Shown here: positions 1 through 64,000 of the stretch, piece by piece | Numbering within the stretch: position 1 is the stretch's first letter | Layout: each line of letters starts with the position of its first letter | Source of the DNA: Aureibaculum luteum | Lineage (GTDB): Bacteria > Bacteroidota > Bacteroidia > Flavobacteriales > Flavobacteriaceae | DNA: 64,000 nucleotides | NCBI RefSeq assembly: GCF_003449015.1 | Contig: NZ_QRGD01000004.1 | Coordinates: 124,001-188,000 of the forward strand | Direction: 5' to 3' | Notes under the pieces: model-generated | Told to the model about the DNA's origin: nothing | Seen by the model: only the letters and a program-made list of their open reading frames with translations | The model's database searches: none | Translations under genes and position numbers: made by a program

Positions 1-708
1 CATTTCTTCGGGAATATCTTCATTTTTATATTTATTGTAATATTCTTCAGGAACATTATACGGAAGATGAGGTGCATTGGCAGAAATATAGCAAAAGAAA
101 GGTTTGTCTTTATTCCTTTCAATATATTTTATGGCTTCCCCGAACCAAACATCTGTACAATAGCCTTCAACTTTTTTAGGCACACCATTTTCAAAATAGG
201 TATCATCAAAATAATCATTATTCCAATAATCAGGTGTTTGTCCAACACCTCCACCTCCATGAGATAATACATAATTGAAACCTTTGTCCTGGGGTCTTGA
301 TGGATAATTATCTCCTAAATGCCATTTGCCAAACATGCCTGTTTCATAGCCATTGTTTTGGAAAATATTAGCCATGGTTACTTCCTTTTCACGAAGAATG
401 GATACGCCACCAATAGTATGCCAAACCCCAACTCTATTTGCATAACGCCCTGTCATTAATCCCGATCGCGAAGGTGCACAAGTAGGTGCAACATGAAAAT
501 CGGTTAATCGAACAGATTTCTTATAGAACTTATCAATAGTTGGTGTTTTTACAATTGAGTTTCCTGTGCATCCTAAATCTCCATATCCTTGATCATCTGT
601 AATAACAATAATAACATTGGGTTGCTTTGCTTTTTGAGCGACTACTGTTTGTAAACCTAAAAGCAATGGTAAAAACAATAGTATTTTATGTAAATTATTT
701 ATTTTCAT
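1..708 (-). CDS. Secreted S1-family sulfatase, C-terminus cut by window edge
   Basis: This is an arylsulfatase-type enzyme that would remove sulfate esters from the PUL substrate in the periplasm or outside the cell. The first 236 residues are visible. A signal peptide (about residues 1-25, ending VVAQ) is followed by the metal-binding segment [10 protein letters not shown] and the formylglycine signature C77-A-P-S-R, then [12 protein letters not shown] follows, as usual in S1 sulfatases. The cysteine must be converted to formylglycine by a maturase, which is not seen in this window. The start at 706-708 is chosen because it gives a clean signal peptide. The gene is the last visible member of unit A (53 bp after the putative glycosidase at 762-2018). 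The S1 subfamily, and so the sulfate position attacked, cannot be told from the sequence by eye. Confidence 0.93.
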
Positions 709-761
709 TTTATTTAAAATTATTAGTTAGTCGTTTTCAGTCAGGCATATGTCAATTAGAA

Positions 762-2018
762 TTATTTCCAAGTAATTTTAGCCTTTCTTGTTTCAGTATT
801 TAACCAAACACTCGCATGCTCAAATTCACGAGTAAATATCCATCCTTCTGGGTTTACCCTTTTATATGCTTCTTTTGGGCTTCCCAATGGTTTTACCAAC
901 TCTGGATAATCTACTAAGTTACCGTCTGCTAAATTCCAACCCCAATTCCATTGAAAATACGAATACGGTTGTGCTCCAATAAGGTAACACGCATGGTAAA
1001 ATTCTAATTGATCCTTAGATTTTTTTTCAATACCATCTTTATTTGTTGCTCCAATAGTAATATCTGTGCGTCCTTTTCCCTTTGCTCCGAAACGGTAAAT
1101 GGACATTTTTCCAGCTTTAGCAATTCGAAGCATATCTTCCCAATCTTTTAGAAGACTTTCTTTACTCATAACGGCGTCATTATAATGTTCGAACATAAAA
1201 CCATCGCACGAAGGAAAAACTTCTTTAGTGTTGGCACCGTTGTTACCTATCAATATTTTATCAGGACCCATTTCTTTTTTCAAGTTAGCCATCATTTCAC
1301 CCTTAGCTATTGCTATTTCAACCAATTTATCTTTAGGATAATCTGCATTTTTATCCACATTCATACGATCAATAAAAATGCCATCGGCACCTGAAATTTT
1401 TACACCTTCAACAGCATTTTTCACCCACCATTTACGAAAATCAGGATTTAAAGCATCGAAATAATATGAAAAAGCAGGACCTCTCGTTTTTTCCTTTAAT
1501 TTACCAGTCTTTGGATTAATGGCTAAGAATTTGGCTAATTCTTTGTTTTTAGCAATGCCCTCTGGGGTAAGTTCTTTATTGAGCCGTGGAAAAGGCCATG
1601 CCACATATGAATTGTAATAGAATAACACTTTAGACTCTGGTTTGACCTTATGAAAAGCTTCCACTTCATGTTTTGTTCCAAGTACTGCGTCTCCAAGCTG
1701 GCGATAAGCATGTGATTTTTCTATACATATAAAACCTGTTTTATCGGCTATAAACTCAACCTCATCAGGTTCCAAAACGCGGTCAATATCACCGAAATGA
1801 AAATACATCGGTGTCGTTTCCCAACTAAATTCAGGTAAAAATAATTTTGATTTAATGGTAGTTCCATCACTAATCTTAAATTCCGATTTTGTTTGCCCAA
1901 ACGAACATAAACTTAATGTAATTATACTTAGAAAACATAGTGATGTAATGAATCTGTGTCTATTCATTTTAAGATTTATTCTTGATTGTATTCCTCTCAT
2001 TTTAATTAATTCTATCAT
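762..2018 (-). CDS. Putative secreted glycoside hydrolase (TIM-barrel, hypothetical glycosyl hydrolase type)
   Basis: A 418-residue secreted protein that resembles the 'putative glycoside hydrolase' TIM-barrel proteins of Bacteroidota PULs. Visible segments include a barrel strand with acidic residues, GADGIFIDRMN, followed by a further strand ILIGNNGAN, and aromatic stretches FQWNWGW and YYFDALNPDFRKWW that could line a sugar site. The signal peptide fits best if translation starts at the inner Met (MNRHRF, position 1967) rather than at 2018; the first 17 residues look like untranslated leader. It sits 37 bp downstream of the GH30 gene in unit A. I do not recognise the CAZy family with certainty; the assignment rests on the acidic barrel strand and context. 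Confidence 0.6.
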   Translation of the reverse strand: MIELIKMRGIQSRINLKMNRHRFITSLCFLSIITLSLCSFGQTKSEFKISDGTTIKSKLFLPEFSWETTPMYFHFGDIDRVLEPDEVEFIADKTGFICIEKSHAYRQLGDAVLGTKHEVEAFHKVKPESKVLFYYNSYVAWPFPRLNKELTPEGIAKNKELAKFLAINPKTGKLKEKTRGPAFSYYFDALNPDFRKWWVKNAVEGVKISGADGIFIDRMNVDKNADYPKDKLVEIAIAKGEMMANLKKEMGPDKILIGNNGANTKEVFPSCDGFMFEHYNDAVMSKESLLKDWEDMLRIAKAGKMSIYRFGAKGKGRTDITIGATNKDGIEKKSKDQLEFYHACYLIGAQPYSYFQWNWGWNLADGNLVDYPELVKPLGSPKEAYKRVNPEGWIFTREFEHASVWLNTETRKAKITWK

Positions 2019-2055
2019 TTTAATATTTAATTATATTTTTCATTTCTAATAATTA

Positions 2056-3483
2056 CTATTTACCCTTCTTAAATACAAAAGCACAAAGACTTTGTGCTGG
2101 AAGTTCAACAGTATACTTTTCACCAGAGATGTCAATACTTTGAATAGACACCTCAGTCTCTTTATTTTCAAGAAAAACGACTACCCTATTCTCGTTTTTT
2201 ACTGCAATAGCTTTCTTGTTCTCTGGTGTTTTCACCATTACACTTTGATCTCCAGGTCGAATATATTGACTCAATAGAGAAATTGGTGCGTAATCAGGAT
2301 TGTAGGTAATGTTACCCGTTTGACGGTTAATATTTATCAAGCTATTTTGTTTCCAGCCCCATCCACTTGTACTAGTTTCATTTAATATAATGTTCCAGTA
2401 ACAATAATTTTCAGTACCAGAATTAATCCAGTCAGACACTTCTGAGAATCTGTTTTGAGCTTGCTTCATCGAATTTTCACCATTCTCACACCTTCCTTCT
2501 GTATGCATCATTTTTATTCCTGCATGTTTAGTTCGCAGCTCATTCATGGTACTTTGAGGACAATATTGTAGTCCAACACCTTGGACATTTTCAGCACCTT
2601 CAAGTGACATAAATTTTTGAGCATCTTTTCGTTTTCCTCTAAAACTACCAGCCCAAATTTCGACATCTAACTTCGACTTTTTCATTTGTGGAATGATATA
2701 ATTTGATATCAAATCCTCCATTTGCTCAGGTTGCATATCACAGCCTGGATATTTAGGATTCATATCTGTTTCATTCTGAATTATCAGTCTATTTATAGGG
2801 ATACCCTGTTCTAAATAGCTTTTAATATATTTAGCAAAATAAAGTGCATACGCTTTATAAATTTTCGGGTCTGATTTTAATACATTCTTCTCTTTCATTA
2901 TATCACCACCATCCATTTTACCTGACTCTTTCATCCATCCTGGAGGACTCCATGGTGAAGCAAACATTTTCAATTCAGGGTTCTCTTTATAAGCTGCTTG
3001 TAAAAAAGGAATTAAAGTAAGCTCTTCTCGTGCCACAGAAAAATTTTTCATTTTATAGTCATTCGGAGTTTGACTATAGCTATAGGCACTTAAACCAAAA
3101 TCTGATGATCCTACCGCTGTTCGACAGTTTGAAAACCCCGAACCTTTAGTCATACTAAAAAGTGCTTCCACTAAAGATTTTTGATCATTAGTAGAAAGAC
3201 TAGCAAATGCTTCACCTCCCATTTCATTAAAAGCCCCTCCTATTCCACTTAATTCTGAATGTATAACACTATCCATTTGTACTTTGTAGCTAATCGTTGC
3301 TTTTTGATTTGAATTTTCAAGTATACTTGTTGTTAAGACTGGCTGAGCGGTCACTTTTGTCCCTTCAGATAGTACAACATAATTTAGTTCCAATTGATAT
3401 TTAAATGATTCTTTAGGGCTATTGGCTACTAAACCTATTGAAAGTATCCCTCCTAATACAACTATTAAAATTATTTTCTTCAT
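2056..3483 (-). CDS. GH30 family glycosidase
   Basis: A retaining beta-glycosidase of clan GH-A with the GH30 fold (TIM barrel plus side beta-sandwich). The 475-residue protein has an N-terminal hydrophobic leader, the segment GIGGAFNEMGGEA typical of the start of the GH30 barrel, SPWSPPGWMK, the acid/base region IIQNETD (Asn237-Glu238), and the nucleophile region MMHTEGRCENG (Glu329). The C-terminal part (about 395-475) is the beta-strand-rich side domain. Substrate specificity in GH30 ranges over glucosylceramide, xylan, beta-1,6-glucan and fucosides, so it cannot be fixed here. It lies second in unit A, 53 bp after the GH141-like gene, and is expected to act with it on a side chain or terminal sugar of the PUL substrate. 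Confidence 0.9.
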   Translation of the reverse strand: MKKIILIVVLGGILSIGLVANSPKESFKYQLELNYVVLSEGTKVTAQPVLTTSILENSNQKATISYKVQMDSVIHSELSGIGGAFNEMGGEAFASLSTNDQKSLVEALFSMTKGSGFSNCRTAVGSSDFGLSAYSYSQTPNDYKMKNFSVAREELTLIPFLQAAYKENPELKMFASPWSPPGWMKESGKMDGGDIMKEKNVLKSDPKIYKAYALYFAKYIKSYLEQGIPINRLIIQNETDMNPKYPGCDMQPEQMEDLISNYIIPQMKKSKLDVEIWAGSFRGKRKDAQKFMSLEGAENVQGVGLQYCPQSTMNELRTKHAGIKMMHTEGRCENGENSMKQAQNRFSEVSDWINSGTENYCYWNIILNETSTSGWGWKQNSLININRQTGNITYNPDYAPISLLSQYIRPGDQSVMVKTPENKKAIAVKNENRVVVFLENKETEVSIQSIDISGEKYTVELPAQSLCAFVFKKGK

Positions 3484-3536
3484 AACTCTATATTCAATTC
3501 TTATGCTGTTACTTCTTATTCAAAAAATTAGGTTCA

Positions 3537-5717
3537 TCACTCAATTACCCTTGGTCCTGTCTTTCCAAGAGGAAATGGCTTAAAGCCTATTTTTAATGCT
3601 GGACTGTCATCAGGCAAACTAAAATCACCATTTGTGGGGTCTTTAAAGCCAGGATCTGCGACAAGCGAATTTTGATCATTTCCAAGTGCCATCCATTCCT
3701 TCCAACTTAAAACGCGTTCATTAGGTTCGTAAATACGGCTTGGAAATCTATTCTGTGCACCAAGCACCTTTCCTGACGTAGACCAGATCAAATTACTGTC
3801 TGAATCGAAAGCCTTTTGTTTTTCTACATCATATGCATAACCGCCGGCATATATTGGCGTAATATCACTTAAAATAATATTGTTTCTAAGTATATAACTG
3901 GTATGAGGTTGTGCCCATCCAAGCATTACTGGAGCAGTATCCGCAAATGCAAAAATGTTATTCTGTACAAGGTTATCCTTACCATAATGCTGATTAAAAC
4001 AAGCATGTCTACAGCGATAAGCCAAATTATTCTCGATAAGAATATTCCGGCTGCCCTCATCACAGTATATGGCCCATCCTCCATATTTTCCAGCAAACAT
4101 ATCATGAAATTCATTATATCGGATGATAGTCCCAGTCTGATCTCCCAGTGTATAAATCCCTCCAAGATCACTCAATACGGATCCATCTCCATTGGTATAC
4201 CCTCCAATGTGATGAATATGGTTGTACTCAAATATATTGCCTGTGGCTAATGCTGGTCCATAACCCCAGGTCCACCCCGTAGAAATTGCTGAATAATAAA
4301 AATTGAATATTTCATTGTGATGAATGTGATTGTCTGGGCTTTGTCCTATCCATATACCAACCGCACAGTGAAAATACTTACCTCCATCATAAATACGACT
4401 GTCTGCTATTTCAATATTGCTTGTAGCATCGGCTGGATTTTCAAGTACCGGAGGTAATGCTACCTTACCTAAGTCTTCCGCCTTAACCTTACCTTTTGGG
4501 CGAATTTTAGGGCCAATAAGCAAGCCACCTGCACCCAAATCATGTATATCACAACTCAATACTTTAATATCGGAGCATCCCAGCCCAATCTCAAAACCAT
4601 AATTCCCTATAGCGGTAATTTCACAGTCCTCAAAAAGGTTATTTTTTGCTCCATTTAGCTGCAAGGCTCCTTCCATACGGATATCTGCCTGACCATAACT
4701 ACCAGGCTCTGAGGCATCTCTTTGTAAAACCCAGCTAGTATGACTAAAGGTCAATCCCTTAAATTGAATATTTTTAACATATTGATTGTTCCTCGCATCA
4801 CCCTCCATACGAAGTACATTTATCAAAGATGGAATTGTAGCGACTATCTCTGTTTCATTTTCCAAAGGATAATAGTAAAGCTTATTAGTTTGGCGATCAA
4901 GATACCATTCTCCAGGGTTATCTAGCATTCCTTTACCTCCTTCTAGATAATAAGCTTCATTCGTTTCTACACGACGCATTGTCTTTCCTGAAAATATAAT
5001 TTCGTCGTTTTCTCTATCTATTTGGTCAAATGGTAAATGGTATTCCAACCATTTGTAAAAAGCGACCACAACACCATCCTCTATGCCATCAAAATTATGC
5101 TCATCTTTCGCTATATAGTTAAGCCTGTCCATCGGTCCTTTGAGACCTTCAGTCATACTCGTTATTTGCGATTCATCAAATTTAAATCTTAGATAGCCAC
5201 TATTGGGTGTTCTTGCCTGTATAGCACGATGGCTGTTTACCCATAATTGTTCAAACGGAGCATATCCATCAATCTTGGATAAATCTGAAACCAAAACTTT
5301 AAATCCATTAAGTTCCGTTTTAGACCACTCACTAACCTGCAGCCCACCACTAATTATTGGTTTTTCACTTTCATAAGCACAATAAGTTATTGGAAATTCT
5401 TCTGTTCCTGAATCTTCAGATGTCAAGACAAAAGGTTCAGAAAGTTGGTAGGTACCACCTTTAAGATACACGGTTATTGGTTTATTAAATTCATCTTTTT
5501 TCTTAAGTTCTCTTATGGTATTCCGTGCTTTTTCTAAAGTGGCAAATGAACTTTGAATACGCGTTCCGTTTTGAGAATCACTACCGTCTAAAGATACATA
5601 GAAGGATATTTCATTTTTAGATGCGGAATCGGTACATGATAAAAATAAAAACACGAAACCAAACACAGTTACAACTGAAAAAATAATTTTCAATAATGTC
5701 GACTTCTTAAGAGTCAT
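3537..5717 (-). CDS. GH141-like right-handed beta-helix glycosidase
   Basis: A 726-residue secreted beta-helix enzyme. The start FYVSLDGSDSQNGT with SFATLEKARNTIRELK and VYLKGGTYQLSEPFVLT is the typical N-terminal cap of GH141-type and related parallel beta-helix proteins. Repeated N-x-I/F-x-x-N rungs (for example IEYNHIHHIGG-like and ILRNNIILSD segments) run through about residues 310-640. The leader ends in a lipobox-like LSCTD, so it is probably an outer-membrane or periplasmic lipoprotein. GH141 includes alpha-L-fucosidase and xylanase activities, and the two GH29 genes in the same PUL favour a fucose-linked role. It is the first gene of unit A, preceded by the shared operator at 5780-5812. 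A second beta-helix protein with a similar N-terminus is encoded at 20522-22888. A beta-helix lyase is the main alternative. Confidence 0.75.
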   Translation of the reverse strand: MTLKKSTLLKIIFSVVTVFGFVFLFLSCTDSASKNEISFYVSLDGSDSQNGTRIQSSFATLEKARNTIRELKKKDEFNKPITVYLKGGTYQLSEPFVLTSEDSGTEEFPITYCAYESEKPIISGGLQVSEWSKTELNGFKVLVSDLSKIDGYAPFEQLWVNSHRAIQARTPNSGYLRFKFDESQITSMTEGLKGPMDRLNYIAKDEHNFDGIEDGVVVAFYKWLEYHLPFDQIDRENDEIIFSGKTMRRVETNEAYYLEGGKGMLDNPGEWYLDRQTNKLYYYPLENETEIVATIPSLINVLRMEGDARNNQYVKNIQFKGLTFSHTSWVLQRDASEPGSYGQADIRMEGALQLNGAKNNLFEDCEITAIGNYGFEIGLGCSDIKVLSCDIHDLGAGGLLIGPKIRPKGKVKAEDLGKVALPPVLENPADATSNIEIADSRIYDGGKYFHCAVGIWIGQSPDNHIHHNEIFNFYYSAISTGWTWGYGPALATGNIFEYNHIHHIGGYTNGDGSVLSDLGGIYTLGDQTGTIIRYNEFHDMFAGKYGGWAIYCDEGSRNILIENNLAYRCRHACFNQHYGKDNLVQNNIFAFADTAPVMLGWAQPHTSYILRNNIILSDITPIYAGGYAYDVEKQKAFDSDSNLIWSTSGKVLGAQNRFPSRIYEPNERVLSWKEWMALGNDQNSLVADPGFKDPTNGDFSLPDDSPALKIGFKPFPLGKTGPRVIE

Positions 5718-5730
5718 AATTTTAAATTTA

Positions 5731-5756
5731 TTTTTATGATTTGTAAATCATAAAAA
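5731..5756. repeat. Perfect 12-bp inverted repeat over the unit A promoter
   Basis: TTTTTATGATTT at 5731-5742 and its exact complement at 5745-5756 flank a 2-bp centre. It overlaps the proposed -7 box of unit A (5749-5758) and lies 14 bp before the start codon of the GH141-like gene. It could be a repressor operator or an mRNA hairpin in the short leader; no regulator can be named. Confidence 0.6.
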
Positions 5757-5812
5757 TAAAACTATTCAACTTCTTCAGGTATAAAATATGATTCATTTCA
5801 TATAAACTATCA
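5749..5812 (-). promoter_or_regulatory. PUL promoter P1 (unit A) with 21-bp direct-repeat operator
   Basis: Read on the minus strand: proximal element TGAATCATATTTTATA (5795-5780), 21 bp, then a -7 box TATTTTTATG (5758-5749), which fits TAnnTTTG except for the last base. A second element TGATAGTTTATA (5812-5801) lies exactly 21 bp upstream of the first. The same 64-bp layout occurs at 17810-17873 and 37216-37279. It drives the GH141-like gene, whose start is 32 bp beyond the -7 box. The -7 match is the weakest of the four copies. Confidence 0.55.
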
Positions 5813-5842
5813 TCATATTTTATCATTATCATAATAAATAAT

Positions 5843-5863
5843 AATTGACAATTGACAATTGAT
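5843..5863. repeat. Three tandem 7-bp repeats (AATTGAC, AATTGAC, AATTGAT)
   Basis: Short head-to-tail repeats at 5843, 5850 and 5857 between units A and B. They lie upstream of P1 and downstream of the GH172 stop. Function unknown; they are too short and too few to be a CRISPR array. Confidence 0.6.
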
Positions 5864-5871
5864 AGCCGTCT

Positions 5872-5898
5872 AAAAAAATATTTGAAAACTATTTTTTT
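5872..5898 (-). terminator. Weak AT-only hairpin at the end of unit B
   Basis: AAAAAAATA (5872-5880) pairs with TATTTTTTT (5890-5898) across a 9-base loop, just after the GH172 stop codon. The minus-strand transcript would end in a U-run. The stem contains only A-T pairs, so termination efficiency is doubtful. Confidence 0.35.
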
Positions 5899-5903
5899 AC
5901 ACA

Positions 5904-7535
5904 TTAATTATTAGGAAAACCTTCTGGCAAAGGAGGTATATTTAAAGCTTCCTTTTCATCTGGAACTCTATTTGATGTAGTTTGCTTATCGCCATACCAA
6001 TATACACCAACACCATAACCCATTTCACAATCAGTCCAACTCCAAATTTCCATATCTAACTTTAAAGAACTACTAAATGGCATTACATCTAGGGCTCTAG
6101 TTCTTGTTTCAGTACTATAACCAGATGTGTTTTTTCCTTTGGTTTGTTTTCGATTTAATTTATTATATACATTACTTTTGGTTTGAGCATGAAATGGATG
6201 CTCGTAGAAATCGGTACTTTTCCCGCCCCATGAATACCCATAATAATCTTCTGTACCGGTTCCAAATATTGATGGAAAATATTCATTATCTACCCATATT
6301 TTTTCATCACCTTCACCCCACCATTTTTTAACAGGGTTCATTACTGTTAACGCATCTCCTACATAAACCCCTCTCCCTTTAAGTGTAATATAATTCCAAT
6401 CGGAAAATGGTCTTGTAGCTACTGGATATTGTCCTTTCCATGCCGCATTAAAGTACATACTTTGGTCATCCCATTTCCAGGCACCTATAGTCGCTTTTAA
6501 GTCAATATTTATAGATTTTTTTCCTAAATTAACTACAGAAATTTTACCTATTTTTTGATATGGCATAACCCATCTACAAGTCATAGTACCATCTTCGCTA
6601 ACCGTTCTGTACCAGCCTTGAAACGGATTTAACCCAATACCAGAACCGAAAAAATCACCAATAGGAGTCCATACTGTTTGCTCTCCATCAAATTCTATTT
6701 TTAAAATTACAGAACGCATAACCTCTGGGTTTTTATATTCTGTTAATTTTAAACTAATTTCTCTAATTGCTGCATTTCCTTCTGGTAATTCAATTGATTT
6801 CTCTTTTGTTGAACGCAATTTAGTTTTCAATGAAATTTCATTTCCTTTTACTGCATTTTCAGGTGCTAATAACAATTCTCCAACTTTTTTTGTAAACGGT
6901 ATGGCACTGTTAAAATCTTCTTTTGTAAACGTTTTTATAGGCGTGTAATCGTCATATGCTCTATAGGTAAATTGGTAGAAAAAAGGCATTTCACTTGTTG
7001 TTATTTTACAACTCTTAGCATAAGGAATTGGAAAAAAAGAAACGGCTGATCTTAAGGATTGATGTGCTAATGGAAAAGGAATTTCTCCAGTACCATCTAA
7101 CAGCCCTAACATATTCCCTTCTAAAACAGGTTCTGTATTTCCATCCAAATAAATTTTGATTTGAATATCTGTATTGGGTTTGTCTGGACTTAAAAAAGGC
7201 ATCCAGGTTCGTACAACAGCTCCGGGTCCAACATGGTTCATCAAAACCCATTCTTTTTGTCCATTTTTTTCTTCGGTTCTAACAAAGTTATGATCCGTTT
7301 CTTTGTTGTTATAATCTTTATTGATAAACCAACCAACCGTATCTTGAGGTGTTTTTGAAGCTCTATTATAGCTACTTTCTTGTTTTAGCCTAAAATTAGT
7401 TTGAGGAAATCGGGCTATGGCGTCTCTATCAATCATTTCATTTAATAAAGACTTAATAGAAATTACATCGTCATCTTGTGCAACTAATGTTGCTGTAAAA
7501 GCTAAAAAAACAAGCAAGTGAATAGTTTTAATCAT
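5904..7535 (-). CDS. GH172 (former DUF2961) glycosidase
   Basis: A 543-residue secreted protein with the DUF2961 fold, now classified as GH172. Characterised members act on alpha-fructofuranosides or alpha-D-arabinofuranosides. A signal peptide ends near TLVAQ (residue 20). The first jelly-roll shows the family mark GPGAVVRTWMPF, and the second half has FGTGTEDYYGYSWGG, the most conserved DUF2961 motif with its catalytic-region glutamate, followed by GVGVYWY. Length is usual for the single-domain type. It is the last gene of unit B, 96 bp after the esterase gene. The presence of GH172 suggests a furanosidic side chain in the substrate, but the exact sugar is inferred only from the family. Confidence 0.88.
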   Translation of the reverse strand: MIKTIHLLVFLAFTATLVAQDDDVISIKSLLNEMIDRDAIARFPQTNFRLKQESSYNRASKTPQDTVGWFINKDYNNKETDHNFVRTEEKNGQKEWVLMNHVGPGAVVRTWMPFLSPDKPNTDIQIKIYLDGNTEPVLEGNMLGLLDGTGEIPFPLAHQSLRSAVSFFPIPYAKSCKITTSEMPFFYQFTYRAYDDYTPIKTFTKEDFNSAIPFTKKVGELLLAPENAVKGNEISLKTKLRSTKEKSIELPEGNAAIREISLKLTEYKNPEVMRSVILKIEFDGEQTVWTPIGDFFGSGIGLNPFQGWYRTVSEDGTMTCRWVMPYQKIGKISVVNLGKKSINIDLKATIGAWKWDDQSMYFNAAWKGQYPVATRPFSDWNYITLKGRGVYVGDALTVMNPVKKWWGEGDEKIWVDNEYFPSIFGTGTEDYYGYSWGGKSTDFYEHPFHAQTKSNVYNKLNRKQTKGKNTSGYSTETRTRALDVMPFSSSLKLDMEIWSWTDCEMGYGVGVYWYGDKQTTSNRVPDEKEALNIPPLPEGFPNN

Positions 7536-7631
7536 TTTTAATTTATTTCGTTTCAGATATAATTTATTACGCTCTAATTGAACAAGTGAACTAGTTAATT
7601 TAAAAGAATGAATTAATAAAATTTAACCAAC

Positions 7632-8591
7632 CTATTTTAAATGAGAAAGTATAAATTTAGTAGCATAATCATTCAGTTCCTCTATTGATGGCGAAATATT
7701 TGACCCGCTAAAACTATGTCCCGCATTTTTAATGGTTAATAGTTCAACGTCCGCATTTTTCTCTTTTGCCACTTCTATCATGTAAGTCGAGTTTATAATG
7801 GGTAGCGTTGTATCTTTGTCTCCGTGTAATAATAAAATTGGTGGACTATCTTCTTCTAAAAGCTCAGTAGGACTTAACAATTTTGCCAATTCTGGTTTCT
7901 CTTCTATGGGATCACCTAAAAGTCGCACAAAAAGTTTTTTATCTTCAAAAATAGAATTTGGTCGAATATCAGGATTTATACAAGATGTAAAGGGAAAATA
8001 GGAAGCTACACATTTAAAATCAAGCGTGTATTTTGATAATTTAGGATCACCTTTAAAATCAGATTCTTTACTTAAAGCTGTCACTAGACTTAAATGTCCT
8101 CCTGCAGATCCTCCCCAAATACCATACTTGTTTTTATCTAATTTATATTTCTCTGCATTTTTTAAGAGAAAACGAGCTGCCTCTTTTGAATCTACAACAG
8201 CATCATAAGCAGTAATAGTTCCTCGTGCTTTTCGGTATTCTATGGTAGCACAAACAACCCCATTATCAAGAAGGTTTCTTAAAGTACCCAAAAAGGATTT
8301 TCTTAACACTTTGTATTTGCTTCCACCAGCCCATCCACCTCCGTGAACATGTAACATCCATGGATTTTCTTTTTTTACCTTATTAGGTTCTGGATAGAAA
8401 ATAATCATATCTAATTCAGTACCATCTACCGTTTTATAAACGACAGTTTCTTTATAAGTAAATGTGTCAAGAATTTCTTGTTCTTCTGGCGTTTGTCCAA
8501 TTACAATTGATTGGTAACCGAAAAACAGTACCAATAGAAGTAATCCTCTTTTTATTCTTAAAAGAATCTTGAAGTAATTATTTAATTTCAT
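7632..8591 (-). CDS. Secreted alpha/beta-hydrolase esterase (BD-FAE/lipase type)
   Basis: A 319-residue alpha/beta hydrolase with a leader (hydrophobic segment about 15-32). It carries the oxyanion-hole motif HVHGGGWAGG, the nucleophile elbow G-G-S-A-G-G (serine in WGGSAGGHLS), the aspartate in LLLHGDKDTTLP, and the catalytic histidine in NAGHSFSG. This is the arrangement of polysaccharide-associated acetyl or feruloyl esterases of the BD-FAE type. In a PUL such enzymes remove ester groups that block glycosidases. It lies in unit B between the long lyase and GH172. A similar esterase is encoded in unit D at 39460-40332. The acyl group removed is unknown. Confidence 0.85.
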   Translation of the reverse strand: MKLNNYFKILLRIKRGLLLLVLFFGYQSIVIGQTPEEQEILDTFTYKETVVYKTVDGTELDMIIFYPEPNKVKKENPWMLHVHGGGWAGGSKYKVLRKSFLGTLRNLLDNGVVCATIEYRKARGTITAYDAVVDSKEAARFLLKNAEKYKLDKNKYGIWGGSAGGHLSLVTALSKESDFKGDPKLSKYTLDFKCVASYFPFTSCINPDIRPNSIFEDKKLFVRLLGDPIEEKPELAKLLSPTELLEEDSPPILLLHGDKDTTLPIINSTYMIEVAKEKNADVELLTIKNAGHSFSGSNISPSIEELNDYATKFILSHLK

Positions 8592-8685
8592 TTATTTAAC
8601 ATTTTATATATTAGAATATTATAAAATTATTTTAGTTTATTTAAACATGTTAAATTCTCAAATAATTGCATCTAATAATAGGTTA

Positions 8686-11418
8686 TTATATATGTATTGT
8701 TCGCAAATCGCCAGCTTCAAATTTCTTTTCTACCCCCTTGTGAGTAATAGTAACAGCGACTTCATTGTGCAGTATAAGTTGACCATTTTGTTGTTTTAAA
8801 ACCACATTACCTATTTCGCTTGCTGAAATTGAAAAGTCTTTTGTGATTACTTCTTTTCCGTTACCCATAAAAATTATCAAATCTCCATTTTTTTCATTGG
8901 CTAATAATGTATAGGTAGCATCAGTTGTCATCTCTTTATAATTTACCTTTTGATGATTTGCTGAAGAAAAAACAATATCTTCACGACCCGATTTATGTTT
9001 TATATGAAGACCAACAAACTCAGTATTCCCATTTTCATCTTCAAAACCAGAAATATTTGTAATGCTCTTTCCTTCACTAGAAGTAAAAGGTTCATAAACT
9101 GAAACAAAAGGGTGTTCCCAAGCGGCTCCGTGCTGTCTTGCTGCAAAAGTTAAATAAGGTGCATTTTCAACCTCATACGGAAAGCCATGGTTTCCTTTAA
9201 AAGCTTTATTTGGAGGCGATTTTAATGAAAATATTTCACGTCCTTCAGTTCCTTTCATCCACAAGTTCATAAAAACATCGTCCTCCCCTTCTGGCATATC
9301 TATTTTCCATTCTGCTTGATAATCTTTATTCAGCTTGATAGATTTTTTATCCCACATATAATCCAAGGCATATAAAAACCCTCCAGCAAAAGCCATTTCT
9401 TCTGTTGGCATAAGGTTTAAAGGTTGCCCAGATTCATCTAAAACCGCCATACTTTGACCGAGGTTATGGTAATAATAATCATGAAATTTATCTCCTTTGC
9501 GTTGTTTTTTAGATCGAAAAATATCAATATAATAGCCTGTTGTTTCGCCCGTTTTTATTGTGCTTACTAGTCGTGATTGATCACTTCTAGTTTCAGGTTC
9601 TAAAAAATAAACATCTGAATAGGTAATATCTGTGTAGTAACCGTTTTTCTTTTCAGATTTAGGATATTCACCCATTAAATCAAATGCGTGATTACTAAAC
9701 ATTTCGGTATATGAAGACACCCCATCTACCATCACGGTATTGTGTGCTGGAAACTGCGAATAAAACTCCAAGTATATGGGTTGTAGATAACTCGCCCCCT
9801 TTCCTGGATCAGCTCCTTGTACAAACCCTTTGCCATACAATTCCATATTAATTCCATTGGCATGCATGTGGTTACCAAGCGATCCATTTAAGGAGACCAT
9901 CATACCATCTTTTCCAGATCCTATCCGTTGAACATGCCAACTTACGTTAGGAGCATAAAAAGTTTGAGTAATGTACTCTTTTAAATCTCCTGCACCATAT
10001 TTAGGATTGAGCTCCAAAGGCTTAGAAGCAAAAAAAGAAGAGATATTTGCTTTTGGTTTTCTTCCTTTTTTACCGGAACTCTTAGAATCTTCAGCAAATA
10101 AGTGATACATACTCGTAAATTCTTTTTCAACGGCTTTATCATTATTCTTCTGAGCTACACGTATTAAGTTTGTAATTGCTTCTGTACCTAAACCAGCATA
10201 ATTAGAATCGCCAAAAGCTACTGTTTGCCCATTCGGAAATAAATACTGTGGTAACATTTTTACAGCTTTTACCATTGTTGGCATATATGGTAAAATATTA
10301 TGATCAAAAGTAGTATCAAAATCCTCAATAAAGGCTGTTAAATCTTTAGTTACACCTTGAGAATACCCAGGGCATTCTGCCCAAACACCATTGTTTTCAT
10401 CATAACCAAAATCCATAAATTTAGTTAACGACCACTGTCTTGCGGAAGTAACATTCAGAATATAATCGATATAATATTCACGCCCTTTTTTATCTTCATA
10501 ATATTTATTATCCTTTAATACCATTGCGGCTTTTAAAATTGTCTTAGCCTGATGTAGATTCCAGTTATTTTGTGGTACTCCATTTTTGATTATTTGATCT
10601 GTCCATCTCTTAATGGTTTTATCATACATAGGTATATATTCAGCGTGATTCGCTTCAATATATGGATGTAAAAAATCATAAAGTTCGGCAACATCTATGA
10701 GTACACTTTCATGAATTACTTGAAAATTAGTAAAGCCAACAAGTGTCTGTATATGCCCATTAAGTAAATCAATTGGTTCACTTCTATAGGACATTCCTTC
10801 TAAATAGGTATGGATAATATCATTTGCAAATTTAGCATAACGTTCATCATTTTCAAGCCAATAAATAAATGCGGCATCGCGTGCTAACTCAATTATTTGC
10901 TCATTAATGGAATAAATTACTCGTCCAGTTTTAGAGGGTTCAGCCCATTCAAAAGGATTCCCTTCTTTACTTCTATTTGGTAAATACAAACCACGTGGAT
11001 CATCCATATAAGGTAAAATATCCTCTAATTTTGGCGTTCCATAAGGTGTTGTATAGTCTCTAGAACCAACAAAACGTACTGTAGGCACAGGTGCTTCACC
11101 ATCGGCATGTGAGTAATTAATACCATCTATATAAATATTAGTTGCTTTGGTTTTCCAATACATTTGTAGTCGAGAAACCATCCATTCTGGGTCTTTAATA
11201 TGACGTTCTACATGTTTATCTATACGTTCGTGAATACCTTGCAATACGGCTTTAGCCCACGGCTCATTTTTAATCGTTTTCTCTAAGCCTTTCTTTTCTG
11301 ATTGCGTAATATATAAACGTGGATATCCTTGTTCTAGATTTTCAGGGAGAGGAATTTGTGCATATGCCCATCTTCCAAGAAAAGATAATACAATGATTAT
11401 TATTAACGTTTTTTTCAT
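8686..11418 (-). CDS. Long heparinase II/III-like polysaccharide lyase (paralogue 1)
   Basis: A 910-residue secreted lyase-type protein: signal peptide to about residue 20, (alpha/alpha)-toroid to about residue 420, then the heparinase II/III beta-sandwich domain. Putative catalytic residues are visible: Asn284-Asn285-Trp with His289 (NNWNLHQ), Tyr352 (ECPGY), and the sandwich-edge motif GNHMHANGINMELYG with His517 and His519. Lyases of this fold cleave next to uronic acid by beta-elimination, neutralised by Asn or Glu with His and Tyr as base and acid. Two close paralogues are at 22895-25705 and 27707-30523. They share the stretch SRLQMYWK and a PRGLYL-like segment. It sits in unit B. I cannot give the PL family number or the exact uronate. 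Confidence 0.8.
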   Translation of the reverse strand: MKKTLIIIIVLSFLGRWAYAQIPLPENLEQGYPRLYITQSEKKGLEKTIKNEPWAKAVLQGIHERIDKHVERHIKDPEWMVSRLQMYWKTKATNIYIDGINYSHADGEAPVPTVRFVGSRDYTTPYGTPKLEDILPYMDDPRGLYLPNRSKEGNPFEWAEPSKTGRVIYSINEQIIELARDAAFIYWLENDERYAKFANDIIHTYLEGMSYRSEPIDLLNGHIQTLVGFTNFQVIHESVLIDVAELYDFLHPYIEANHAEYIPMYDKTIKRWTDQIIKNGVPQNNWNLHQAKTILKAAMVLKDNKYYEDKKGREYYIDYILNVTSARQWSLTKFMDFGYDENNGVWAECPGYSQGVTKDLTAFIEDFDTTFDHNILPYMPTMVKAVKMLPQYLFPNGQTVAFGDSNYAGLGTEAITNLIRVAQKNNDKAVEKEFTSMYHLFAEDSKSSGKKGRKPKANISSFFASKPLELNPKYGAGDLKEYITQTFYAPNVSWHVQRIGSGKDGMMVSLNGSLGNHMHANGINMELYGKGFVQGADPGKGASYLQPIYLEFYSQFPAHNTVMVDGVSSYTEMFSNHAFDLMGEYPKSEKKNGYYTDITYSDVYFLEPETRSDQSRLVSTIKTGETTGYYIDIFRSKKQRKGDKFHDYYYHNLGQSMAVLDESGQPLNLMPTEEMAFAGGFLYALDYMWDKKSIKLNKDYQAEWKIDMPEGEDDVFMNLWMKGTEGREIFSLKSPPNKAFKGNHGFPYEVENAPYLTFAARQHGAAWEHPFVSVYEPFTSSEGKSITNISGFEDENGNTEFVGLHIKHKSGREDIVFSSANHQKVNYKEMTTDATYTLLANEKNGDLIIFMGNGKEVITKDFSISASEIGNVVLKQQNGQLILHNEVAVTITHKGVEKKFEAGDLRTIHI

Positions 11419-11471
11419 CTTAATTTTATTTGAAATTTATTTCCGAGCTCTATTTTGTTTCATAATCCTAT

Positions 11472-12155
11472 TTATTCACCACCTTTCTTCATTTCAATTA
11501 TCACTACCCCATTTGCACCTCTTGAACCATAAATTGCCGCTGAACCATCTTTCAATAAACTAATTCTTTTTACATTAAACGGTCTCAACCCTTCAAGTGT
11601 TTGTATGTTAACAGGAACATCATCTACAATTATTAAAGCAGCATTTGAACCATTAATTGAACTAGGTCCTCTTATAATTATTTCTTTATTTATAATTTGC
11701 ACACCTACTAGTTTTCTTACTATTAAAGCATAAATGTCGGCATATTGTGCAAAATCATCATCATCATCATCACTAATACTTGCTATTGAAAAAAGTTTTT
11801 TATCATCTTTTACATATCCGTATGCCACGGAAATTTTGTCCTTTTTAAGACTCGTTTTTAGTTTAAGATTGACATGCAACATTTTATTTTCTTCTTTAAT
11901 CTTTACTTTCTGTGTTGAAAACCCGTTGGCACTTATCTTAAGTCTATCTGTAGGTAAACAATTCAACTCAAAATGTCCAATACTATCAGTAAGAAATATT
12001 AGTTTTGAGCTTGAAACAATAATCTTAGCGTTAATTAGTGGAATACTATCAAATGTTGTTACAAATCCTTTAATTCTTTTTTCCTGACCTTCAGACTTAA
12101 ATGATATAAAGGTTAAAATAAGAATTATTGCGAAAGTAACATATGAATTTTTCAT
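11472..12155 (-). CDS. Plug-only TonB-type protein (CarboxypepD_reg-like plus SusC plug, no barrel)
   Basis: A 227-residue secreted protein. A signal peptide (to about residue 24) is followed by a carboxypeptidase-regulatory-like beta-sandwich (GFVTTFDSIPLINAKIIVSS to about 105), an Asp run at SDDDDDDF, and a TonB plug domain (about 140-227). It ends in IYGSRGANGVVIIEMKKGG, which is the SusC/RagA signature at the end of the plug. The stop comes straight after this signature, so no beta-barrel is present, and the next 53 bp lead into the lyase gene. It is therefore either a remnant of a SusC or a short stand-alone plug protein. It is intact as an ORF and co-linear in unit B between the DUF1080 and lyase genes. 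Confidence 0.75.
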   Translation of the reverse strand: MKNSYVTFAIILILTFISFKSEGQEKRIKGFVTTFDSIPLINAKIIVSSSKLIFLTDSIGHFELNCLPTDRLKISANGFSTQKVKIKEENKMLHVNLKLKTSLKKDKISVAYGYVKDDKKLFSIASISDDDDDDFAQYADIYALIVRKLVGVQIINKEIIIRGPSSINGSNAALIIVDDVPVNIQTLEGLRPFNVKRISLLKDGSAAIYGSRGANGVVIIEMKKGGE

Positions 12156-12226
12156 GATTAATATGGCTTCATTATTATGAATTAAAATTTAATAAAATTA
12201 AAAAAATCAAGTTCTAATCAAATCTA

Positions 12227-13051
12227 TTATTCAATAAATTCTTTCATTGGAATAATCTTTTCAAATTCCTTAATTTTAATATTTCTATAATAAATTTCAG
12301 CCGTTTCTGATTGAAATCCAATAATGCCTTCACTTACCGAAAGATTTGTCGCCATATTTACAATCTCACCATTCAATTTGTGAATGGTATATGCATCACC
12401 CATAACAATAATCTCACATTGATTCCATTTATCATTTAGGGCATTATATGTTGGATTAGCAATACCATAAAGTTCATTTTTCTTTTCTCCCATATCTTTT
12501 CCTCCAACTTTTGGTAATTGAAATGTTTTACCATCTTCAGTAGCCGTCCAATGTAATGTTGTATTCGCCGCCCAAAAATCACCAGTATGATTTCTATTTG
12601 TAATATGGTTATACCTTATTTGATATTCTATCCCTTTCGGCCAAATTTTGTCATCAAACACATGATAATAACAACCTGCATCATATTGCCATTTATCAAA
12701 GTTATTAGTGATTTTTGTCCCCCATTTATATTCAAACCTCAGTATATATTTACTATATTTTTTATTTGTATAAAAAAGACCATGTGTTTCATTTTCTCCT
12801 GTATTCAGATTTAAACTATCAGGCATATCTTTAAAAACATGCACCATTCCATCTTCAATTGCGTATACTTTTTTGGCCATTTCTTCATCTCCATTTTTTA
12901 ATTTAAGATGCCAACCATCCCAATTTTTACCATTGAATATTTCCACAAAACCTTCATCTGATAAGGGATCTTTTTGAGTCTTCGTACATGCAATTGTTAA
13001 CAGAAAAATTAATGATACAAGTACTGAATAATTTGATAGTTTAGATTTCAT
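12227..13051 (-). CDS. DUF1080 / 3-keto-disaccharide hydrolase domain lipoprotein
   Basis: A 274-residue protein with a lipobox LTIAC (Cys22) and one DUF1080 jelly-roll. The family mark FVEIFNGKNWDGWHLK is at the start of the domain, with GCYYHVFDD, GDFWAANTTLHW and the terminal strand IYYRNIKIKEF. Some DUF1080 proteins cleave 3-keto-glycosides in oxidative saccharide breakdown, and the FAD oxidoreductase two genes upstream could supply such a keto-sugar. That link is an inference; many DUF1080 proteins have no known activity. It lies 20 bp after the permuted SGNH gene in unit B and 71 bp before the plug-only gene. Confidence 0.85.
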   Translation of the reverse strand: MKSKLSNYSVLVSLIFLLTIACTKTQKDPLSDEGFVEIFNGKNWDGWHLKLKNGDEEMAKKVYAIEDGMVHVFKDMPDSLNLNTGENETHGLFYTNKKYSKYILRFEYKWGTKITNNFDKWQYDAGCYYHVFDDKIWPKGIEYQIRYNHITNRNHTGDFWAANTTLHWTATEDGKTFQLPKVGGKDMGEKKNELYGIANPTYNALNDKWNQCEIIVMGDAYTIHKLNGEIVNMATNLSVSEGIIGFQSETAEIYYRNIKIKEFEKIIPMKEFIE

Positions 13052-13071
13052 TTTTAATTGAATTTTTATAA

Positions 13072-13782
13072 TTATTTATGATCATAATCATTGATGAGGT
13101 TCTGAAGGATAACTGGATAGGTTTTTCCTTTCGCTCCGCTTCCTTTGGTAATAGAATCTCCAAAACATACAATTTTCTGTTGCTTTTGTACTAATTGATT
13201 ACCTTTTAAAAAATAGAAGACCATTTCTCCAATAAAATGATACCCCAATTCAGTTGGATGTACTCCATCACTAACACCACTATTTTTTTGATTTCTAATA
13301 AACAAATCTGTGTTGTGTTTTGGAAGGTCTAAATCAGTAAAAGCCTGATAAAGGTCTATAAACTTCAATTCATTGTTAACAGCAATTCTCAAATTTATTT
13401 GTCTCACTGAATCTAATTTCTCATTAGGAGATGCTCTAAAAAGATTTTTATCATGCCTTTCAAAAAGATAAACAGAGTCGGCCGGTGGAGGTGACATTAA
13501 CACAATTTCAATCCCTTTTTCTTTTATTTTTCTAATTAGCGTTACAAGATTGTCTTCATATTTTTTATATGAAATCATTTTTTTAGAATTCAACATATCG
13601 TTTGTACCCACCATTAAAATCACTAAATCAGGATGTTGTTCTAAAACATCTTTATCCAATCGACTTAATAAATTCATAGTATTATTACCTCCTACTCCAG
13701 CATTAATCACCTGAGCACTAACACCTAAAGAGCTAATTACTAAACCTAAAGTTAAAACAGTATTTGAAAAATAATTTCTCAT
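13072..13782 (-). CDS. Secreted SGNH/GDSL hydrolase with circularly permuted blocks
   Basis: A 236-residue esterase-like protein in which the SGNH blocks occur in an unusual order. After a signal peptide (to about residue 23) come block II (INAGVGGNN, Gly29), block III (VGTNDML, Asn61) and block V (SDGVHPTE, Asp172/His175). Block I with the catalytic serine, VCFGDSITKG (Ser210), is at the C-terminus. In ordinary members block I comes first, and the segment after it runs directly into the block II region. Here that segment ends the protein (NLINDYDHK) and its natural continuation starts the mature protein (QVINAGVGG). All four catalytic blocks are intact. It is probably a carbohydrate O-acyl esterase. 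It is 4 bp downstream of the FAD oxidoreductase in unit B. Confidence 0.85.
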   Translation of the reverse strand: MRNYFSNTVLTLGLVISSLGVSAQVINAGVGGNNTMNLLSRLDKDVLEQHPDLVILMVGTNDMLNSKKMISYKKYEDNLVTLIRKIKEKGIEIVLMSPPPADSVYLFERHDKNLFRASPNEKLDSVRQINLRIAVNNELKFIDLYQAFTDLDLPKHNTDLFIRNQKNSGVSDGVHPTELGYHFIGEMVFYFLKGNQLVQKQQKIVCFGDSITKGSGAKGKTYPVILQNLINDYDHK

Positions 13783-13786
13783 TTTA

Positions 13787-15469
13787 TTACGGTAAAAATT
13801 CTAAAACTTGCTGATCTGCTATTAATTTTTCTTTTAATTTATCGTAAGAAACTTCGTGAATATCATTTCCCGATTCAATTGCCAAACCTGCTAAAGTACC
13901 AGCACTTTGTCCAAGTATCATAAAAACAGGTTCCATTCTAATAGATCCATAAGCAATGTGAGAACTCGACACAGCACAAGGAACAATTAAGTTTTTACAC
14001 TCTCGTTTTTTGGGAAGAATAGTACCTAAATGAATTTGATAGGGTTCTTCTGCATCAACACCTAAATCACCTTCATTTTGTACATATCCATTTTTTGTAA
14101 TATAACGTTGAACATTATGCGAATCCATCGTATACGAGCCCATTCCTATCGGTTGAGTCACTCCGCTTTTTCCTAAAATTTCATTTTCAGTCATTACAAA
14201 TTCACCCAACATACGTCTTGCTTCACGCACATAAATTTGATAAGGCCAATGATCATTATCTACAAACTCATCTTTAGCTAACCCCCATTTATTAATATTG
14301 TCTTTGTGTTCTTGCGGAACACTTTCGTCATGTCCCCAAAAATAAAGTAAGCCTTTATGATAGCTAATATGCTGTGCTAAAATTTCTTTTCTCTTTTCAT
14401 AAGTTGCCTCCGGGTATTCATAGTTCATACCAATATTATCTGAACTAAATGGACCTACATTGTTAACATCTCGCTTATGGTTTGGAATTTTACCCCCGCC
14501 GAACATAGAATATCTGCCTGATTTAAACACTCTTCTTAACAATTCATAATCAGCAGGGTTATAATCTTCTGGTTTTTCAAATGGTATTACATTACCTTCA
14601 GCATTGGTAGTACACAATCTGTAATTATAAGCTTGTACTTTATGATCTCCCTGCCCCTGTTCTCCTGGTGCGTCTGTAGAAATAAAGGGCAAAACGCCAC
14701 TTGTTGAATCACCTTCAATTAGATAAGGGCTTATTTTTCTGTCCGCGAAATTGTGACTGTGATGAAAAATCTCTTTTTGCACACCATTCCACTCTTCATT
14801 ATACACACTATTAGCCTCACGCCCTACATGATAATTAACACCAGCAGCTGCCATTAAATCACCTTCATAAGAACCATCTACAAATACTTTAGCTGTATAT
14901 TTTTCACCATCTAACGTTGTGATAGCTATTATTTTACCATCCTTCATCTCCACACCTTTCTCACGGTCTAACCATTTATCTCGCAAGATTTTAATATTAT
15001 ATTTCTTCACCATGTCTTCAAAAATTTTTTCCGCTACATGAGGTTCAAATGTCCACATGGTCTTTGTACTATTATCGATTGCTGTGGTACCCTGACCTTC
15101 ATTTCCGTATTCATTGCGTGGTTGCCAATTCCAAGCTTTTTGATTTTGATAATGATTATAAACACTTTGATAAAATTCTTTTGAAATACCTCCAATAACC
15201 GTCTTATTACCAAGATCTGTAAAACCAAGACCACTTGATGATAAACCTCCAATATGTTTTTCAGGACAAAGAATCAAAACCGTCTTTCCCATTCGTTTTA
15301 ACTGTACAGCTGTAGTTATAGCTGCTGAAGTACCTCCATATATAATTACATCAGCATCATAATTTTTAGAATTTTCTTTGGGAGTACATCCAATGAGCAA
15401 AAGGCAACCTAACAACACAATGGAAAATACCAATTGATATATTTTTTTAAAAAAGGAATGAAATTTCAT
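13787..15469 (-). CDS. FAD-dependent oxidoreductase lipoprotein (FAD_oxidored type)
   Basis: A 560-residue flavoprotein. The start at 15469 (MKFHSF) is preferred over the longer reading frame up to 15553, because it gives a clean lipoprotein signal (LLLIGC) and leaves a 10-bp gap to the lyase gene upstream, whereas the long form would overlap that gene. After the lipobox comes the dinucleotide fold ADVIIYGGTSAAITTAVQLK with the acidic-end segment KTVLILCPEKHIGG. Further family marks are FVDGSYEGDLMAAAGV and, near the C-terminus, MEPVFMILGQSAGTLAGLA. Proteins of this type occur in many PULs and are thought to oxidise sugars, but the substrate is not known. Together with the DUF1080 gene it may form an oxidative branch. 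Confidence 0.83.
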   Translation of the reverse strand: MKFHSFFKKIYQLVFSIVLLGCLLLIGCTPKENSKNYDADVIIYGGTSAAITTAVQLKRMGKTVLILCPEKHIGGLSSSGLGFTDLGNKTVIGGISKEFYQSVYNHYQNQKAWNWQPRNEYGNEGQGTTAIDNSTKTMWTFEPHVAEKIFEDMVKKYNIKILRDKWLDREKGVEMKDGKIIAITTLDGEKYTAKVFVDGSYEGDLMAAAGVNYHVGREANSVYNEEWNGVQKEIFHHSHNFADRKISPYLIEGDSTSGVLPFISTDAPGEQGQGDHKVQAYNYRLCTTNAEGNVIPFEKPEDYNPADYELLRRVFKSGRYSMFGGGKIPNHKRDVNNVGPFSSDNIGMNYEYPEATYEKRKEILAQHISYHKGLLYFWGHDESVPQEHKDNINKWGLAKDEFVDNDHWPYQIYVREARRMLGEFVMTENEILGKSGVTQPIGMGSYTMDSHNVQRYITKNGYVQNEGDLGVDAEEPYQIHLGTILPKKRECKNLIVPCAVSSSHIAYGSIRMEPVFMILGQSAGTLAGLAIESGNDIHEVSYDKLKEKLIADQQVLEFLP

Positions 15470-15479
15470 ATTTTTTAAA

Positions 15480-17792
15480 TTATTTATTATTTCTAATTTG
15501 TAATTGAATCGTTTTATTTGAGTTATCATAAATACCTTTTTTAAGGACTTCATTTAATTGTAAACTTTTTATATTTTCGGGATTATAAATAGTGACCGTA
15601 GCATTAGGTTGCCCTTGAAAAATTAAATTTGGTTGCTTTCCAAAATTCTCTACCAAAGCGGTATATTTTGACAAAGAATGAAGTAAAACTTGCCCATTAC
15701 GACGTAAATAACTACCATGCCCAATAAACACTTCATTAACTGTATTTATATCTGTTTTATCAGCATTTTCGTCAAACTTTAAAACAGTAAGGTACGCATC
15801 AGTTTCCCAACCTTCAATATTTATGAGACTATTTCGATGTTTTAAGCGACCATCTGCTAATAAATTAAAATATACAACAGAGGTTTCACCATTTTGAGTA
15901 ATGGTGACTTTTAAATAATCTTTACCTTCCTCTCGTGTAATTATTGGTAATTTGTTCTTGTTTTCCTCTGTTTCTAGTATGATTGCAGAAACAAATTTTG
16001 TTCTCGTAGTTTTTTCAAAATGACTAATAGACCAATAAGGTTTACTTTCTTCAGGATGATGATCTTCATGTCCAATTTTTTCAGTTAATCTCATATGTTC
16101 TGGAAAATCATGTGGGCGTTCTCCTCCAGGAGGAAACGTTTCAGGAAAGAGTGGACGCACTCTTATTTTAGCATCTTCATCTTTAATTTTCAAATCAATT
16201 CCGCCTTTTAAATTAGATTCTCCATTGTAATGCAATAGCCATTCAAATTGCCCCGGTTCAAAGGCGAGTAAATCGTCAATAACTAAAATGACATCACCTA
16301 CCCAAATAAAGTTACGATAATTCCGAGCCAAAATGTGAGAATATGGTCCCGTAGCATTTGCTAATAAATATTTAAATCCCTCTCCTTCAACAAGATTATG
16401 CAATGAACCTGAATTAACACTTCCAAAATAAGGATCATTTCTATTTTGAGCTTTCCCATCAAAGAACACAACATTATGTGCTTCACTTTGACAATAAAAT
16501 TCCGTATATAATGGACTCAAATAACTAGCTCCACCTGAATCTATTATTAAATTTTTACCGTTGTGAAATAATATATATGAACCTGCATCGGCATGTGCAT
16601 GATTCCAAGTAAACCCTGATTTCACCGCTAACATGGTTTTATTATCTTCCCAAGAATTTCGTAAGGTTGCCCAACCCATATCTTTATACAGATGAGATTT
16701 AGATCCTTTGGGTACATAATCCGTATTTAAAGTTGGTAAGTTCGGGTTCAAAGCTAACGCCTCCGCTGATTTCCAATATCTCGATTCCTTGTTTGTCGTT
16801 TTGTTGATATACCAAGCGTATTCATCTTTTTGATACCCTAAATTCCATAGTAGTTTGAGTATTCTATCCCCATTTGCATCAATGCCCGAGTCTCCAAAAT
16901 TTACGGCAAGGTCATTTTTTCCTTTTACATAATACGTTGTATTGATAAAGAAATTACCAATATTATCAAGCAATGGAGATTCATAAGTGGACTCATCTGG
17001 CCATGCATTTTTATAAGCCGTTAAGAACAATAAATATTGTGATGTGGCATATGAAGCATAGTTTAAGCTTTCATAAAAACCACCATCTTTATCAAAAGTA
17101 GGAGGTTTATTTTGCAATATACTCCCCGTATAATTCATCCATTCTATAGCTGAATTTTCAACTTCTTTTGCCCACTTGGTTGCTTCAGGTATTTCACTTC
17201 TTACAGCTAAAGATGCCAGTCCTGACATATAAACACAGGCACTCCACCAATTATGCCCCATAGTATCAAAGGTATGCATGTTTGTGGTTAATTCTAGCCA
17301 ATCTTCTCTTGCTGGTGCTATTCCTAAATCGACAATACTTTGAGCTATTTTTTTTCTTTCTGACCCAGTTAAATATTGATATATGGCATCAAACCCCATT
17401 GCAATGTCATAGCTCGTGTGAGAAGTACCCAATCCACCTTTCCATGGTGGGTTTCTTTTTAATAAGGTACCGCCTTCCCAAGTTTTCTTCGTTCCATAAT
17501 AAAGAAGTAACTCTTTCAACTTATTGGCATACTTTTCCTCGCCAGTAACTCTAAAAACTAAACCAAGCAGCAAACCATCGGTCGACTTTAACCTATCTTT
17601 CTTTAATAATTTTTTGGCTTTTTTGTACTGATTATCCCAGTTTTTCTCGATGGATTCATCTGTCTTAATTTGATCTTTTAACCGAGAGATATTTTCATCA
17701 GTATATAAAAGATAATTTCTTGTTTGTGCATTCAGGGAAAATACTAGTATATAAAAAATTACAAATAATAGGCCTCTTTGCATACTTCTCAA
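15480..17792 (-). CDS. Heparinase II/III-like polysaccharide lyase (shorter type)
   Basis: A 770-residue secreted lyase-type protein. Signal peptide to about residue 22 (FSLNAQ), toroid domain to about 380, then the beta-sandwich. Putative catalytic residues: Asn181-Trp182 (MGHNWW), Tyr245 (YESLNY) and WNHAHADAGSYILF with His398 and His400. It is clearly a different lineage from the three 910-938 residue lyases in this PUL: it lacks their SRLQMYWK region and is shorter. It is the first gene of unit B, only a short distance after promoter P2; an inner start at Met4 (17783) would leave a slightly longer leader and is equally plausible. Expected to act on uronate linkages; the exact PL family is not assigned. 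Confidence 0.8.
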   Translation of the reverse strand: MRSMQRGLLFVIFYILVFSLNAQTRNYLLYTDENISRLKDQIKTDESIEKNWDNQYKKAKKLLKKDRLKSTDGLLLGLVFRVTGEEKYANKLKELLLYYGTKKTWEGGTLLKRNPPWKGGLGTSHTSYDIAMGFDAIYQYLTGSERKKIAQSIVDLGIAPAREDWLELTTNMHTFDTMGHNWWSACVYMSGLASLAVRSEIPEATKWAKEVENSAIEWMNYTGSILQNKPPTFDKDGGFYESLNYASYATSQYLLFLTAYKNAWPDESTYESPLLDNIGNFFINTTYYVKGKNDLAVNFGDSGIDANGDRILKLLWNLGYQKDEYAWYINKTTNKESRYWKSAEALALNPNLPTLNTDYVPKGSKSHLYKDMGWATLRNSWEDNKTMLAVKSGFTWNHAHADAGSYILFHNGKNLIIDSGGASYLSPLYTEFYCQSEAHNVVFFDGKAQNRNDPYFGSVNSGSLHNLVEGEGFKYLLANATGPYSHILARNYRNFIWVGDVILVIDDLLAFEPGQFEWLLHYNGESNLKGGIDLKIKDEDAKIRVRPLFPETFPPGGERPHDFPEHMRLTEKIGHEDHHPEESKPYWSISHFEKTTRTKFVSAIILETEENKNKLPIITREEGKDYLKVTITQNGETSVVYFNLLADGRLKHRNSLINIEGWETDAYLTVLKFDENADKTDINTVNEVFIGHGSYLRRNGQVLLHSLSKYTALVENFGKQPNLIFQGQPNATVTIYNPENIKSLQLNEVLKKGIYDNSNKTIQLQIRNNK

Positions 17793-17809
17793 ATTAGTTT
17801 AATTGAATA

Positions 17810-17873
17810 TACAATACTATCTATTTTATGCATAAAGAAATATAACTCATCATTCAAGAGCTATAAATTATGA
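17810..17873 (-). promoter_or_regulatory. PUL promoter P2 (unit B) with 21-bp direct-repeat operator
   Basis: Read on the minus strand: distal element TCATAATTTATA (17873-17862), proximal element TGAATGATGAGTTATA (17856-17841), 21 bp, then -7 box TAGTATTGTA (17819-17810). The two elements start exactly 21 bp apart. The layout and spacing match P1 and P3 base for base in length (64 bp). The start codon of the lyase gene is 17 bp beyond the -7 box. Confidence 0.6.
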
Positions 17874-17954
17874 TTTATTTTGAGTATTTGATTAAAAATT
17901 AAGGGATTTACTTAAATACATTAATTATCTCAAGAAGTAAGAAGGATAATTATT

Positions 17955-17998
17955 AAAAGGTCAAAACGTATTTAAAATTCAACACGCTTTGACCTTTT
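17955..17998 (-). terminator. Hairpin terminator of unit C
   Basis: AAAAGGTCAAAACG (17955-17968) pairs with CGCTTTGACCTTTT (17985-17998), 13 of 14 bases plus one G-T, with a 16-base loop. It lies 26 bp after the stop codon at 18025, and the minus-strand transcript continues into a U-rich stretch. It separates unit C from promoter P2. Confidence 0.75.
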
Positions 17999-18024
17999 CA
18001 ATTATTTTAATAATAAAGAATTTA

Positions 18025-19065
18025 TTATTTTTTTCTTTTCAAAGCCTTTTTGATGGCCTCTTGAACCAATGGCTCCATAATATCATAACCATCGGCATTT
18101 GGATGTACAGTATCTCTACCCAACTCTTTTTTTAAGGCATTTTCACTATCAACCATTGGGGTAAAATAATCGAGATATACCATCTTGTGTTTTTTAGCAT
18201 ACGCTTTAATCAATTTATTCAATTTAATAATTTGATTGGCCGGTTCTATTGAAGCACTCCAAGAATAACTACTGGCAGGTAATACAGAGGCTAACACAAC
18301 CTCTATATTGTTTGCTCTCGCTAATTCTGCCATAGAAAAAATATTTCCAGCAATACGCTCAATACTGATAACACCTCTATTACCCGCAATATCATTTGTA
18401 CCTGCTGAAATAACAACTACTTTTGGTTTTAATTCTATGACATCTGGTCTTAACCTTAACAACATTTGAGCACTAGTTTGACCACTAATTCCTCTATTTA
18501 TATAAGTTGGATTCGCTTCAAAGAATTGCCCGTGATCTCGTGTCCAATTATCTGTTATTGAATTACCAATAAATACAACTCTTTTTTCATTTTTAGATGG
18601 AGCTTTTAAACTCGCATTTGCTTTTCTGTATCGATTTAAATTTGCCCAATCTTCTGTAGGTGTTAAAACAATTTTTATAACCGTGGCAATATCATTTGGT
18701 GCCACTTTAGGTAAGAAAATAGTCAAATTACCATCCACCAATTTTGTTTTTAATTTTTTGTCCCCATAATTTAAGTAGGCCGTTCTTACATTTATGCCTC
18801 TATCAATAATCAGTTTTCCATCTGTTGGCCAATCAAAAACATGTGCATAAAGTATATCTTCTTTTCTGGTGTAACGTCCCCAATTTGGTTTTTCAAATGT
18901 ACTCTCAGAAGTGCCATAAATAGCCTCTCCATTTTGCTTGGTCCATTCAGCCATTTTTATAAATTGTTGCGTATCTGAAAGCTTTTCCTTTTCACTATTT
19001 TCTTGAGCAAAAGCAGGACTTAGTTGTACTACGGATAGTACTATGAGTATGATTAATGTTTTCAT
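18025..19065 (-). CDS. GH29-type C-terminal module fused to SGNH/GDSL esterase
   Basis: A 346-residue secreted two-part protein. After a signal peptide (ends SPAFA), residues about 33-138 closely match the C-terminal beta-sandwich of the GH29 encoded by the next gene upstream: both have the order MAEWTK/NGE, YG, EKPxWGRYT, IYAHVFDWP (LYAHVFDWP here) and a final VIKI strand. Residues about 160-346 are an SGNH hydrolase with VVFIGNSITDNW (Ser169), ISGQ, SAGTND and DTVHPNADGY (Asp318/His321), close to the acetylhydrolase type. The catalytic fucosidase barrel is absent. The likely role is a deacylase carrying a sugar-binding or docking module. It is the last gene of unit C, 54 bp after the GH29 gene and 26 bp before a terminator. 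Confidence 0.85.
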   Translation of the reverse strand: MKTLIILIVLSVVQLSPAFAQENSEKEKLSDTQQFIKMAEWTKQNGEAIYGTSESTFEKPNWGRYTRKEDILYAHVFDWPTDGKLIIDRGINVRTAYLNYGDKKLKTKLVDGNLTIFLPKVAPNDIATVIKIVLTPTEDWANLNRYRKANASLKAPSKNEKRVVFIGNSITDNWTRDHGQFFEANPTYINRGISGQTSAQMLLRLRPDVIELKPKVVVISAGTNDIAGNRGVISIERIAGNIFSMAELARANNIEVVLASVLPASSYSWSASIEPANQIIKLNKLIKAYAKKHKMVYLDYFTPMVDSENALKKELGRDTVHPNADGYDIMEPLVQEAIKKALKRKK

Positions 19066-19119
19066 TTTTTATAAAAATTATAATTATTGTTTATGATATA
19101 AAATAATAGGCCTTTAAAC

Positions 19120-20487
19120 TTATTTAGCTAACTCTATTTTAATAACAGAAACAGTATTATCTGGTGCAAGTATAGGCACTTCAACTAAAACCTCTCTTGA
19201 TGTTCCAAGTGTTTTTAATTCCGTGTTTGGAGCTGTTAAGAGGGTTGCTTTTTTAACTTTAATATCTTTATGTAATTTTAATGTTCCACTTTTTGGCCAA
19301 TCAAAAACATGGGCATAAATAACATTCCCTTTTTGAGTATAGCGTCCCCATTTAGGTTTTTCATATGGACTTGCAGAAGCTCCATAAACAGATTCTCCAT
19401 TCTTTTTAGTCCATTCTCCCATGGCATTCAATCGTCTAATACTTTCAGCAGGAAATCTTCCAAAACCATCAGGTCCAATATTTAATAGAAAGTTCCCTCC
19501 CTTAGAAACAATATCCACTAATTTTTGGATTAGATCTTCGCTACTTTTCCATTTGTTGTCTGAAGGCTTATATCCCCATGAACCATTCATGGTCATACAA
19601 GCTTCCCAATCAGAAGCAATACCTGTATCAGGAATTTCTTGTTCAGGTGTACCAAAATCTCCAGCAAAGTCACCATCGGCATCCATTCCTTCCATTCCCA
19701 TACGGCCTTTATCTACACGATTATTCACAATTGTATTCGGTTGAATCTCACGAATAAAATCATACAGCTCTTTTCCCATTTCTGTAGTATAATCTGAAAT
19801 CCAATCTCCATCAAACCATACCACTCCTATGTCTCCATAATTCGTTAATAATTCTTTTACTTGAGGTTTCATATAGTTTTTAAAGTACTTAGGAAACTTC
19901 GGATTTACCACAGATGGATCGTCATGTTGTGCTATATTATAATTTGGATACAAATTTCCTTGTGCTTGTGGGTGATGCCAGTCAACAATAGAATAGTAAA
20001 CACAAAATATGATTCCTTGTTTTTTACAAGCTTCTGATAATTCTTTAATAATATCACGCTTAAAAGGAGAGGTATCCATTACATCGTAATCCGAAACTTT
20101 AGAGTCCCACAATGCAAATCCTTCATGGTGCTTAGATGTAATTACAATATACTTCATCCCTGCATTTTTAGCCATAGTTACCCATGCATCTGCGTCAAAT
20201 AATTGGGGATTAAACATTTCTGGATATTTCTCATAATCTTCGATTGTATAATCGAGTTTATCCATGGCCCATTCTGCACCACCACCTGCAATTTTAGTAT
20301 CACGTTCACCTCCAATTATGGAATACGCACCCCAATGAATAAACATTCCGAACTTTGCATCACGCCACCATTCCATACGTTCATCATCTGATAACTTTTT
20401 AACATTTTTCTTTTCTTGTGCAAAACCCGTACTAATATGCAATAGAGCAACCAGTATAATTATGATCGATTTTTTTAACATTTTCAT
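19120..20487 (-). CDS. GH29 alpha-L-fucosidase
   Basis: A 455-residue secreted retaining alpha-L-fucosidase. Signal peptide to about residue 24. Family marks: RMEWWRDAKFGMFIHWGAYS at the barrel start, KYIVITSKHHEGFALWDS, SPFKRDIIKEL, and the nucleophile motif VVWFDGDW (Asp226). SWGYKPSDNKW and GGNFLLNIGPDGFG mark the end of the barrel, followed by a C-terminal beta-sandwich (about 345-455). It would release terminal fucose from oligosaccharides produced by the lyases and sulfatases. Its C-terminal module is repeated in the downstream fusion gene. A second GH29 is at 35417-37189. It lies in unit C, 34 bp after the GH141-PDZ gene. Confidence 0.95.
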   Translation of the reverse strand: MKMLKKSIIIILVALLHISTGFAQEKKNVKKLSDDERMEWWRDAKFGMFIHWGAYSIIGGERDTKIAGGGAEWAMDKLDYTIEDYEKYPEMFNPQLFDADAWVTMAKNAGMKYIVITSKHHEGFALWDSKVSDYDVMDTSPFKRDIIKELSEACKKQGIIFCVYYSIVDWHHPQAQGNLYPNYNIAQHDDPSVVNPKFPKYFKNYMKPQVKELLTNYGDIGVVWFDGDWISDYTTEMGKELYDFIREIQPNTIVNNRVDKGRMGMEGMDADGDFAGDFGTPEQEIPDTGIASDWEACMTMNGSWGYKPSDNKWKSSEDLIQKLVDIVSKGGNFLLNIGPDGFGRFPAESIRRLNAMGEWTKKNGESVYGASASPYEKPKWGRYTQKGNVIYAHVFDWPKSGTLKLHKDIKVKKATLLTAPNTELKTLGTSREVLVEVPILAPDNTVSVIKIELAK

Positions 20488-20521
20488 TTTATTTAGTTTT
20501 AATATTATGGTTGAGTTCGTT

Positions 20522-22888
20522 TTACTTTATTTTAATAGTCAATTTTTTTTCCGTTTGATTTCGCATAATTAATAGTTCTAATTCATCAGAAGTATTAGCA
20601 ACATTAATTTTAAAAAAGTCCTTTACAGTATTCACTTTTTTTCCAGCAGCCTCTAAAATAACATCCCCTTTTTTTAGTCCGTTATTTTTAACAGCTGGGC
20701 TTTGATTCCATACTTTTAATAGAATAACACCTTCTGGTGTTTTTAAACCATATGCCGATTGCTCTTGTTCTGAATCCACACTTTTAATTTCATTACGTAA
20801 CCATGCTACAGTTGCACTCGATTTATCTTTATTTGATGAAGGGGTTTTAAGTAATGGAATTTCAGGTGTTTTCGCTATAGATTTTAATGCTGCTTTTTGA
20901 ACTCCAAATTGATCCATAGGAAAGTTTTTAAACCCAATACTCAAAGCCTTTGAGTTCTCTGCCACGGTAAAATCTAAGTTTGCAGGGTCTATAAACATCG
21001 GATCTCCATAAGTACTGTGTAAGTCTCTATCATAAATTTGAGATTTCAAAAGGGTTTCTTCTGTCGGAAAAAAGTTATAATCTAATTCCTTTCCCCAGCC
21101 CAATAATCGTACATCTTGATACGCTTTACCAACAATATTATGCTTAAAAACATCTTCGCTATTCTTAAACCAAACATGTGGATGTAAAGAGTTGTTTACC
21201 ATGATGTTATTTTCAGCTACACGATTAAAACCTTCACGTAATTTTAGCCCATTGTTTAGCAATAAATTATTATAAATATGATAATTAGAGGAACCATCAT
21301 CTAAGTCAATATCCCAGCCGTGATCACAACGAAAACGATTGTTTCTAATAATGGTTGTTTTTATGGCATCCCATGTATGCATGTTAGGATTTGACGTGGT
21401 TAAGCTATCCATAATACGACGATTTGGATGCCAAAAACGATCTCTACCCCAAGAATTAAATGAACCATGATCACTTGTTTCTAACACCGTATTAAACACA
21501 TCGTTAAATTCTAAAATATGTCCGCCCCATGTACCATCACCAATATTAATACCAGCTCTAGGTACATCATAAATACTATTATGCCTAACAGTAATATCCA
21601 TTGCCATCGCAATTTGTACACCTGCCGTTTGCTTTTCAATTCTTCCTATTCTATAAATCAAATTATCCTCAACAAGGCATGCTCTCGGATACAATTCATT
21701 TTGTGGACCGGAAACAGTATCCATTTCTGCCATGGAAACAAATTCCCTATAATTAAATGATGGTGATCTTACAGCCGATGGATCTCCAATAAAAGACACA
21801 GCACTTGCACCGCAATCATGAATATGGTTCCCTTTTATTTCCAGTCCCTTATTGTATTTACTTGCCATAATAACATTACCTCCTAAATTTACAAACTGAC
21901 TATCTTCAATTTTACAATTTTCTGTACCTTCAAAAAATATAGCACTCCCTCTATAAATAGTCCAATCACTTCGCAGTAAAGGCTCATATGCCTCCATGAA
22001 TGTACGTTGTGTATTTTCAAAAGTTATTCCACTAATCGTCACATCTCTTACAGGATTTTCTTTGGTACCAACAATTTGTATTAAATCTTTAAGAACGGCC
22101 ACTTCAATTTTGTCACTATCAAGAGCTACATTTTCTGATGGCCAATAATATAATTTATGCTCTATTTTATCTAAATACCACTCGCCAGGACTATCCAATT
22201 CCTCAAAAACATTTTCAACCATTCGATACTCTTTGTGCGGTTCTGAGCCTCTATTGTTTTGTTGTCCTCCTTCCAAAATTGCTGAACCATCTTCATTTAC
22301 ACCTGTAATTGTAAAATGAAAACCACCCCATTTACCTCCATGTAAAGCACTAAAATAAGCTCCTTTTGGATTTTTCCATGAGGCTATTCTTTCTTTTGAA
22401 ATGGCATCTGCAGCAGATCCTTGCCAATATTGAGAACTTTCATCATAATTAGGATAACGTGCTAAAATTTGAGCTTTACCATTAACTATTAATTGATCAA
22501 AATCCAAATTTTCAGAAACTGTCGTAACAAACATATTGTCATTAAATTTTTCCCATTTCGATGTTAATACTGTAGAACCTTTTATTTTTACATCAGCTGC
22601 ATTAATCCCTTTTATTGATAAATTACTTAATAAAGGAGGAATTTTTATGGGTTCTGATAAATGATAATCTCCTTTTAAAATTGTAATGTCTATTATAGCT
22701 TTTGAATCTTTAGCCTTAAGATCACTAGCTTTTTTAATTGCACTTTCTAATGTTGCAAATGGACTGTTTTTAGTGCCATCATTTGTTGTTTCACCCTTCG
22801 ACGAAACAAATATTTCAATACTATTCTTCTCGTTTGTACAAGAAAAAATTAAACTTAAAACGGATATAAATAGGATTATTTTTTTCAT
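20522..22888 (-). CDS. GH141-like beta-helix glycosidase with C-terminal PDZ domain
   Basis: A 788-residue lipoprotein (LIFSC lipobox near residue 17). The N-terminal cap (IFVSSKGETTNDGT, SPFATLESAIKKA, ILKGDYHLSEPIKIP) and the beta-helix rungs (for example IKDNHI-like and NNRFRCDHGWDIDLDDGSS) match the GH141-like protein at 3537-5717, which lacks the C-terminal extension. Residues about 712-788 form a PDZ domain: GVILLKVWNQSPAVKNNGLK, KKGDVILEAAGKKV, LELLIMRN. PDZ domains bind C-terminal peptides or mediate assembly; their use on a PUL glycosidase is unusual. It is 6 bp after the preceding lyase gene, so translation is probably coupled. Family assignment is by motif likeness and context. Confidence 0.75.
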   Translation of the reverse strand: MKKIILFISVLSLIFSCTNEKNSIEIFVSSKGETTNDGTKNSPFATLESAIKKASDLKAKDSKAIIDITILKGDYHLSEPIKIPPLLSNLSIKGINAADVKIKGSTVLTSKWEKFNDNMFVTTVSENLDFDQLIVNGKAQILARYPNYDESSQYWQGSAADAISKERIASWKNPKGAYFSALHGGKWGGFHFTITGVNEDGSAILEGGQQNNRGSEPHKEYRMVENVFEELDSPGEWYLDKIEHKLYYWPSENVALDSDKIEVAVLKDLIQIVGTKENPVRDVTISGITFENTQRTFMEAYEPLLRSDWTIYRGSAIFFEGTENCKIEDSQFVNLGGNVIMASKYNKGLEIKGNHIHDCGASAVSFIGDPSAVRSPSFNYREFVSMAEMDTVSGPQNELYPRACLVEDNLIYRIGRIEKQTAGVQIAMAMDITVRHNSIYDVPRAGINIGDGTWGGHILEFNDVFNTVLETSDHGSFNSWGRDRFWHPNRRIMDSLTTSNPNMHTWDAIKTTIIRNNRFRCDHGWDIDLDDGSSNYHIYNNLLLNNGLKLREGFNRVAENNIMVNNSLHPHVWFKNSEDVFKHNIVGKAYQDVRLLGWGKELDYNFFPTEETLLKSQIYDRDLHSTYGDPMFIDPANLDFTVAENSKALSIGFKNFPMDQFGVQKAALKSIAKTPEIPLLKTPSSNKDKSSATVAWLRNEIKSVDSEQEQSAYGLKTPEGVILLKVWNQSPAVKNNGLKKGDVILEAAGKKVNTVKDFFKINVANTSDELELLIMRNQTEKKLTIKIK

Positions 22889-22894
22889 TTTGTA

Positions 22895-25705
22895 TTAATA
22901 TTTTATTTCAATTTTTTTGTATGCCTTTTCTATTTTAAAGACCAATTGATTATCATTGTTTCTATTTGTTGTTCCTTTTCGCTTTGAAACCATTTCACCA
23001 TTCTCATACAATCTTAACTCTGCTGGTTTATCCCCTTTTACAAATGGCATATTAATCGTAATTGGACCATCTGTAGCTATTAAATATCCTACTTTATTAC
23101 GTTCCATTGATAGCGTAAAAGGCGTACCAGATGTTATAATATTCCAACCGTCATTTTCATATTTTTCCATCCCAGAAAGAAATAAATACTCTAATTTTTT
23201 ATTTGTTTTAGATTCACGCGTAATAGAGAGTAATCCCTTTTGAAAAAAAGCATCTTTTGCTGCGACATCATTTTCTGATGCATTTAAAACTATTCTATCT
23301 ATTGTTTCTTTATCATCTAGAAGTACATCAATCAGTTGTGTATTCGGATAGTTATCAAGAGAAGCATAAGTAACCTTTTCAATGGGATTTTTACCATTTT
23401 CCATATACGGATTATACACTACCGCAAAAGGGTTTTTCCATGCTGCTTCGTCTCTTTTTAAAATTAGGGTTGGCATTGGTTCCTTTAAAAATTCAGTAGG
23501 AGCCGTACCTTTACTTATCGCATTTGACTTAGGTGATTTTACACTATATATAGTTTGATTTTCACTTCCTTTAACCCACAACCTCATCAAATTATCAGGG
23601 TTTCCTTCACTTTTTAATTTAAATAGAGCCTGTAAATCATTAGAAAGAATAACCTTCTTTTTATCCTTGTAAAAATCATAACCTTTTAAATCTCCTTTTT
23701 TAGAACTTAATTCGTCAGTTGTAGCTAGTTTTATGAGTTTATTTTTAGAATCAAAAATTTCTAAAGATTGACCTAAATTATGATAAATATATTCATGTTT
23801 TTGTTTTCCTACTTTTTGTTTTTTAGATCTAAAAACATCTACAATATAACCTTTATTAGTATTTGATTTTATTAGTGCTGTAAAACGTTGCTGATCAGAA
23901 ACTGTTTCTGGTTCAAAAAAGGAAACCATTGAAAAACTCACTTTATTAAAAGCGGGTGTTTCACCTATTTCAGGATAGTAGTTCTCTAACTTATAAGGGT
24001 TATAGGTACGCATAGCTGCGTAATCAGATTTACCGTCTACAATTACCGTATTATGTGCGGGAAAACGAGAATAATATTCTCGATGAGTAGGATGCCAGTA
24101 ACTTGGCCCTTTACCAGAATCTGGACCTAACACATAATTGTTTGCATATAATTCCAATGAAATACCATTGGCATGTGCATGGTTACCAAATGAACCAACA
24201 GTAGATACCATTAAGGCATCATCACCTTTACCCATTCGTTGATTAAACATACTCACATTTGGTGCATAAAAAGTTGGAGATGTTAGGCTTTCTATATTTG
24301 ATTCTTTAATAGATTTACTGGTTTTTAATTCATCTACATAGAAAAACAATTGAAAAAAATCTGAGGCTTTACGGGTGTATAATTTATCTGAAATCATTTT
24401 AGAGAGTAGACCTGAAATTAGTTCTTCCTTATCCTTTTCATTATATTTTTGATAATTTGAAATTAACAACTCAAAATTTTCTGGTGGTAGAATTTTATGA
24501 TTGGCATCTCCAAAGCCAAGTGTATAACCATTCGGAAACAAATATTGAAAAGAAGATAAGGCTGCCTTTTCAACAATTGGGTAATTCAAAAATTCATTGT
24601 TATTTGTAGCATGGTCTAATAATGTAAAGATTCGCAACAGTGTAGTTATCACATGGACAGAATAGGATGGCGATTCAGGCCAAATTCCTGTTTCATGATC
24701 ATACACCAAAAGTGACTCTTTAACTGCCAATTGTCTGTCTGTAGATGTTGTAAAAGTATGGTTTAAAAAATATTCTGTCCCTTTGCCATTTTTATAGCTT
24801 TCATTTTTATCTAAAACCAATCCGATATAAGTTAAAAAACGAGCTTGAAAAAGATTCCAGTTATTATCAGGGATTCCATTTTTAATAATTTGATCTCCCC
24901 ATTTTTGAAAAACAGCAACAGAGTTCTCTAAATTCGTATTCTTGGCTTTTAAGTAATCATATAAAAAATCATAAGCAGTAACTAATGAAACGACAATACC
25001 TTCATGGATAACTTCAAAGGTTGCCAATCCTGAAATATTTTGCTGTGTTGAATTTTCTAAATCAATGGGTGCATCTCTGTAATGCATACCGTTCATATAA
25101 GTTATAAAAATTGGAGTCGCTAATTCAGCATATTTTTTCTTGCCAGTAAGCCAATATAAAAAGGCAGCATCTTCTGCGATACCCATTATTTGCTCGTTGA
25201 TTTTTTCAACAGTAAACCCTGCTTTTGATGGATGAACCCATTCCATCTTTTTTGTTTTTTTGTGCTGTAAATACAAACCTCTTGAATCATCAAAATAAGG
25301 CTGTACATTTTCAAGTTTAGGACGGTTATAATCTGTTGCCCAATCTCTTGTACCCGAATATCTAACTGTTGCTACGGGAGCGGAACCTTCTGAATGTGAA
25401 AACTTCCCTCCTTTTAAAAAGACCTTATTATGTTTTGTTTTCCAGTTCATCTGTAATCTAGAAACCAACCATTTAGAATCATTCTTTACCAGTTTTAGAT
25501 ATTTTTCAACCTTTTCTTTTTTCTGATCTACCAGTTCCTTTTTCCAACTCGTATTTTCAATTGTTTTTAGAAATGCTTCCTTTGAATCATTTGTTATATA
25601 AATTCTAGGATGCTCACTTTGTTGAGCTGTTGAGCATAAGACCCAGAATAAAGTTAGCCCAACTAAAAATAAAAACTTTAGGTTATTATTAATTCTTAAT
25701 TTCAT
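22895..25705 (-). CDS. Long heparinase II/III-like protein (paralogue 2, altered active-site segment)
   Basis: A 936-residue secreted protein with the same layout as the lyases at 8686-11418 and 27707-30523: signal peptide, toroid with SRLQMNWKTK and DDSRGLYLQHK, and the heparinase II/III sandwich with GNHAHANGISLELYA. The Tyr segment is present (WPESPSY). In the segment that reads NNWNLHQ in both paralogues, this copy reads NNWNLFQ (Phe286), so one conserved His is lost while the Asn residues remain. This may mean altered specificity or reduced catalysis. It overlaps the GH97 stop by one base (TAATG), so the two are translationally coupled within unit C. It also has the longest C-terminal extension of the three. 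Confidence 0.8.
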   Translation of the reverse strand: MKLRINNNLKFLFLVGLTLFWVLCSTAQQSEHPRIYITNDSKEAFLKTIENTSWKKELVDQKKEKVEKYLKLVKNDSKWLVSRLQMNWKTKHNKVFLKGGKFSHSEGSAPVATVRYSGTRDWATDYNRPKLENVQPYFDDSRGLYLQHKKTKKMEWVHPSKAGFTVEKINEQIMGIAEDAAFLYWLTGKKKYAELATPIFITYMNGMHYRDAPIDLENSTQQNISGLATFEVIHEGIVVSLVTAYDFLYDYLKAKNTNLENSVAVFQKWGDQIIKNGIPDNNWNLFQARFLTYIGLVLDKNESYKNGKGTEYFLNHTFTTSTDRQLAVKESLLVYDHETGIWPESPSYSVHVITTLLRIFTLLDHATNNNEFLNYPIVEKAALSSFQYLFPNGYTLGFGDANHKILPPENFELLISNYQKYNEKDKEELISGLLSKMISDKLYTRKASDFFQLFFYVDELKTSKSIKESNIESLTSPTFYAPNVSMFNQRMGKGDDALMVSTVGSFGNHAHANGISLELYANNYVLGPDSGKGPSYWHPTHREYYSRFPAHNTVIVDGKSDYAAMRTYNPYKLENYYPEIGETPAFNKVSFSMVSFFEPETVSDQQRFTALIKSNTNKGYIVDVFRSKKQKVGKQKHEYIYHNLGQSLEIFDSKNKLIKLATTDELSSKKGDLKGYDFYKDKKKVILSNDLQALFKLKSEGNPDNLMRLWVKGSENQTIYSVKSPKSNAISKGTAPTEFLKEPMPTLILKRDEAAWKNPFAVVYNPYMENGKNPIEKVTYASLDNYPNTQLIDVLLDDKETIDRIVLNASENDVAAKDAFFQKGLLSITRESKTNKKLEYLFLSGMEKYENDGWNIITSGTPFTLSMERNKVGYLIATDGPITINMPFVKGDKPAELRLYENGEMVSKRKGTTNRNNDNQLVFKIEKAYKKIEIKY

Positions 25706-27693
25706 TATTGTTTTATTAAATGAATAGCAAATCCATTATTACTTTTTAGGATTAAATCTAGTTTTGATTGATTGCTAATCTCCATTTCTTCTATTTTAAC
25801 CTGCGTTCTAGTTTTCACACATTCGTCATCCGTATAAACTTTTGCTTTGTAAATTTGATTTTCTTTCAAAAATGAAAAATCTAATGCTACTTTACGCTCT
25901 GTTACTCCATTAATCCCACCAATAAACCAGTCGTCACCTTTTCTTCTTGCAATTACTCCTAATTCACCAATTTCTCCATATAAAACTTTGGTTTCATCCC
26001 AAGTAGTAGGTACATTATCAAAAAACGCTAATTCAGGTTCATTTCCAATATGTTTTGTATCTCCCCATAAACCATCATTTTTTTCTGGTGAAGCAGCAGG
26101 TTTGTCATACCAATATAAAAATTGCAACGGACTAAACAGACACACTGTTTTTGCCAACTGTGAAGCATGTGACCCCATATTATCAACTCTTTTATTATAA
26201 TAACAAACGGTGTTATCTGCAGCACCAGCTAACATTCTAGTAAACATGGTGATTAATGTATGCTCATTAGAAACCGTTTCTTCGTCGCCACGAATGCCTT
26301 CTTGTGTTAGTAAATTTGGGTAGGTTCTTGAGAAACCTGTGGGTCGATACTCATCATGTACATCAACAATCATTTTATATTTAGCAACTTTCTTTATGGC
26401 TTCATGCATCCAAGCTGTAGCATTTTGATCTCCAACTCGAACAAAACCAAATTTAATACCTGCAATACCCCACTCTTTAAATAATGGTAGTAAATCATCC
26501 AATTGTTTTTCAAGCGATCTCCGATTGACATAAAGTATTACACCAATCCCTTTATTTTTTCCATAAGCCGTAACAGCTTTCATGTCCAATGGTCCCTTAG
26601 ATCGTTTTGGATCTAACGTCACAGTTGTGGCGTCCGAACTGTTTTTCATCTCGTCTCCATACCAGCCAGCATCGAACATGATATATTGCATATTATGAGT
26701 AGCTACAAAATCTATAGCCGCAATGGCACCTTTGGTAGTAAGTGTTGTTTCTCGTAACACTTTTCCAGGTTTAATCCAAGACTCATCTGCTATTTCTGAG
26801 GCATCATTTAAATTCTGAATGAGGTAGTTATTTTCAAGAAGTTCTCCATAAGATTTCCCCATCATTATTACACGCCAAGGTGATTGAAAAGGTAGTTTTT
26901 TATGCACTGTAGCTCCATTACTATCACGATTAGAGGTAATTGCCCCCGTAATTGTATCTTGTTTCTGCTCAAATATTTTTCCATCAAGTTCCGCGAGAAT
27001 ACTGTATTTAGAATTAGTACCTTTATTAAAACTTAATCTCGCATAATCTGTCAGTTTTGCTTCTGCCAAAGCCACAATCAAACTATCATTCATTTCAATG
27101 ACTAAGGGACGCTCAATTCCATTCTCCAAACGACTCAAGGGAATTTTCTTGTACTCACCTTGAGCTGTTAGTTTACTTGGCTCACGTTTTGGGGTTGACC
27201 AAACTTGATAATCATTGTCAAAGTTATAATTGATTTTTTCATCCAATCCTATTTCAGAAATATTGTTCTGTATCGGAATTTCATATGCAAAAGAGATACC
27301 TTCATTATATGCCCTACAAACAACATTAAATAGTGCATCTCCCCTTTTTAAAAATATTTTAACTTGGTTATAATGATCCGGTACTGTACTCAATTCACTA
27401 AAATTAGAATGCCATTCACTGTTTACAGTTGTGTTTTCCACTTTCAAAACAGATAACTTACCAGAAAAATTAATTTCATTTGAAATAAGCAGTAATGATG
27501 ACGGTAGTATAACATCTCTATTATTATAGGTAATTGAAAAAGTAACCGTATTACTTTTTGGAGCGTTTAATAAATTAAAACTTTTAGTTCCGTCAGGAGA
27601 TTTCACTTGAATGATTTCTATACCTTCATCGCATGAAATTATTAGCAGCAAAAAAAATACCCCAACTAAATAAAATCTTCCAAAGTATCTCAT
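25705..27693 (-). CDS. GH97 glycosidase lipoprotein
   Basis: A 662-residue GH97 enzyme: lipobox LIISC (Cys21), N-terminal beta-sandwich (IQVKSPDGTKSFNLL onward), TIM barrel from about 310 (YIMFDAGWYGDE, GIAGIKFGFV, VDVHDEYRPTGFSRTYPN, GIRGDEE), and a C-terminal sandwich. GH97 contains inverting alpha-glucosidases (SusB type) and retaining alpha-galactosidases. From memory of the family, retaining members have an Asp nucleophile where this protein has Gly in KFGFV, so the inverting type is more likely. It would remove a terminal alpha-linked hexose. In unit C, between two long lyases. A second, divergent GH97 is encoded at 37477-39396. Confidence 0.9.
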   Translation of the reverse strand: MRYFGRFYLVGVFFLLLIISCDEGIEIIQVKSPDGTKSFNLLNAPKSNTVTFSITYNNRDVILPSSLLLISNEINFSGKLSVLKVENTTVNSEWHSNFSELSTVPDHYNQVKIFLKRGDALFNVVCRAYNEGISFAYEIPIQNNISEIGLDEKINYNFDNDYQVWSTPKREPSKLTAQGEYKKIPLSRLENGIERPLVIEMNDSLIVALAEAKLTDYARLSFNKGTNSKYSILAELDGKIFEQKQDTITGAITSNRDSNGATVHKKLPFQSPWRVIMMGKSYGELLENNYLIQNLNDASEIADESWIKPGKVLRETTLTTKGAIAAIDFVATHNMQYIMFDAGWYGDEMKNSSDATTVTLDPKRSKGPLDMKAVTAYGKNKGIGVILYVNRRSLEKQLDDLLPLFKEWGIAGIKFGFVRVGDQNATAWMHEAIKKVAKYKMIVDVHDEYRPTGFSRTYPNLLTQEGIRGDEETVSNEHTLITMFTRMLAGAADNTVCYYNKRVDNMGSHASQLAKTVCLFSPLQFLYWYDKPAASPEKNDGLWGDTKHIGNEPELAFFDNVPTTWDETKVLYGEIGELGVIARRKGDDWFIGGINGVTERKVALDFSFLKENQIYKAKVYTDDECVKTRTQVKIEEMEISNQSKLDLILKSNNGFAIHLIKQ

Positions 27694-27706
27694 AATTAAT
27701 TTAATA

Positions 27707-30523
27707 TTACTTTTTTAATTCAATTGATATGTCTCGATAATCCATAGGCTGTACTTTAAAAGATACTACAAATTTACCATTCACTTTTTTACGACTTCCT
27801 TTTAATTCTTTGAAACCTATTTTTAAAATTACATCACCTTTCTTAAAGTTATCTGGTACAGTTAATAAAACCGAAGTATTACATGAAAGTTGTAATTGTT
27901 CTCCGAAAACAAGTATTGCTGTTCCTGATTTTTTTCCTAATATTTCAAGTGTGTATCCTGATTTTTCAATCTTTTTACCTTTACCAAGAAAAAGTGTTGT
28001 ATTTCTTTTTTCTTGGGTAACAATTCCAAAAGTGCCATTAAGCAACATATCTTCATAATTATAACTATCGCTCTTATCTGAAGAAAACACATAATCAATT
28101 CTGTCTAATAAACTTTCAATTTTTAAACCAACAAAACTGTTGTTATTATCTGTATTAAAAGTTTTAATACTTTTTAAGGTTGATGGCTCACTGCGTGTTG
28201 ATGGCTCATAAATAGCAACAAAAGGATTGTTCCATGCTTCGCCTTTTTGGCGAACTACCAAAGTAGGTTGTAATGCCATGGCCACTTTTTTTGGCACCAT
28301 GGCGTCTCTTAACGCTTCAGAACGAGGCGATTTTACTTTAAATATTTCACGATTTTCATTACCGTTCATCCACAAATTCATACTTATACTTTCTTTTCCT
28401 TCAATAGATAAATTAAAAGTTGCTTTAATATCCTTATCTGTTTTAACCGAAGTTTCATCTGTGATATAATCATAAGCTTCTATATTCCCTAATTTTGAAG
28501 TTAGTTTTGCACTTGGCTGTACGTTTAATATCTTATTTTCTGAGTCTGACAATATAAATTCTTGACCAAGGTTATGATAAAAATAATCGTGGTATTTATC
28601 GTTTATTTCTCGGGTTTTAGATCTAAAAATATCAATATAATAGCCTGACTTTTCTCCAGTTCTTACAATACTCATTGTTCTATTTTGATCTGAATTTGTA
28701 CTTGGTTCATGAAAATAAAGATCTGAAAAATTAATGTTGGGATAATAGCCTGTTTTCTGTTCTGATGCCGGATACAAGGCATTCACATCAAATGCATAAT
28801 AACTACGCATTTTGTTGTATTCAGATTTTCCATTCACTGATACTGTATTGTGAGCGGGAAACTGTGAATAATACTTGCGATAATCAGGTTGAAAATAACT
28901 AGAACCTCTACCTCCTTCAGGACCTAATACATATCCTTTTCCGTAAAGTTCCATTGCAATTCCATTGGAATGAGCATGATTACCTAATGAACCTACTTGA
29001 GAAACCATTAACCCGTGCTTAGCATCCAATCCATTTCTCATAGCAACCCAACTAATATTTGGTGCATAAAAAGTGTTGGTCATATAATCTGCTTCATTTG
29101 CAGGCTGAATAGAAGTATCTAATTTAACTTCATCGTCATATAAAAGACGCATAATTGTATTTTCATTACCCTTAATGTCTTTTATAATTTTATCCTTATT
29201 AGTAAGCATATAAATTAGAGAAGTATACTTTTCTTCTTGTTGCCGTTTGTTAAATCGTTGAGCGTTTTTTACTAGGTCTAAAAAGGGTTCTATTTCAAGT
29301 GGACCATAATGAGAATCACCAAAGGCTACAATGTTTTTATTAGGATAAAGATATTGAGGCATAATGGTAACTGCTTTGGGAATAATAGGCATTCCTTGCA
29401 TAACATCAACGTCTAAGGATCCTTGTATTACCATTGCCAATTCAATAAAGCCTTTGGCTACACTAAGTGCATAACTAGAACTCTCGTTCCATATTCCATT
29501 ATTTTGATCATAACCATACGCTAAAACATCATTCACCGACCATTGTCTTGCTTCTGATTCATTAAAAACACGATTCAAATAATATTGACAACCTTTACCG
29601 TCTTTATAAGCCTTATCATTATCTAAAACCAAAGCTATTTGAATAATATAATTTGCTTGATGAAGATTCCAATTATTATCAGGCACTCCATTTTTTATAA
29701 TAATTTCGGCTAGTTTTTTTAGTGAAGCTGTATAAATATGCATTTGCTCCTTTTTATTGGTGTGCAAATACTCATAAAGAAAATCGAAAGTCTCTGCCAA
29801 TTCATCAACAATACCCTCTTTTATTACTTGAAATGATGTTAAGCCTATTATGTTTTGAACATTTCCTTTTTTCAAATCAACAGGCTCCTTTCTATAATAC
29901 AATCCGTGCATATAAACATCAAACAAGTGTGTGGCTAATTTTGCATAATCTTCATCACCTTCTATAAAATATACCAGTGCAGCATCTCGAGCAATACGCA
30001 TAATATTTTCATTTGTATTCTCTATGACACGCCCCGTTTTCGGAGGGGAAACCCATTCCCATTTATTTGTTTTCTTGTGTTGAAGATATAATCCTCTTTT
30101 ATCTTCTAAATAAGGAATTGCATCTTCCAATTTGGGTGTTTTATAATCTGTAACATAATCACGTTGCCCGGTGAAACGTACGGTTGGTACAGGAGCCTTT
30201 CCTTCGGCATGAGAATAAAACTCACCATTTACATACACATCTGTAGCATGGGACTTCCAGTACATTTGAAACCTTGAGGACAACCATTCCGCATCGGTAC
30301 CAAATTGTTTTACGTAGTTAGAAGTTTTATTTTTAAATGCATTATATGATAGTTTTACATCATCAGATGCATTTATCATTTGAAAGATATTTGATTTAGT
30401 AACTTTTGAAGAAATAAGTCGAGGATGTGTTCTTGTAATCTCCTTTGGAAAATCAAATTGAGCATTAACGATGTTAATCAAAAACAGATTGACACAAATA
30501 AAAAATATTTTCAAATTATTCAT
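27707..30523 (-). CDS. Long heparinase II/III-like polysaccharide lyase (paralogue 3)
   Basis: A 938-residue secreted protein: signal peptide ends NIVNAQ, then the toroid with SSRFQMYWKSHATDVYV, EDKRGLYLQHK and NNWNLHQ (His288), the Tyr segment WNESSSY, and the sandwich motif GNHAHSNGIAMELYGKG. The complete catalytic set matches that of the lyase at 8686-11418. The C-terminus adds a short beta-rich tail after about residue 840. It is 5 bp from the sulfatase upstream and 13 bp from the GH97 downstream, in unit C. Expected substrate is a uronate-containing, sulfated polysaccharide or oligosaccharide; the exact PL family is not assigned here. Confidence 0.8.
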   Translation of the reverse strand: MNNLKIFFICVNLFLINIVNAQFDFPKEITRTHPRLISSKVTKSNIFQMINASDDVKLSYNAFKNKTSNYVKQFGTDAEWLSSRFQMYWKSHATDVYVNGEFYSHAEGKAPVPTVRFTGQRDYVTDYKTPKLEDAIPYLEDKRGLYLQHKKTNKWEWVSPPKTGRVIENTNENIMRIARDAALVYFIEGDEDYAKLATHLFDVYMHGLYYRKEPVDLKKGNVQNIIGLTSFQVIKEGIVDELAETFDFLYEYLHTNKKEQMHIYTASLKKLAEIIIKNGVPDNNWNLHQANYIIQIALVLDNDKAYKDGKGCQYYLNRVFNESEARQWSVNDVLAYGYDQNNGIWNESSSYALSVAKGFIELAMVIQGSLDVDVMQGMPIIPKAVTIMPQYLYPNKNIVAFGDSHYGPLEIEPFLDLVKNAQRFNKRQQEEKYTSLIYMLTNKDKIIKDIKGNENTIMRLLYDDEVKLDTSIQPANEADYMTNTFYAPNISWVAMRNGLDAKHGLMVSQVGSLGNHAHSNGIAMELYGKGYVLGPEGGRGSSYFQPDYRKYYSQFPAHNTVSVNGKSEYNKMRSYYAFDVNALYPASEQKTGYYPNINFSDLYFHEPSTNSDQNRTMSIVRTGEKSGYYIDIFRSKTREINDKYHDYFYHNLGQEFILSDSENKILNVQPSAKLTSKLGNIEAYDYITDETSVKTDKDIKATFNLSIEGKESISMNLWMNGNENREIFKVKSPRSEALRDAMVPKKVAMALQPTLVVRQKGEAWNNPFVAIYEPSTRSEPSTLKSIKTFNTDNNNSFVGLKIESLLDRIDYVFSSDKSDSYNYEDMLLNGTFGIVTQEKRNTTLFLGKGKKIEKSGYTLEILGKKSGTAILVFGEQLQLSCNTSVLLTVPDNFKKGDVILKIGFKELKGSRKKVNGKFVVSFKVQPMDYRDISIELKK

Positions 30524-30528
30524 AATAA

Positions 30529-32004
30529 TTATTCATTTCGAGTCCAAATATGACTTCCCTCCAATAATTCTTGATATTGAGTTTTAAACTCTTTTTTTAA
30601 TTTGTTAAAAATTTCAGGCTCCTTTAAAGATAAATCTTCAGATTCATTAATATCTTTCTTTAAATTAAATAGGACAAAATCAGTTAATTTAGCACTTTTA
30701 ACGAAGTCTTCATTACCATCATATAAATTGTGTATATGTGGTAATTCGGTATGATCTACTTCTAAACTTCCCATTATTTTCCATTCACCACTTCGCATGG
30801 CCACTCTACGTTTATTAATAGCATCATAAAATGCCCAAATTAAGGGTTTACTTCGCTCAAAAACGCCATTATCTAATAGGGACTTAAATGATTGTCCATC
30901 TAATGTTCTATCTGGTAATTTGGCTCCTGAAAGCTCAGCAAAAGTTGGTAAAAAGTCTAAAGCAGAAACAACAGCATCTGAAGTTCCTGAAAAATTATTT
31001 TTTCCAATCCAACTTACAATTCCGGGTACTCTAAAACCAGCTTCATTGGTCCATAATTTCATTCCTTTTAATGCTCCCGGAGATCCGTAAGAATGTTTTG
31101 CTTTACTATACCTCATTAAGGTTTCAGGTCCATTATCTGATGAAAACACAATTAATGTATTCTCACTATTATTTTTCTTTAAATAAGATATTAACCTTCC
31201 AACAGCTAAATCTACATTTTCTACATTGGCAAAATATTCTGCCTCTTCCCTTTTGTCTGTAAATTGTAGATACTTTTGGACTAAATCTTCGGGTGACGCA
31301 ATAGGTTCATGAGGTTCATGAAAAGCAACTTCTAGAAAAAACGGAGCATCACTTTCTTTCTTTTCTAACCATTGAATGGCTTCATCCACTATTATTTGAC
31401 TGCTATAACCTTTTATTTCTCCTACTTTTTCACCGTTACGTATAAAATTTTTAGGGTTTTGATGACTAGGTGCCGCATTATTATGAGTTGCAAACCAATG
31501 ATCAAATCCAAAATCATTAGGTTGTGGTTGTTTATCCGAATTAAATCTAGAGCTACAATGCCATTTACCAACCAAACACGTGGAATATCCTACTGATTTT
31601 AATAACGACGGAATGGCTATTTCATCAGCTTGTAAATGGACTAAATCTCTATTATCTTCGCTTTTTTTAAGCCCCGGAATAAAATCATAAACACCTGCTC
31701 TGTTAGGACTCCGCCCTGTAAGTAAACCAACTCGAGATGGTGAACAAACCGGTGCTGCAGCATAAAAGTTAGTTAGTTTAATACCTGATGCAGCTAATGC
31801 ATCTAAATTTGGCGTTTGTATAATAGGATGACCAAATGAGGATAAATCGCCATAGCCCAAATCATCGCATAATAAAACTACAATATTGGGTTGTTTTTCA
31901 ATTACTTTTTCATTTATAACCTGATCATTCTTATCAAGTACTTTTGATTTACATGAAACACTAACCAAAATAGTTACCACAAATAGGCATCTAAAAATAT
32001 TCAT
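30529..32004 (-). CDS. S1-family sulfatase lipoprotein
   Basis: A 491-residue sulfatase. Lipobox VSVSC (Cys18) predicts a lipoprotein. The metal site IVVLLCDDLGYGDLSSFG, the formylglycine signature C87-S-P-S-R (AAPVCSPSRVGLLTGR), GKWHCSSRF, HEPHEP and FSSDNGPET are all in place, so it should be active after maturation. The segment ELPHIHNLYDGNE near the C-terminus may shape the substrate pocket. It overlaps the upstream esterase gene by 4 bp (ATGA), indicating translational coupling, and is followed after 5 bp by a long lyase. The sulfate position removed cannot be inferred without subfamily assignment. Confidence 0.95.
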   Translation of the reverse strand: MNIFRCLFVVTILVSVSCKSKVLDKNDQVINEKVIEKQPNIVVLLCDDLGYGDLSSFGHPIIQTPNLDALAASGIKLTNFYAAAPVCSPSRVGLLTGRSPNRAGVYDFIPGLKKSEDNRDLVHLQADEIAIPSLLKSVGYSTCLVGKWHCSSRFNSDKQPQPNDFGFDHWFATHNNAAPSHQNPKNFIRNGEKVGEIKGYSSQIIVDEAIQWLEKKESDAPFFLEVAFHEPHEPIASPEDLVQKYLQFTDKREEAEYFANVENVDLAVGRLISYLKKNNSENTLIVFSSDNGPETLMRYSKAKHSYGSPGALKGMKLWTNEAGFRVPGIVSWIGKNNFSGTSDAVVSALDFLPTFAELSGAKLPDRTLDGQSFKSLLDNGVFERSKPLIWAFYDAINKRRVAMRSGEWKIMGSLEVDHTELPHIHNLYDGNEDFVKSAKLTDFVLFNLKKDINESEDLSLKEPEIFNKLKKEFKTQYQELLEGSHIWTRNE

Positions 32005-32831
32005 TTTAATTTAGTATTAGAACTTTCAAAGAAGTCATTAAAAAACAGCATCTGATATTTAATAGAATTTTTCCAATACGTATTGGTATGTCCTCCAGGG
32101 CGTTCAATATAATCGTGTGGAATATTTCGTTCTAGCAGTTTCTTATGTAATCTCTTATTCGCATCATAAAAGAAATCATCAACACCACAATCAAAAAGAA
32201 ACTTTAAATTTTTACCATCTAATAAATGCACCAAATTAATTACGGTATTATTCTCCCAAGTTTCTTTATTTTCAGCATAAGACCCCAAACGTTTAGAAAT
32301 ATCCCAACTTCGTGGAAAAGGTCTAATATCTACACCTCCACTCATACTAGCTGCTACTCCAAAGATATCTGTATGTTTAAAAGCTAGATAAAGAGCACCA
32401 TGACCGCCCATACTTAATCCGGCAATAGCTCTATTTTTATATGAAGCTTTTGTGTTATATGATTTGTCAATTTGTGTAACGAGTTCTTTAGATACATAGG
32501 TCTCATATTGCATTGTACTATCAATAGGGCTATCAAAATACCAGCTCGTTTTATTCCCGTCAGGACAAACAATTATCACATTATATAAATCAGCATACGT
32601 TTTAATTTTAGGAGCTTTTTTTAACCAATCTTTATAATCGCCACCAGCACCGTGTAACAAATAAATTACGGAATAGGCTTGCCCTTTTTTAGTATAGGAG
32701 TCGGGCGTTATCACCACATTTTTTATGTCTTTATTCATTGTCTTGCTATGTACAATAAGTGTATCCGTTTTAGACGCAAATACAGAGATAGCAATAAAAC
32801 AAAATAGTATAAAGCTTATTCGGTTTTTCAT
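32001..32831 (-). CDS. Esterase D / CE1-like alpha/beta hydrolase
   Basis: A 276-residue secreted esterase of the esterase D / S-formylglutathione hydrolase and CE1 group. Signal peptide to about residue 20. YSVIYLLHGAGGDYKDW carries the oxyanion hole, IAGLSMGGHGALYLAFKH the nucleophile serine (G-L-S-M-G), FDCGVDDFFYDANK the aspartate and RPGGHTNTYW the histidine. Enzymes of this type in PULs remove acetyl or aromatic acyl groups. It is co-transcribed with the sulfatase (4-bp overlap), which suggests joint removal of ester and sulfate groups. The 113-bp gap upstream separates it from the MFS transporter gene. Confidence 0.87.
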   Translation of the reverse strand: MKNRISFILFCFIAISVFASKTDTLIVHSKTMNKDIKNVVITPDSYTKKGQAYSVIYLLHGAGGDYKDWLKKAPKIKTYADLYNVIIVCPDGNKTSWYFDSPIDSTMQYETYVSKELVTQIDKSYNTKASYKNRAIAGLSMGGHGALYLAFKHTDIFGVAASMSGGVDIRPFPRSWDISKRLGSYAENKETWENNTVINLVHLLDGKNLKFLFDCGVDDFFYDANKRLHKKLLERNIPHDYIERPGGHTNTYWKNSIKYQMLFFNDFFESSNTKLK

Positions 32832-32886
32832 ATTTTTATATTTTTTTCATATCCGTAATTAGTAATAATATAGCATAACATCATGC

Positions 32887-32906
32887 TGTCCCCACACTTC
32901 GGGACA
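32887..32906. other. GC-richer hairpin between the transporter and esterase genes
   Basis: TGTCCC (32887-32892) pairs with GGGACA (32901-32906) around an 8-base loop. It stands out from its AT-rich surroundings and lies in the 113-bp gap 3' of the MFS gene, inside unit C. No U-run follows, so it could be an RNA-processing or stability element rather than a terminator. Confidence 0.4.
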
Positions 32907-32944
32907 AGGTGACGAATTGATTATGTCACATTACAGATAATCAG

Positions 32945-34270
32945 TTATTTTTTCAGCATAACATCTTCCAATTCTTCCAGCGTTTTACCTTTCGTCTCGG
33001 GCATCATAAAGGCTACAAACAATAATTGTAATACCATCATTAGTGCAAAAACTAAAAACACAACTCCCGGACCAATCATAGGATGACTAAATAAAAATGG
33101 TATTAAAGACGGTATAATAGCAGCTAAAACCCAATGCGTTGAGCTTCCAAAAGCTTGACCAGAAGCTCTTAAATGATTTGGGAAAATTTCAGAAATAAAT
33201 ACCCATATTACTGCACCTTGACCAACGGCATGTGCTGCAATAAATAAAAACAAAAATATTGGCACAGCCATACCCGTCCATCCCAAGAAAAATGCTGCTG
33301 AAACGAGACTTAAAGATATAATATATCCAATAGAACCAATGTACATCAATGTTTTTCTTCCTAATTTATCAATTAAAAACACACCCAATAATGTAAAAAC
33401 AAGGTTCGTAACGCCAATTCCGATACTACTTAACAACGCCGTACTTTCACCAAGACCAGCCTCTTCAAAAATACGAGGTGCGTAGTATAAAAATGCGTTG
33501 ATCCCTGACAACTGATTAAAAAATGCGATTAGGAAAGCTAACATTAAGGGGAATCTATATTTTTTTATAAATATATTCTCCGATTTATCACTTTTTTCTG
33601 AATGAGCTTTGAACTCTATTATCTGTGCTTCAACATCAGCTTCTGGTTCAATTATTTTTAAGACTTCTCTAGCTTCTTCTTCTCTAGATTGTGATAATAA
33701 CCATCTTGGACTTTTAGGTAGTTTTAAGGCAAATAAGATATATAATACTGCTGGAATAGCTTCTACTCCAAGCATCCATCTCCAAGCATTTTCACCTAAA
33801 TCACTTAACAAGAAATTAGACAAATAGGCCATCATTATACCAAAAACAATATTAAATTGGTACATAGCGACCAAACGTCCTCTATCTTTAGCAGGAGCAA
33901 TCTCAGAAATATAAGCAGGGGCAGCAATTGTAGATGCTCCAACTCCTATACCTCCAATGAAACGAGCAAATGCAAACACGTAAGGATCATTAGAAAATGC
34001 TGATCCTATAGCAGAAATAGCAAACAAAACCCCAATTACTATTAATGTGTTTTTACGTCCATATTTATTTGTAGGTATGCCACCAAAAATGGCTCCAATA
34101 ACAGTACCCCAAAGTGCGGCTCCCATTACAACCCAACCATGAAAAGAATCAGATGATTCCCATAAAAGTTGTAATTTTTTATCGGCTCCTGAAATTACGA
34201 CTACATCAAACCCAAATAAAAATCCAGCAAGGGCAGCTGTAATAGACCATAATAGTATTTTTTTGTTCAT
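32945..34270 (-). CDS. MFS sugar porter (sugar:H+ symporter type)
   Basis: A 441-residue inner-membrane transporter of the sugar porter family with 12 expected membrane segments. Marks: WGTVIGAIFGGIPTNKYGRK (loop 2-3), RFIGGIGVGASTIAAP, DRGRLVAMYQ, LPKSPRWLLSQ before the central loop, FFNQLSGINAFLYYAPRIF in segment 7, IDKLGRKTL, and the terminal PETKGKTLEELE. It would import a monosaccharide (for example fucose, galactose or a released side-chain sugar) after periplasmic breakdown. The central cytoplasmic loop is about 50 residues. It is third in unit C, after GH29 and the beta-propeller enzyme. The sugar is not determined by visible motifs. Confidence 0.93.
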   Translation of the reverse strand: MNKKILLWSITAALAGFLFGFDVVVISGADKKLQLLWESSDSFHGWVVMGAALWGTVIGAIFGGIPTNKYGRKNTLIVIGVLFAISAIGSAFSNDPYVFAFARFIGGIGVGASTIAAPAYISEIAPAKDRGRLVAMYQFNIVFGIMMAYLSNFLLSDLGENAWRWMLGVEAIPAVLYILFALKLPKSPRWLLSQSREEEAREVLKIIEPEADVEAQIIEFKAHSEKSDKSENIFIKKYRFPLMLAFLIAFFNQLSGINAFLYYAPRIFEEAGLGESTALLSSIGIGVTNLVFTLLGVFLIDKLGRKTLMYIGSIGYIISLSLVSAAFFLGWTGMAVPIFLFLFIAAHAVGQGAVIWVFISEIFPNHLRASGQAFGSSTHWVLAAIIPSLIPFLFSHPMIGPGVVFLVFALMMVLQLLFVAFMMPETKGKTLEELEDVMLKK

Positions 34271-34303
34271 CTTAAATATAAGTTTTGTAAGTATTAATTT
34301 AAA

Positions 34304-35395
34304 TTATTTTGTGTTTAAAGGAATAACCATATTCCATGTTTTAGTACCATTACCAAATCCACCTGGACCATTCATAGTTGCAAAAAAGATATGGGTTGGA
34401 ATTCCATTTTCAACAAAAACAAAAGGACGTTCCAATTGACCTTGTTTTATGTTTTTTCCATTATCCCATTTAATTAATTTTGTATACGCTTTTGCATTTT
34501 TATCAACAACCCAATTAATTCCATCTTTAGAATGAGCTAATAGTCCGTCACCTTTACCACCTGTTATTACCCCTCTTTGATCTTTGGCTACCATATGAAA
34601 CCCATTATCATCACTCCATAAATGTGGATCTTCAATTTCTCCAAACCGTTCCATTGAAAATAATGGTTCATCGTCAATTACAGTATATTCACCATCAAAA
34701 GACGATGCTGTAGCCACACCAATACTCATATCTCCATGTGTAATACCATCCTTCTTATAGCCCCTACCTTTAAATAGCAAAATAACAGATCCATCTTTTT
34801 TAATTAATGGTGAAGGGTTAGAAGTTAAAAAACTATAATATGAATTCGGTTTTACATCTAAAATAGGAGCATCTGAACGTTTCCAAGGTCCATAAGGACT
34901 TTTTGATGTTGCAATACCAATACGCTTACCCCATCTTGCTGCGATACACCATTTACTTGATAAAGTAAACGCGTTAATGTTGTCGGCAGTAACATCTTCA
35001 AAAGGATGTGTGGAGCCCATATAATATAAAATATAGGTGTCTTTATACTTTACAATTTTTGGATTGTGACATGATTTTCCATCCCAATATTGCGTTCCTC
35101 TATCACCTAATGCGACATCTATATATTTATAAGGTCCCTCTGGAGTATCAGAAACCGCATGAACAATTTCTGAAGCAATCATCCATCCTGGATGAAATGG
35201 TAAAGATTTTGGCCAACGTGATGCATACATATGATACTTATTGTCCTCTCCTTTTATTACAGAACTTCCCCACACCCAATAATCTTCCATTTCAAAACCA
35301 CCATTTACAGGTGCTTCCTTTAAATTATCAAAAATAAAGTTCTGTGCTGTGCATGAAGAAATAACTCCTATAAATAAAAGAAAAAAATATTTCAT
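34304..35395 (-). CDS. Five-bladed beta-propeller glycosidase lipoprotein (GH43/GH117-like)
   Basis: A 363-residue protein with a lipobox VISSC (Cys15). The repeated pattern of short strands with D/E-rich turns (WVWGSSVIKGEDNKYHMYASRW; CHNPKIVKYKDTYILYYMG; SNPSPLIKKDGSVILLFKG; EDPHLWSDDNGFHMVAKD; ERPFVFVENG) is that of the five-bladed propeller hydrolases. The acidic residues at blade starts (SSVI region, NPSPLI, IEDPHLW) are candidate catalytic or calcium ligands. Such proteins are annotated as GH43-like, GH117-like or plain 'glycoside hydrolase family protein'. It is second in unit C, 22 bp... from GH29, and 33 bp before the transporter gene. The family number is uncertain. Confidence 0.65.
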   Translation of the reverse strand: MKYFFLLFIGVISSCTAQNFIFDNLKEAPVNGGFEMEDYWVWGSSVIKGEDNKYHMYASRWPKSLPFHPGWMIASEIVHAVSDTPEGPYKYIDVALGDRGTQYWDGKSCHNPKIVKYKDTYILYYMGSTHPFEDVTADNINAFTLSSKWCIAARWGKRIGIATSKSPYGPWKRSDAPILDVKPNSYYSFLTSNPSPLIKKDGSVILLFKGRGYKKDGITHGDMSIGVATASSFDGEYTVIDDEPLFSMERFGEIEDPHLWSDDNGFHMVAKDQRGVITGGKGDGLLAHSKDGINWVVDKNAKAYTKLIKWDNGKNIKQGQLERPFVFVENGIPTHIFFATMNGPGGFGNGTKTWNMVIPLNTK

Positions 35396-35416
35396 AAATT
35401 AAATTAGCATTTAGAA

Positions 35417-37189
35417 TTAATTTTTAGATGGTTTAAGAGTTACTTCTTTTAAGTTAATGCCCTTCCATTTATTTGCAACAGGCATTAAAGAAACTTCATA
35501 TTTACCTGGTTTGGAAATACTGAAATTTTCAAATTCTATTTTTTTAAACCTTTTAGAATTACTACCACTTGCCGGGATTTTGATTACTTTAGTTTCTCCG
35601 TTAAGTAAAACCTCTATTTCATTATCCTCTTGACCTGAATACCCTGCAACTAATGCAAAATTGCCAGGTGTATCTATTTCAAAAGTCCAATAAACTCTTG
35701 CTGTTTCACTATCCCAACTACTAATACAATCTAATTTCTCATTATACTGAGCACCTGGCCCTTGTAAATTTTCGTATTGAGCTCTATAAGCTGGTAACCT
35801 AACAAGACCTGACTCATCTTGCCCTAAACTTTGTTGAGGCAACGCATTGGGAAGAGTATTCAATTTTAGAACAATTACCGATGCTATACTATCAGGAGCA
35901 TCTCCCGTTAACTTTACTTCAATACCATCTTCTAAAGATTGGGTTTTAAAAGTTCTTGATTTATCCGTTAATAAATAGCAGGCTTCAACTTCATTTCTAA
36001 GTCTAATTGGAAGTGTAACTCCATCTTTCCAGTCATACACATGTAAATATAACAACCCTTTATTATCAACAGTTTTCATTGTAATTCTACCCCATTTCGG
36101 CTCCTCTTTTGTTGGACTAGCTTGCGTGCCATAAATGGCTTCACTATTTTTATTCATCCATGATCCAATAGCCTTTAAACGTTCAACGGCTTCGGGTTTT
36201 AAGACACCATCACTGGTGGGACTTACATTTAGTAAATAGTTCCCCCCTTTGCTACTTTGATCAATCAAATTATGAATTAAGGTTGGTATTGATTTAAAGT
36301 TATTATCGTCACTTCGGTATCCCCAACTGCCACTGATAGGTTGACACAATTCCCAATATTTTGCTTCGGGCTGATATCTTGGTCCATTACGTTCAAATGT
36401 TTTGTGATCACCAGGATAATCGTCTCCTAAACGATCATTTGTAATAATATTAGGCTGTAAAGCTGTTGTGATATGATGTAAACTATCAACAACAGATTTT
36501 GTCATTTCTCTAGGTGTATCCCACCAAAAAATGGCAATTGGCCCATATTCAGTTAGTAATTGTTTCACTTCAGGTAGTGCTTTTTGATATACGTACGTAT
36601 CACTACTAACGCGTTCTAAAGTATTATCCCATGTATTACCCATACCGCCTGGATGATGCCAATCTTGAGCCTGAGAGTAATAAAAACCAAACTTAATTCC
36701 TTGCTTTTCACATTCTTCTGCCAATTCTTTCATTACATCTCGCTTAAAAGGAGTTGCATCAACCACGTTATATTTACTGCTTTTAGAATGAAACATTGAA
36801 AAACCGTCATGATGCTTTGCAGTAATAACCATATATTTCATACCTGCCTGTTTTGCTAGACTTACAAATTCTTTTGCGTCGAAATGTTCAGGGTTAAATT
36901 GGTCTGCAAACTTTTCATAATCAGCAATAGGTATTTTTCCCTTGTTCATTATCCATTCTGCACTATTCGTTTGAGCTTCTCCCTTATAAAATCCAGCAGG
37001 TACTGAATATATACCCCAATGAATAAACATACCAAATCTTGCATCTGACCACCACTCCATTCGATCTTCATCAGTGATTACTTTTTGGTAGTCTTTATTT
37101 TCTAATAGTGACGTATTCTTTTGCTTTCCCTCACATCTGATATTAAATATAAGCACGAGCATTAGCAATAAGATTCCAGTTTTTTTCAT
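35417..37189 (-). CDS. GH29 alpha-L-fucosidase with C-terminal carbohydrate-binding-like domain
   Basis: A 590-residue secreted fucosidase. Marks: RMEWWSDARFGMFIHWGIYS, KYMVITAKHHDGFSMFHS, TPFKRDVMKELAEEC, and the nucleophile motif IAIFWWDTPRE (Asp224), then SWGYRSDDNNF and GGNYLLNVSPTSDG. A first sandwich domain (about 350-460) is followed by a second jelly-roll (about 465-590, AYRAQYENLQGPG to VTLKPS) that resembles a CBM-like module. It is the first gene of unit C, 27 bp after the -7 box of P3. It differs from the GH29 at 19120-20487 by this extra domain and by the nucleophile context, so the two probably differ in linkage preference. Confidence 0.93.
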   Translation of the reverse strand: MKKTGILLLMLVLIFNIRCEGKQKNTSLLENKDYQKVITDEDRMEWWSDARFGMFIHWGIYSVPAGFYKGEAQTNSAEWIMNKGKIPIADYEKFADQFNPEHFDAKEFVSLAKQAGMKYMVITAKHHDGFSMFHSKSSKYNVVDATPFKRDVMKELAEECEKQGIKFGFYYSQAQDWHHPGGMGNTWDNTLERVSSDTYVYQKALPEVKQLLTEYGPIAIFWWDTPREMTKSVVDSLHHITTALQPNIITNDRLGDDYPGDHKTFERNGPRYQPEAKYWELCQPISGSWGYRSDDNNFKSIPTLIHNLIDQSSKGGNYLLNVSPTSDGVLKPEAVERLKAIGSWMNKNSEAIYGTQASPTKEEPKWGRITMKTVDNKGLLYLHVYDWKDGVTLPIRLRNEVEACYLLTDKSRTFKTQSLEDGIEVKLTGDAPDSIASVIVLKLNTLPNALPQQSLGQDESGLVRLPAYRAQYENLQGPGAQYNEKLDCISSWDSETARVYWTFEIDTPGNFALVAGYSGQEDNEIEVLLNGETKVIKIPASGSNSKRFKKIEFENFSISKPGKYEVSLMPVANKWKGINLKEVTLKPSKN

Positions 37190-37215
37190 GGAGTATTAAT
37201 TTGAAATATTGTTTA

Positions 37216-37279
37216 TACAATAATAAAAACAATAGGCTTTATCTAGTATAAATCATGAATCATACATTATAAAATATAG
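37216..37279 (-). promoter_or_regulatory. PUL promoter P3 (unit C) with 21-bp direct-repeat operator
   Basis: Read on the minus strand: distal element TGAACTATATTTTATA (37283-37268), proximal element TGATTCATGATTTATA (37262-37247), 21 bp, then -7 box TATTATTGTA (37225-37216). The two elements start 21 bp apart. The proximal element is identical in 14 of 16 bases to the one in the divergent promoter P4. Confidence 0.65.
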
Positions 37280-37368
37280 TTCATTTAAAGATATTATTTT
37301 ATAGTAGTTAATAAGAATAATTAAAAGTAATAAATTAAATCAGTTTTAGACTTCGTTCTAAATGGGTA

Positions 37369-37390
37369 TTAAATGGGTATTGAATTGATA
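37369..37390. repeat. Two tandem 11-bp repeats (TAAATGGGTAT)
   Basis: Exact head-to-tail copies at 37369-37379 and 37380-37390, 14 bp upstream of the P4 element. They occupy the place where the other three promoters have the distal element. They look like a second regulator site or an alternative activator site. Confidence 0.65.
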
Positions 37391-37404
37391 ATGCTGATTC
37401 ATAG

Positions 37405-37451
37405 TTTATATTTATTTTTATAAATATTTATTAATATTGTATAGATCTAAT
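37405..37451 (+). promoter_or_regulatory. PUL promoter P4 (unit D)
   Basis: Element TGATTCATAGTTTATA (37405-37420), 21 bp, then -7 box TAATATTGTA (37442-37451), then 25 bp to the GH97 start. The element and 21-bp spacing match P1-P3. A clear second copy 21 bp upstream is not visible. An alternative reading as a plain Bacteroidota promoter exists (TTG 37395-37397, 19 bp, TATATTTA 37417-37424). Confidence 0.6.
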
Positions 37452-37476
37452 CTAATGAATTCATCACATAAGCACT

Positions 37477-39396
37477 ATGAAGAGTAATTCAAGTAATATT
37501 ATATGTTTACTTCTTTTTGTATTTTTTACATCACTATCATTTTGCAGTAATACAGACACCATTGTTAAAAAATTATATTCACCGGATGGAAATCTAATTA
37601 TCAATATTGATAATAATGAGAATAATGAGAATAAATTAACATATTCACTAAAAGTGAATGGACAAACATTAATTTCAAAATCTTCAATTTCATTATTTCA
37701 AAATTCTAATGTAGAAATTTTAAAAACAGAACAAGTAAAAGTAAATACAACTTGGACGCCAGTTTGGGGACAGTTTAGTGAAATTCAAAATTATTATAAT
37801 GAACTAAAAGTAACCCTACTTCATAATAAAACACCCTATAAACTATATATAAGAGCCTATAATAATGGTGCTGCTTTTCGCTATGAAATTGATCAAATTT
37901 CAAAAAACTCAAAACCAATTTTTAGCATTGAATATAGCTTACCTAAAGATAGCAAATTATATACACCTGCACGGGAAGGGAAACCTAAAGGCCCTTTATC
38001 TATGCAAACTTTATTTGATGCTTTAGTAAAACAAAAATTAGTAATGCCTATTCTTATTGAAAATACAGAAAAGCCATTTATGGCGTTGTTAGAATCAGAT
38101 TTGGCTAGTGCTCCAGGCTTTGAGGTAATCGATTTTAATTTTGACAAGAAAAGGAATAAATTAATAGCTAAGAATGAATATAATTTAAAAAGCAACAGTT
38201 TAATAACACCTTGGAGACTGATTCTGTTTGAAAAAAATATTGGAGATCTTGTTACTAATACGGTACCTCTTAATGTTGCGGCCCCAAATAAAATTTCGGA
38301 TCCTTCTTGGATAAAACCAGGTAAAACCCTGTGGGACTGGAGAGTGCATGGATATAATACTGAAGATGGATTTACCTATGGCATTAACAATGAAAGTTAC
38401 TATCGTTTTATTGATTTTGCAGCAAAAAATGACATTGAATATTTTCTAATTGATGATTCTTGGTATACTGATGTAAAAAAAGGGCATATAGAAATGTCAG
38501 AAAAATTAGATTTACAAAAAGTTTCAGATTATGCAAAGAATAAAGGTGTTTCATTAATTTTATATTACGATAGGCATAAAGGTGTATATGGAGATAAAAA
38601 ACTCTTTTCTTATTATAGCTCTTTAGGGATGAGTGGCGTTAAATATGGTTTTATGGGTAGAAATGTTTCCTTTTCAAAGGAAGCCATAAGACTTAGTGCG
38701 GAAAGCAAATTATTAATTGATTTTCATGATAATCCCGTTCCATTTACTGGAATGACAAGAACTTACCCCAATGCAATTGCTAGAGAGTATTGTCATGCAC
38801 AGCAAGATTCAAGACGAGCTTTTACACCGGAAGCATTTATTAGAATGGCACTTATTAATGCTATTCAAGGACCATTAGACATGAATAATGGTATATTTGA
38901 TATTACTGGAGTTAATGATGGTAATCGAGAAAAAGGGCCGAAAAAGTTAAATTCTTTAATTACTACGGTTACTGCTGAAGCTGCCAGAACATTAATTATC
39001 TTTAGTGGTTTAATCTGTTTACCTGATGCTCCTGAAGCATATGCCGCTAAGTTAGATTTATTCGAATTTTTACAAAAAATGCCCGTTGGTAAATGGGACG
39101 AAAGTAAAGTATTACATGCTAAAATGGATGAATATATCTCCACCGCCAGAAGACATGGTGATGAATGGTTTATAGGCTCTGTTCATAGTAAAGGCGGAAA
39201 CTTAGCTATCAGTTTAGATTTTCTAAAAGAAGAGCTAAACTATAAAATTACTTATTATGAAGATACTGAAGAAACAGATAGTAGCACAAACCCTGAAGCT
39301 TATCAAATACGAAAAGAAACAGTAAAAAAAGGAGATGTAATAAGTGCTCAAATGGTAAAAGGAGGTGGACATTGTATGTGGATAAGACCAGAATAA
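37477..39396 (+). CDS. GH97 glycosidase (divergent member)
   Basis: A 639-residue secreted GH97 enzyme. Signal peptide to about residue 23. N-terminal sandwich (LYSPDGNLIINIDN onward), barrel with YFLIDDSWYTD, MSGVKYGFMGRN, LLIDFHDNPVPFTGMTRTYPN, and a C-terminal sandwich with RRHGDEWFIGSVHSKGG. Gly in KYGFM sits where retaining GH97 members carry their Asp nucleophile (family knowledge from memory), as in the other GH97 of this locus. The sequence HDNPVPFTG differs from the usual HxxxxPTG, and the segment after it has no GDE, so its specificity may be distinct. First gene of unit D, oppositely oriented to GH29 with a 287-bp shared control region. Confidence 0.88.
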   Translation: MKSNSSNIICLLLFVFFTSLSFCSNTDTIVKKLYSPDGNLIINIDNNENNENKLTYSLKVNGQTLISKSSISLFQNSNVEILKTEQVKVNTTWTPVWGQFSEIQNYYNELKVTLLHNKTPYKLYIRAYNNGAAFRYEIDQISKNSKPIFSIEYSLPKDSKLYTPAREGKPKGPLSMQTLFDALVKQKLVMPILIENTEKPFMALLESDLASAPGFEVIDFNFDKKRNKLIAKNEYNLKSNSLITPWRLILFEKNIGDLVTNTVPLNVAAPNKISDPSWIKPGKTLWDWRVHGYNTEDGFTYGINNESYYRFIDFAAKNDIEYFLIDDSWYTDVKKGHIEMSEKLDLQKVSDYAKNKGVSLILYYDRHKGVYGDKKLFSYYSSLGMSGVKYGFMGRNVSFSKEAIRLSAESKLLIDFHDNPVPFTGMTRTYPNAIAREYCHAQQDSRRAFTPEAFIRMALINAIQGPLDMNNGIFDITGVNDGNREKGPKKLNSLITTVTAEAARTLIIFSGLICLPDAPEAYAAKLDLFEFLQKMPVGKWDESKVLHAKMDEYISTARRHGDEWFIGSVHSKGGNLAISLDFLKEELNYKITYYEDTEETDSSTNPEAYQIRKETVKKGDVISAQMVKGGGHCMWIRPE

Positions 39397-39459
39397 TATT
39401 TATCCTAGCATTGTTAATCAGTAAATACAAAATAGGAAATCTTTTAAGAATCAAAATAC

Positions 39460-40332
39460 ATGAAAATTAAAAATTTAATCAATCTATTAATAGTTTTTAT
39501 TTTTACAATTCAAAATATTTCTTCTCAAGATATAGAGCCAGATAAAAAAGTTTTTTTTAAAGAAGTAAATGGAGATAGTCTTTATTTGCATTTATTTCAA
39601 CCTAAAATTTCCAAAAAACCAACAGCAGCTATTGTATTCTTTTTTGGTGGTGGTTGGACAAGTGGAACTCCCAAACAATTTTATCAACAATCTAAATATC
39701 TAGCTTCAAGAGGTATTTTAGCCATATCAGCAGAATACAGAGTTAAAAACGTTCACGGAACCTCTCCTTTTGAAAGTGTAGAAGATGCGAAATCGGCAAT
39801 TAGATGGGTTCGCTTACATGCGAAAGAATTACATGTTGACCCTAATAAAATTGTGGCTTCTGGCGGCTCTGCTGGTGGACATATTGCTATCTGTACTGCA
39901 CTAATTAATGGACTTGAAAACAAAAATGAAGATTTAACAATAAGCTCCGTGCCCAATGCAGTGATTGGTTACAATCCTGTTCTTGACACTACTGTGAAAG
40001 GTTATGGAGCTAAAAAAGTTGCAGGTCGTGAAACTGAAATATCACCATGTCATCAAGTAAAAAAGAAACTGCCCCCCATGTTATTATTTCATGGAAATAA
40101 AGATAAAACGGTACCTTATGAAAACGTGACACGTTTTACTTCACTAATGAAAGAAGCCAGAAATAAATGTAAACTGATAACAGTTAATGGTGTTGGACAT
40201 GGCTTTTTTAATGGTCGTTTTTTTAGAAAAGGCAGTAGTGATAAATATTTCAATTTAACCATGTATGATACAGACCTGTTTTTGAGAAAATTAAGATTTA
40301 TAAAAGGGAAGCCGACTATTAAATACAATTAA
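39460..40332 (+). CDS. Secreted alpha/beta-hydrolase esterase (BD-FAE type)
   Basis: A 290-residue secreted esterase. Signal peptide ends near NISSQ. Motifs: FFFGGGWTSGTP (oxyanion hole, lacking the usual His before the glycines), ASGGSAGGHIAIC (nucleophile serine), LLFHGNKDKTVPYEN (aspartate), VNGVGHGFFNG (histidine). The pattern fits acetyl/feruloyl esterases of the BD-FAE group. The replacement of HGGG by FGGG is a mild oddity. It lies 63 bp after GH97 in unit D, upstream of two sulfatases. A related esterase is at 7632-8591. Confidence 0.85.
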   Translation: MKIKNLINLLIVFIFTIQNISSQDIEPDKKVFFKEVNGDSLYLHLFQPKISKKPTAAIVFFFGGGWTSGTPKQFYQQSKYLASRGILAISAEYRVKNVHGTSPFESVEDAKSAIRWVRLHAKELHVDPNKIVASGGSAGGHIAICTALINGLENKNEDLTISSVPNAVIGYNPVLDTTVKGYGAKKVAGRETEISPCHQVKKKLPPMLLFHGNKDKTVPYENVTRFTSLMKEARNKCKLITVNGVGHGFFNGRFFRKGSSDKYFNLTMYDTDLFLRKLRFIKGKPTIKYN

Positions 40333-40388
40333 GTATTTACATTACTAATAGCGTAATGATTTGAAACACTATTTAAAATAATACAACA

Positions 40389-41939
40389 ATGAAACCATTC
40401 AAAAAATCAATAAAGTACAATCAATTATTAATACTGTTAATCTTACTTTTTATAAGTCCATTTGATCTCTTTGTTATTGCTCAGAATAAACCCAATATCA
40501 TTTTTTTAATGACAGATGATCAACGCTGGGACAATATGGGTTGCTACGGAAAACCTGAATTTAACACACCAAATATTGATAAACTAGCAAGTAAAGGTGT
40601 CATTTTCGACAAAGCCTATTATGCGGTGGCCATCTGTATGCCGAGTCGTGTAACAATGATGACAGGCAGATACAACTCAAGCCATCAGGTGGGGTTTGTA
40701 GCACCAACTGACTATACTTTATCACAAACTGATTTTGCAAATGGATATCCGGCATTACTTAAGAATGCAGGATACCGTACTGGTTTTATTGGCAAGGTTG
40801 GTTTTACGGTCACGGAAGAAGCCACACGACCGAGTACACCAAAACAACATTACTATAAAGAACATATGGGTAATGTTTTTGATTTTTTTGCAGGAAGTGA
40901 GACCTCTGATAGAAAAGGTTTTGTTACTTGGCCCGAAGATGATTTAGAATTAAAGGAAATATATAAAGAAGGACGAGAAAATTCTGGGAGAACTTTAAGA
41001 ACAGGTGAAGCCATGTTACGTTTTTTAGAATCCCAACCAAAAGACCAACCTTTTTGTCTCTCTGTTAGTTTTTATGCTGTTAAGCATGATAATGATAGAG
41101 ATATGTATATGCCACATTTTGATCAATTTAAAGATGAAGATTTATCTGTACCTAAAAATTGGGTTGAGGGTGAAAATGAAAAACTACCATCCGTAGTTAA
41201 AGATAATGCTAGAGGAGTTCGTTTTCATAAACAACGGTCATCTACACCTGAACTTTACCAAAAATTGGTACGACGGTTTGCCACTCAAGGTTATAGTGTT
41301 GATGATCAAGTAGGACTTTTGGTTAAAAAATTGAAGGAAAAAGGCATGCTTAAAAATACTATAATTATATATACTAGTGATAATGGTCGTTTTCAAGGAT
41401 CACATGGTCTATTCGATAAATGTTTATTATATGAAGAATCAGTTAAAGCTCCGTTAATTGTCTATGACGGAAGAGTACCTGATACTAAACAAGGGTTTCG
41501 AGAAGATGCACTTATTTCATCTGTCGATATGGCTCCTACTATTCTATCATTTGCAGGTCTTGATGCCCCTAAAAGCATGCAAGGTAAAAACTTCGGTGGA
41601 ATCTTGAACAAAACACAAGATATGTCCAAATGGCGAGATGCCGTGTTTATGGAAGACCTTTTTCTAGAAAGTATGTTTCATTCTAGATATAAAGAAAATG
41701 TTGATGAAATCAATGAAAATCTAATTAAGAATAACAAATCTTACCGGAGTCATGGTGTTCGGACAGAGCGTTACAAATACTTTGTGTATTATGAACATTC
41801 TCCAATAATTGAAGAACTATATGATGTGGAAAACGATCCATTAGAGCAGCATAATTTAGTAAATAATCCAAAATATAATCTTACACTTAATAAGTTGCGA
41901 AAAAAGACAGAAGAATTATATCAGGAGGCAAAAAAGTAA
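40389..41939 (+). CDS. S1-family sulfatase
   Basis: A 516-residue secreted sulfatase. A hydrophobic leader (about residues 13-31) ends FVIAQ. Marks: NIIFLMTDDQRWDNMGCYG (metal site), the formylglycine signature C83-M-P-S-R (VAICMPSRVTMMTGRYN), FIGKVGF in place of the common GKWHL, VSFYAVKHDND, YTSDNGRFQGSHG, and the terminal EELYDVENDPLEQHNL. The GKVGF variant alters a usual Lys-Trp-His site and suggests an unusual substrate pocket. It is third in unit D, 56 bp after the esterase and 80 bp before the second sulfatase. Subfamily unknown. Confidence 0.94.
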   Translation: MKPFKKSIKYNQLLILLILLFISPFDLFVIAQNKPNIIFLMTDDQRWDNMGCYGKPEFNTPNIDKLASKGVIFDKAYYAVAICMPSRVTMMTGRYNSSHQVGFVAPTDYTLSQTDFANGYPALLKNAGYRTGFIGKVGFTVTEEATRPSTPKQHYYKEHMGNVFDFFAGSETSDRKGFVTWPEDDLELKEIYKEGRENSGRTLRTGEAMLRFLESQPKDQPFCLSVSFYAVKHDNDRDMYMPHFDQFKDEDLSVPKNWVEGENEKLPSVVKDNARGVRFHKQRSSTPELYQKLVRRFATQGYSVDDQVGLLVKKLKEKGMLKNTIIIYTSDNGRFQGSHGLFDKCLLYEESVKAPLIVYDGRVPDTKQGFREDALISSVDMAPTILSFAGLDAPKSMQGKNFGGILNKTQDMSKWRDAVFMEDLFLESMFHSRYKENVDEINENLIKNNKSYRSHGVRTERYKYFVYYEHSPIIEELYDVENDPLEQHNLVNNPKYNLTLNKLRKKTEELYQEAKK

Positions 41940-42019
41940 CTATAGATTCTTTTACTGTTCGATATCGTTAAAATACAAGCGTGCTTGGTTAAATTTGAAT
42001 TAAAAAAAGATTTGAATGA

Positions 42020-43417
42020 ATGAAAAATTTAAAAATAGCTATTAAAATATTTGTGTTGTTTATTATAATAGCATCCTTTAATACAACAGACAAAACAATC
42101 CTCAAGAAGGAAGAAAAGAAACCAAATATCGTTTTTATTGTAGTTGATGACCTTGGTTATTCTGATGTAGGCTATATGAATTATAAAGAAGAAATTCAAA
42201 CACCTAATATAGATAAGCTTGTTACAAATGGTATGGTATTTACAGATGCTTATGCAGCCGCTCCTGTGTGTTCTCCAACTCGTGCAAGCATTATGACTGG
42301 AAAATCACCCGCAGCCTTAAAACTTACGTGTCACATTCCAGGTATGGGTATGGAAAAATATTTAAAAAAGTTAAATAAAGGAAAAAAACTAAAAGAAGGC
42401 TATTTTATTGATCATTTACCACAAAAGGAGGTTACTATCGCAGAAGTTTTAAAGACTCAAGGATATTCCACAGGTTATATAGGAAAATGGCATTTGGGAG
42501 GCGATGGTTCTATGTACACCAACGATGGTATTGTAAACCCTGATTATCTGCCAAATAAGTATGGTTTTGATACCAACGTTGGTGGCAATGCATATGGACA
42601 ACCAGCGAGTTATTTTTCGCCATACAAAAATGGCACCCTAAAAGATGGACCTGTTGGAGAATATTTAACCGATAGATTAGGAGATGAAGCTATTTATTTT
42701 ATTGAAAAAAATAAAAATCAACCATTTTTTTTAAACTTCGCAACCTATACTGTACATACTCCGTTAGCCGCTCCTGTTGAAACTATGAATAAATACGATG
42801 GAAACAAATATTTTGCAATGATCGAAAAGCTAGATCAAAATGTTGGTAAGATAATGCAAAAGCTAAAAGCATTAGATCTATTGGAAAACACAATTATTAT
42901 TTTCTATTCCGACAATGGAGGTTTATGGGGAAACCTTCCCTTAAAAGGAAAAAAAGGAACTTTAAATGAAGGTGGAATACGCGTTCCTATGGTTGTGAAT
43001 TGGAAAGGAAAAATAAAGTTAGGTAGTTCTTGTAACACTCCAGTTACAAGTGTTGACCTCTACCCTACTTTGTTGCAATTAGCAGGCATTTCTACTAAAA
43101 ATTATACAGAATTAGAAGGGCAAAGTCTTTTGCCTTTATTATATGGTGAAAGTACATTTACTAAACGGTCTCTATATTGGCACTTTCCGCATCACAGAAA
43201 AGAAGGACTCTCTATGGGTGCTGCAATTAGAAATGGTAAATGGAAATATATTTATCAATTTGAAACACAAAAAGAATTTCTTTATAATCTAGAAGAAGAT
43301 ATTAGCGAACAGCATAATTTAGTAAGTAAATTTCCTCAACGAACAAAAGAATTATCAAAAGAGTTAAAACAATGGCAACATAACGTTAAGGCAGAAATGC
43401 CAGCTATAAACAATTAA
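42020..43417 (+). CDS. S1-family sulfatase (CSPTR type)
   Basis: A 465-residue secreted sulfatase: hydrophobic leader (residues 6-20), metal site NIVFIVVDDLGYSDVGYM, formylglycine signature C84-S-P-T-R (AAPVCSPTRASIMTGK; Thr replaces Ser, which is accepted in the motif), YIGKWHLGGDG, TVHTPLAAP, FYSDNGGLWG and the terminal EFLYNLEEDISEQHNL. Last gene of unit D; its stop lies 26 bp from the convergent stop of the two-component regulator. It resembles arylsulfatase A/N-acetylgalactosamine-sulfatase-type proteins in overall motif order, but the substrate cannot be fixed. Confidence 0.94.
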   Translation: MKNLKIAIKIFVLFIIIASFNTTDKTILKKEEKKPNIVFIVVDDLGYSDVGYMNYKEEIQTPNIDKLVTNGMVFTDAYAAAPVCSPTRASIMTGKSPAALKLTCHIPGMGMEKYLKKLNKGKKLKEGYFIDHLPQKEVTIAEVLKTQGYSTGYIGKWHLGGDGSMYTNDGIVNPDYLPNKYGFDTNVGGNAYGQPASYFSPYKNGTLKDGPVGEYLTDRLGDEAIYFIEKNKNQPFFLNFATYTVHTPLAAPVETMNKYDGNKYFAMIEKLDQNVGKIMQKLKALDLLENTIIIFYSDNGGLWGNLPLKGKKGTLNEGGIRVPMVVNWKGKIKLGSSCNTPVTSVDLYPTLLQLAGISTKNYTELEGQSLLPLLYGESTFTKRSLYWHFPHHRKEGLSMGAAIRNGKWKYIYQFETQKEFLYNLEEDISEQHNLVSKFPQRTKELSKELKQWQHNVKAEMPAINN

Positions 43418-43443
43418 AATTACAGTCATTCATTCTAAATAAT

Positions 43444-46400
43444 TTAAGTAACTGTTTTTTTATTCTTTTCATTCTGTTCAATATACTGGCTAGGAGTTAG
43501 TTTGAATAATTCGCGAAATGTCTTACTAAAATAAGCTGTAGAATTAAATCCTGACATATAGGTTACTTCCTTAATAGAATGACCATTTTTCAACAGTAAT
43601 TCAGAGGCATAACGTAAACGTATGGTCCTAATAAAATAACTAGGATTATTACCCGTTAGTGAGTTTATTTTTCTATAAAATTGAGAACGACCAATGCCCA
43701 TTTCTTTTAAAAGGTGATCTTGTTTAAAATCTAGATCACTAATGTTTGACAAAACAATTTTAGTGGCTTTATCTAAAAACGCTTCATCTAAATTATTAGT
43801 AGTTACTTCACTTGAAGGGAATATACCTCCAATTTCAGAAAATCGTTCTCGTAATCTGTTTTTTGCCAATAGCAAATTATCAATTCTTGACCTTAAAACA
43901 CTTATTACGAATGGTTTAGACAAGTAAGCATCGGCACCGTTATCATAACCTACTATTCTATCTTCCGCCAAGGTTCTCGCTGTTAATAAAATTATTGGTA
44001 TATGAGAGGTTTCTAAGTCCGTTTTTATCAATTTACACATTTCAAACCCATCCATTTTAGGCATCATAACATCACTAATCACAACGTCTGGATAGTACTT
44101 TTTAACCATTTTTAATCCTTCCTTACCATTAACCGCTTCTTTTATTGTGTATGAATCCTTTAAGTCATTTTTTAAATGGATTCTTAACTCTTTATTATCT
44201 TCAACTATAAGTAATACAGGTAAGTCTTTATTAACTTTAATACTCTTTTCATTTTTAGGATCTACTGATAAATTATCATTTGATATTATCATATTATATT
44301 CAACAGCCTTCATGGAATTAATTAGATATTCATTCTTTACATTTTCAACTTTTTTAGATTTAGAATTTACATCTAATGGCAATTTTACAATGAATTTACT
44401 TCCTTTTTTTCGTTTGCTATCTAAAGATATTTTTCCTCCATGCAGTTCAACCAATCCTTTAGTAAAATTAAGTCCAATTCCTGTTCCAGATTTTGTTTCA
44501 TCTACATTATAAAATCGAGAAAAAATACGATTCTGTTGTTCTTTGTCTAATCCTACACCAGTATCTTCAACTATTATCTCAATATATCTAGTTAATTTTT
44601 TACCTTTAAATAATGTGAAAGTAGATTTACTTTCCTTCTCCTTTGAGGTGTTAATTGTTACAGAAATACGCCCATCATTATTAGTAAATTTAATAGCGTT
44701 AGACACTAAATTTGTAATGATTTTTTCTACCTTGTCAAAATCAAAAAGACATTTTATACTTTTAGATGTACTTTCAAAAGTATAGTCAATCTCTTTCTTT
44801 TTAGCCAAATCTTTAAAAAGAGTAAAAATATCGTGGCTAAATTTTACAATATCCCCCTTTTCTAATTGTAATGGAGACATACCGGCATCCATTTTTCTAT
44901 AATCGAGTAATTGATCTACTAAATGCATTAGTCGTCTAGCACTACGTTGTATTGATGTAGCTGACCGTTTAGTAACTTCAGGGTCATTATTAAAGTTTGA
45001 TAAAATCTTATTTACCGGATTTAATATAAGTGTTAAAGGTGTTCTAAATTCATGTGACACATTTACAAAAAACTGAAGTTGTTTTTGGTCTAAATCATGT
45101 CGTTGAGCTTCTTGAATCTTTAGTGTGTAATAGTGTATGACAGCAAATAAAATAAGAGCTCCAATTATAAAATAAACGAAATAGGCCCACCAAGTTCTCC
45201 AAATTGGAGGGGCTATCACTATATTAATAAAGTCCATTTTAGCAGATTCCCAATCTCCTGTTATTGATGCTTTCACTTCGAAGGTATAATTACCTGATTC
45301 TAAATTTGAAAGATTAACAACTCTATTAGAACCTAAGTTTATAAACTCATTGTCAAGACCTTGCATTCTATAAGCATATTGTACTTGTTCTGAATTATCA
45401 AAATATAAAGCTACAAACTCAAATGAAATATAATTCTCATCATAGTTCAAATTCAAATCCTTAATTTTTGAAATCCCATTATTTAAAAGTACTCGCCCAT
45501 TTATAGAATCTCCTTCAACTACTATTTTATTATTCAACCTAAAGTTTGTTATTTGAGGCTGTAGCTCTACCAAACTCGGGGCTTTTATATCATTAGGCTG
45601 AAATATATTAAAACCATTTATTCCACCAATTATAATCCTGCCATTTTTAGTTTTCTCAATTGATTTACTTTGAAATTCAGGTCCTTGTAGTCCATCATGA
45701 GCATTAAAATTTTTAAACTGATGTGTTTGAGGATTAAATAAAGACAAACCACTTTTAGTTGTTATCCAAAGGTTATAATTATCATCCTCTTTTATACCAA
45801 CGACAAGATTATTAGGTAGCCCATTTTGAGAAGAATATGAATCCAATAGTTGTAAAGTGTTATCTAACTTAAATACACCATTGTCAGACCCTATCCAAAT
45901 ATTTCCATTATGATCTTCTGTAACATAATTTATTCCACCTCCTTCTAAACCTTTTTCTTTGATAAGTTTAAACCTTATATCTTTTGGAATATATTCATCT
46001 AATTTGTTTAAATCAACAACATTTAAGCCCAGAGCTGTACCGATAAACAAACGATTTTTAGAGTCAATGAAGGTGCAGATTACAGAATTGCTAACCAGAC
46101 CATTTTCTTTTGCAAATGTATTTTTATAATTAGAAAATTGTTCACTTAACGGATCATAAAGACTTAGACCTTCGGTTCTTAAACCAAACCAGATCCTGTT
46201 TTTATTGTCCTCTACCCCTGACCATACTGAACTTTGACCAATGGAGAGTGAATCTTTTACATTATGCAAAAACGTTTTAAATGTATTTGATTTTGGATTA
46301 AATTTATTAACACCTCCATCTAAAGTACATACCCAAATAAATCCGTCATGACTTTCAAATGTGTATAAAATTTTATTTGAACTAAGACCATTATTAAGAT

Positions 46401-47664
46401 TAGGATTACTACTAAAATGTTTAAAGGATTTTGTTTTTTCATCAAAAAGATTCAGACCACCATTATAGGCACTTATCCAAATTCTTCCTTTTGAATCTTC
46501 TAAAACTGACTGTACCGTTTTTTGATTAAGTCCATTTAAATTATTGGGCTGATAGTAATAATGACCAAAAGCATAATTTGATGGGTCTAATTTACTAACA
46601 CCTTTGTCATAACTTCCTATCCAATAAATACCTTTATTATCTTCAAATATTTTACTTGGTTTATTATTTGGAAGGGTAAAAGGATCAGAAAAATCATTTA
46701 CAATATGCTGTTGTAACTCCACAACATCATTCTTTTTATTAAACAAATACAATCCAAATGCATCAGTTGAAATCCAAAAAAGACCTTTTGAATCTTGAAA
46801 CATATCTAATATTGGAGTCTTTTTATCGACTACAGAAATGTGTTTAAATGTATTTTGCTTCTTATTCCATAAAATTAAATTAGAAAGATCATTACCTATC
46901 CAAAAATCTCCATCGCTATCAATAAAAACCCTTTTGGGCATGTGATTAAGTTCATAGGTTCGATTATTTTTAATTAAAACCCGATCAAAATTATTTTTTT
47001 TATAATTATATCTATTTAGATGTTGACCATTAGTCGCTATCCATATAATATCTTTTTTATCCTTTACTATAACATTTACCTTATTATTATCTATAGAGTT
47101 TGGGTTCGTTTGATCATTTATATAATATGAAAATTTATAGTTCTCTATATTAATACTATCATCACCCAGAGCAATTTTTATGATTCCATTATTTGTTCCT
47201 ACCCATAATGTATTATTAATACTATCATAAAATAAATCATTAATAATTTTTTGTGTTCCATTCGCTAATGATAAGTCACGGTAAAGGTTAATTCGTATAA
47301 AATTATTCTTTTCCTTAACAAATAAGTTCAATCCATTATTAGTACCAACCCAAAGATTACCTTCATTATCTTCAGTTATTGCATTAATTCTATTATTACT
47401 TAAAGACTTTGAATCATTTAAAACAGATTTAAAAATTTCAAATTCATATCCATTATATTTATTTAGACCGTCAATTGTCCCAAACCATAAAAACCCTTCT
47501 TTATCTTGAAAAATTTCTACACAAGTACTACTTGACAGACCATTATATGTATCTAAGTTCTCGAACTTTAAATTGTTGAATTGACTAAAAACTAGATTAG
47601 TAATTAAACAGAAGCTGTAAATAATGTAGTTTTTAACACTCATTTTTGATGTGTAATAATTCAA
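43444..47664 (-). CDS. Hybrid two-component system regulator of the PUL
   Basis: A 1406-residue one-protein sensor and activator. Order: signal peptide, about a dozen reg_prop propeller repeats (for example DKEGFLWFGTIDGLNKYNG, to about residue 690), Y_Y_Y domain, transmembrane segment before IHYYTLKIQEAQ, HisKA with NVSHEFRTPLTLIL, HATPase with NLVSNAIKFTN and DTGVGL, receiver domain (about 1140-1255: LLIVEDNKELR, VISDVMMPKMDG, LLTARTLAEDR) and AraC-type HTH (about 1297-1400). The periplasmic part senses an oligosaccharide; the AraC part activates PUL promoters. An inner start at Met8 (47643) gives a cleaner signal peptide. It is the only regulator in the PUL and the natural candidate for the shared operator at P1-P4. 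Confidence 0.96.
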   Translation of the reverse strand: MNYYTSKMSVKNYIIYSFCLITNLVFSQFNNLKFENLDTYNGLSSSTCVEIFQDKEGFLWFGTIDGLNKYNGYEFEIFKSVLNDSKSLSNNRINAITEDNEGNLWVGTNNGLNLFVKEKNNFIRINLYRDLSLANGTQKIINDLFYDSINNTLWVGTNNGIIKIALGDDSINIENYKFSYYINDQTNPNSIDNNKVNVIVKDKKDIIWIATNGQHLNRYNYKKNNFDRVLIKNNRTYELNHMPKRVFIDSDGDFWIGNDLSNLILWNKKQNTFKHISVVDKKTPILDMFQDSKGLFWISTDAFGLYLFNKKNDVVELQQHIVNDFSDPFTLPNNKPSKIFEDNKGIYWIGSYDKGVSKLDPSNYAFGHYYYQPNNLNGLNQKTVQSVLEDSKGRIWISAYNGGLNLFDEKTKSFKHFSSNPNLNNGLSSNKILYTFESHDGFIWVCTLDGGVNKFNPKSNTFKTFLHNVKDSLSIGQSSVWSGVEDNKNRIWFGLRTEGLSLYDPLSEQFSNYKNTFAKENGLVSNSVICTFIDSKNRLFIGTALGLNVVDLNKLDEYIPKDIRFKLIKEKGLEGGGINYVTEDHNGNIWIGSDNGVFKLDNTLQLLDSYSSQNGLPNNLVVGIKEDDNYNLWITTKSGLSLFNPQTHQFKNFNAHDGLQGPEFQSKSIEKTKNGRIIIGGINGFNIFQPNDIKAPSLVELQPQITNFRLNNKIVVEGDSINGRVLLNNGISKIKDLNLNYDENYISFEFVALYFDNSEQVQYAYRMQGLDNEFINLGSNRVVNLSNLESGNYTFEVKASITGDWESAKMDFINIVIAPPIWRTWWAYFVYFIIGALILFAVIHYYTLKIQEAQRHDLDQKQLQFFVNVSHEFRTPLTLILNPVNKILSNFNNDPEVTKRSATSIQRSARRLMHLVDQLLDYRKMDAGMSPLQLEKGDIVKFSHDIFTLFKDLAKKKEIDYTFESTSKSIKCLFDFDKVEKIITNLVSNAIKFTNNDGRISVTINTSKEKESKSTFTLFKGKKLTRYIEIIVEDTGVGLDKEQQNRIFSRFYNVDETKSGTGIGLNFTKGLVELHGGKISLDSKRKKGSKFIVKLPLDVNSKSKKVENVKNEYLINSMKAVEYNMIISNDNLSVDPKNEKSIKVNKDLPVLLIVEDNKELRIHLKNDLKDSYTIKEAVNGKEGLKMVKKYYPDVVISDVMMPKMDGFEMCKLIKTDLETSHIPIILLTARTLAEDRIVGYDNGADAYLSKPFVISVLRSRIDNLLLAKNRLRERFSEIGGIFPSSEVTTNNLDEAFLDKATKIVLSNISDLDFKQDHLLKEMGIGRSQFYRKINSLTGNNPSYFIRTIRLRYASELLLKNGHSIKEVTYMSGFNSTAYFSKTFRELFKLTPSQYIEQNEKNKKTVT

Positions 47665-47697
47665 TTAGAAAACTCCAATTACTATTTTAGTGTTACT

Positions 47698-47723
47698 GTA
47701 ATTTATAGATTTCTATAAATTAC
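47698..47723. repeat. Perfect 12-bp inverted repeat upstream of the regulator gene
   Basis: GTAATTTATAGA (47698-47709) and its exact complement (47712-47723) flank 2 bp. It lies 34 bp upstream of the long start of the regulator gene. It may be an operator for control of that gene; its sequence differs from the P1-P4 element. Confidence 0.55.
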
Positions 47724-47967
47724 TTCAATCATGGTAGTTTGAAATAAACCATTGCCACCAATATTTCCTTGAAAAGTCGTATTAATCAAGTAATGTCGAA
47801 GATAATAATTTAAGTTTTAATTCCAAATTTAATAGTATTTCTTTTGACAATATACCACATTTCGGTTTTACAGATAAAATATCAGTATTCATTCTATTAA
47901 AATTAAAAATAAAAGAAGTTTCAAGAATCAGATTCGACGAAAAACAAACCGAATAAAAGATATAAAA

Positions 47968-47993
47968 CAAAAAAAACCTTACAAAAAGTAAGG
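47968..47993 (-). terminator. Terminator after tRNA-Arg
   Basis: CCTTAC (47977-47982) and GTAAGG (47988-47993) form a hairpin with a 5-base loop. The minus-strand transcript then runs into eight consecutive U residues. It lies 10 bp after the 3' end of tRNA-Arg. Confidence 0.75.
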
Positions 47994-48002
47994 CTTTTCA
48001 AG

Positions 48003-48076
<74 letters not shown>

Positions 48077-48096
48077 ATTTGCTAAAATTAGCGGTG

Positions 48097-48126
48097 CAAA
48101 TATAAAACTTAAGATTAAAATAACAA
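48097..48126 (-). promoter_or_regulatory. Promoter of tRNA-Arg
   Basis: On the minus strand TTG (48126-48124), 19 bp, TATATTTG (48104-48097). This is an exact match to the Bacteroidota sigma consensus TTG-N19-TAnnTTTG, 21 bp before the tRNA 5' end. Confidence 0.75.
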
Positions 48127-48367
48127 TGATTTATCAATTTATTTACGATAAAATTTCACGTTCTAAAAATTCAATTATTTTTTTCAAAATTATTCATTAT
48201 AATACTCTGATTTCAATTGCATTAAGAATAATAAATTTTCATCATTAAGGAAATCTATTTAACACAGTATAAAATTAAAACATACACTACGAGGTAAAAT
48301 AGTTATTAGCAAGCTTAAAACATACTTGGAAAATGTTTTTTTATTGTTAAAACAATTGAAAGTTTGA

Positions 48368-48396
48368 TTGAAGTACTTAGATTATATTTATATTTA
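48368..48396 (+). promoter_or_regulatory. Promoter candidate for the desaturase-family gene
   Basis: TTG (48368-48370), 18 bp, TATATTTA (48389-48396); the last base of the -7 box deviates. It lies 17 bp before the TTG start codon, so the leader would be very short. Confidence 0.4.
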
Positions 48397-48412
48397 CAAA
48401 AAAAATTAAAAA

Positions 48413-49348
48413 TTGGATTTAACCAACCCCTTAGTCTACGGCGGACCAGCATTTATAGCATTTATTTTACTAGAATTAGTTTATAGCAAAACACATGACA
48501 ACGATGAGTTGTATGAGTGGAAAGATCTTTTTGCAAGTGGGGCCATGGGCCTTGGCTCAGCTATTATAGCCCCCTTAGTGAAAATAGTTTTTGCTGTTGT
48601 CTTATTCAGTTTTGTTTATGATTTATTTAATCCTTTAGTTGATGGTGTTCCAACAAATATTATGGGATGGGAATCTTTTGGTTGGGCATGGTATATATGG
48701 ATTATTTGCCAAATTGCCGATGATTTTTCTTATTACTGGTTCCACAGAGCTAATCATGAAATTAGATTCTTATGGGCGGCACATATTGTACATCATTCTT
48801 CAGATAACTTTAATTTGGGTACAGCGGTACGTAACGGTTGGTTTACTGTACTTTACAAACCTTTCTTTTATATGTGGATACCTGCAATTGGTTTCCATTA
48901 CGAAATGCTCATAGTATGTATGGGTATTGAGGCTCTTTGGCAATTTCAATTACACACTAAATATGTACCAAAATTAGGATTTCTTGAGAAATTTCTAAAT
49001 TTACATACACAGCATCAAGTTCATCACTCTAGAAATATTGAATATATGGATAAGAATCATGGTGGATATTTAAATCTTTTCGATAAAATGTTTGGAACTT
49101 GGAAAGAACTAGACGAAGAAATAGAAATTAAATACGGAGTAACAACACCACCTTCATCTTATAACCCATTCGTTATTCTTACACATGAATATGGCGATAT
49201 ATGGAAAGATGTTAAAAGAGCCAAATCTTTCAAGGAAGGGTTTATGTACATTTTTGGACCTCCAGGTTGGAGCGTTGATGGAAGTTCACTAACCGTTAAA
49301 CAACAACAAAAAATATTAAAAAAAGCTGCAATGGGTGCTGATAAATAA
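48413..49348 (+). CDS. Sterol desaturase / fatty acid hydroxylase superfamily protein
   Basis: A 311-residue membrane-bound di-iron oxygenase-type protein. Hydrophobic segments lie at about 8-24, 40-75 and 90-105. The histidine clusters of the superfamily are present: HRANH, HIVHH and HTQHQVHH, which bind the two irons. The start codon is TTG at 48413; no ATG upstream in frame gives a better start, and the promoter candidate is close by. The substrate in Bacteroidota is unknown; lipid hydroxylation is the usual guess. It stands alone, 128 bp before rmuC, and is outside the PUL. Confidence 0.88.
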   Translation: MDLTNPLVYGGPAFIAFILLELVYSKTHDNDELYEWKDLFASGAMGLGSAIIAPLVKIVFAVVLFSFVYDLFNPLVDGVPTNIMGWESFGWAWYIWIICQIADDFSYYWFHRANHEIRFLWAAHIVHHSSDNFNLGTAVRNGWFTVLYKPFFYMWIPAIGFHYEMLIVCMGIEALWQFQLHTKYVPKLGFLEKFLNLHTQHQVHHSRNIEYMDKNHGGYLNLFDKMFGTWKELDEEIEIKYGVTTPPSSYNPFVILTHEYGDIWKDVKRAKSFKEGFMYIFGPPGWSVDGSSLTVKQQQKILKKAAMGADK

Positions 49349-49476
49349 TTATTGTCTCTAATTAATAAGACACATACCCTTTTTGTAGAAAACAAGTGCT
49401 GAATAAGAAATGTCAACAGAATGAAGGGTACCTTCATGTTTTTTTGTGATATTTTATACTAATTCTACTAACATTG

Positions 49477-50805
49477 ATGGAACAATATTTCATATTTATT
49501 ATCATATTTATTATTTCTTTACTCATAGGAGCTTTTATTGGTAAACTATTAACTAAAGTTGAAACCGAAAAAGAAAAATCAACGTTAGTTGAACGTAATA
49601 CCATTCTTACCGAGATAAAATCTATTGCAGAAAAAACAATTTCGGACCTTCAATTAGAATATAGTCAACTTCAAGCTGAAAAAGAGCAAATAGTAAAAGT
49701 AAATATTCAGCAAGATGCCTCTATTCATAATTTAAATGAAAAGCTTTCAGATCAGAAACAAGAGCTTGAAAATATTCAAGAAAAATTCACCAAAGAATTT
49801 GAAAACTTAGCCAATAAAATATTAGAAGAAAAATCGAGTAAATTCACGCAACAAAATAAAGAGAATTTAAAAAATATCTTAACCCCATTAAACGAAAAAA
49901 TTAAACTCTTTGAAGATAAAGTAGATAAAACACATAGAGAAAGTATCGATTACCATGCCGCATTAAGACAGCAAATAATTGGATTAAAAGAGTTGAATCA
50001 GCAAATGAGTAAAGAAGCTGTTAATCTTACAAAAGCTCTAAAAGGAGATAGTAAAACTCAAGGAAATTGGGGCGAACTTATCTTAGAACGTGTGTTAGAA
50101 AAATCTGGTTTAGAAAAAGATAGAGAATATTTTTTGGAAAAAAGTTTCAATACAGATGCCCTTAATAAAACACGACTAAGACCAGATGTTATTATCAATC
50201 TTCCTGATAATAAGAAAATGATTATTGATTCTAAGGTGTCTTTAACCGATTATGAAAGATATGCTAATGCAGAAGATGATAGTGATAAAGAACGCTATTT
50301 AAAAGACCATATCAATTCTCTCAATAGACATGTTACGCAATTATCTGAAAAGAAATATGAAGATATTTACGAAATAGAATCTCCAGATTTTGTATTGCTA
50401 TTTGTACCCATTGAACCCGCATTTGCTGTTGCCATTAATACAGATAATCAATTGTATAATAAAGCTTTTGAAAAGAACATTGTTATCGTTACCCCTTCTA
50501 CACTACTTGCTACATTAAGGACCATTGATAGCATGTGGCAAAATGAAAAACAACAGCGAAATGCCGTTGAAATTGCCCGTCAAGCAGGAGCTTTATATGA
50601 TAAGTTTGAAGGCTTCGTAATCGATTTAACTAAAGTTGGTAAAAAAATGGACGAAGCTAAAAGTGAGTACAAAGGAGCCATGAATAAATTAGTTGAAGGA
50701 AGAGGAAATCTAATTACCAGTGTTGAGAAAATTAAAAAATTAGGAGCCAAAGCTAAAAAAGCCTTACCTCAAAAAATAATTGAAAGGGCAAAAGGTGAAG
50801 ATTAA
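49477..50805 (+). CDS. rmuC: RmuC family DNA recombination protein
   Basis: A 442-residue protein from the ATG at 49477 (a TTG directly before it at 49474 is in frame but less likely). One N-terminal membrane helix (about 5-25) is followed by a long coiled coil (about 30-150: many Lys/Glu/Gln heptads) and the RmuC nuclease-like domain with GNWGELILERVLEKSGL, RLRPDVIINLPDNK, MIIDSKVSLTDYERY and DFVLLFVPIEPAF. The Asp-Lys segment IIDSKV is typical of the PD-(D/E)XK-like core. The family limits inversions at short repeats. Length and domain order are normal. Housekeeping gene, outside the PUL. Confidence 0.95.
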   Translation: MEQYFIFIIIFIISLLIGAFIGKLLTKVETEKEKSTLVERNTILTEIKSIAEKTISDLQLEYSQLQAEKEQIVKVNIQQDASIHNLNEKLSDQKQELENIQEKFTKEFENLANKILEEKSSKFTQQNKENLKNILTPLNEKIKLFEDKVDKTHRESIDYHAALRQQIIGLKELNQQMSKEAVNLTKALKGDSKTQGNWGELILERVLEKSGLEKDREYFLEKSFNTDALNKTRLRPDVIINLPDNKKMIIDSKVSLTDYERYANAEDDSDKERYLKDHINSLNRHVTQLSEKKYEDIYEIESPDFVLLFVPIEPAFAVAINTDNQLYNKAFEKNIVIVTPSTLLATLRTIDSMWQNEKQQRNAVEIARQAGALYDKFEGFVIDLTKVGKKMDEAKSEYKGAMNKLVEGRGNLITSVEKIKKLGAKAKKALPQKIIERAKGED

Positions 50806-51043
50806 TAGATAATAATATAGATCAATCATATTTTTTGTGACATTTCCATTCATTATAATGCTAACGAAGCCTAAATATTGAAGAGATCATTGGCTTCCAA
50901 AAGATTTTGCAAATTTTAAAGAAAGAGGTGATTGTTTAACTTTACACTAAATGAGAAGCGTTAGATAGTGTTTATATTAATGGAAATTTCACTTAACACC
51001 TTTAAAAGAGATGAAATTTAGTATTACAATAATTATAAGAATC

Positions 51044-51075
51044 AAAAAAGCGAGCTTAATAGCTCGCTTTTTTTT
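51044..51075. terminator. Bidirectional hairpin terminator between rmuC and glyA
   Basis: GCGAGC (51050-51055) and GCTCGC (51062-51067) form a 6-bp GC stem extended by A/T pairs, with a 6-base loop. A-run on the left and T-run on the right allow it to serve both the plus-strand transcript and glyA (stop at 51094). Confidence 0.85.
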
Positions 51076-51093
51076 TATATAATAAGATTTAAC

Positions 51094-52368
51094 TTAAGAA
51101 TTAAACAATGGTCTATGACTCATCATTTCATTTACTTTTATTGCTACAGCTTCTAAAGCATCTTCATTTTGATAGTTCGTTATTACTTCATCAATAAACT
51201 CAACAATAATAGGCATATCATCTTCTTTAAGTCCACGTGTAGTAATTGCGGCAGCTCCAATTCTAATTCCTGATGTTACAAAAGGTGATTGTGTATCAAA
51301 CGGAACCATATTTTTATTCACTGTAATGTCAGCCTTTACCAAAGCATTTTCAGCTTCTTTTCCTGTAATATCTTTATTACGAAGATCAATCAACATCATA
51401 TGATTGTCGGTTCCTCCTGAAATTAAATCATACCCTTTTGCTACAAATGCTTTTGCTAATGCAGCTGCATTCTTTTTTACCTGTAATTGATAAAATAAAA
51501 ATTCATCAGTTAATGCTTCACCAAAAGCAATCGCTTTAGCTGCAATAATATGTTCTAATGGTCCACCTTGATTTCCAGGAAATACAGCAGAATTTAGATA
51601 AGAAGACATCATCTTTGGCTTACCACTTTTTAATGTGACTCCCCAAGGGTTTTCAAAATCTTTCCCCATCATAATCATCCCTCCTCTTGGACCACGCAAT
51701 GTTTTATGCGTAGTTGTAGTAACAACGTGACAATGTGGCAAAGGATCATTTAAAATACCTTTTGCTATCAATCCAGCAGGATGTGATATATCTGCAACTA
51801 ATAAAGCACCAACACTATCAGCAATTTCTCTAAACTTTTTAAAATCTATATCTCTAGAGTAAGCAGAAGCTCCTGCAATGATTAACTTTGGTCTTTCCTT
51901 ATTAGCAGTTTCTTGAATTTTATCATAATTTAAAATTCCTGTTTCTTTATCAACGCCATAAAAAGAGGTTTCATAAAGAACACCTGAAAAATTTACAGGT
52001 GAACCATGCGTTAAATGTCCACCATGAGACAAATCAAAACCTAAAATTTTATCTCCTGGTTTTAATAATGCGAAAAATACTGCTGAATTTGCTTGAGAAC
52101 CTGAGTGTGGCTGCACATTTACATATGCGGCTCCAAATAAAGCTTTAGCTCTATCAATAGCTATTTGTTCTACTACATCTACGACTTCACATCCTCCGTA
52201 ATAACGTTTACCAGGATATCCTTCGGCATATTTATTTGTTAATACAGAACCTGCAGCTTCCATTACCTGTTCACTTACAAAATTTTCTGAAGCAATCAAT
52301 TCAAGTCCATTGAGTTGTCGCTGTTTTTCTTCTTCTATTAAATCAAAAATTTCTTGATCACGTTGCAT
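51094..52368 (-). CDS. glyA: Serine hydroxymethyltransferase
   Basis: A 424-residue PLP enzyme that converts serine and tetrahydrofolate to glycine and 5,10-methylene-tetrahydrofolate in the cytosol. Marks: [49 protein letters not shown], the PLP-lysine region [16 protein letters not shown], and [20 protein letters not shown]. Length is normal. It is a single gene with a good terminator downstream (51044-51075) and a 262-bp divergent intergenic region shared with fumarylacetoacetase; I see no clear promoter match on its own strand. Confidence 0.98.
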
Positions 52369-52576
52369 TGTAATTGTTTTATAAAAAACCTATTTAAAAC
52401 TTTCTAATGATTGGAATAATATTCTTTTAAAACCCTTATTAACTTTTTAAAATTTAAGTTTTTCAACTATGCATCATAAAAGTTTCCAAATTGCCATAAA
52501 ATTGCTAATTTTCAAATCGATTTAAAAAGTTCAAATCAGTTCTATGTTAAAGTGATGCCAAAAATACTAATTTCAT

Positions 52577-52606
52577 TTTGCAAAAACATATAAACTTATA
52601 TATTTG
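52577..52606 (+). promoter_or_regulatory. Promoter of the fumarylacetoacetase gene
   Basis: TTTG (52577-52580), 18 bp, TATATTTG (52599-52606); the -7 box matches TAnnTTTG exactly. The start codon is 25 bp beyond the -7 box. Confidence 0.7.
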
Positions 52607-52630
52607 AATAAAATTTTATACAATTAAAAG

Positions 52631-53911
52631 ATGGTAATAAAAGCAAATGATCCGAATAGAAAGTCTTGGTTGAATGTTGAAAAGGATTCTGATTTCCCAA
52701 TACAAAATATCCCTTTTGGTGTTTTTTTAACAAGAGATGATATTATAACAATAGGGACAAGGATTGGCAACTACGCCATTGATTTAGGAGCATTGCATCA
52801 ATTAGGCTATTTTAGTGAAATACCATTAACTGATGATATTTTTTTACAAGACACTTTAAACGATTTTATAGCAGATGGTAGAATAACGTGGCGATTGGTT
52901 AGAAATAGAATTGCTGAAATTTTTGATAGTAACAATTCTATTTTAAAAGACAATGCAGAACACAAAGACCGTATTATCTTTACAATGGAAGAAGTTGAAA
53001 TGCAATTACCAGTAACTATAGGTGATTATACTGATTTTTATGCAAGTAAAGAACATGCTACCAATGTAGGAAGTATTTTTAGAGATCCTGAAAATGCATT
53101 GATGCCCAACTGGTTGCATATTCCTATTGGTTATCACGGTAGAAGTTCCTCAATTATTCCATCAGGAACACCAATAAAAAGACCCAACGGACAAACGAAA
53201 CCTAAAGGTGTTGACAACCCAATATTTGGTCCATCAAAATTGGTTGATTTTGAATTGGAAATGGCTTTTATTACTACAGATGTCAATAAATTAGGTGAAA
53301 CTATAAAACTTGAAGAAGCTGAAGATTATATTTTTGGATTAATCTTATTTAATGACTGGAGTGCTAGAGACATACAAGGCTGGGAATACGCTCCACTAGG
53401 TCCTTTTTTAGGAAAAAGTTTTGCATCAACCATTTCTCCTTGGATAGTCACTTTAGATGCCTTAGAGCCTTTTAGAATGGCTAGTCCTGAACAAAATCCT
53501 ACACCACTTCCCTATTTACAACAATCGGGCAATAGAAGCTTAGATATAAAATTGCAAGCTTCAATATTACCCGAAAATGGAGAAGAAACTAAAGTTACTG
53601 AATCTAACTTTAAATACATGTATTGGACCATGGCTCAACAATTAACACATCATACTAGTAATGGTTGTAATGTTAGAGCTGGTGACATGATGGGCTCAGG
53701 TACTATATCTGGTCCAACAAAAGAAACTTATGGTTCTATGCTTGAATTGACTTGGGCTGGTAAAAATCCTATTACTTTAAATGATGGCTCTGAACGTAAA
53801 TTTATCAATGATAACGATACCGTTATTTTGAGAGGGTATTGTGAAAATAATACGGTTAGAATTGGGTTTGGTGATTGTATAGGAAAGTTACTACCATCAA
53901 TAAAAGAATAA
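52631..53911 (+). CDS. fahA: Fumarylacetoacetase
   Basis: A 426-residue cytosolic enzyme that hydrolyses fumarylacetoacetate to fumarate and acetoacetate, the last step of tyrosine breakdown. Marks: DFPIQNIPFGVF at the N-terminal domain, DYTDFYASKEHATNVG, YHGRSSSIIPSGTPIKRP, the metal-binding DFELEMAFI, LILFNDWSARDIQGWEY, GPFLGKSFASTISPWIV and NGCNVRAGDMMGSGTISGP. Length is normal for the bacterial enzyme. It has its own promoter and is followed by 85 bp before an unrelated lipoprotein gene. Confidence 0.97.
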   Translation: MVIKANDPNRKSWLNVEKDSDFPIQNIPFGVFLTRDDIITIGTRIGNYAIDLGALHQLGYFSEIPLTDDIFLQDTLNDFIADGRITWRLVRNRIAEIFDSNNSILKDNAEHKDRIIFTMEEVEMQLPVTIGDYTDFYASKEHATNVGSIFRDPENALMPNWLHIPIGYHGRSSSIIPSGTPIKRPNGQTKPKGVDNPIFGPSKLVDFELEMAFITTDVNKLGETIKLEEAEDYIFGLILFNDWSARDIQGWEYAPLGPFLGKSFASTISPWIVTLDALEPFRMASPEQNPTPLPYLQQSGNRSLDIKLQASILPENGEETKVTESNFKYMYWTMAQQLTHHTSNGCNVRAGDMMGSGTISGPTKETYGSMLELTWAGKNPITLNDGSERKFINDNDTVILRGYCENNTVRIGFGDCIGKLLPSIKE

Positions 53912-53965
53912 TCTTTTTATACTTTCTGGCTAAATCAAATTTTAAAAAAGTACTTATTAAAAGGG

Positions 53966-53973
53966 TAACTTTG
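53966..53973 (+). promoter_or_regulatory. -7 box candidate for the lipoprotein gene
   Basis: TAACTTTG matches TAnnTTTG exactly and ends 23 bp before the start codon at 53997. A convincing -33 TTG is not visible at the expected distance, so confidence is moderate. Confidence 0.45.
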
Positions 53974-53996
53974 TAGTAAATCAACTATAATTTACT

Positions 53997-55181
53997 ATGA
54001 AATCTACATTTATAAAATTTCTTTCGTATTTATTCATCGGAATAATTATGCTTTCTTGTGGAGGAACTCAAAAAACTACTAATCATTTACAATCTGGAAA
54101 TTACACAAGTGCTTTCAATACAGCTATTACACAATTAAATAAAGATAAAACCAAAAAGTCTAATCAAAAACAAATTCCCCTTTTAAAAGAAGCATTCGAA
54201 AAAGCAGCTATTTCAGACAAGGCTGAAATTAATAAATTACAAAAAAGTAAAACACCTGAAAATTTAAAAAAGATATTGGGTAATTACTTAAACCTAGATA
54301 TTCGACAAGATGAAATTAGGGTCTTACAACCATTATCATTTGAAGGGAATGAAGTTGATTTTAATTTTGAAGATTACACTACAAGTATTGCCGATGCAAA
54401 ACAAAATTATTCAGAGAGTTTATTCAGTACCGCACAAAAGTTAATGAAAGGAAACACTTTAGATGCTAGAAACGCTTTTAAGCATATAGAAGATTTAATG
54501 TATGTAAATCCTACTTATAAAACAGGCCTAAATGATTTACTACAAAGAGCTAAGAGTAAAGGAAGTAGTTTTGTTTTAGTCCATTTAAAAAATAAAATAA
54601 AGGAAATTTCTAACGATAGCATTAAATATTTGAATAAAATAAATTCTTCAAACTTCGATAATCACTGGGTTATTTATCATGATAAAAAAGACCGGAAAGT
54701 CAGTTATGACTATCAGGTTGATATCTCTTTAGATAAATTGACTTTTGAACCCGAAAAAATATTAAAAGAGAAAATTAGTCAGGAGCAAAAAGTTCAAGAC
54801 GGATGGCAATATCAATTAGATAACAACGGAAATGTTATGAAAGATGAAAAAGGGAATGACATTAAGACTCCGAAATATAAAAATGTTACCGCAGAAGTGC
54901 TACTCTATCAACAAAATAAGTCTTCCAAAATAGATGGAACTATAATCGTAAAAGATTTAAAAAAGAAAACTAACATTACGAATAAACCCGAATTTGGAGA
55001 AGCTAAATTCCAACATAATTACGCCAAATACAACGGTGATCAAAGAGCCAATGATCAGAAATACTTTGAAGCCTTGCAATCAAAAGCTGTAATCTATCCA
55101 AAAGACTTTGAATTTATTAAATATTCGATAAATAATTTTAAACAGAAAGTAGATGTGTTGCTCAGTGAGCAAGAGATATAA
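53997..55181 (+). CDS. Unknown lipoprotein
   Basis: A 394-residue protein with a clear lipoprotein signal (IIMLSC, Cys22). I do not recognise the family. The region after the lipid anchor (about 30-200) is helical and Lys-rich, resembling tetratricopeptide-like helices (LQSGNYTSAFNTAITQLNK; ARNAFKHIEDLMYVNPTYK). The rest (about 205-394) is strand-rich with a conserved-looking charged turn (WQYQLDNNGNVMKDEKGND). It has its own -7 box and stands between a catabolic gene and the surface-polysaccharide cluster on the opposite strand. It may be a conserved flavobacterial envelope protein; nothing indicates an enzymatic role. Confidence 0.8.
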   Translation: MKSTFIKFLSYLFIGIIMLSCGGTQKTTNHLQSGNYTSAFNTAITQLNKDKTKKSNQKQIPLLKEAFEKAAISDKAEINKLQKSKTPENLKKILGNYLNLDIRQDEIRVLQPLSFEGNEVDFNFEDYTTSIADAKQNYSESLFSTAQKLMKGNTLDARNAFKHIEDLMYVNPTYKTGLNDLLQRAKSKGSSFVLVHLKNKIKEISNDSIKYLNKINSSNFDNHWVIYHDKKDRKVSYDYQVDISLDKLTFEPEKILKEKISQEQKVQDGWQYQLDNNGNVMKDEKGNDIKTPKYKNVTAEVLLYQQNKSSKIDGTIIVKDLKKKTNITNKPEFGEAKFQHNYAKYNGDQRANDQKYFEALQSKAVIYPKDFEFIKYSINNFKQKVDVLLSEQEI

Positions 55182-55205
55182 GCAAAATTCATTAATCTAA
55201 AAATG

Positions 55206-56102
55206 CTATTTATCTTTTAATTTATTAATAAAATTATTCGTAAATAATGTTGCTCCTTCATGGTTTAAATGAAGAGGATCCTTAAAATATTTTCTATTGT
55301 TTAAAAATACAGTGTCTTTTGTATAATCCAAAAAAGGAATCCCCTTTTCTTCACATAAGCTTTTCATAAAATCTAAATCTCTTTTTTGATTATAGTGTAA
55401 ATACATGGGAGAATAAACAACAATAACTTTTGATCCTGAATTTTTAGCTAAATCTAAAAACTCGTTATTCGCCGAAATGATTATACTATCGTTATAAGGT
55501 TCAATAGATTTAATTGTGTCAATATTTTTCTTCCAAATTCCTACTTCCGGTTTAAAACCATTATCTGTACTTCTTTTTTTATTAGAAACTGTATTTCTGA
55601 AGATATTGTAAATTTCTGAATTGTAAGGATATATATTAGAAATTAATTTTAATTCTTCAAAGGAACCTTTAAGATTTACAATTTTTTGTATATCAATATC
55701 TTTATCATAATATGGTGTTAAATAAGATAAATCATCATAAGCTTGTTTTATTTCATCTGAACCTCCAATAAAATCCAAGATAATTATTTTAGGAACGTAT
55801 CTTTTTAATACAGATTTCAAAACTGCATTTTGATATAACAAAACTGCACCATCTCTACCTGTATTATAACATGTTAGGCCCAATGAATCCTTAATAATTT
55901 TCGGAATATAGTGATGGTTGGCACGTGAAGAACCAAAAATTAATACATCTGCCTTTGTTTTTTCTAATGCATAAGTGATTTCATAATTAGTCCCTCCTAC
56001 CGCTTTGAAATAAAAATGCTTAAGAACTTTTCCTATAGAAAAATCTAATATAAAAATCGTAAGTACAATTAAAATTATATTTATAATTATTTTTTTTAAC
56101 AT
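55206..56102 (-). CDS. DltD-like membrane-anchored SGNH protein
   Basis: A 298-residue protein from Met at 56102 (MLKKII); the longer frame to 56150 would overlap the MBOAT gene and lacks a good start. One N-terminal membrane helix (about 5-24) precedes a periplasmic SGNH domain: VLIFGSSRANHHYIP (Ser58 or Ser59), YNTGRDGA, LDFIGGSDE, VVYSPMYLHY and the terminal DPLHLNHEG (Asp-x-x-His). Such proteins partner with MBOAT acyltransferases (DltD, AlgJ/X-like) to move acyl or aminoacyl groups onto a surface polymer. It is the last gene of a four-gene set in the order adenylating enzyme, carrier, MBOAT, SGNH, 4 bp after the MBOAT gene. Confidence 0.8.
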   Translation of the reverse strand: MLKKIIINIILIVLTIFILDFSIGKVLKHFYFKAVGGTNYEITYALEKTKADVLIFGSSRANHHYIPKIIKDSLGLTCYNTGRDGAVLLYQNAVLKSVLKRYVPKIIILDFIGGSDEIKQAYDDLSYLTPYYDKDIDIQKIVNLKGSFEELKLISNIYPYNSEIYNIFRNTVSNKKRSTDNGFKPEVGIWKKNIDTIKSIEPYNDSIIISANNEFLDLAKNSGSKVIVVYSPMYLHYNQKRDLDFMKSLCEEKGIPFLDYTKDTVFLNNRKYFKDPLHLNHEGATLFTNNFINKLKDK

Positions 56103-56106
56103 AAGG

Positions 56107-57543
56107 TCAAAATTGAAAATATATAAATTGACTGCCATCCAAAACCCCAATCAACAAAATTAAAATAAAAACAAAACTGAAAGAAACAATTCTCACTATT
56201 TTATATTTACTTTCAAAAAGTAAAAATTTATTGGGATAAAATTCATCTGTAAAATCTTTTAATAATAATAATGTTATGCCGAATATCATATAAATTACTA
56301 TCGAAGAGGTTCCAATAAAGATATTTCCAGATGTCGTAAACATTTTGTGGAAAATAGTTATCGCTTCGTTTATATCTGTACCTCTTCCAAAAATTTCTGT
56401 AGTAGCAAAAAGAATATACGTAATAATGATACTTATTATAATATATAACCTATTATTATTTAAATTAAATTTCTTTTCAAAAGTTAACTTTTTCTTATTG
56501 GTTAACGCTTCAATACTCAATAGAACTCCCTGCATTACACCCCAAACTAAGAATGCTAAGGATGCACCGTGCCATAAACCACTTAAAATAAAAGTAATCA
56601 TTAAGGCTATAACTATTCCCCAAATTTTATACTTTCTAAAAGCAAAAGTTAGGGGGGTATATAAATAATCAGTTAACCAAGATATTAAAGAAATATGCCA
56701 GCGTCTCCAAAATTCTGACATTGAAGTTGCAAAAAAAGGTCTTCTAAAATTATCCATAACATTAATCCCCAAAATTTTTGAAACCCCTATAGCAATTAAA
56801 GAATAGCCTCCTAAATCACCATAAACTTGAATTGGGTATAACAAAGTGGCAACTATCAAAGAAGAACCATTATGAAATTCGGCATTTTCAAAAATAGAGT
56901 TAATATAAATCCCCGTCCTATCAGCGACAACCAATTTCATGAAATAACCCCATAGCATTAATTTAGCTCCTGAAGAAATCATATCATAATCAGGATTTTT
57001 ACCAGATCTAAACTGAGGTAACATATTATTAGCCCTTTCAATAGGGCCAGATAATATTAAAGGGAAAAACGAGATAAATAAAGCTACAATCCCTAAATTT
57101 TTTTCGGCTTTAATTTCTTCACTATATACATCAATTGTATATCCTATAGCCATAAATGTATAATATGATATACCTATTGGTAATAACAATTTAATTTTCG
57201 GCAATGGCCATCTGACATTAAATTGATCTAAGAACATAAATATGCTATTATTAATCTCATTAAAATATTTATAGAAAAACAATGGCAGTAAAATCAATAT
57301 AATATTAATAACCATGTATTTATTTTTCTTTTTCTCATCATTTGTGCCGTCAATGAGTCGAGTAAAAAAATAAGTAGACAAAGAAATAGCCGCAGTAAGT
57401 AAGGCAAATACAGGCTCTATATTTATATAAAAAAAGTAACTAACTATTAATAATGTTAACCACCTATACCTTTGTGGCGTAACAAAGTACATAAAAATTA
57501 CAATAGGAAAAAAAATAAGAAAATTAAAAGAAGTAAAGACCAT
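56107..57543 (-). CDS. MBOAT family O-acyltransferase (DltB/AlgI-like)
   Basis: A 478-residue multi-pass membrane protein with about 11-12 hydrophobic segments. Family marks: PIGISYYTFMAIGYTIDVY, FFPLILSGPIERANNMLPQF, FWRRWHISLISWLTDYLYTP, and LSGLWHGAS with the catalytic His. It transfers an acyl group across the cytoplasmic membrane onto an exported acceptor. The AlgI/DltB-type length is usual. With a carrier protein and an adenylating enzyme directly upstream (1 bp gap to the carrier gene), the donor is probably an acyl- or aminoacyl-carrier protein, as in the dlt system, rather than acetyl-CoA. Confidence 0.93.
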   Translation of the reverse strand: MVFTSFNFLIFFPIVIFMYFVTPQRYRWLTLLIVSYFFYINIEPVFALLTAAISLSTYFFTRLIDGTNDEKKKNKYMVINIILILLPLFFYKYFNEINNSIFMFLDQFNVRWPLPKIKLLLPIGISYYTFMAIGYTIDVYSEEIKAEKNLGIVALFISFFPLILSGPIERANNMLPQFRSGKNPDYDMISSGAKLMLWGYFMKLVVADRTGIYINSIFENAEFHNGSSLIVATLLYPIQVYGDLGGYSLIAIGVSKILGINVMDNFRRPFFATSMSEFWRRWHISLISWLTDYLYTPLTFAFRKYKIWGIVIALMITFILSGLWHGASLAFLVWGVMQGVLLSIEALTNKKKLTFEKKFNLNNNRLYIIISIIITYILFATTEIFGRGTDINEAITIFHKMFTTSGNIFIGTSSIVIYMIFGITLLLLKDFTDEFYPNKFLLFESKYKIVRIVSFSFVFILILLIGVLDGSQFIYFQF

Positions 57544-57544
57544 T

Positions 57545-57790
57545 TTATAAATCTACTTTAGAGTTTATGATTTCTATCATATCTCCAAGGTTTTTCATTT
57601 TATTTAGTTCTCTGAATTTGAATTTAATAGAAAAAGTATCTTCAACTTCTCCCACAATTAACATATGAGACAAAGAGTCCCAACCATTAACATCTGCTGC
57701 ACTTAATTCATCCTTTATGTCAAATTCTTCATGTTCAAGAATTCTTACAAAAATATCTCTTAGTTTCTCAACGATAACATTCCTATCCAT
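57545..57790 (-). CDS. Acyl carrier protein (DltC-like)
   Basis: An 81-residue four-helix carrier protein. The phosphopantetheine site is GWDSLSH (Ser39), with a typical acidic surface. It sits between the adenylating enzyme gene (24-bp gap) and the MBOAT gene (1-bp gap), so it should shuttle the activated acyl or aminoacyl group between them. It is unlikely to be the fatty-acid ACP, because of this context and the GWDSLSH rather than DSLDTVE motif. Confidence 0.9.
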   Translation of the reverse strand: MDRNVIVEKLRDIFVRILEHEEFDIKDELSAADVNGWDSLSHMLIVGEVEDTFSIKFKFRELNKMKNLGDMIEIINSKVDL

Positions 57791-57814
57791 GTTTTTATTA
57801 AAATTTAAATTTTA

Positions 57815-59302
57815 TTATATAAAGTTATTTATTAAAATTTTCCTATCGATTTTACCGTTTATGTTGTTGGGAAAAACAGGTAAAAAACTAAATCGAGTTG
57901 GTATCATATAAGAAGGTAATTTAGATTTTAAATAATCTAATAATTCTGTTATATCAATTTTCTCATTTTCTATAACTAAACCTATTTCATTATTACCAAT
58001 TTTATTTTCAATGGCTATTGCAACCGCATTTATAGAACTTAAAAAAGCCTTGGCATGAAATTCGATTTCAGATAATTCAACTCTAAAGCCTTGAATTTTT
58101 GTTTGAAAATCAATTCTACCTAAATACATGATAAATCCATCTTCATTCATAAAACATAAATCTCCTGTTCTATACATTCTTTTAATTTTCCCATCAATTT
58201 CCAAGTTAAAAAATGCTTCTTTATTCTTTTCTTCATTATTCCAATAGCCTGGATTAAGTTGACCTCCTGTTAAACACAACTCTCCTTTTTCACCATTAAC
58301 AACCAAGTTATCATTATCATCAACAATTATTAATTCAGAATCACCTAAACTCTCACCAATAGAAAGTACTCCATTACATGTCAAGCTTTTATCTCCAATA
58401 TAATTATAAGAAGAACAAATAATAGTATGTTCTGTTGGTCCATAAGTATTAATTATAATTGCATTTGGAACACAACTACTCCACTCATTTATTAGTTCTA
58501 AATCCAATGCTTCTCCACAAAATAAACTATATTTCATATTTGGAAAGTTCATTTCTTCAAAATAAGGTCGTAAATATTGAAGCATTGAAGGAACCATCAT
58601 TGTGATAGAAATACCCGATTCATCTAACAACTCAAATACATAAGAATACTTGATCTCAGTTTTGGGAATTGTATACACACAAGCCCCGTGTAATAACGGT
58701 ATTAAATAGGATATTATTGAAAGATCAAATGTTAAATTAAACATCTGTAAACATTTATCTTCATAGGTTATTTCAACATCTAAATCATCATACGCATCTA
58801 CAAAAGAGTTAAGATTATATCGAGAAATTGGAACACCTTTTGGTCTTCCCGTAGTTCCAGAAGTAAATAATAAATACGCTAAATCATTTTCAGAAACTTC
58901 TTTTACCTCTAAATCTAAAGTGGTTTTTTCCAGCTCTGAAGACTTAATTAAATTATATTCTAAAAAGGTATCGTTAATAGATGAATCTAAAATTGTAGTA
59001 ATGCCAGCTTGATTAATAATATCTTTATTTCTATCAATAGGTGCTTCAGGACTAAGAGGCACATACGCTAAACCTTCGAGCCATAAAGCAAAAATTGAGG
59101 CATAAGTTTCCAAATCATCATTTTCTATTAGCCCGACATTTTTAACTATGAAAGTTTGTGATTGTAATTCTTTACGAATTCTTGAAATACATTCTCCTAG
59201 TTCATTATAGGTGTAATAAGTTTTTGAAATACAGAAGGCATTTCTGTATTTGTGATATTCACATATATCTACAAATTTTTGCAGAACATTATTATTAAAC
59301 AT
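57815..59302 (-). CDS. Aminoacyl-adenylating enzyme (DltA-like AMP ligase)
   Basis: A 495-residue adenylate-forming ligase that charges the carrier protein encoded next to it. Core motifs: LLFTSGTTGRPKGVPIS (A3), FDLSIISY with Asp193 (A4), INTYGPTEHTI (A5), YRTGDLCF (A7), YLGRIDFQTKIQGFRVE (A8) and NGKIDRK (A10). Two points resemble DltA: the Asp of FDLS and the Cys262 of SLFCGEAL; in most NRPS adenylation domains the second site reads GGE. The substrate is therefore likely a small amino acid such as D-alanine, but other residues of the pocket were not checked. First gene of the dlt-like set, which starts after a terminator at 59362-59408. Confidence 0.82.
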   Translation of the reverse strand: MFNNNVLQKFVDICEYHKYRNAFCISKTYYTYNELGECISRIRKELQSQTFIVKNVGLIENDDLETYASIFALWLEGLAYVPLSPEAPIDRNKDIINQAGITTILDSSINDTFLEYNLIKSSELEKTTLDLEVKEVSENDLAYLLFTSGTTGRPKGVPISRYNLNSFVDAYDDLDVEITYEDKCLQMFNLTFDLSIISYLIPLLHGACVYTIPKTEIKYSYVFELLDESGISITMMVPSMLQYLRPYFEEMNFPNMKYSLFCGEALDLELINEWSSCVPNAIIINTYGPTEHTIICSSYNYIGDKSLTCNGVLSIGESLGDSELIIVDDNDNLVVNGEKGELCLTGGQLNPGYWNNEEKNKEAFFNLEIDGKIKRMYRTGDLCFMNEDGFIMYLGRIDFQTKIQGFRVELSEIEFHAKAFLSSINAVAIAIENKIGNNEIGLVIENEKIDITELLDYLKSKLPSYMIPTRFSFLPVFPNNINGKIDRKILINNFI

Positions 59303-59341
59303 ATGGAAATCCTTTAAATAATTATTTAATTTATTTTAAAA

Positions 59342-59359
59342 TTAGTTTTATAAAACTAA
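59342..59359. repeat. Perfect 18-bp palindrome upstream of the dlt-like operon
   Basis: TTAGTTTTATAAAACTAA, a perfect palindrome of two 9-bp arms without spacer, 40 bp before the start codon of the adenylating enzyme. It is a likely dimer-binding operator or part of the promoter. No TAnnTTTG box is evident nearby. Confidence 0.5.
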
Positions 59360-59361
59360 CA

Positions 59362-59408
59362 TAAAAAAAAGCTACTTTACATTTAAAAAATAAATATTTA
59401 AGTAGCTC
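59362..59408 (-). terminator. Terminator after the sugar transferase gene
   Basis: AGCTACTT (59370-59377) pairs with AAGTAGCT (59401-59408) across a 23-base AT-rich loop that can extend the stem. The minus-strand transcript then reads eight U residues (59369-59362). It lies 18 bp after the stop of the sugar transferase gene, so the dlt-like genes need their own promoter. Confidence 0.75.
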
Positions 59409-59426
59409 TTTTAATTTATTTAAAAA

Positions 59427-60827
59427 TTAAGCACTTCTTTTATGTTTAAAAACAATGTTATAAATTGCTTTAAAGAAGTACTTTGTATCTGTAGTATACG
59501 GATTTCTTAATTTTTCTTCAAGATATTCTTTTTCAGATTGTAAAACACTCTCCACAGCACCTTTTCTATCTAAAGCTACATAAGGTGGCACACAACCAGG
59601 TTTTTGAGCTAAACGCAATTTTTGTAAATCTTCAGGAATATCTTGAAAGTAACGCTGAGAAACAGGCCTAGCACCAACAAGTTTTAGTTCTCCTTTAAAG
59701 ACATTTATTAACCGAGGTAATTCATCAATCCAATATCTACGTAATACTTTACCCCAAGGCACCAATCTAAAATCATCTGCAGGTTTTCCTGTTTCTGCAT
59801 AACCGTTTTGCTTTAAGACATAATCTTGTAAATATTCCGAATAAGGGTGCATAGTTCTCAACTTATAAACACCAATAATTTTACCATTTTTACCAACCCT
59901 TCTCATTTTAAATAAGGGTCCGTAACTTGGGTTCATATCAAAAACTGGTTCCTTAATTTTTTTTGCCGCAAAATAATGAATTCCATCAATTACCTTCACG
60001 TCAATTATATCGAAGCCACAAGAAACTAATCTACCCAACGTCTCAGCCTTAGAAAGTAATCTATTTTTACCTTTAGTTGTGAAAAAATATAATTTCTTCA
60101 ATATTGGCATTTTAGGAAAAACTCTTTTAAATAAGAATTCAAAACCAAAATATATTCTACTTATATAAGGTAATTTATTTATTGGGTGTCTTTCTGCTCT
60201 AGATGCAAATGTTTCAAAATTACCCAGCAAAACACCATTTAAAGGTAATTTACTATTTACTTCTTCAAATTGTTTATTTATCAACCTGAAATTATTAACC
60301 TTATCAATTAACACAATATTCTCAACACCGTCAAATTCACTATAGTTAGATAAAACTTTGTTTTTTGATATAATTAAATTTCTAACAGATGATATATTAA
60401 TAAATTCCTTATAGAATTCATATGCATCTTCTCCTATTTCATCAATAATAAGTCCTTTGTTATTAGAATTTAAAGCTCTTTGAAGCGTTTCAATTTCCGA
60501 ATAATTATTAAAAGCTTCTAAAAATTCACTTTTCCACTCTGAGAAAACTTTAATTGAAATACCTTCCTTTTTACAAACTTCTTTTTCACTAACATCATCA
60601 ATAAGACTATCCACAACAATTCTTATTCTTTCCAAAGATGAAAAATCTGCTGCTTTTTTATTTCTAACAAGTTTTTTTGTTAATAAACGAAGTTTTGAAG
60701 AATCTTCTTTCTTTAAATTCAAATCTGACTCAAAAGAATCATTTAAAGTTATATTCCTCTTCAAGTGAATATAATCTTCAAGAAACTTTTCAGATTCAAG
60801 TTTTTGGGTTGGGTAATTTTCAATCAT
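59427..60827 (-). CDS. Undecaprenyl-phosphate-type sugar transferase with unusual N-terminus
   Basis: A 466-residue protein whose C-terminal part (about 305-466) is a bacterial sugar transferase domain: GPLFKMRRVGKNGKIIGVYKL, RTMHPYSEYL, VLRRYWIDELPRLINVFKGE and LVGARPVSQRYF. Such enzymes start a surface polysaccharide repeat unit on a lipid carrier. Unusually, there is no hydrophobic membrane-entry helix directly before this domain. The N-terminal two thirds hold a segment (about 85-120) with helix-turn-helix appearance (VCKKEGISIKVFSEWK) and a second domain that ends ...GIHYFAAKK. The 367-bp region upstream has one promoter box. First gene of its unit, ended by the terminator at 59362-59408. 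Confidence 0.8.
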   Translation of the reverse strand: MIENYPTQKLESEKFLEDYIHLKRNITLNDSFESDLNLKKEDSSKLRLLTKKLVRNKKAADFSSLERIRIVVDSLIDDVSEKEVCKKEGISIKVFSEWKSEFLEAFNNYSEIETLQRALNSNNKGLIIDEIGEDAYEFYKEFINISSVRNLIISKNKVLSNYSEFDGVENIVLIDKVNNFRLINKQFEEVNSKLPLNGVLLGNFETFASRAERHPINKLPYISRIYFGFEFLFKRVFPKMPILKKLYFFTTKGKNRLLSKAETLGRLVSCGFDIIDVKVIDGIHYFAAKKIKEPVFDMNPSYGPLFKMRRVGKNGKIIGVYKLRTMHPYSEYLQDYVLKQNGYAETGKPADDFRLVPWGKVLRRYWIDELPRLINVFKGELKLVGARPVSQRYFQDIPEDLQKLRLAQKPGCVPPYVALDRKGAVESVLQSEKEYLEEKLRNPYTTDTKYFFKAIYNIVFKHKRSA

Positions 60828-61031
60828 AGCAATATAGTTTTTTAATTAAACTGTAATCTTTAAAATATTAATAGGATGAATCCTATTTGACATACCAAAA
60901 CGCATGCCATAAAATATTTTAGTTAAAGAAAAATAGTTGAAAGAAAAATAAACTATATAAAAAAAATTAATTGTAATAAAACTAATATTTTTTTTTACAA
61001 AAAAAAATATCATTTTACACCAATTATCCAC

Positions 61032-61052
61032 ATACTTATAAGTTGTAAGTAT
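61032..61052. repeat. 7-bp hairpin in the sugar transferase leader
   Basis: ATACTTA (61032-61038) and TAAGTAT (61046-61052) flank a 7-base loop about 35 nt after the predicted transcription start. Function unknown. Confidence 0.4.
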
Positions 61053-61086
61053 CATTTTACTAGGGGGTTCTTTTTAATAGCTTTTG

Positions 61087-61094
61087 CAAATATA
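61087..61094 (-). promoter_or_regulatory. -7 box of the sugar transferase unit
   Basis: TATATTTG on the minus strand, an exact TAnnTTTG. It would give a leader of about 250 nt to the start at 60827. A -33 TTG at the usual distance is not clear. Confidence 0.5.
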
Positions 61095-61194
61095 AGAAAA
61101 AATAATTAAATTCTAAAATAAAATGTTAAAAAATGTTAATTATCAAATGCGTTAAAATACTATACTGAACCTCAAAAGGTTACATATTGAAAGT

Positions 61195-61989
61195 TTATGA
61201 AAATAAAGATTGAATCCTTTTTTTTCGATAGCTAATTGCTTCTTTTAAGCTTGGTGTGGTATTATAGGTCGCTTTATCATCGTCATTAGGGATATAATTA
61301 AAATCCTTCTTTTCTAATTTATCTAAAGCTTCGATCATTGCTTTTGCAGCAATGGTATAATTCTTTTTTACTATAGAATTAAAATTATCTTTCTTACCTA
61401 CTTCGTATTTTTTTTGTATCAAAATTTCACCTGAATCTATCCCTTCTTCTACAAAATGTATAGAAACACCAGTTTCCTTCTCACCATAAAGCGAAACCCA
61501 GAAAGGTGTAAGCCTACCCCTATTTTTAGGTAATAAGGCATTATGCCTATTTAGCACACCAATTTTAGGAATTTCCAATAAATCTTTCTTAACTATATTT
61601 TGACTTTGATTTATAATAACATCAAGATTTAGAGTTTCTAAAAATTCTCTGAATTTTTTACTATTTGGTGTTGTTATACTTTTTACAGGAATACCCAATG
61701 ATTCTGCATATCCTGCTATTGAAGGATCTTTAGCTACACCCCATTTGTGGAATTTCTTTTTAATTTTATGAAAAACAGTTTTAAAAGACGTTTTAATAAA
61801 GTGCCATGGCCCCATAATTAGTAATAAAGAAAGTACATAGGTATATTTAGATTTTCCTTTAGAAAGTGTTAATCTATCTCCTTTAGGCACAGCTAACCCT
61901 ATAATTTCATCCTTTTTAACATCAATGATTTCTTTAATAAAATCATAAGTTTGGATTGGATCATCCATCGTTATTATATAAATTCTCAT
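61195..61989 (-). CDS. Formyltransferase-family protein
   Basis: A 264-residue protein with the methionyl-tRNA formyltransferase-like fold. The catalytic Asn-His-Asp triad is visible in LNRHNALLPKNRGR (Asn and His) and EEGIDSGEIL (Asp). Similar domains N-formylate amino sugars in surface polysaccharide synthesis, using formyl-tetrahydrofolate. Context (deacetylase genes, sugar transferase) supports that role rather than tRNA formylation, and the C-terminal domain of tRNA formyltransferase is absent. It overlaps the upstream deacetylase gene by 4 bp, so the two are coupled. The acceptor sugar is unknown. Confidence 0.82.
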   Translation of the reverse strand: MRIYIITMDDPIQTYDFIKEIIDVKKDEIIGLAVPKGDRLTLSKGKSKYTYVLSLLLIMGPWHFIKTSFKTVFHKIKKKFHKWGVAKDPSIAGYAESLGIPVKSITTPNSKKFREFLETLNLDVIINQSQNIVKKDLLEIPKIGVLNRHNALLPKNRGRLTPFWVSLYGEKETGVSIHFVEEGIDSGEILIQKKYEVGKKDNFNSIVKKNYTIAAKAMIEALDKLEKKDFNYIPNDDDKATYNTTPSLKEAISYRKKRIQSLFS

Positions 61990-62912
61990 TCTAATAATCC
62001 TTTTTGTTTACAAAAATCTTTTATGGTGCAAAATTCAAAATTATGCTTATCAAAATATGCAATTTCTCTTTCATAAATTTTTATGCCAGCTGGGCCTAAA
62101 TTTTTTACTTTTAGCTTTGAACGCACTGTATCTTGTAAAAAAGAAGCTACTATATTTTTTGATCTTTTATTTATTTGTCTTTCTTCATCACTCTCATCTA
62201 TAAATTCATTAGGATGCGTATCAAAAACTATGGGTTTACCAGTTTTCGAAGATTCAAAAGCCATAACCCTACGTTGTAAAGCGGTAAAATTTGGGAAAAT
62301 CCGCATGGTGGTACTTAAGTATGGTATTAACGAGGCACTTAATGGAACTTCAATAATTTTACCATCCCCCTTTTTGAATAGAGATTCTTTACTTGTTTTA
62401 TATGGCAATCTCGGTGCTGTTAGCCAATTTAATTTTTTTAACCCTCCAAAAGACATGAACATATCAAATCTTTGAGAAGCTACAGAACTATCTATTTTAA
62501 AATTCGTTTCAGCTAGTGCTATAGCAGTGTCATTGTTTACACGCAGTGCTGGAGCTCTAAATGAGATTACTTCTTCACCGATAATATTTTCTAGGATATC
62601 TTTTGATGTTTTTAAATGCCTTATTTGCTTTTCCAACGGCATTACATCAAATCCATTTTCTTTGGTATGTGAAAGTCCATGGCTTCCTACTTCATGTCCA
62701 TAAGGAATAACCATTTTGACAATTTCGGGATAAAGTTTTGCTATATAACCTGTAAAATAGAAGGTTGATTTAACATTATATTTTGCATACAAATCTAATA
62801 ACAATGGCATTCCTTCAGTTAAAACTTTATAACCAGTTTCATCCCTCAGTGTATTATGCCAAATTGATGTAGTTTCCACATCATTTGACAATAAGCAATA
62901 TTTCTTTTTCAT
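61986..62912 (-). CDS. Polysaccharide deacetylase (NodB-type)
   Basis: A 308-residue CE4-like deacetylase. NodB marks: SNDVETTSIW at the start (metal/base Asp), YGHEVGSHGLSHTKENG (His-x-x-x-His metal ligands), SFRAPALRVN, and the C-terminal VFDTHPNEF. It removes N- or O-acetyl groups from a sugar, probably an amino sugar, in a surface glycan or its lipid-linked precursor. No signal peptide is evident, so it may act in the cytosol. It overlaps the formyltransferase gene by 4 bp: deacetylation followed by formylation of an amino sugar is a plausible pair. Confidence 0.88.
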   Translation of the reverse strand: MKKKYCLLSNDVETTSIWHNTLRDETGYKVLTEGMPLLLDLYAKYNVKSTFYFTGYIAKLYPEIVKMVIPYGHEVGSHGLSHTKENGFDVMPLEKQIRHLKTSKDILENIIGEEVISFRAPALRVNNDTAIALAETNFKIDSSVASQRFDMFMSFGGLKKLNWLTAPRLPYKTSKESLFKKGDGKIIEVPLSASLIPYLSTTMRIFPNFTALQRRVMAFESSKTGKPIVFDTHPNEFIDESDEERQINKRSKNIVASFLQDTVRSKLKVKNLGPAGIKIYEREIAYFDKHNFEFCTIKDFCKQKGLLE

Positions 62913-63002
62913 CTAAATAAAATTAGTCTAACCTATTTTTTCAATTATTTATAACAATTGATGTCTCTTTTTATAATTAAATACACATTATGGACTATCA
63001 TA

Positions 63003-63761
63003 CTACTTTCTATATTTTATAAGAATAGCTTTAACTACATTTTTAATATTTTGCATTACCAGTTCTACAAACCATAATGGACCAACATCAAACCATCTAT
63101 GTGGATGCGTGCTAATAATCAATTGATCAGGCATTTTGTCTTGTTTAATTAGCTCCATCATATGATCAATATTTTTTACTGGAATGTTAAAATTAGTTTC
63201 TACCTTATCTCTAACAATTACACTTTTTTTATTCCATGCCCTTCCTGTATCCGTGATATAAAAAACTTTATTATAATCTACATCAAAATAAGGTTCTGCT
63301 ATAATACCATCCTGCTTATAATCATACTTTTCCCATATTTGACGATTGTCGATTCTATTTCCAGGGCTTCCATGCATGCAAACAGTTGTAACAGGATAAA
63401 AAGTACGAAAATAGGCTAAATTTTTTTTGTAATTTTCATAGGCTTTTTCAAAATCACCTTTAGTCATTCCTAAATCTTCATAATGATAACCAACCTCATG
63501 CCCCATTTTAGCAATTGTTTGAATTACATTTTTATCATTGCTTTCTGGAACTATTCTAAAATAATAGCTTCCTTTAACATTTAGATCTTTTTCTATTTTA
63601 CCCAACCAAGTAGCATTGATAGACCTCCTATCAACATCATGTCTTAAAACAACTACCTTTTCTTTAGGGTCTTTAATAAATTCTTCAAAAGTTTGAACTG
63701 AATAGTTTTTCTCGATTAATATTTCAACTAATTCTTTATATTTTTTTAGGGTAAAATCCAT
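63003..63761 (-). CDS. Polysaccharide deacetylase-like protein
   Basis: A 252-residue protein of the NodB-like group: VVVLRHDVDRRSINATW (metal/base Asp), MGHEVGYHYEDLG (His-x-x-x-His), TTVCMHGSPGNRIDN and ISTHPHRWFD near the C-terminus. It belongs to the 'RHDVD' subgroup often found in surface-polysaccharide clusters of Bacteroidota and is divergent from its neighbour at 61986-62912. No signal peptide. It is 90 bp upstream of that gene and 25 bp downstream of the ATP-grasp gene. Activity is likely but unproven. Confidence 0.8.
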   Translation of the reverse strand: MDFTLKKYKELVEILIEKNYSVQTFEEFIKDPKEKVVVLRHDVDRRSINATWLGKIEKDLNVKGSYYFRIVPESNDKNVIQTIAKMGHEVGYHYEDLGMTKGDFEKAYENYKKNLAYFRTFYPVTTVCMHGSPGNRIDNRQIWEKYDYKQDGIIAEPYFDVDYNKVFYITDTGRAWNKKSVIVRDKVETNFNIPVKNIDHMMELIKQDKMPDQLIISTHPHRWFDVGPLWFVELVMQNIKNVVKAILIKYRK

Positions 63762-63786
63762 TATTAATTTTAATTTATTTTATATA

Positions 63787-64000
63787 TTAATATTGTTTTT
63801 GTTCACCACAATATTTTAAAACTTCTTTAGTAAACTTACCAAAGAAGGGACCGTTAGTATATTCATATGCATCTATACCTTGCCCCATCACATTGTATTC
63901 AATTAATACAGTTTCATCAAGGTTATTAATAGCCAAATCCCATGAAATCAATTTAAAGTGAGGCCTTTGATTATGAAGTTCTTTTACTTCTTGTTTGACT
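63787..64000 (-). CDS. Sugar-transfer-associated ATP-grasp protein, C-terminal part only
   Basis: Only the last 70 residues are in the window (64000 to stop at 63787). They read HFKLISWDLAINNLDETVLI, then EYNVMGQGID and GPFFGKFTKEVL. The W-D-x-A-I and x-E-Y/F-N pattern matches the magnesium-binding end of the sugar-transfer-associated ATP-grasp proteins. The family joins a carboxylate to an amine or similar, in glycan biosynthesis clusters. Gene start lies outside the window. Confidence 0.6.
   Translation of the reverse strand, partial: VKQEVKELHNQRPHFKLISWDLAINNLDETVLIEYNVMGQGIDAYEYTNGPFFGKFTKEVLKYCGEQKQY

Follow-up and report, generated by a model that had tools for sequence, protein, structure and literature searches.

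A 16-bp element in front of the four PUL transcription units (A to D) of the window, i.e., the whole analyzed stretch of 64,000 nucleotides of Aureibaculum luteum DNA, is very probably the operator of the hybrid two-component regulator (HTCS) encoded at 43444-47664, as predicted by sequence comparison. At promoters A, B, and C, two 16-bp half-sites form a direct repeat with a period of 21 bp that ends 21 bp before the -7 box (Table 1). The second copies that the earlier note had seen one period upstream in the three minus-strand cases are present at A (with a weak 5' half), B, and C, and the AraC-like geometry, with two turns between direct half-sites, finds support as well. The 16-mers, 21-bp spacers, and -7 boxes described for the four promoters are all in the sequence, except that the half-site of D lies at 37395-37410, 10 bp below the 37405-37420 given previously. 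The proposal of a single layout for all four units holds for A, B, and C, while D is built differently and has one intact half-site. The in-register distal half-site of promoter D scores -4.9 bits with the window matrix, which is no good copy; the first 9 bases of this degraded copy are like those of the distal copies in G397 and G018, and its TTTATA part is gone. The boxes of B, C, and D read TAnnATTG and that of A reads TATTTTTA, each with one mismatch to TAnnTTTG, the -7 box of Bacteroidota housekeeping sigma promoters and the type reported as general in the family (PMC9723704). Downstream of the promoter B box, the first gene of unit B has its probable start codon at 17783-17781. Across genera, the operator consensus is approximately TGARYNATAATTTATA-N5-TGAAYCATAATTTATA-N21-TAnnATTG.

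Table 1. Transcription units, operator half-sites, -7 boxes, and regulator in the window
Feature	Positions	Strand	Remarks
Unit A: GHL15, GH30-like, beta-helix/GH141-like genes	762-5717	-	Boundary predicted from orientation
Promoter A -7-like box TATTTTTATG	5749-5758	-	21 bp past half-site; weakest box in set, 3.6 bits
Promoter A proximal half-site TGAATCATATTTTATA	5780-5795	-	Matrix scan; kept in G002
Promoter A distal half-site ATGATGATAGTTTATA	5801-5816	-	Weak 5' half; matrix scan; kept in G002
Unit B: heparinase II/III-like, FAD oxidoreductase, GDSL, 3-keto-disaccharide hydrolase, plug-only SusC-like, heparinase-like paralogue, BD-FAE esterase, DUF2961 genes	5904-17783	-	Predicted boundary
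Promoter B -7 box TAGTATTGTA	17810-17819	-	21 bp past half-site; box and spacing same in G002
Promoter B proximal half-site TGAATGATGAGTTATA	17841-17856	-	G002 counterpart is TGAAACATAGGTTATA
Promoter B distal half-site TAAATCATAATTTATA	17862-17877	-	Identical in G002 despite differing flanks
Unit C: two GH29-like, GH97, GH141-like, two heparinase-like, sulfatase, MFS transporter genes and esterase genes	18025-37189	-	Predicted boundary
Promoter C -7 box TATTATTGTA	37216-37225	-	21 bp past half-site; sequence
Promoter C proximal half-site TGATTCATGATTTATA	37247-37262	-	Matrix scan
Promoter C distal half-site TGAACTATATTTTATA	37268-37283	-	Matrix scan
Promoter D degraded distal copy TGGGTATTGAATTGAT	37374-37389	+	-8.2 bits, foreign-only matrix
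Promoter D proximal half-site TGATTCATAGTTTATA	37395-37410	+	Identical in G002
Promoter D -7 box TAATATTGTA	37432-37441	+	21 bp past half-site; sequence
Unit D: GH97, esterase, two sulfatase genes	37477-43417	+	Predicted boundary
AraC-type DNA-binding region of HTCS	43447-43776	-	Query for co-occurrence test
HTCS	43444-47664	-	Pfam; likely start is Met of residue 8

The HTCS combines a Reg_prop propeller, Y_Y_Y, HisKA, HATPase, a receiver, and an AraC-type HTH_18 domain in one chain, with each domain match above the Pfam cutoff. Its translation contains SHIP (ETSHIPIILL), the first part of the receiver motif S/CHIP-DK. The assignment of the element to this HTCS, as the earlier note had proposed, finds strong support in its co-occurrence with the regulator, examined in 397 genomes of the family, 17 of the genus, and 80 named loci. 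A pattern of dimer, 21-bp spacer, and box is found in 23 of the 397 family genomes, and the HTCS DNA-binding region (E<=1e-30) is found in 20, all of them among these 23. Hence, the pattern is present in 20 of 20 genomes with the close domain versus 3 of 377 without it, the latter having one 3-mismatch match each (Fisher p of 7e-31, for genomes that are related and so not independent). The 20 domain-bearing genomes hold 69 of the 72 pattern matches; the reversed pattern gave 6 matches across the 397 genomes. Among the 17 genomes of the genus, the pattern occurs in G000 and G002 alone, in which the domain is complete and near-identical, and in G001, whose HTCS match stops before the DNA-binding domain, no pattern was found genome-wide. 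For the named loci, selection used only the protein and kept the best 80 of 582; all five loci with 54 to 73% identity contain dimers, and none of the 75 with at most 46% does. An HTH alignment was obtained for 94 of 106 loci. The sites of A, B, and D are kept in G002, and the operator is conserved across genera, which is the conservation in related PULs that the earlier note had proposed as a check.

It is improbable that the element belongs to another regulator travelling with the PUL, such as an AraC-type paralogue or an ECF sigma/anti-sigma pair. The genome does encode six other HTCSs, one of which (C30:63057-67121) is 57 kb from the window and 17 kb from two operators outside it (see below); no SusC is listed beside this neighboring HTCS. 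However, the DNA-binding domains of the six paralogues are just 33 to 39% identical, no dimer above 14.5 bits occurs in five other HTCS regions, two paralogue types have operators of other sequence, and co-occurrence with the HTCS domain is complete in the 20 genomes. Furthermore, the operator cluster of G349 is far from any HTH match: four of the five pattern matches are at 33 to 86 kb (the fifth is at 3.28 Mb), the nearest HTH match (E<=1e-8) other than the HTCS is at 0.478 Mb, and the sole close domain, that of the HTCS at 2.35 Mb, is 2.3 Mb away.

Chance likeness in AT-rich promoter DNA has a negligible probability as an explanation for the element, even though the GC content of the window is 31.6% and single half-sites occur elsewhere, e.g., at 25583 (+) within a gene. 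With leave-one-out matrices, each of the dimers A, B, and C takes 3rd place among 127,928 positions, with just the two training dimers ahead of it, and D comes 11th; when the matrix includes them all, A to C score 31.6 to 33.4 bits versus 18.8 for the next best. A matrix built from other genera only (foreign-only matrix) gives its five highest scores in 150 kb (27.9 to 35.0 bits) to A, B, C, and two sites outside the window, above the shuffles (95% level, 15.7 bits; maximum, 19.0 bits). When as many as 3 mismatches are allowed, the dimer pattern matches nothing but A, B, and C in the entire 5.1-Mb genome, and the reversed control has no match. The genome-wide search with the fixed 21-bp spacer suggested by the earlier note returned few matches and no flood of unrelated ones: half-site, spacer, and box with up to 3 mismatches occur in 6 places, four of which are A to D and the sixth of which (C22:441745) has 3 mismatches, versus 1 in the reversed control. 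Dimer scores above those of shuffles, reversed-pattern and reversed-matrix controls near zero, and conservation across genera all stand against chance, which the shuffle and reversed controls exclude for A, B, and C. Promoter D rests on one half-site and its box, which are conserved in G002.

Comparison across loci shows a period of 21 and a fixed register to the -7 box. The five named loci with dimers contain 11 half-site pairs at a pitch of 21 and two at most at any other spacing from 11 to 60, and the 75 other named loci contain no pair at 21. TANNWTTG lies 21 bp past 46 of 69 foreign dimers and once each at 12, 42, and 46; 43 of the 69 match the genome-survey pattern, which itself requires the box. 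For dimers outside the survey pattern, TANNWTTG is at 21 in 8 and elsewhere in 2, and the best box by matrix is at 21 in 14 of 24, the matrix having been trained on all 67 dimers (69 minus two antisense duplicates), these 24 included. Because some of the foreign 20-kb regions were picked since the survey pattern matched there, these counts lean to 21 and to the box; the five named loci (L122 to L126) were chosen by protein only, and 10 of their 11 dimers are followed by TANNNTTG at 21 (one overlapping row dropped). All but one of the 67 dimers lie outside open reading frames (ORFs), though ORFs make up 87% of the regions, and the next ATG is within 150 bp for 52 of 60 dimers (omitting the 7 of 67 without a following ORF in the region). 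A lone half-site with a box at 21 was found twice in 41 foreign loci. Half-site promoters as a class of their own were rejected, as these are the only two other cases and each has a recognizable weak distal copy. The rigid register of the operator to the -7 box is possibly new.

The fixed distance might also fit a promoter element, i.e., an extended -33 region read by a special sigma factor, with no operator involved. We regard this explanation as very unlikely, as the 16-mers form a tandem repeat of period 21, occur specifically in genomes that carry this HTCS domain, and are limited to one cluster in the genome at the thresholds used, and the box is of the general TAnnTTTG family type (PMC9723704). 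For the operator of the HTCS, we propose that the two AraC-type domains of an HTCS dimer would contact the same DNA face, each occupying one half-site, at a distance of two turns (21 bp). Of these domains, the proximal one would end just upstream of the expected sigma region 4 (near -34 when the -7 box is taken as -12 to -5) and may recruit RNA polymerase to the -7 box in a fixed register. Phosphorylation would release the DNA-binding domain, and the HTCS would probably act by activation, not repression. Physical binding of the HTCS to the sites and the transcription start sites are likewise predictions from the DNA. The previous suggestion that the HTCS replaces a normal -33 contact is conjectural. 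Across 72 promoters, some of them likewise taken from regions picked by the survey pattern, the spacer has no conserved element at the -33 position, no TTTG is found there, and its first 13 positions carry at most 0.14 bit. Since the part of PMC7366714 covered reports that no -33 motif could be identified in Flavobacterium johnsoniae, there is perhaps nothing to replace.

The regulon appears to be larger than the window, so that the earlier view of four PUL units is correct for the units and understates the regulon. Two more operators exist 39 kb upstream of the window, before a susCD pair (C30:84848-89890) and a GH88 gene; the only SusC-like gene inside the window is plug-only, and an HTCS-linked PUL is thereby recognizable in a loose sense. 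The weaker of the two outside sites scores 20.5 bits with the window-trained matrix, above the 95% level of shuffles (17.9) and below the highest of 100 (21.3), and 29.4 bits with the foreign matrix; it is carried by its box and the latter score. A site at C30:116350, before a sulfatase gene, is at the noise edge under both matrices, and no operator, hence no autoregulation site, was found upstream of the HTCS gene itself in the foreign-matrix scan. The predicted regulon thus comprises the window PUL together with the susCD pair and the GH88 gene, crosses the visible PUL limits, and recovers the susCD pair absent from the window. Because GH29-, GH95-, GH141-, and GH97-like genes occur with sulfatase genes, the target glycan is perhaps a sulfated, fucose-containing polysaccharide.

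Expectation maximization (EM) over orthologues recovered, de novo, a fixed box register for two further HTCS types, whose half-sites are unrelated. EM was used because self-similarity and by-eye inspection of other HTCS loci were too weak, the C22 HTCS locus giving one good case (TGCAACAAATGTATTA/TGCATGATTTGTATTA). For the two types, 30 of 41 and 30 of 58 matches were used; 24 of 30 tails per set gave a full-length site over 0.5, and the null consisted of three shuffles per set at periods 20 to 22. A runner-up motif of the C12 type with a period of 18 in the first run was rejected, being susC coding sequence, and EM was rerun with coding tails cut and a relaxed box pattern that was written after the first-run sequences had been seen. 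In the C12 type, the 16-mer starts 26 bp before the box, not 37, and where it truly sits in the 22-bp repeat is ambiguous; the claim is therefore a fixed distance, not the same distance. We lean slightly toward the view that Flavobacteriaceae HTCS activators share a promoter grammar, in which a direct repeat of 21 to 22 bp with a register to the -7 box fixed per type would occupy the stretch that holds the -33 box in other Bacteroidota promoters, so that the HTCS would supply the upstream contact. The fixed register in three HTCS types is a rule usable for regulon prediction, and if the grammar is general, any HTCS regulon, unlinked operons included, would be readable from sequence alone.

Flavobacteriaceae are major polysaccharide degraders whose PUL regulators seldom have assigned operators, and our literature search found none assigned for them; one HTCS now gains a predicted operator, together with HTH-domain residues that are candidates for specificity. 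Escherichia coli AraC binds two direct half-sites about 21 bp apart at araI1-I2, beside the core promoter. It resembles the HTCS in half-site layout and, as proposed, in class II-like activation, and differs in being a one-component sugar sensor at a sigma70 promoter. In HTCS DNA-binding studies, fragments of the regulators cause a shift of PUL promoter DNA that carries predicted sites (PMC11253607 and PMC5061871), and Fig. S3 of PMC5061871 reportedly marks predicted HTCS sites along with -7 boxes; the portions covered of both contain no spacing analysis. The SHIP motif found here corresponds to the receiver S/CHIP motif that PMC11253607 links to inhibition of the DNA-binding domain. Direct-repeat HTCS operators are of a known kind, to which this HTCS adds a new case: Ravcheev et al. 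(PMC3878776) predicted them in Bacteroides in 2013, with a mean distance of 21 bp, and described 16-bp sites with a 5-bp spacer for mannan HTCSs, with dimers proposed to sit on a single face of the DNA. This format, a direct repeat before PUL genes with half-sites spaced by about 21 bp, is shared by A, B, C, and both outside sites, D has half of it, and the sections of PMC3878776 covered do not mention a register to the -7 box. In contrast to the Bacteroides operators, those described here belong to another lineage, have another half-site (TGAAYCATAATTTATA), and have a link to their HTCS that was tested over 397 plus 17 genomes.

The four 16-bp half-sites that an earlier note had described ahead of transcription units A to D of the PUL, each 21 bp from a -7 box, are all present in the sequence, and the places given for them were right except for that of D (true place in the table). 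The second copies reported at the three minus-strand promoters are likewise real: A, B, and C carry dimers, i.e., two direct half-sites with a period of 21 bp (16+5+16). Leave-one-out matrices, scanned over 127,928 positions, rank each of A, B, and C immediately behind the two dimers used for training, and a dimer pattern (up to three mismatches) matches only A, B, and C in the whole 5.10-Mb genome (reversed pattern, 0). A genome-wide search for half-site, 21 bp, and box, as the note had suggested, returned six matches, including A to D (reversed control, one); the match at C30:84744, on the contig of the window, is the proximal half of another dimer. The sole unexplained match outside that contig lies on contig C22 and has three mismatches.

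Features of the PUL and its surroundings (plain numbers, window coordinates; C30:n, coordinates on the contig of the window, which covers C30:124001-188000; limits of units A to D inferred from orientation)
Feature	Coordinates	Strand	Remarks
Unit A	5717-762	-	
Unit B	17783-5904	-	
Unit C	37189-18025	-	
Unit D	37477-43417	+	
HTCS gene	47664-43444		convergent with unit D, placed after the PUL; propeller sensor, kinase, receiver, AraC-type HTH
Half-site of promoter D	37395-37410		
Plus-strand 16-mer in operator C	37256-37271	+	TGAATCATACATTATA; faces D; 13.5 bits
Inverted repeat	5727-5760		TTTATTTTTATGATTTGTAAATCATAAAAATAAA; near perfect, 34 bp
SusC/RagA-type gene	11472-12155	-	227 aa; CarbopepD_reg and plug domain, without barrel
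Comparable SusC-like frame	C1:321900		224 aa
Heparinase II/III-like gene	8686-11418	-	without Pfam match; DNA 64-68% over stretches to 936-aa and 938-aa paralogues
Heparinase II/III-like gene	15480-17783	-	
Heparinase II/III-like gene	22895-25705	-	
Heparinase II/III-like gene	27707-30523	-	
Outside dimer	C30:84723	+	24.4 bits; box TAATATTGTG
Outside dimer	C30:84352	-	20.5 bits; box TAAAATTGTA
Half-site, 21 bp, and box match	C22:441745-441791	-	

The spacing was examined in loci of other genomes. Five protein-selected loci hold 11 half-site pairs at 21 bp and at most two at any other spacing in the range of 11 to 60, and no pair at 21 occurs in 75 other HTCS loci of named relatives. Thirty-six 20-kb regions from other genera, partly chosen by the dimer-plus-box pattern, gave 40 pairs at 21 and at most one at any other spacing (reversed matrix, one pair). 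TANNWTTG begins 21 bp past 46 of 69 dimers and has single occurrences at 12, 42, and 46 (43 of the 69 dimers match the search pattern of dimer, 21 bp, and box); among dimers not matching that pattern, it stands at 21 in 8 and elsewhere in 2, and a box matrix places the best box at 21 in 14/24. After removal of one overlapping row, 10 of the 11 dimers in the protein-selected loci have TANNNTTG at 21. ORFs cover 87% of the regions, while 66/67 dimers lie outside them. Across 72 promoters, none of the first 13 positions on the operator side of the spacer exceeds 0.14 bit; thus, there is no -33 box at that place. Taking the box to span -12 to -5, the range reported for Flavobacterium psychrophilum (PMC9723704), would place the half-sites at -70 to -55 and -49 to -34.

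The operator travels with the HTCS (hybrid two-component system regulator). Dimer, 21 bp, and TANNATTG (up to three mismatches) occur in 23 of 397 family genomes. The 110-aa HTH region has matches at E<=1e-30 in 20 of the 397; these genomes span 18 genera, and every one of them also has the pattern. The other three pattern-bearing genomes (G081, G110, and G128) have one three-mismatch match each, and the reversed pattern gave one match in each of six genomes. Fisher's test for co-occurrence gives p = 7e-31 for genomes that are related, hence not independent events. Among the best 80 of 582 named loci, picked by protein similarity alone, dimers scoring 17.9 bits or more are present in all five loci with 54-73% HTCS identity (two Maribacter, F. 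fluviatile, F. seoulense, and F. ajazii) and in none of the 75 with at most 46%; Maribacter and Flavobacterium are the nearest named relatives as judged by the HTCS protein. In genome G349, the HTCS lies at 2.35 Mb, four of the five pattern matches cluster at 33-86 kb, the fifth is at 3.28 Mb, and the other HTH match (E<=1e-8) nearest to the four-operator cluster is located at 0.478 Mb. These positions speak for specificity in trans, not linkage alone. Residues uncommon in 69 other HTH domains, e.g., G29, N44, K69, A81, and T86 (each 25/25 in the orthologous domains), are candidate specificity determinants.

The window (GC content, 31.6%) encodes GH29-, GH97-, GH30-, GH141-like, and heparinase II/III-like proteins, sulfatases, and esterases in its PUL. 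No SusD was found among the window proteins searched, and their only SusC-like frame is plug-only (227 aa), with no alignment in the otherwise matching PUL of congener G002. Two further dimers were found with a matrix trained on the seven window half-sites only, without a box term, and scanned over C30:58001-188000. In 100 shuffles, the best score averaged 14.9 bits and reached 21.3 at most, with its 95% level at 17.9. Both dimers have a -7 box exactly 21 bp away and stand back to back, with a susC-susD pair on one side and a GH88 gene on the other; back-to-back pairs 177-456 bp apart occur in nine other genomes (G017, G027, G144, G222, G227, G242, G244, G362, and G384). These putative operators add the transporter missing from the window PUL, giving a predicted regulon of ~85 kb. 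A further, marginal candidate at C30:116350, ahead of a sulfatase gene and identical in G002, scores 16.2 bits with the window-trained matrix (shuffle 95% level, 17.9) and 16.6 with a foreign-trained one (95% level, 15.7; maximum, 19.0).

Conservation in a related PUL, proposed as a check, was found: G002 has all four promoters, with 81-93% PUL identity across long aligned blocks. Promoter B is the most telling case: although G002 lacks the first gene of unit B and its flanks and spacer have diverged in sequence, it keeps the two half-sites with their 5-bp gap as well as the 21-bp spacing to the TAGTATTG box. The inverted repeat that overlaps promoter A's weak -7 box is also kept. Among 17 genus genomes, operators occur only in A. 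luteum and G002, and no other genome of the 17 has a complete, near-identical HTCS DNA-binding domain. In G001, alignment ends within the HTCS gene ahead of that domain (only from window position 43859 upward), the remaining PUL is unaligned in the 54 kb fetched, and no operator was found genome-wide. In this sister species, the matching place (G001:C1 around 2858381, L020-L022) thus has a truncated HTCS gene and no PUL, an arrangement that resembles a scar left when a PUL was lost.

Promoter D has a half-site of 17.6 bits, a box of 9.8 bits, and a degraded distal copy (-8.2 bits); in G002, half-site and box are unchanged and the distal copy is somewhat better (-3.0 bits). Elsewhere, few half-sites stand alone with a box at 21: two in 41 foreign loci and none in the 75 negative loci. 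We would expect weaker binding at D, or reliance on operator C, ~110 bp off. Operator C also holds a plus-strand 16-mer because TGAWTCA reads the same on both strands; it has no box at 21.

Two other HTCS kinds of the same genome, labeled C12 and C22, whose HTH regions have matches in 29 and 48 of the 397 genomes, respectively, were analyzed by EM, which picked period and motif without a box term from DNA downstream of 30 HTCS genes per type (30/41 and 30/58 matches). For C22, period 21 is the clear winner (285 versus at most 151; three shuffles, 55-66), with half-site TGCnnCAnATnTnnTA; for C12, period 22 wins (250 versus at most 204; three shuffles, 61-65), with half-site TGnATTTTT...CC and TGGATTTTT repeats downstream of the HTCS gene (L202-L231). 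A relaxed -7 box, defined after the first EM sequences had been seen, lies at offset 21 in 13/24 C22 sites and at offset 10 in 22/24 C12 sites, with at most two at any other offset; the strict box gives 6 at 21 and 1 at 22 for C22 and 14 at 10 and 1 at 21 for C12. Thus, the types have unrelated half-sites and a pitch of 21-22, and each has a fixed distance of its own. That of C12 is 11 bp (one helical turn) below the other two in the EM's register, which is ambiguous.

In the proposed mechanism, the propeller sensor would bind an oligosaccharide, leading to phosphorylation of the receiver, which would set the AraC-type domain free. In HTCSs, this domain is described as restrained via an S/CHIP-DK motif (PMC11253607), and the translated HTCS of the window carries SHIP. 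Both domains of an HTCS dimer would occupy the direct repeat, the proximal one resting against polymerase at a fixed register and so activating transcription; we infer activation, not repression, from the family and from the operator's place ahead of the box. The fixed operator-box distance is possibly a new rule, since no statement of it turned up in the open-access papers searched, including passages of PMC3878776 and PMC5061871. The operator format has precedents among HTCSs: a 2013 prediction for 16 Bacteroides HTCSs gave direct-repeat operators with a mean of 21 bp (PMC3878776), predicted promoters have been gel shifted with HTCS fragments (PMC11253607, PMC5061871), and the 16+5 sites of the Bacteroides mannan-type HTCS (PMC3878776) have the same format as the 16+5+16 operators of the window.
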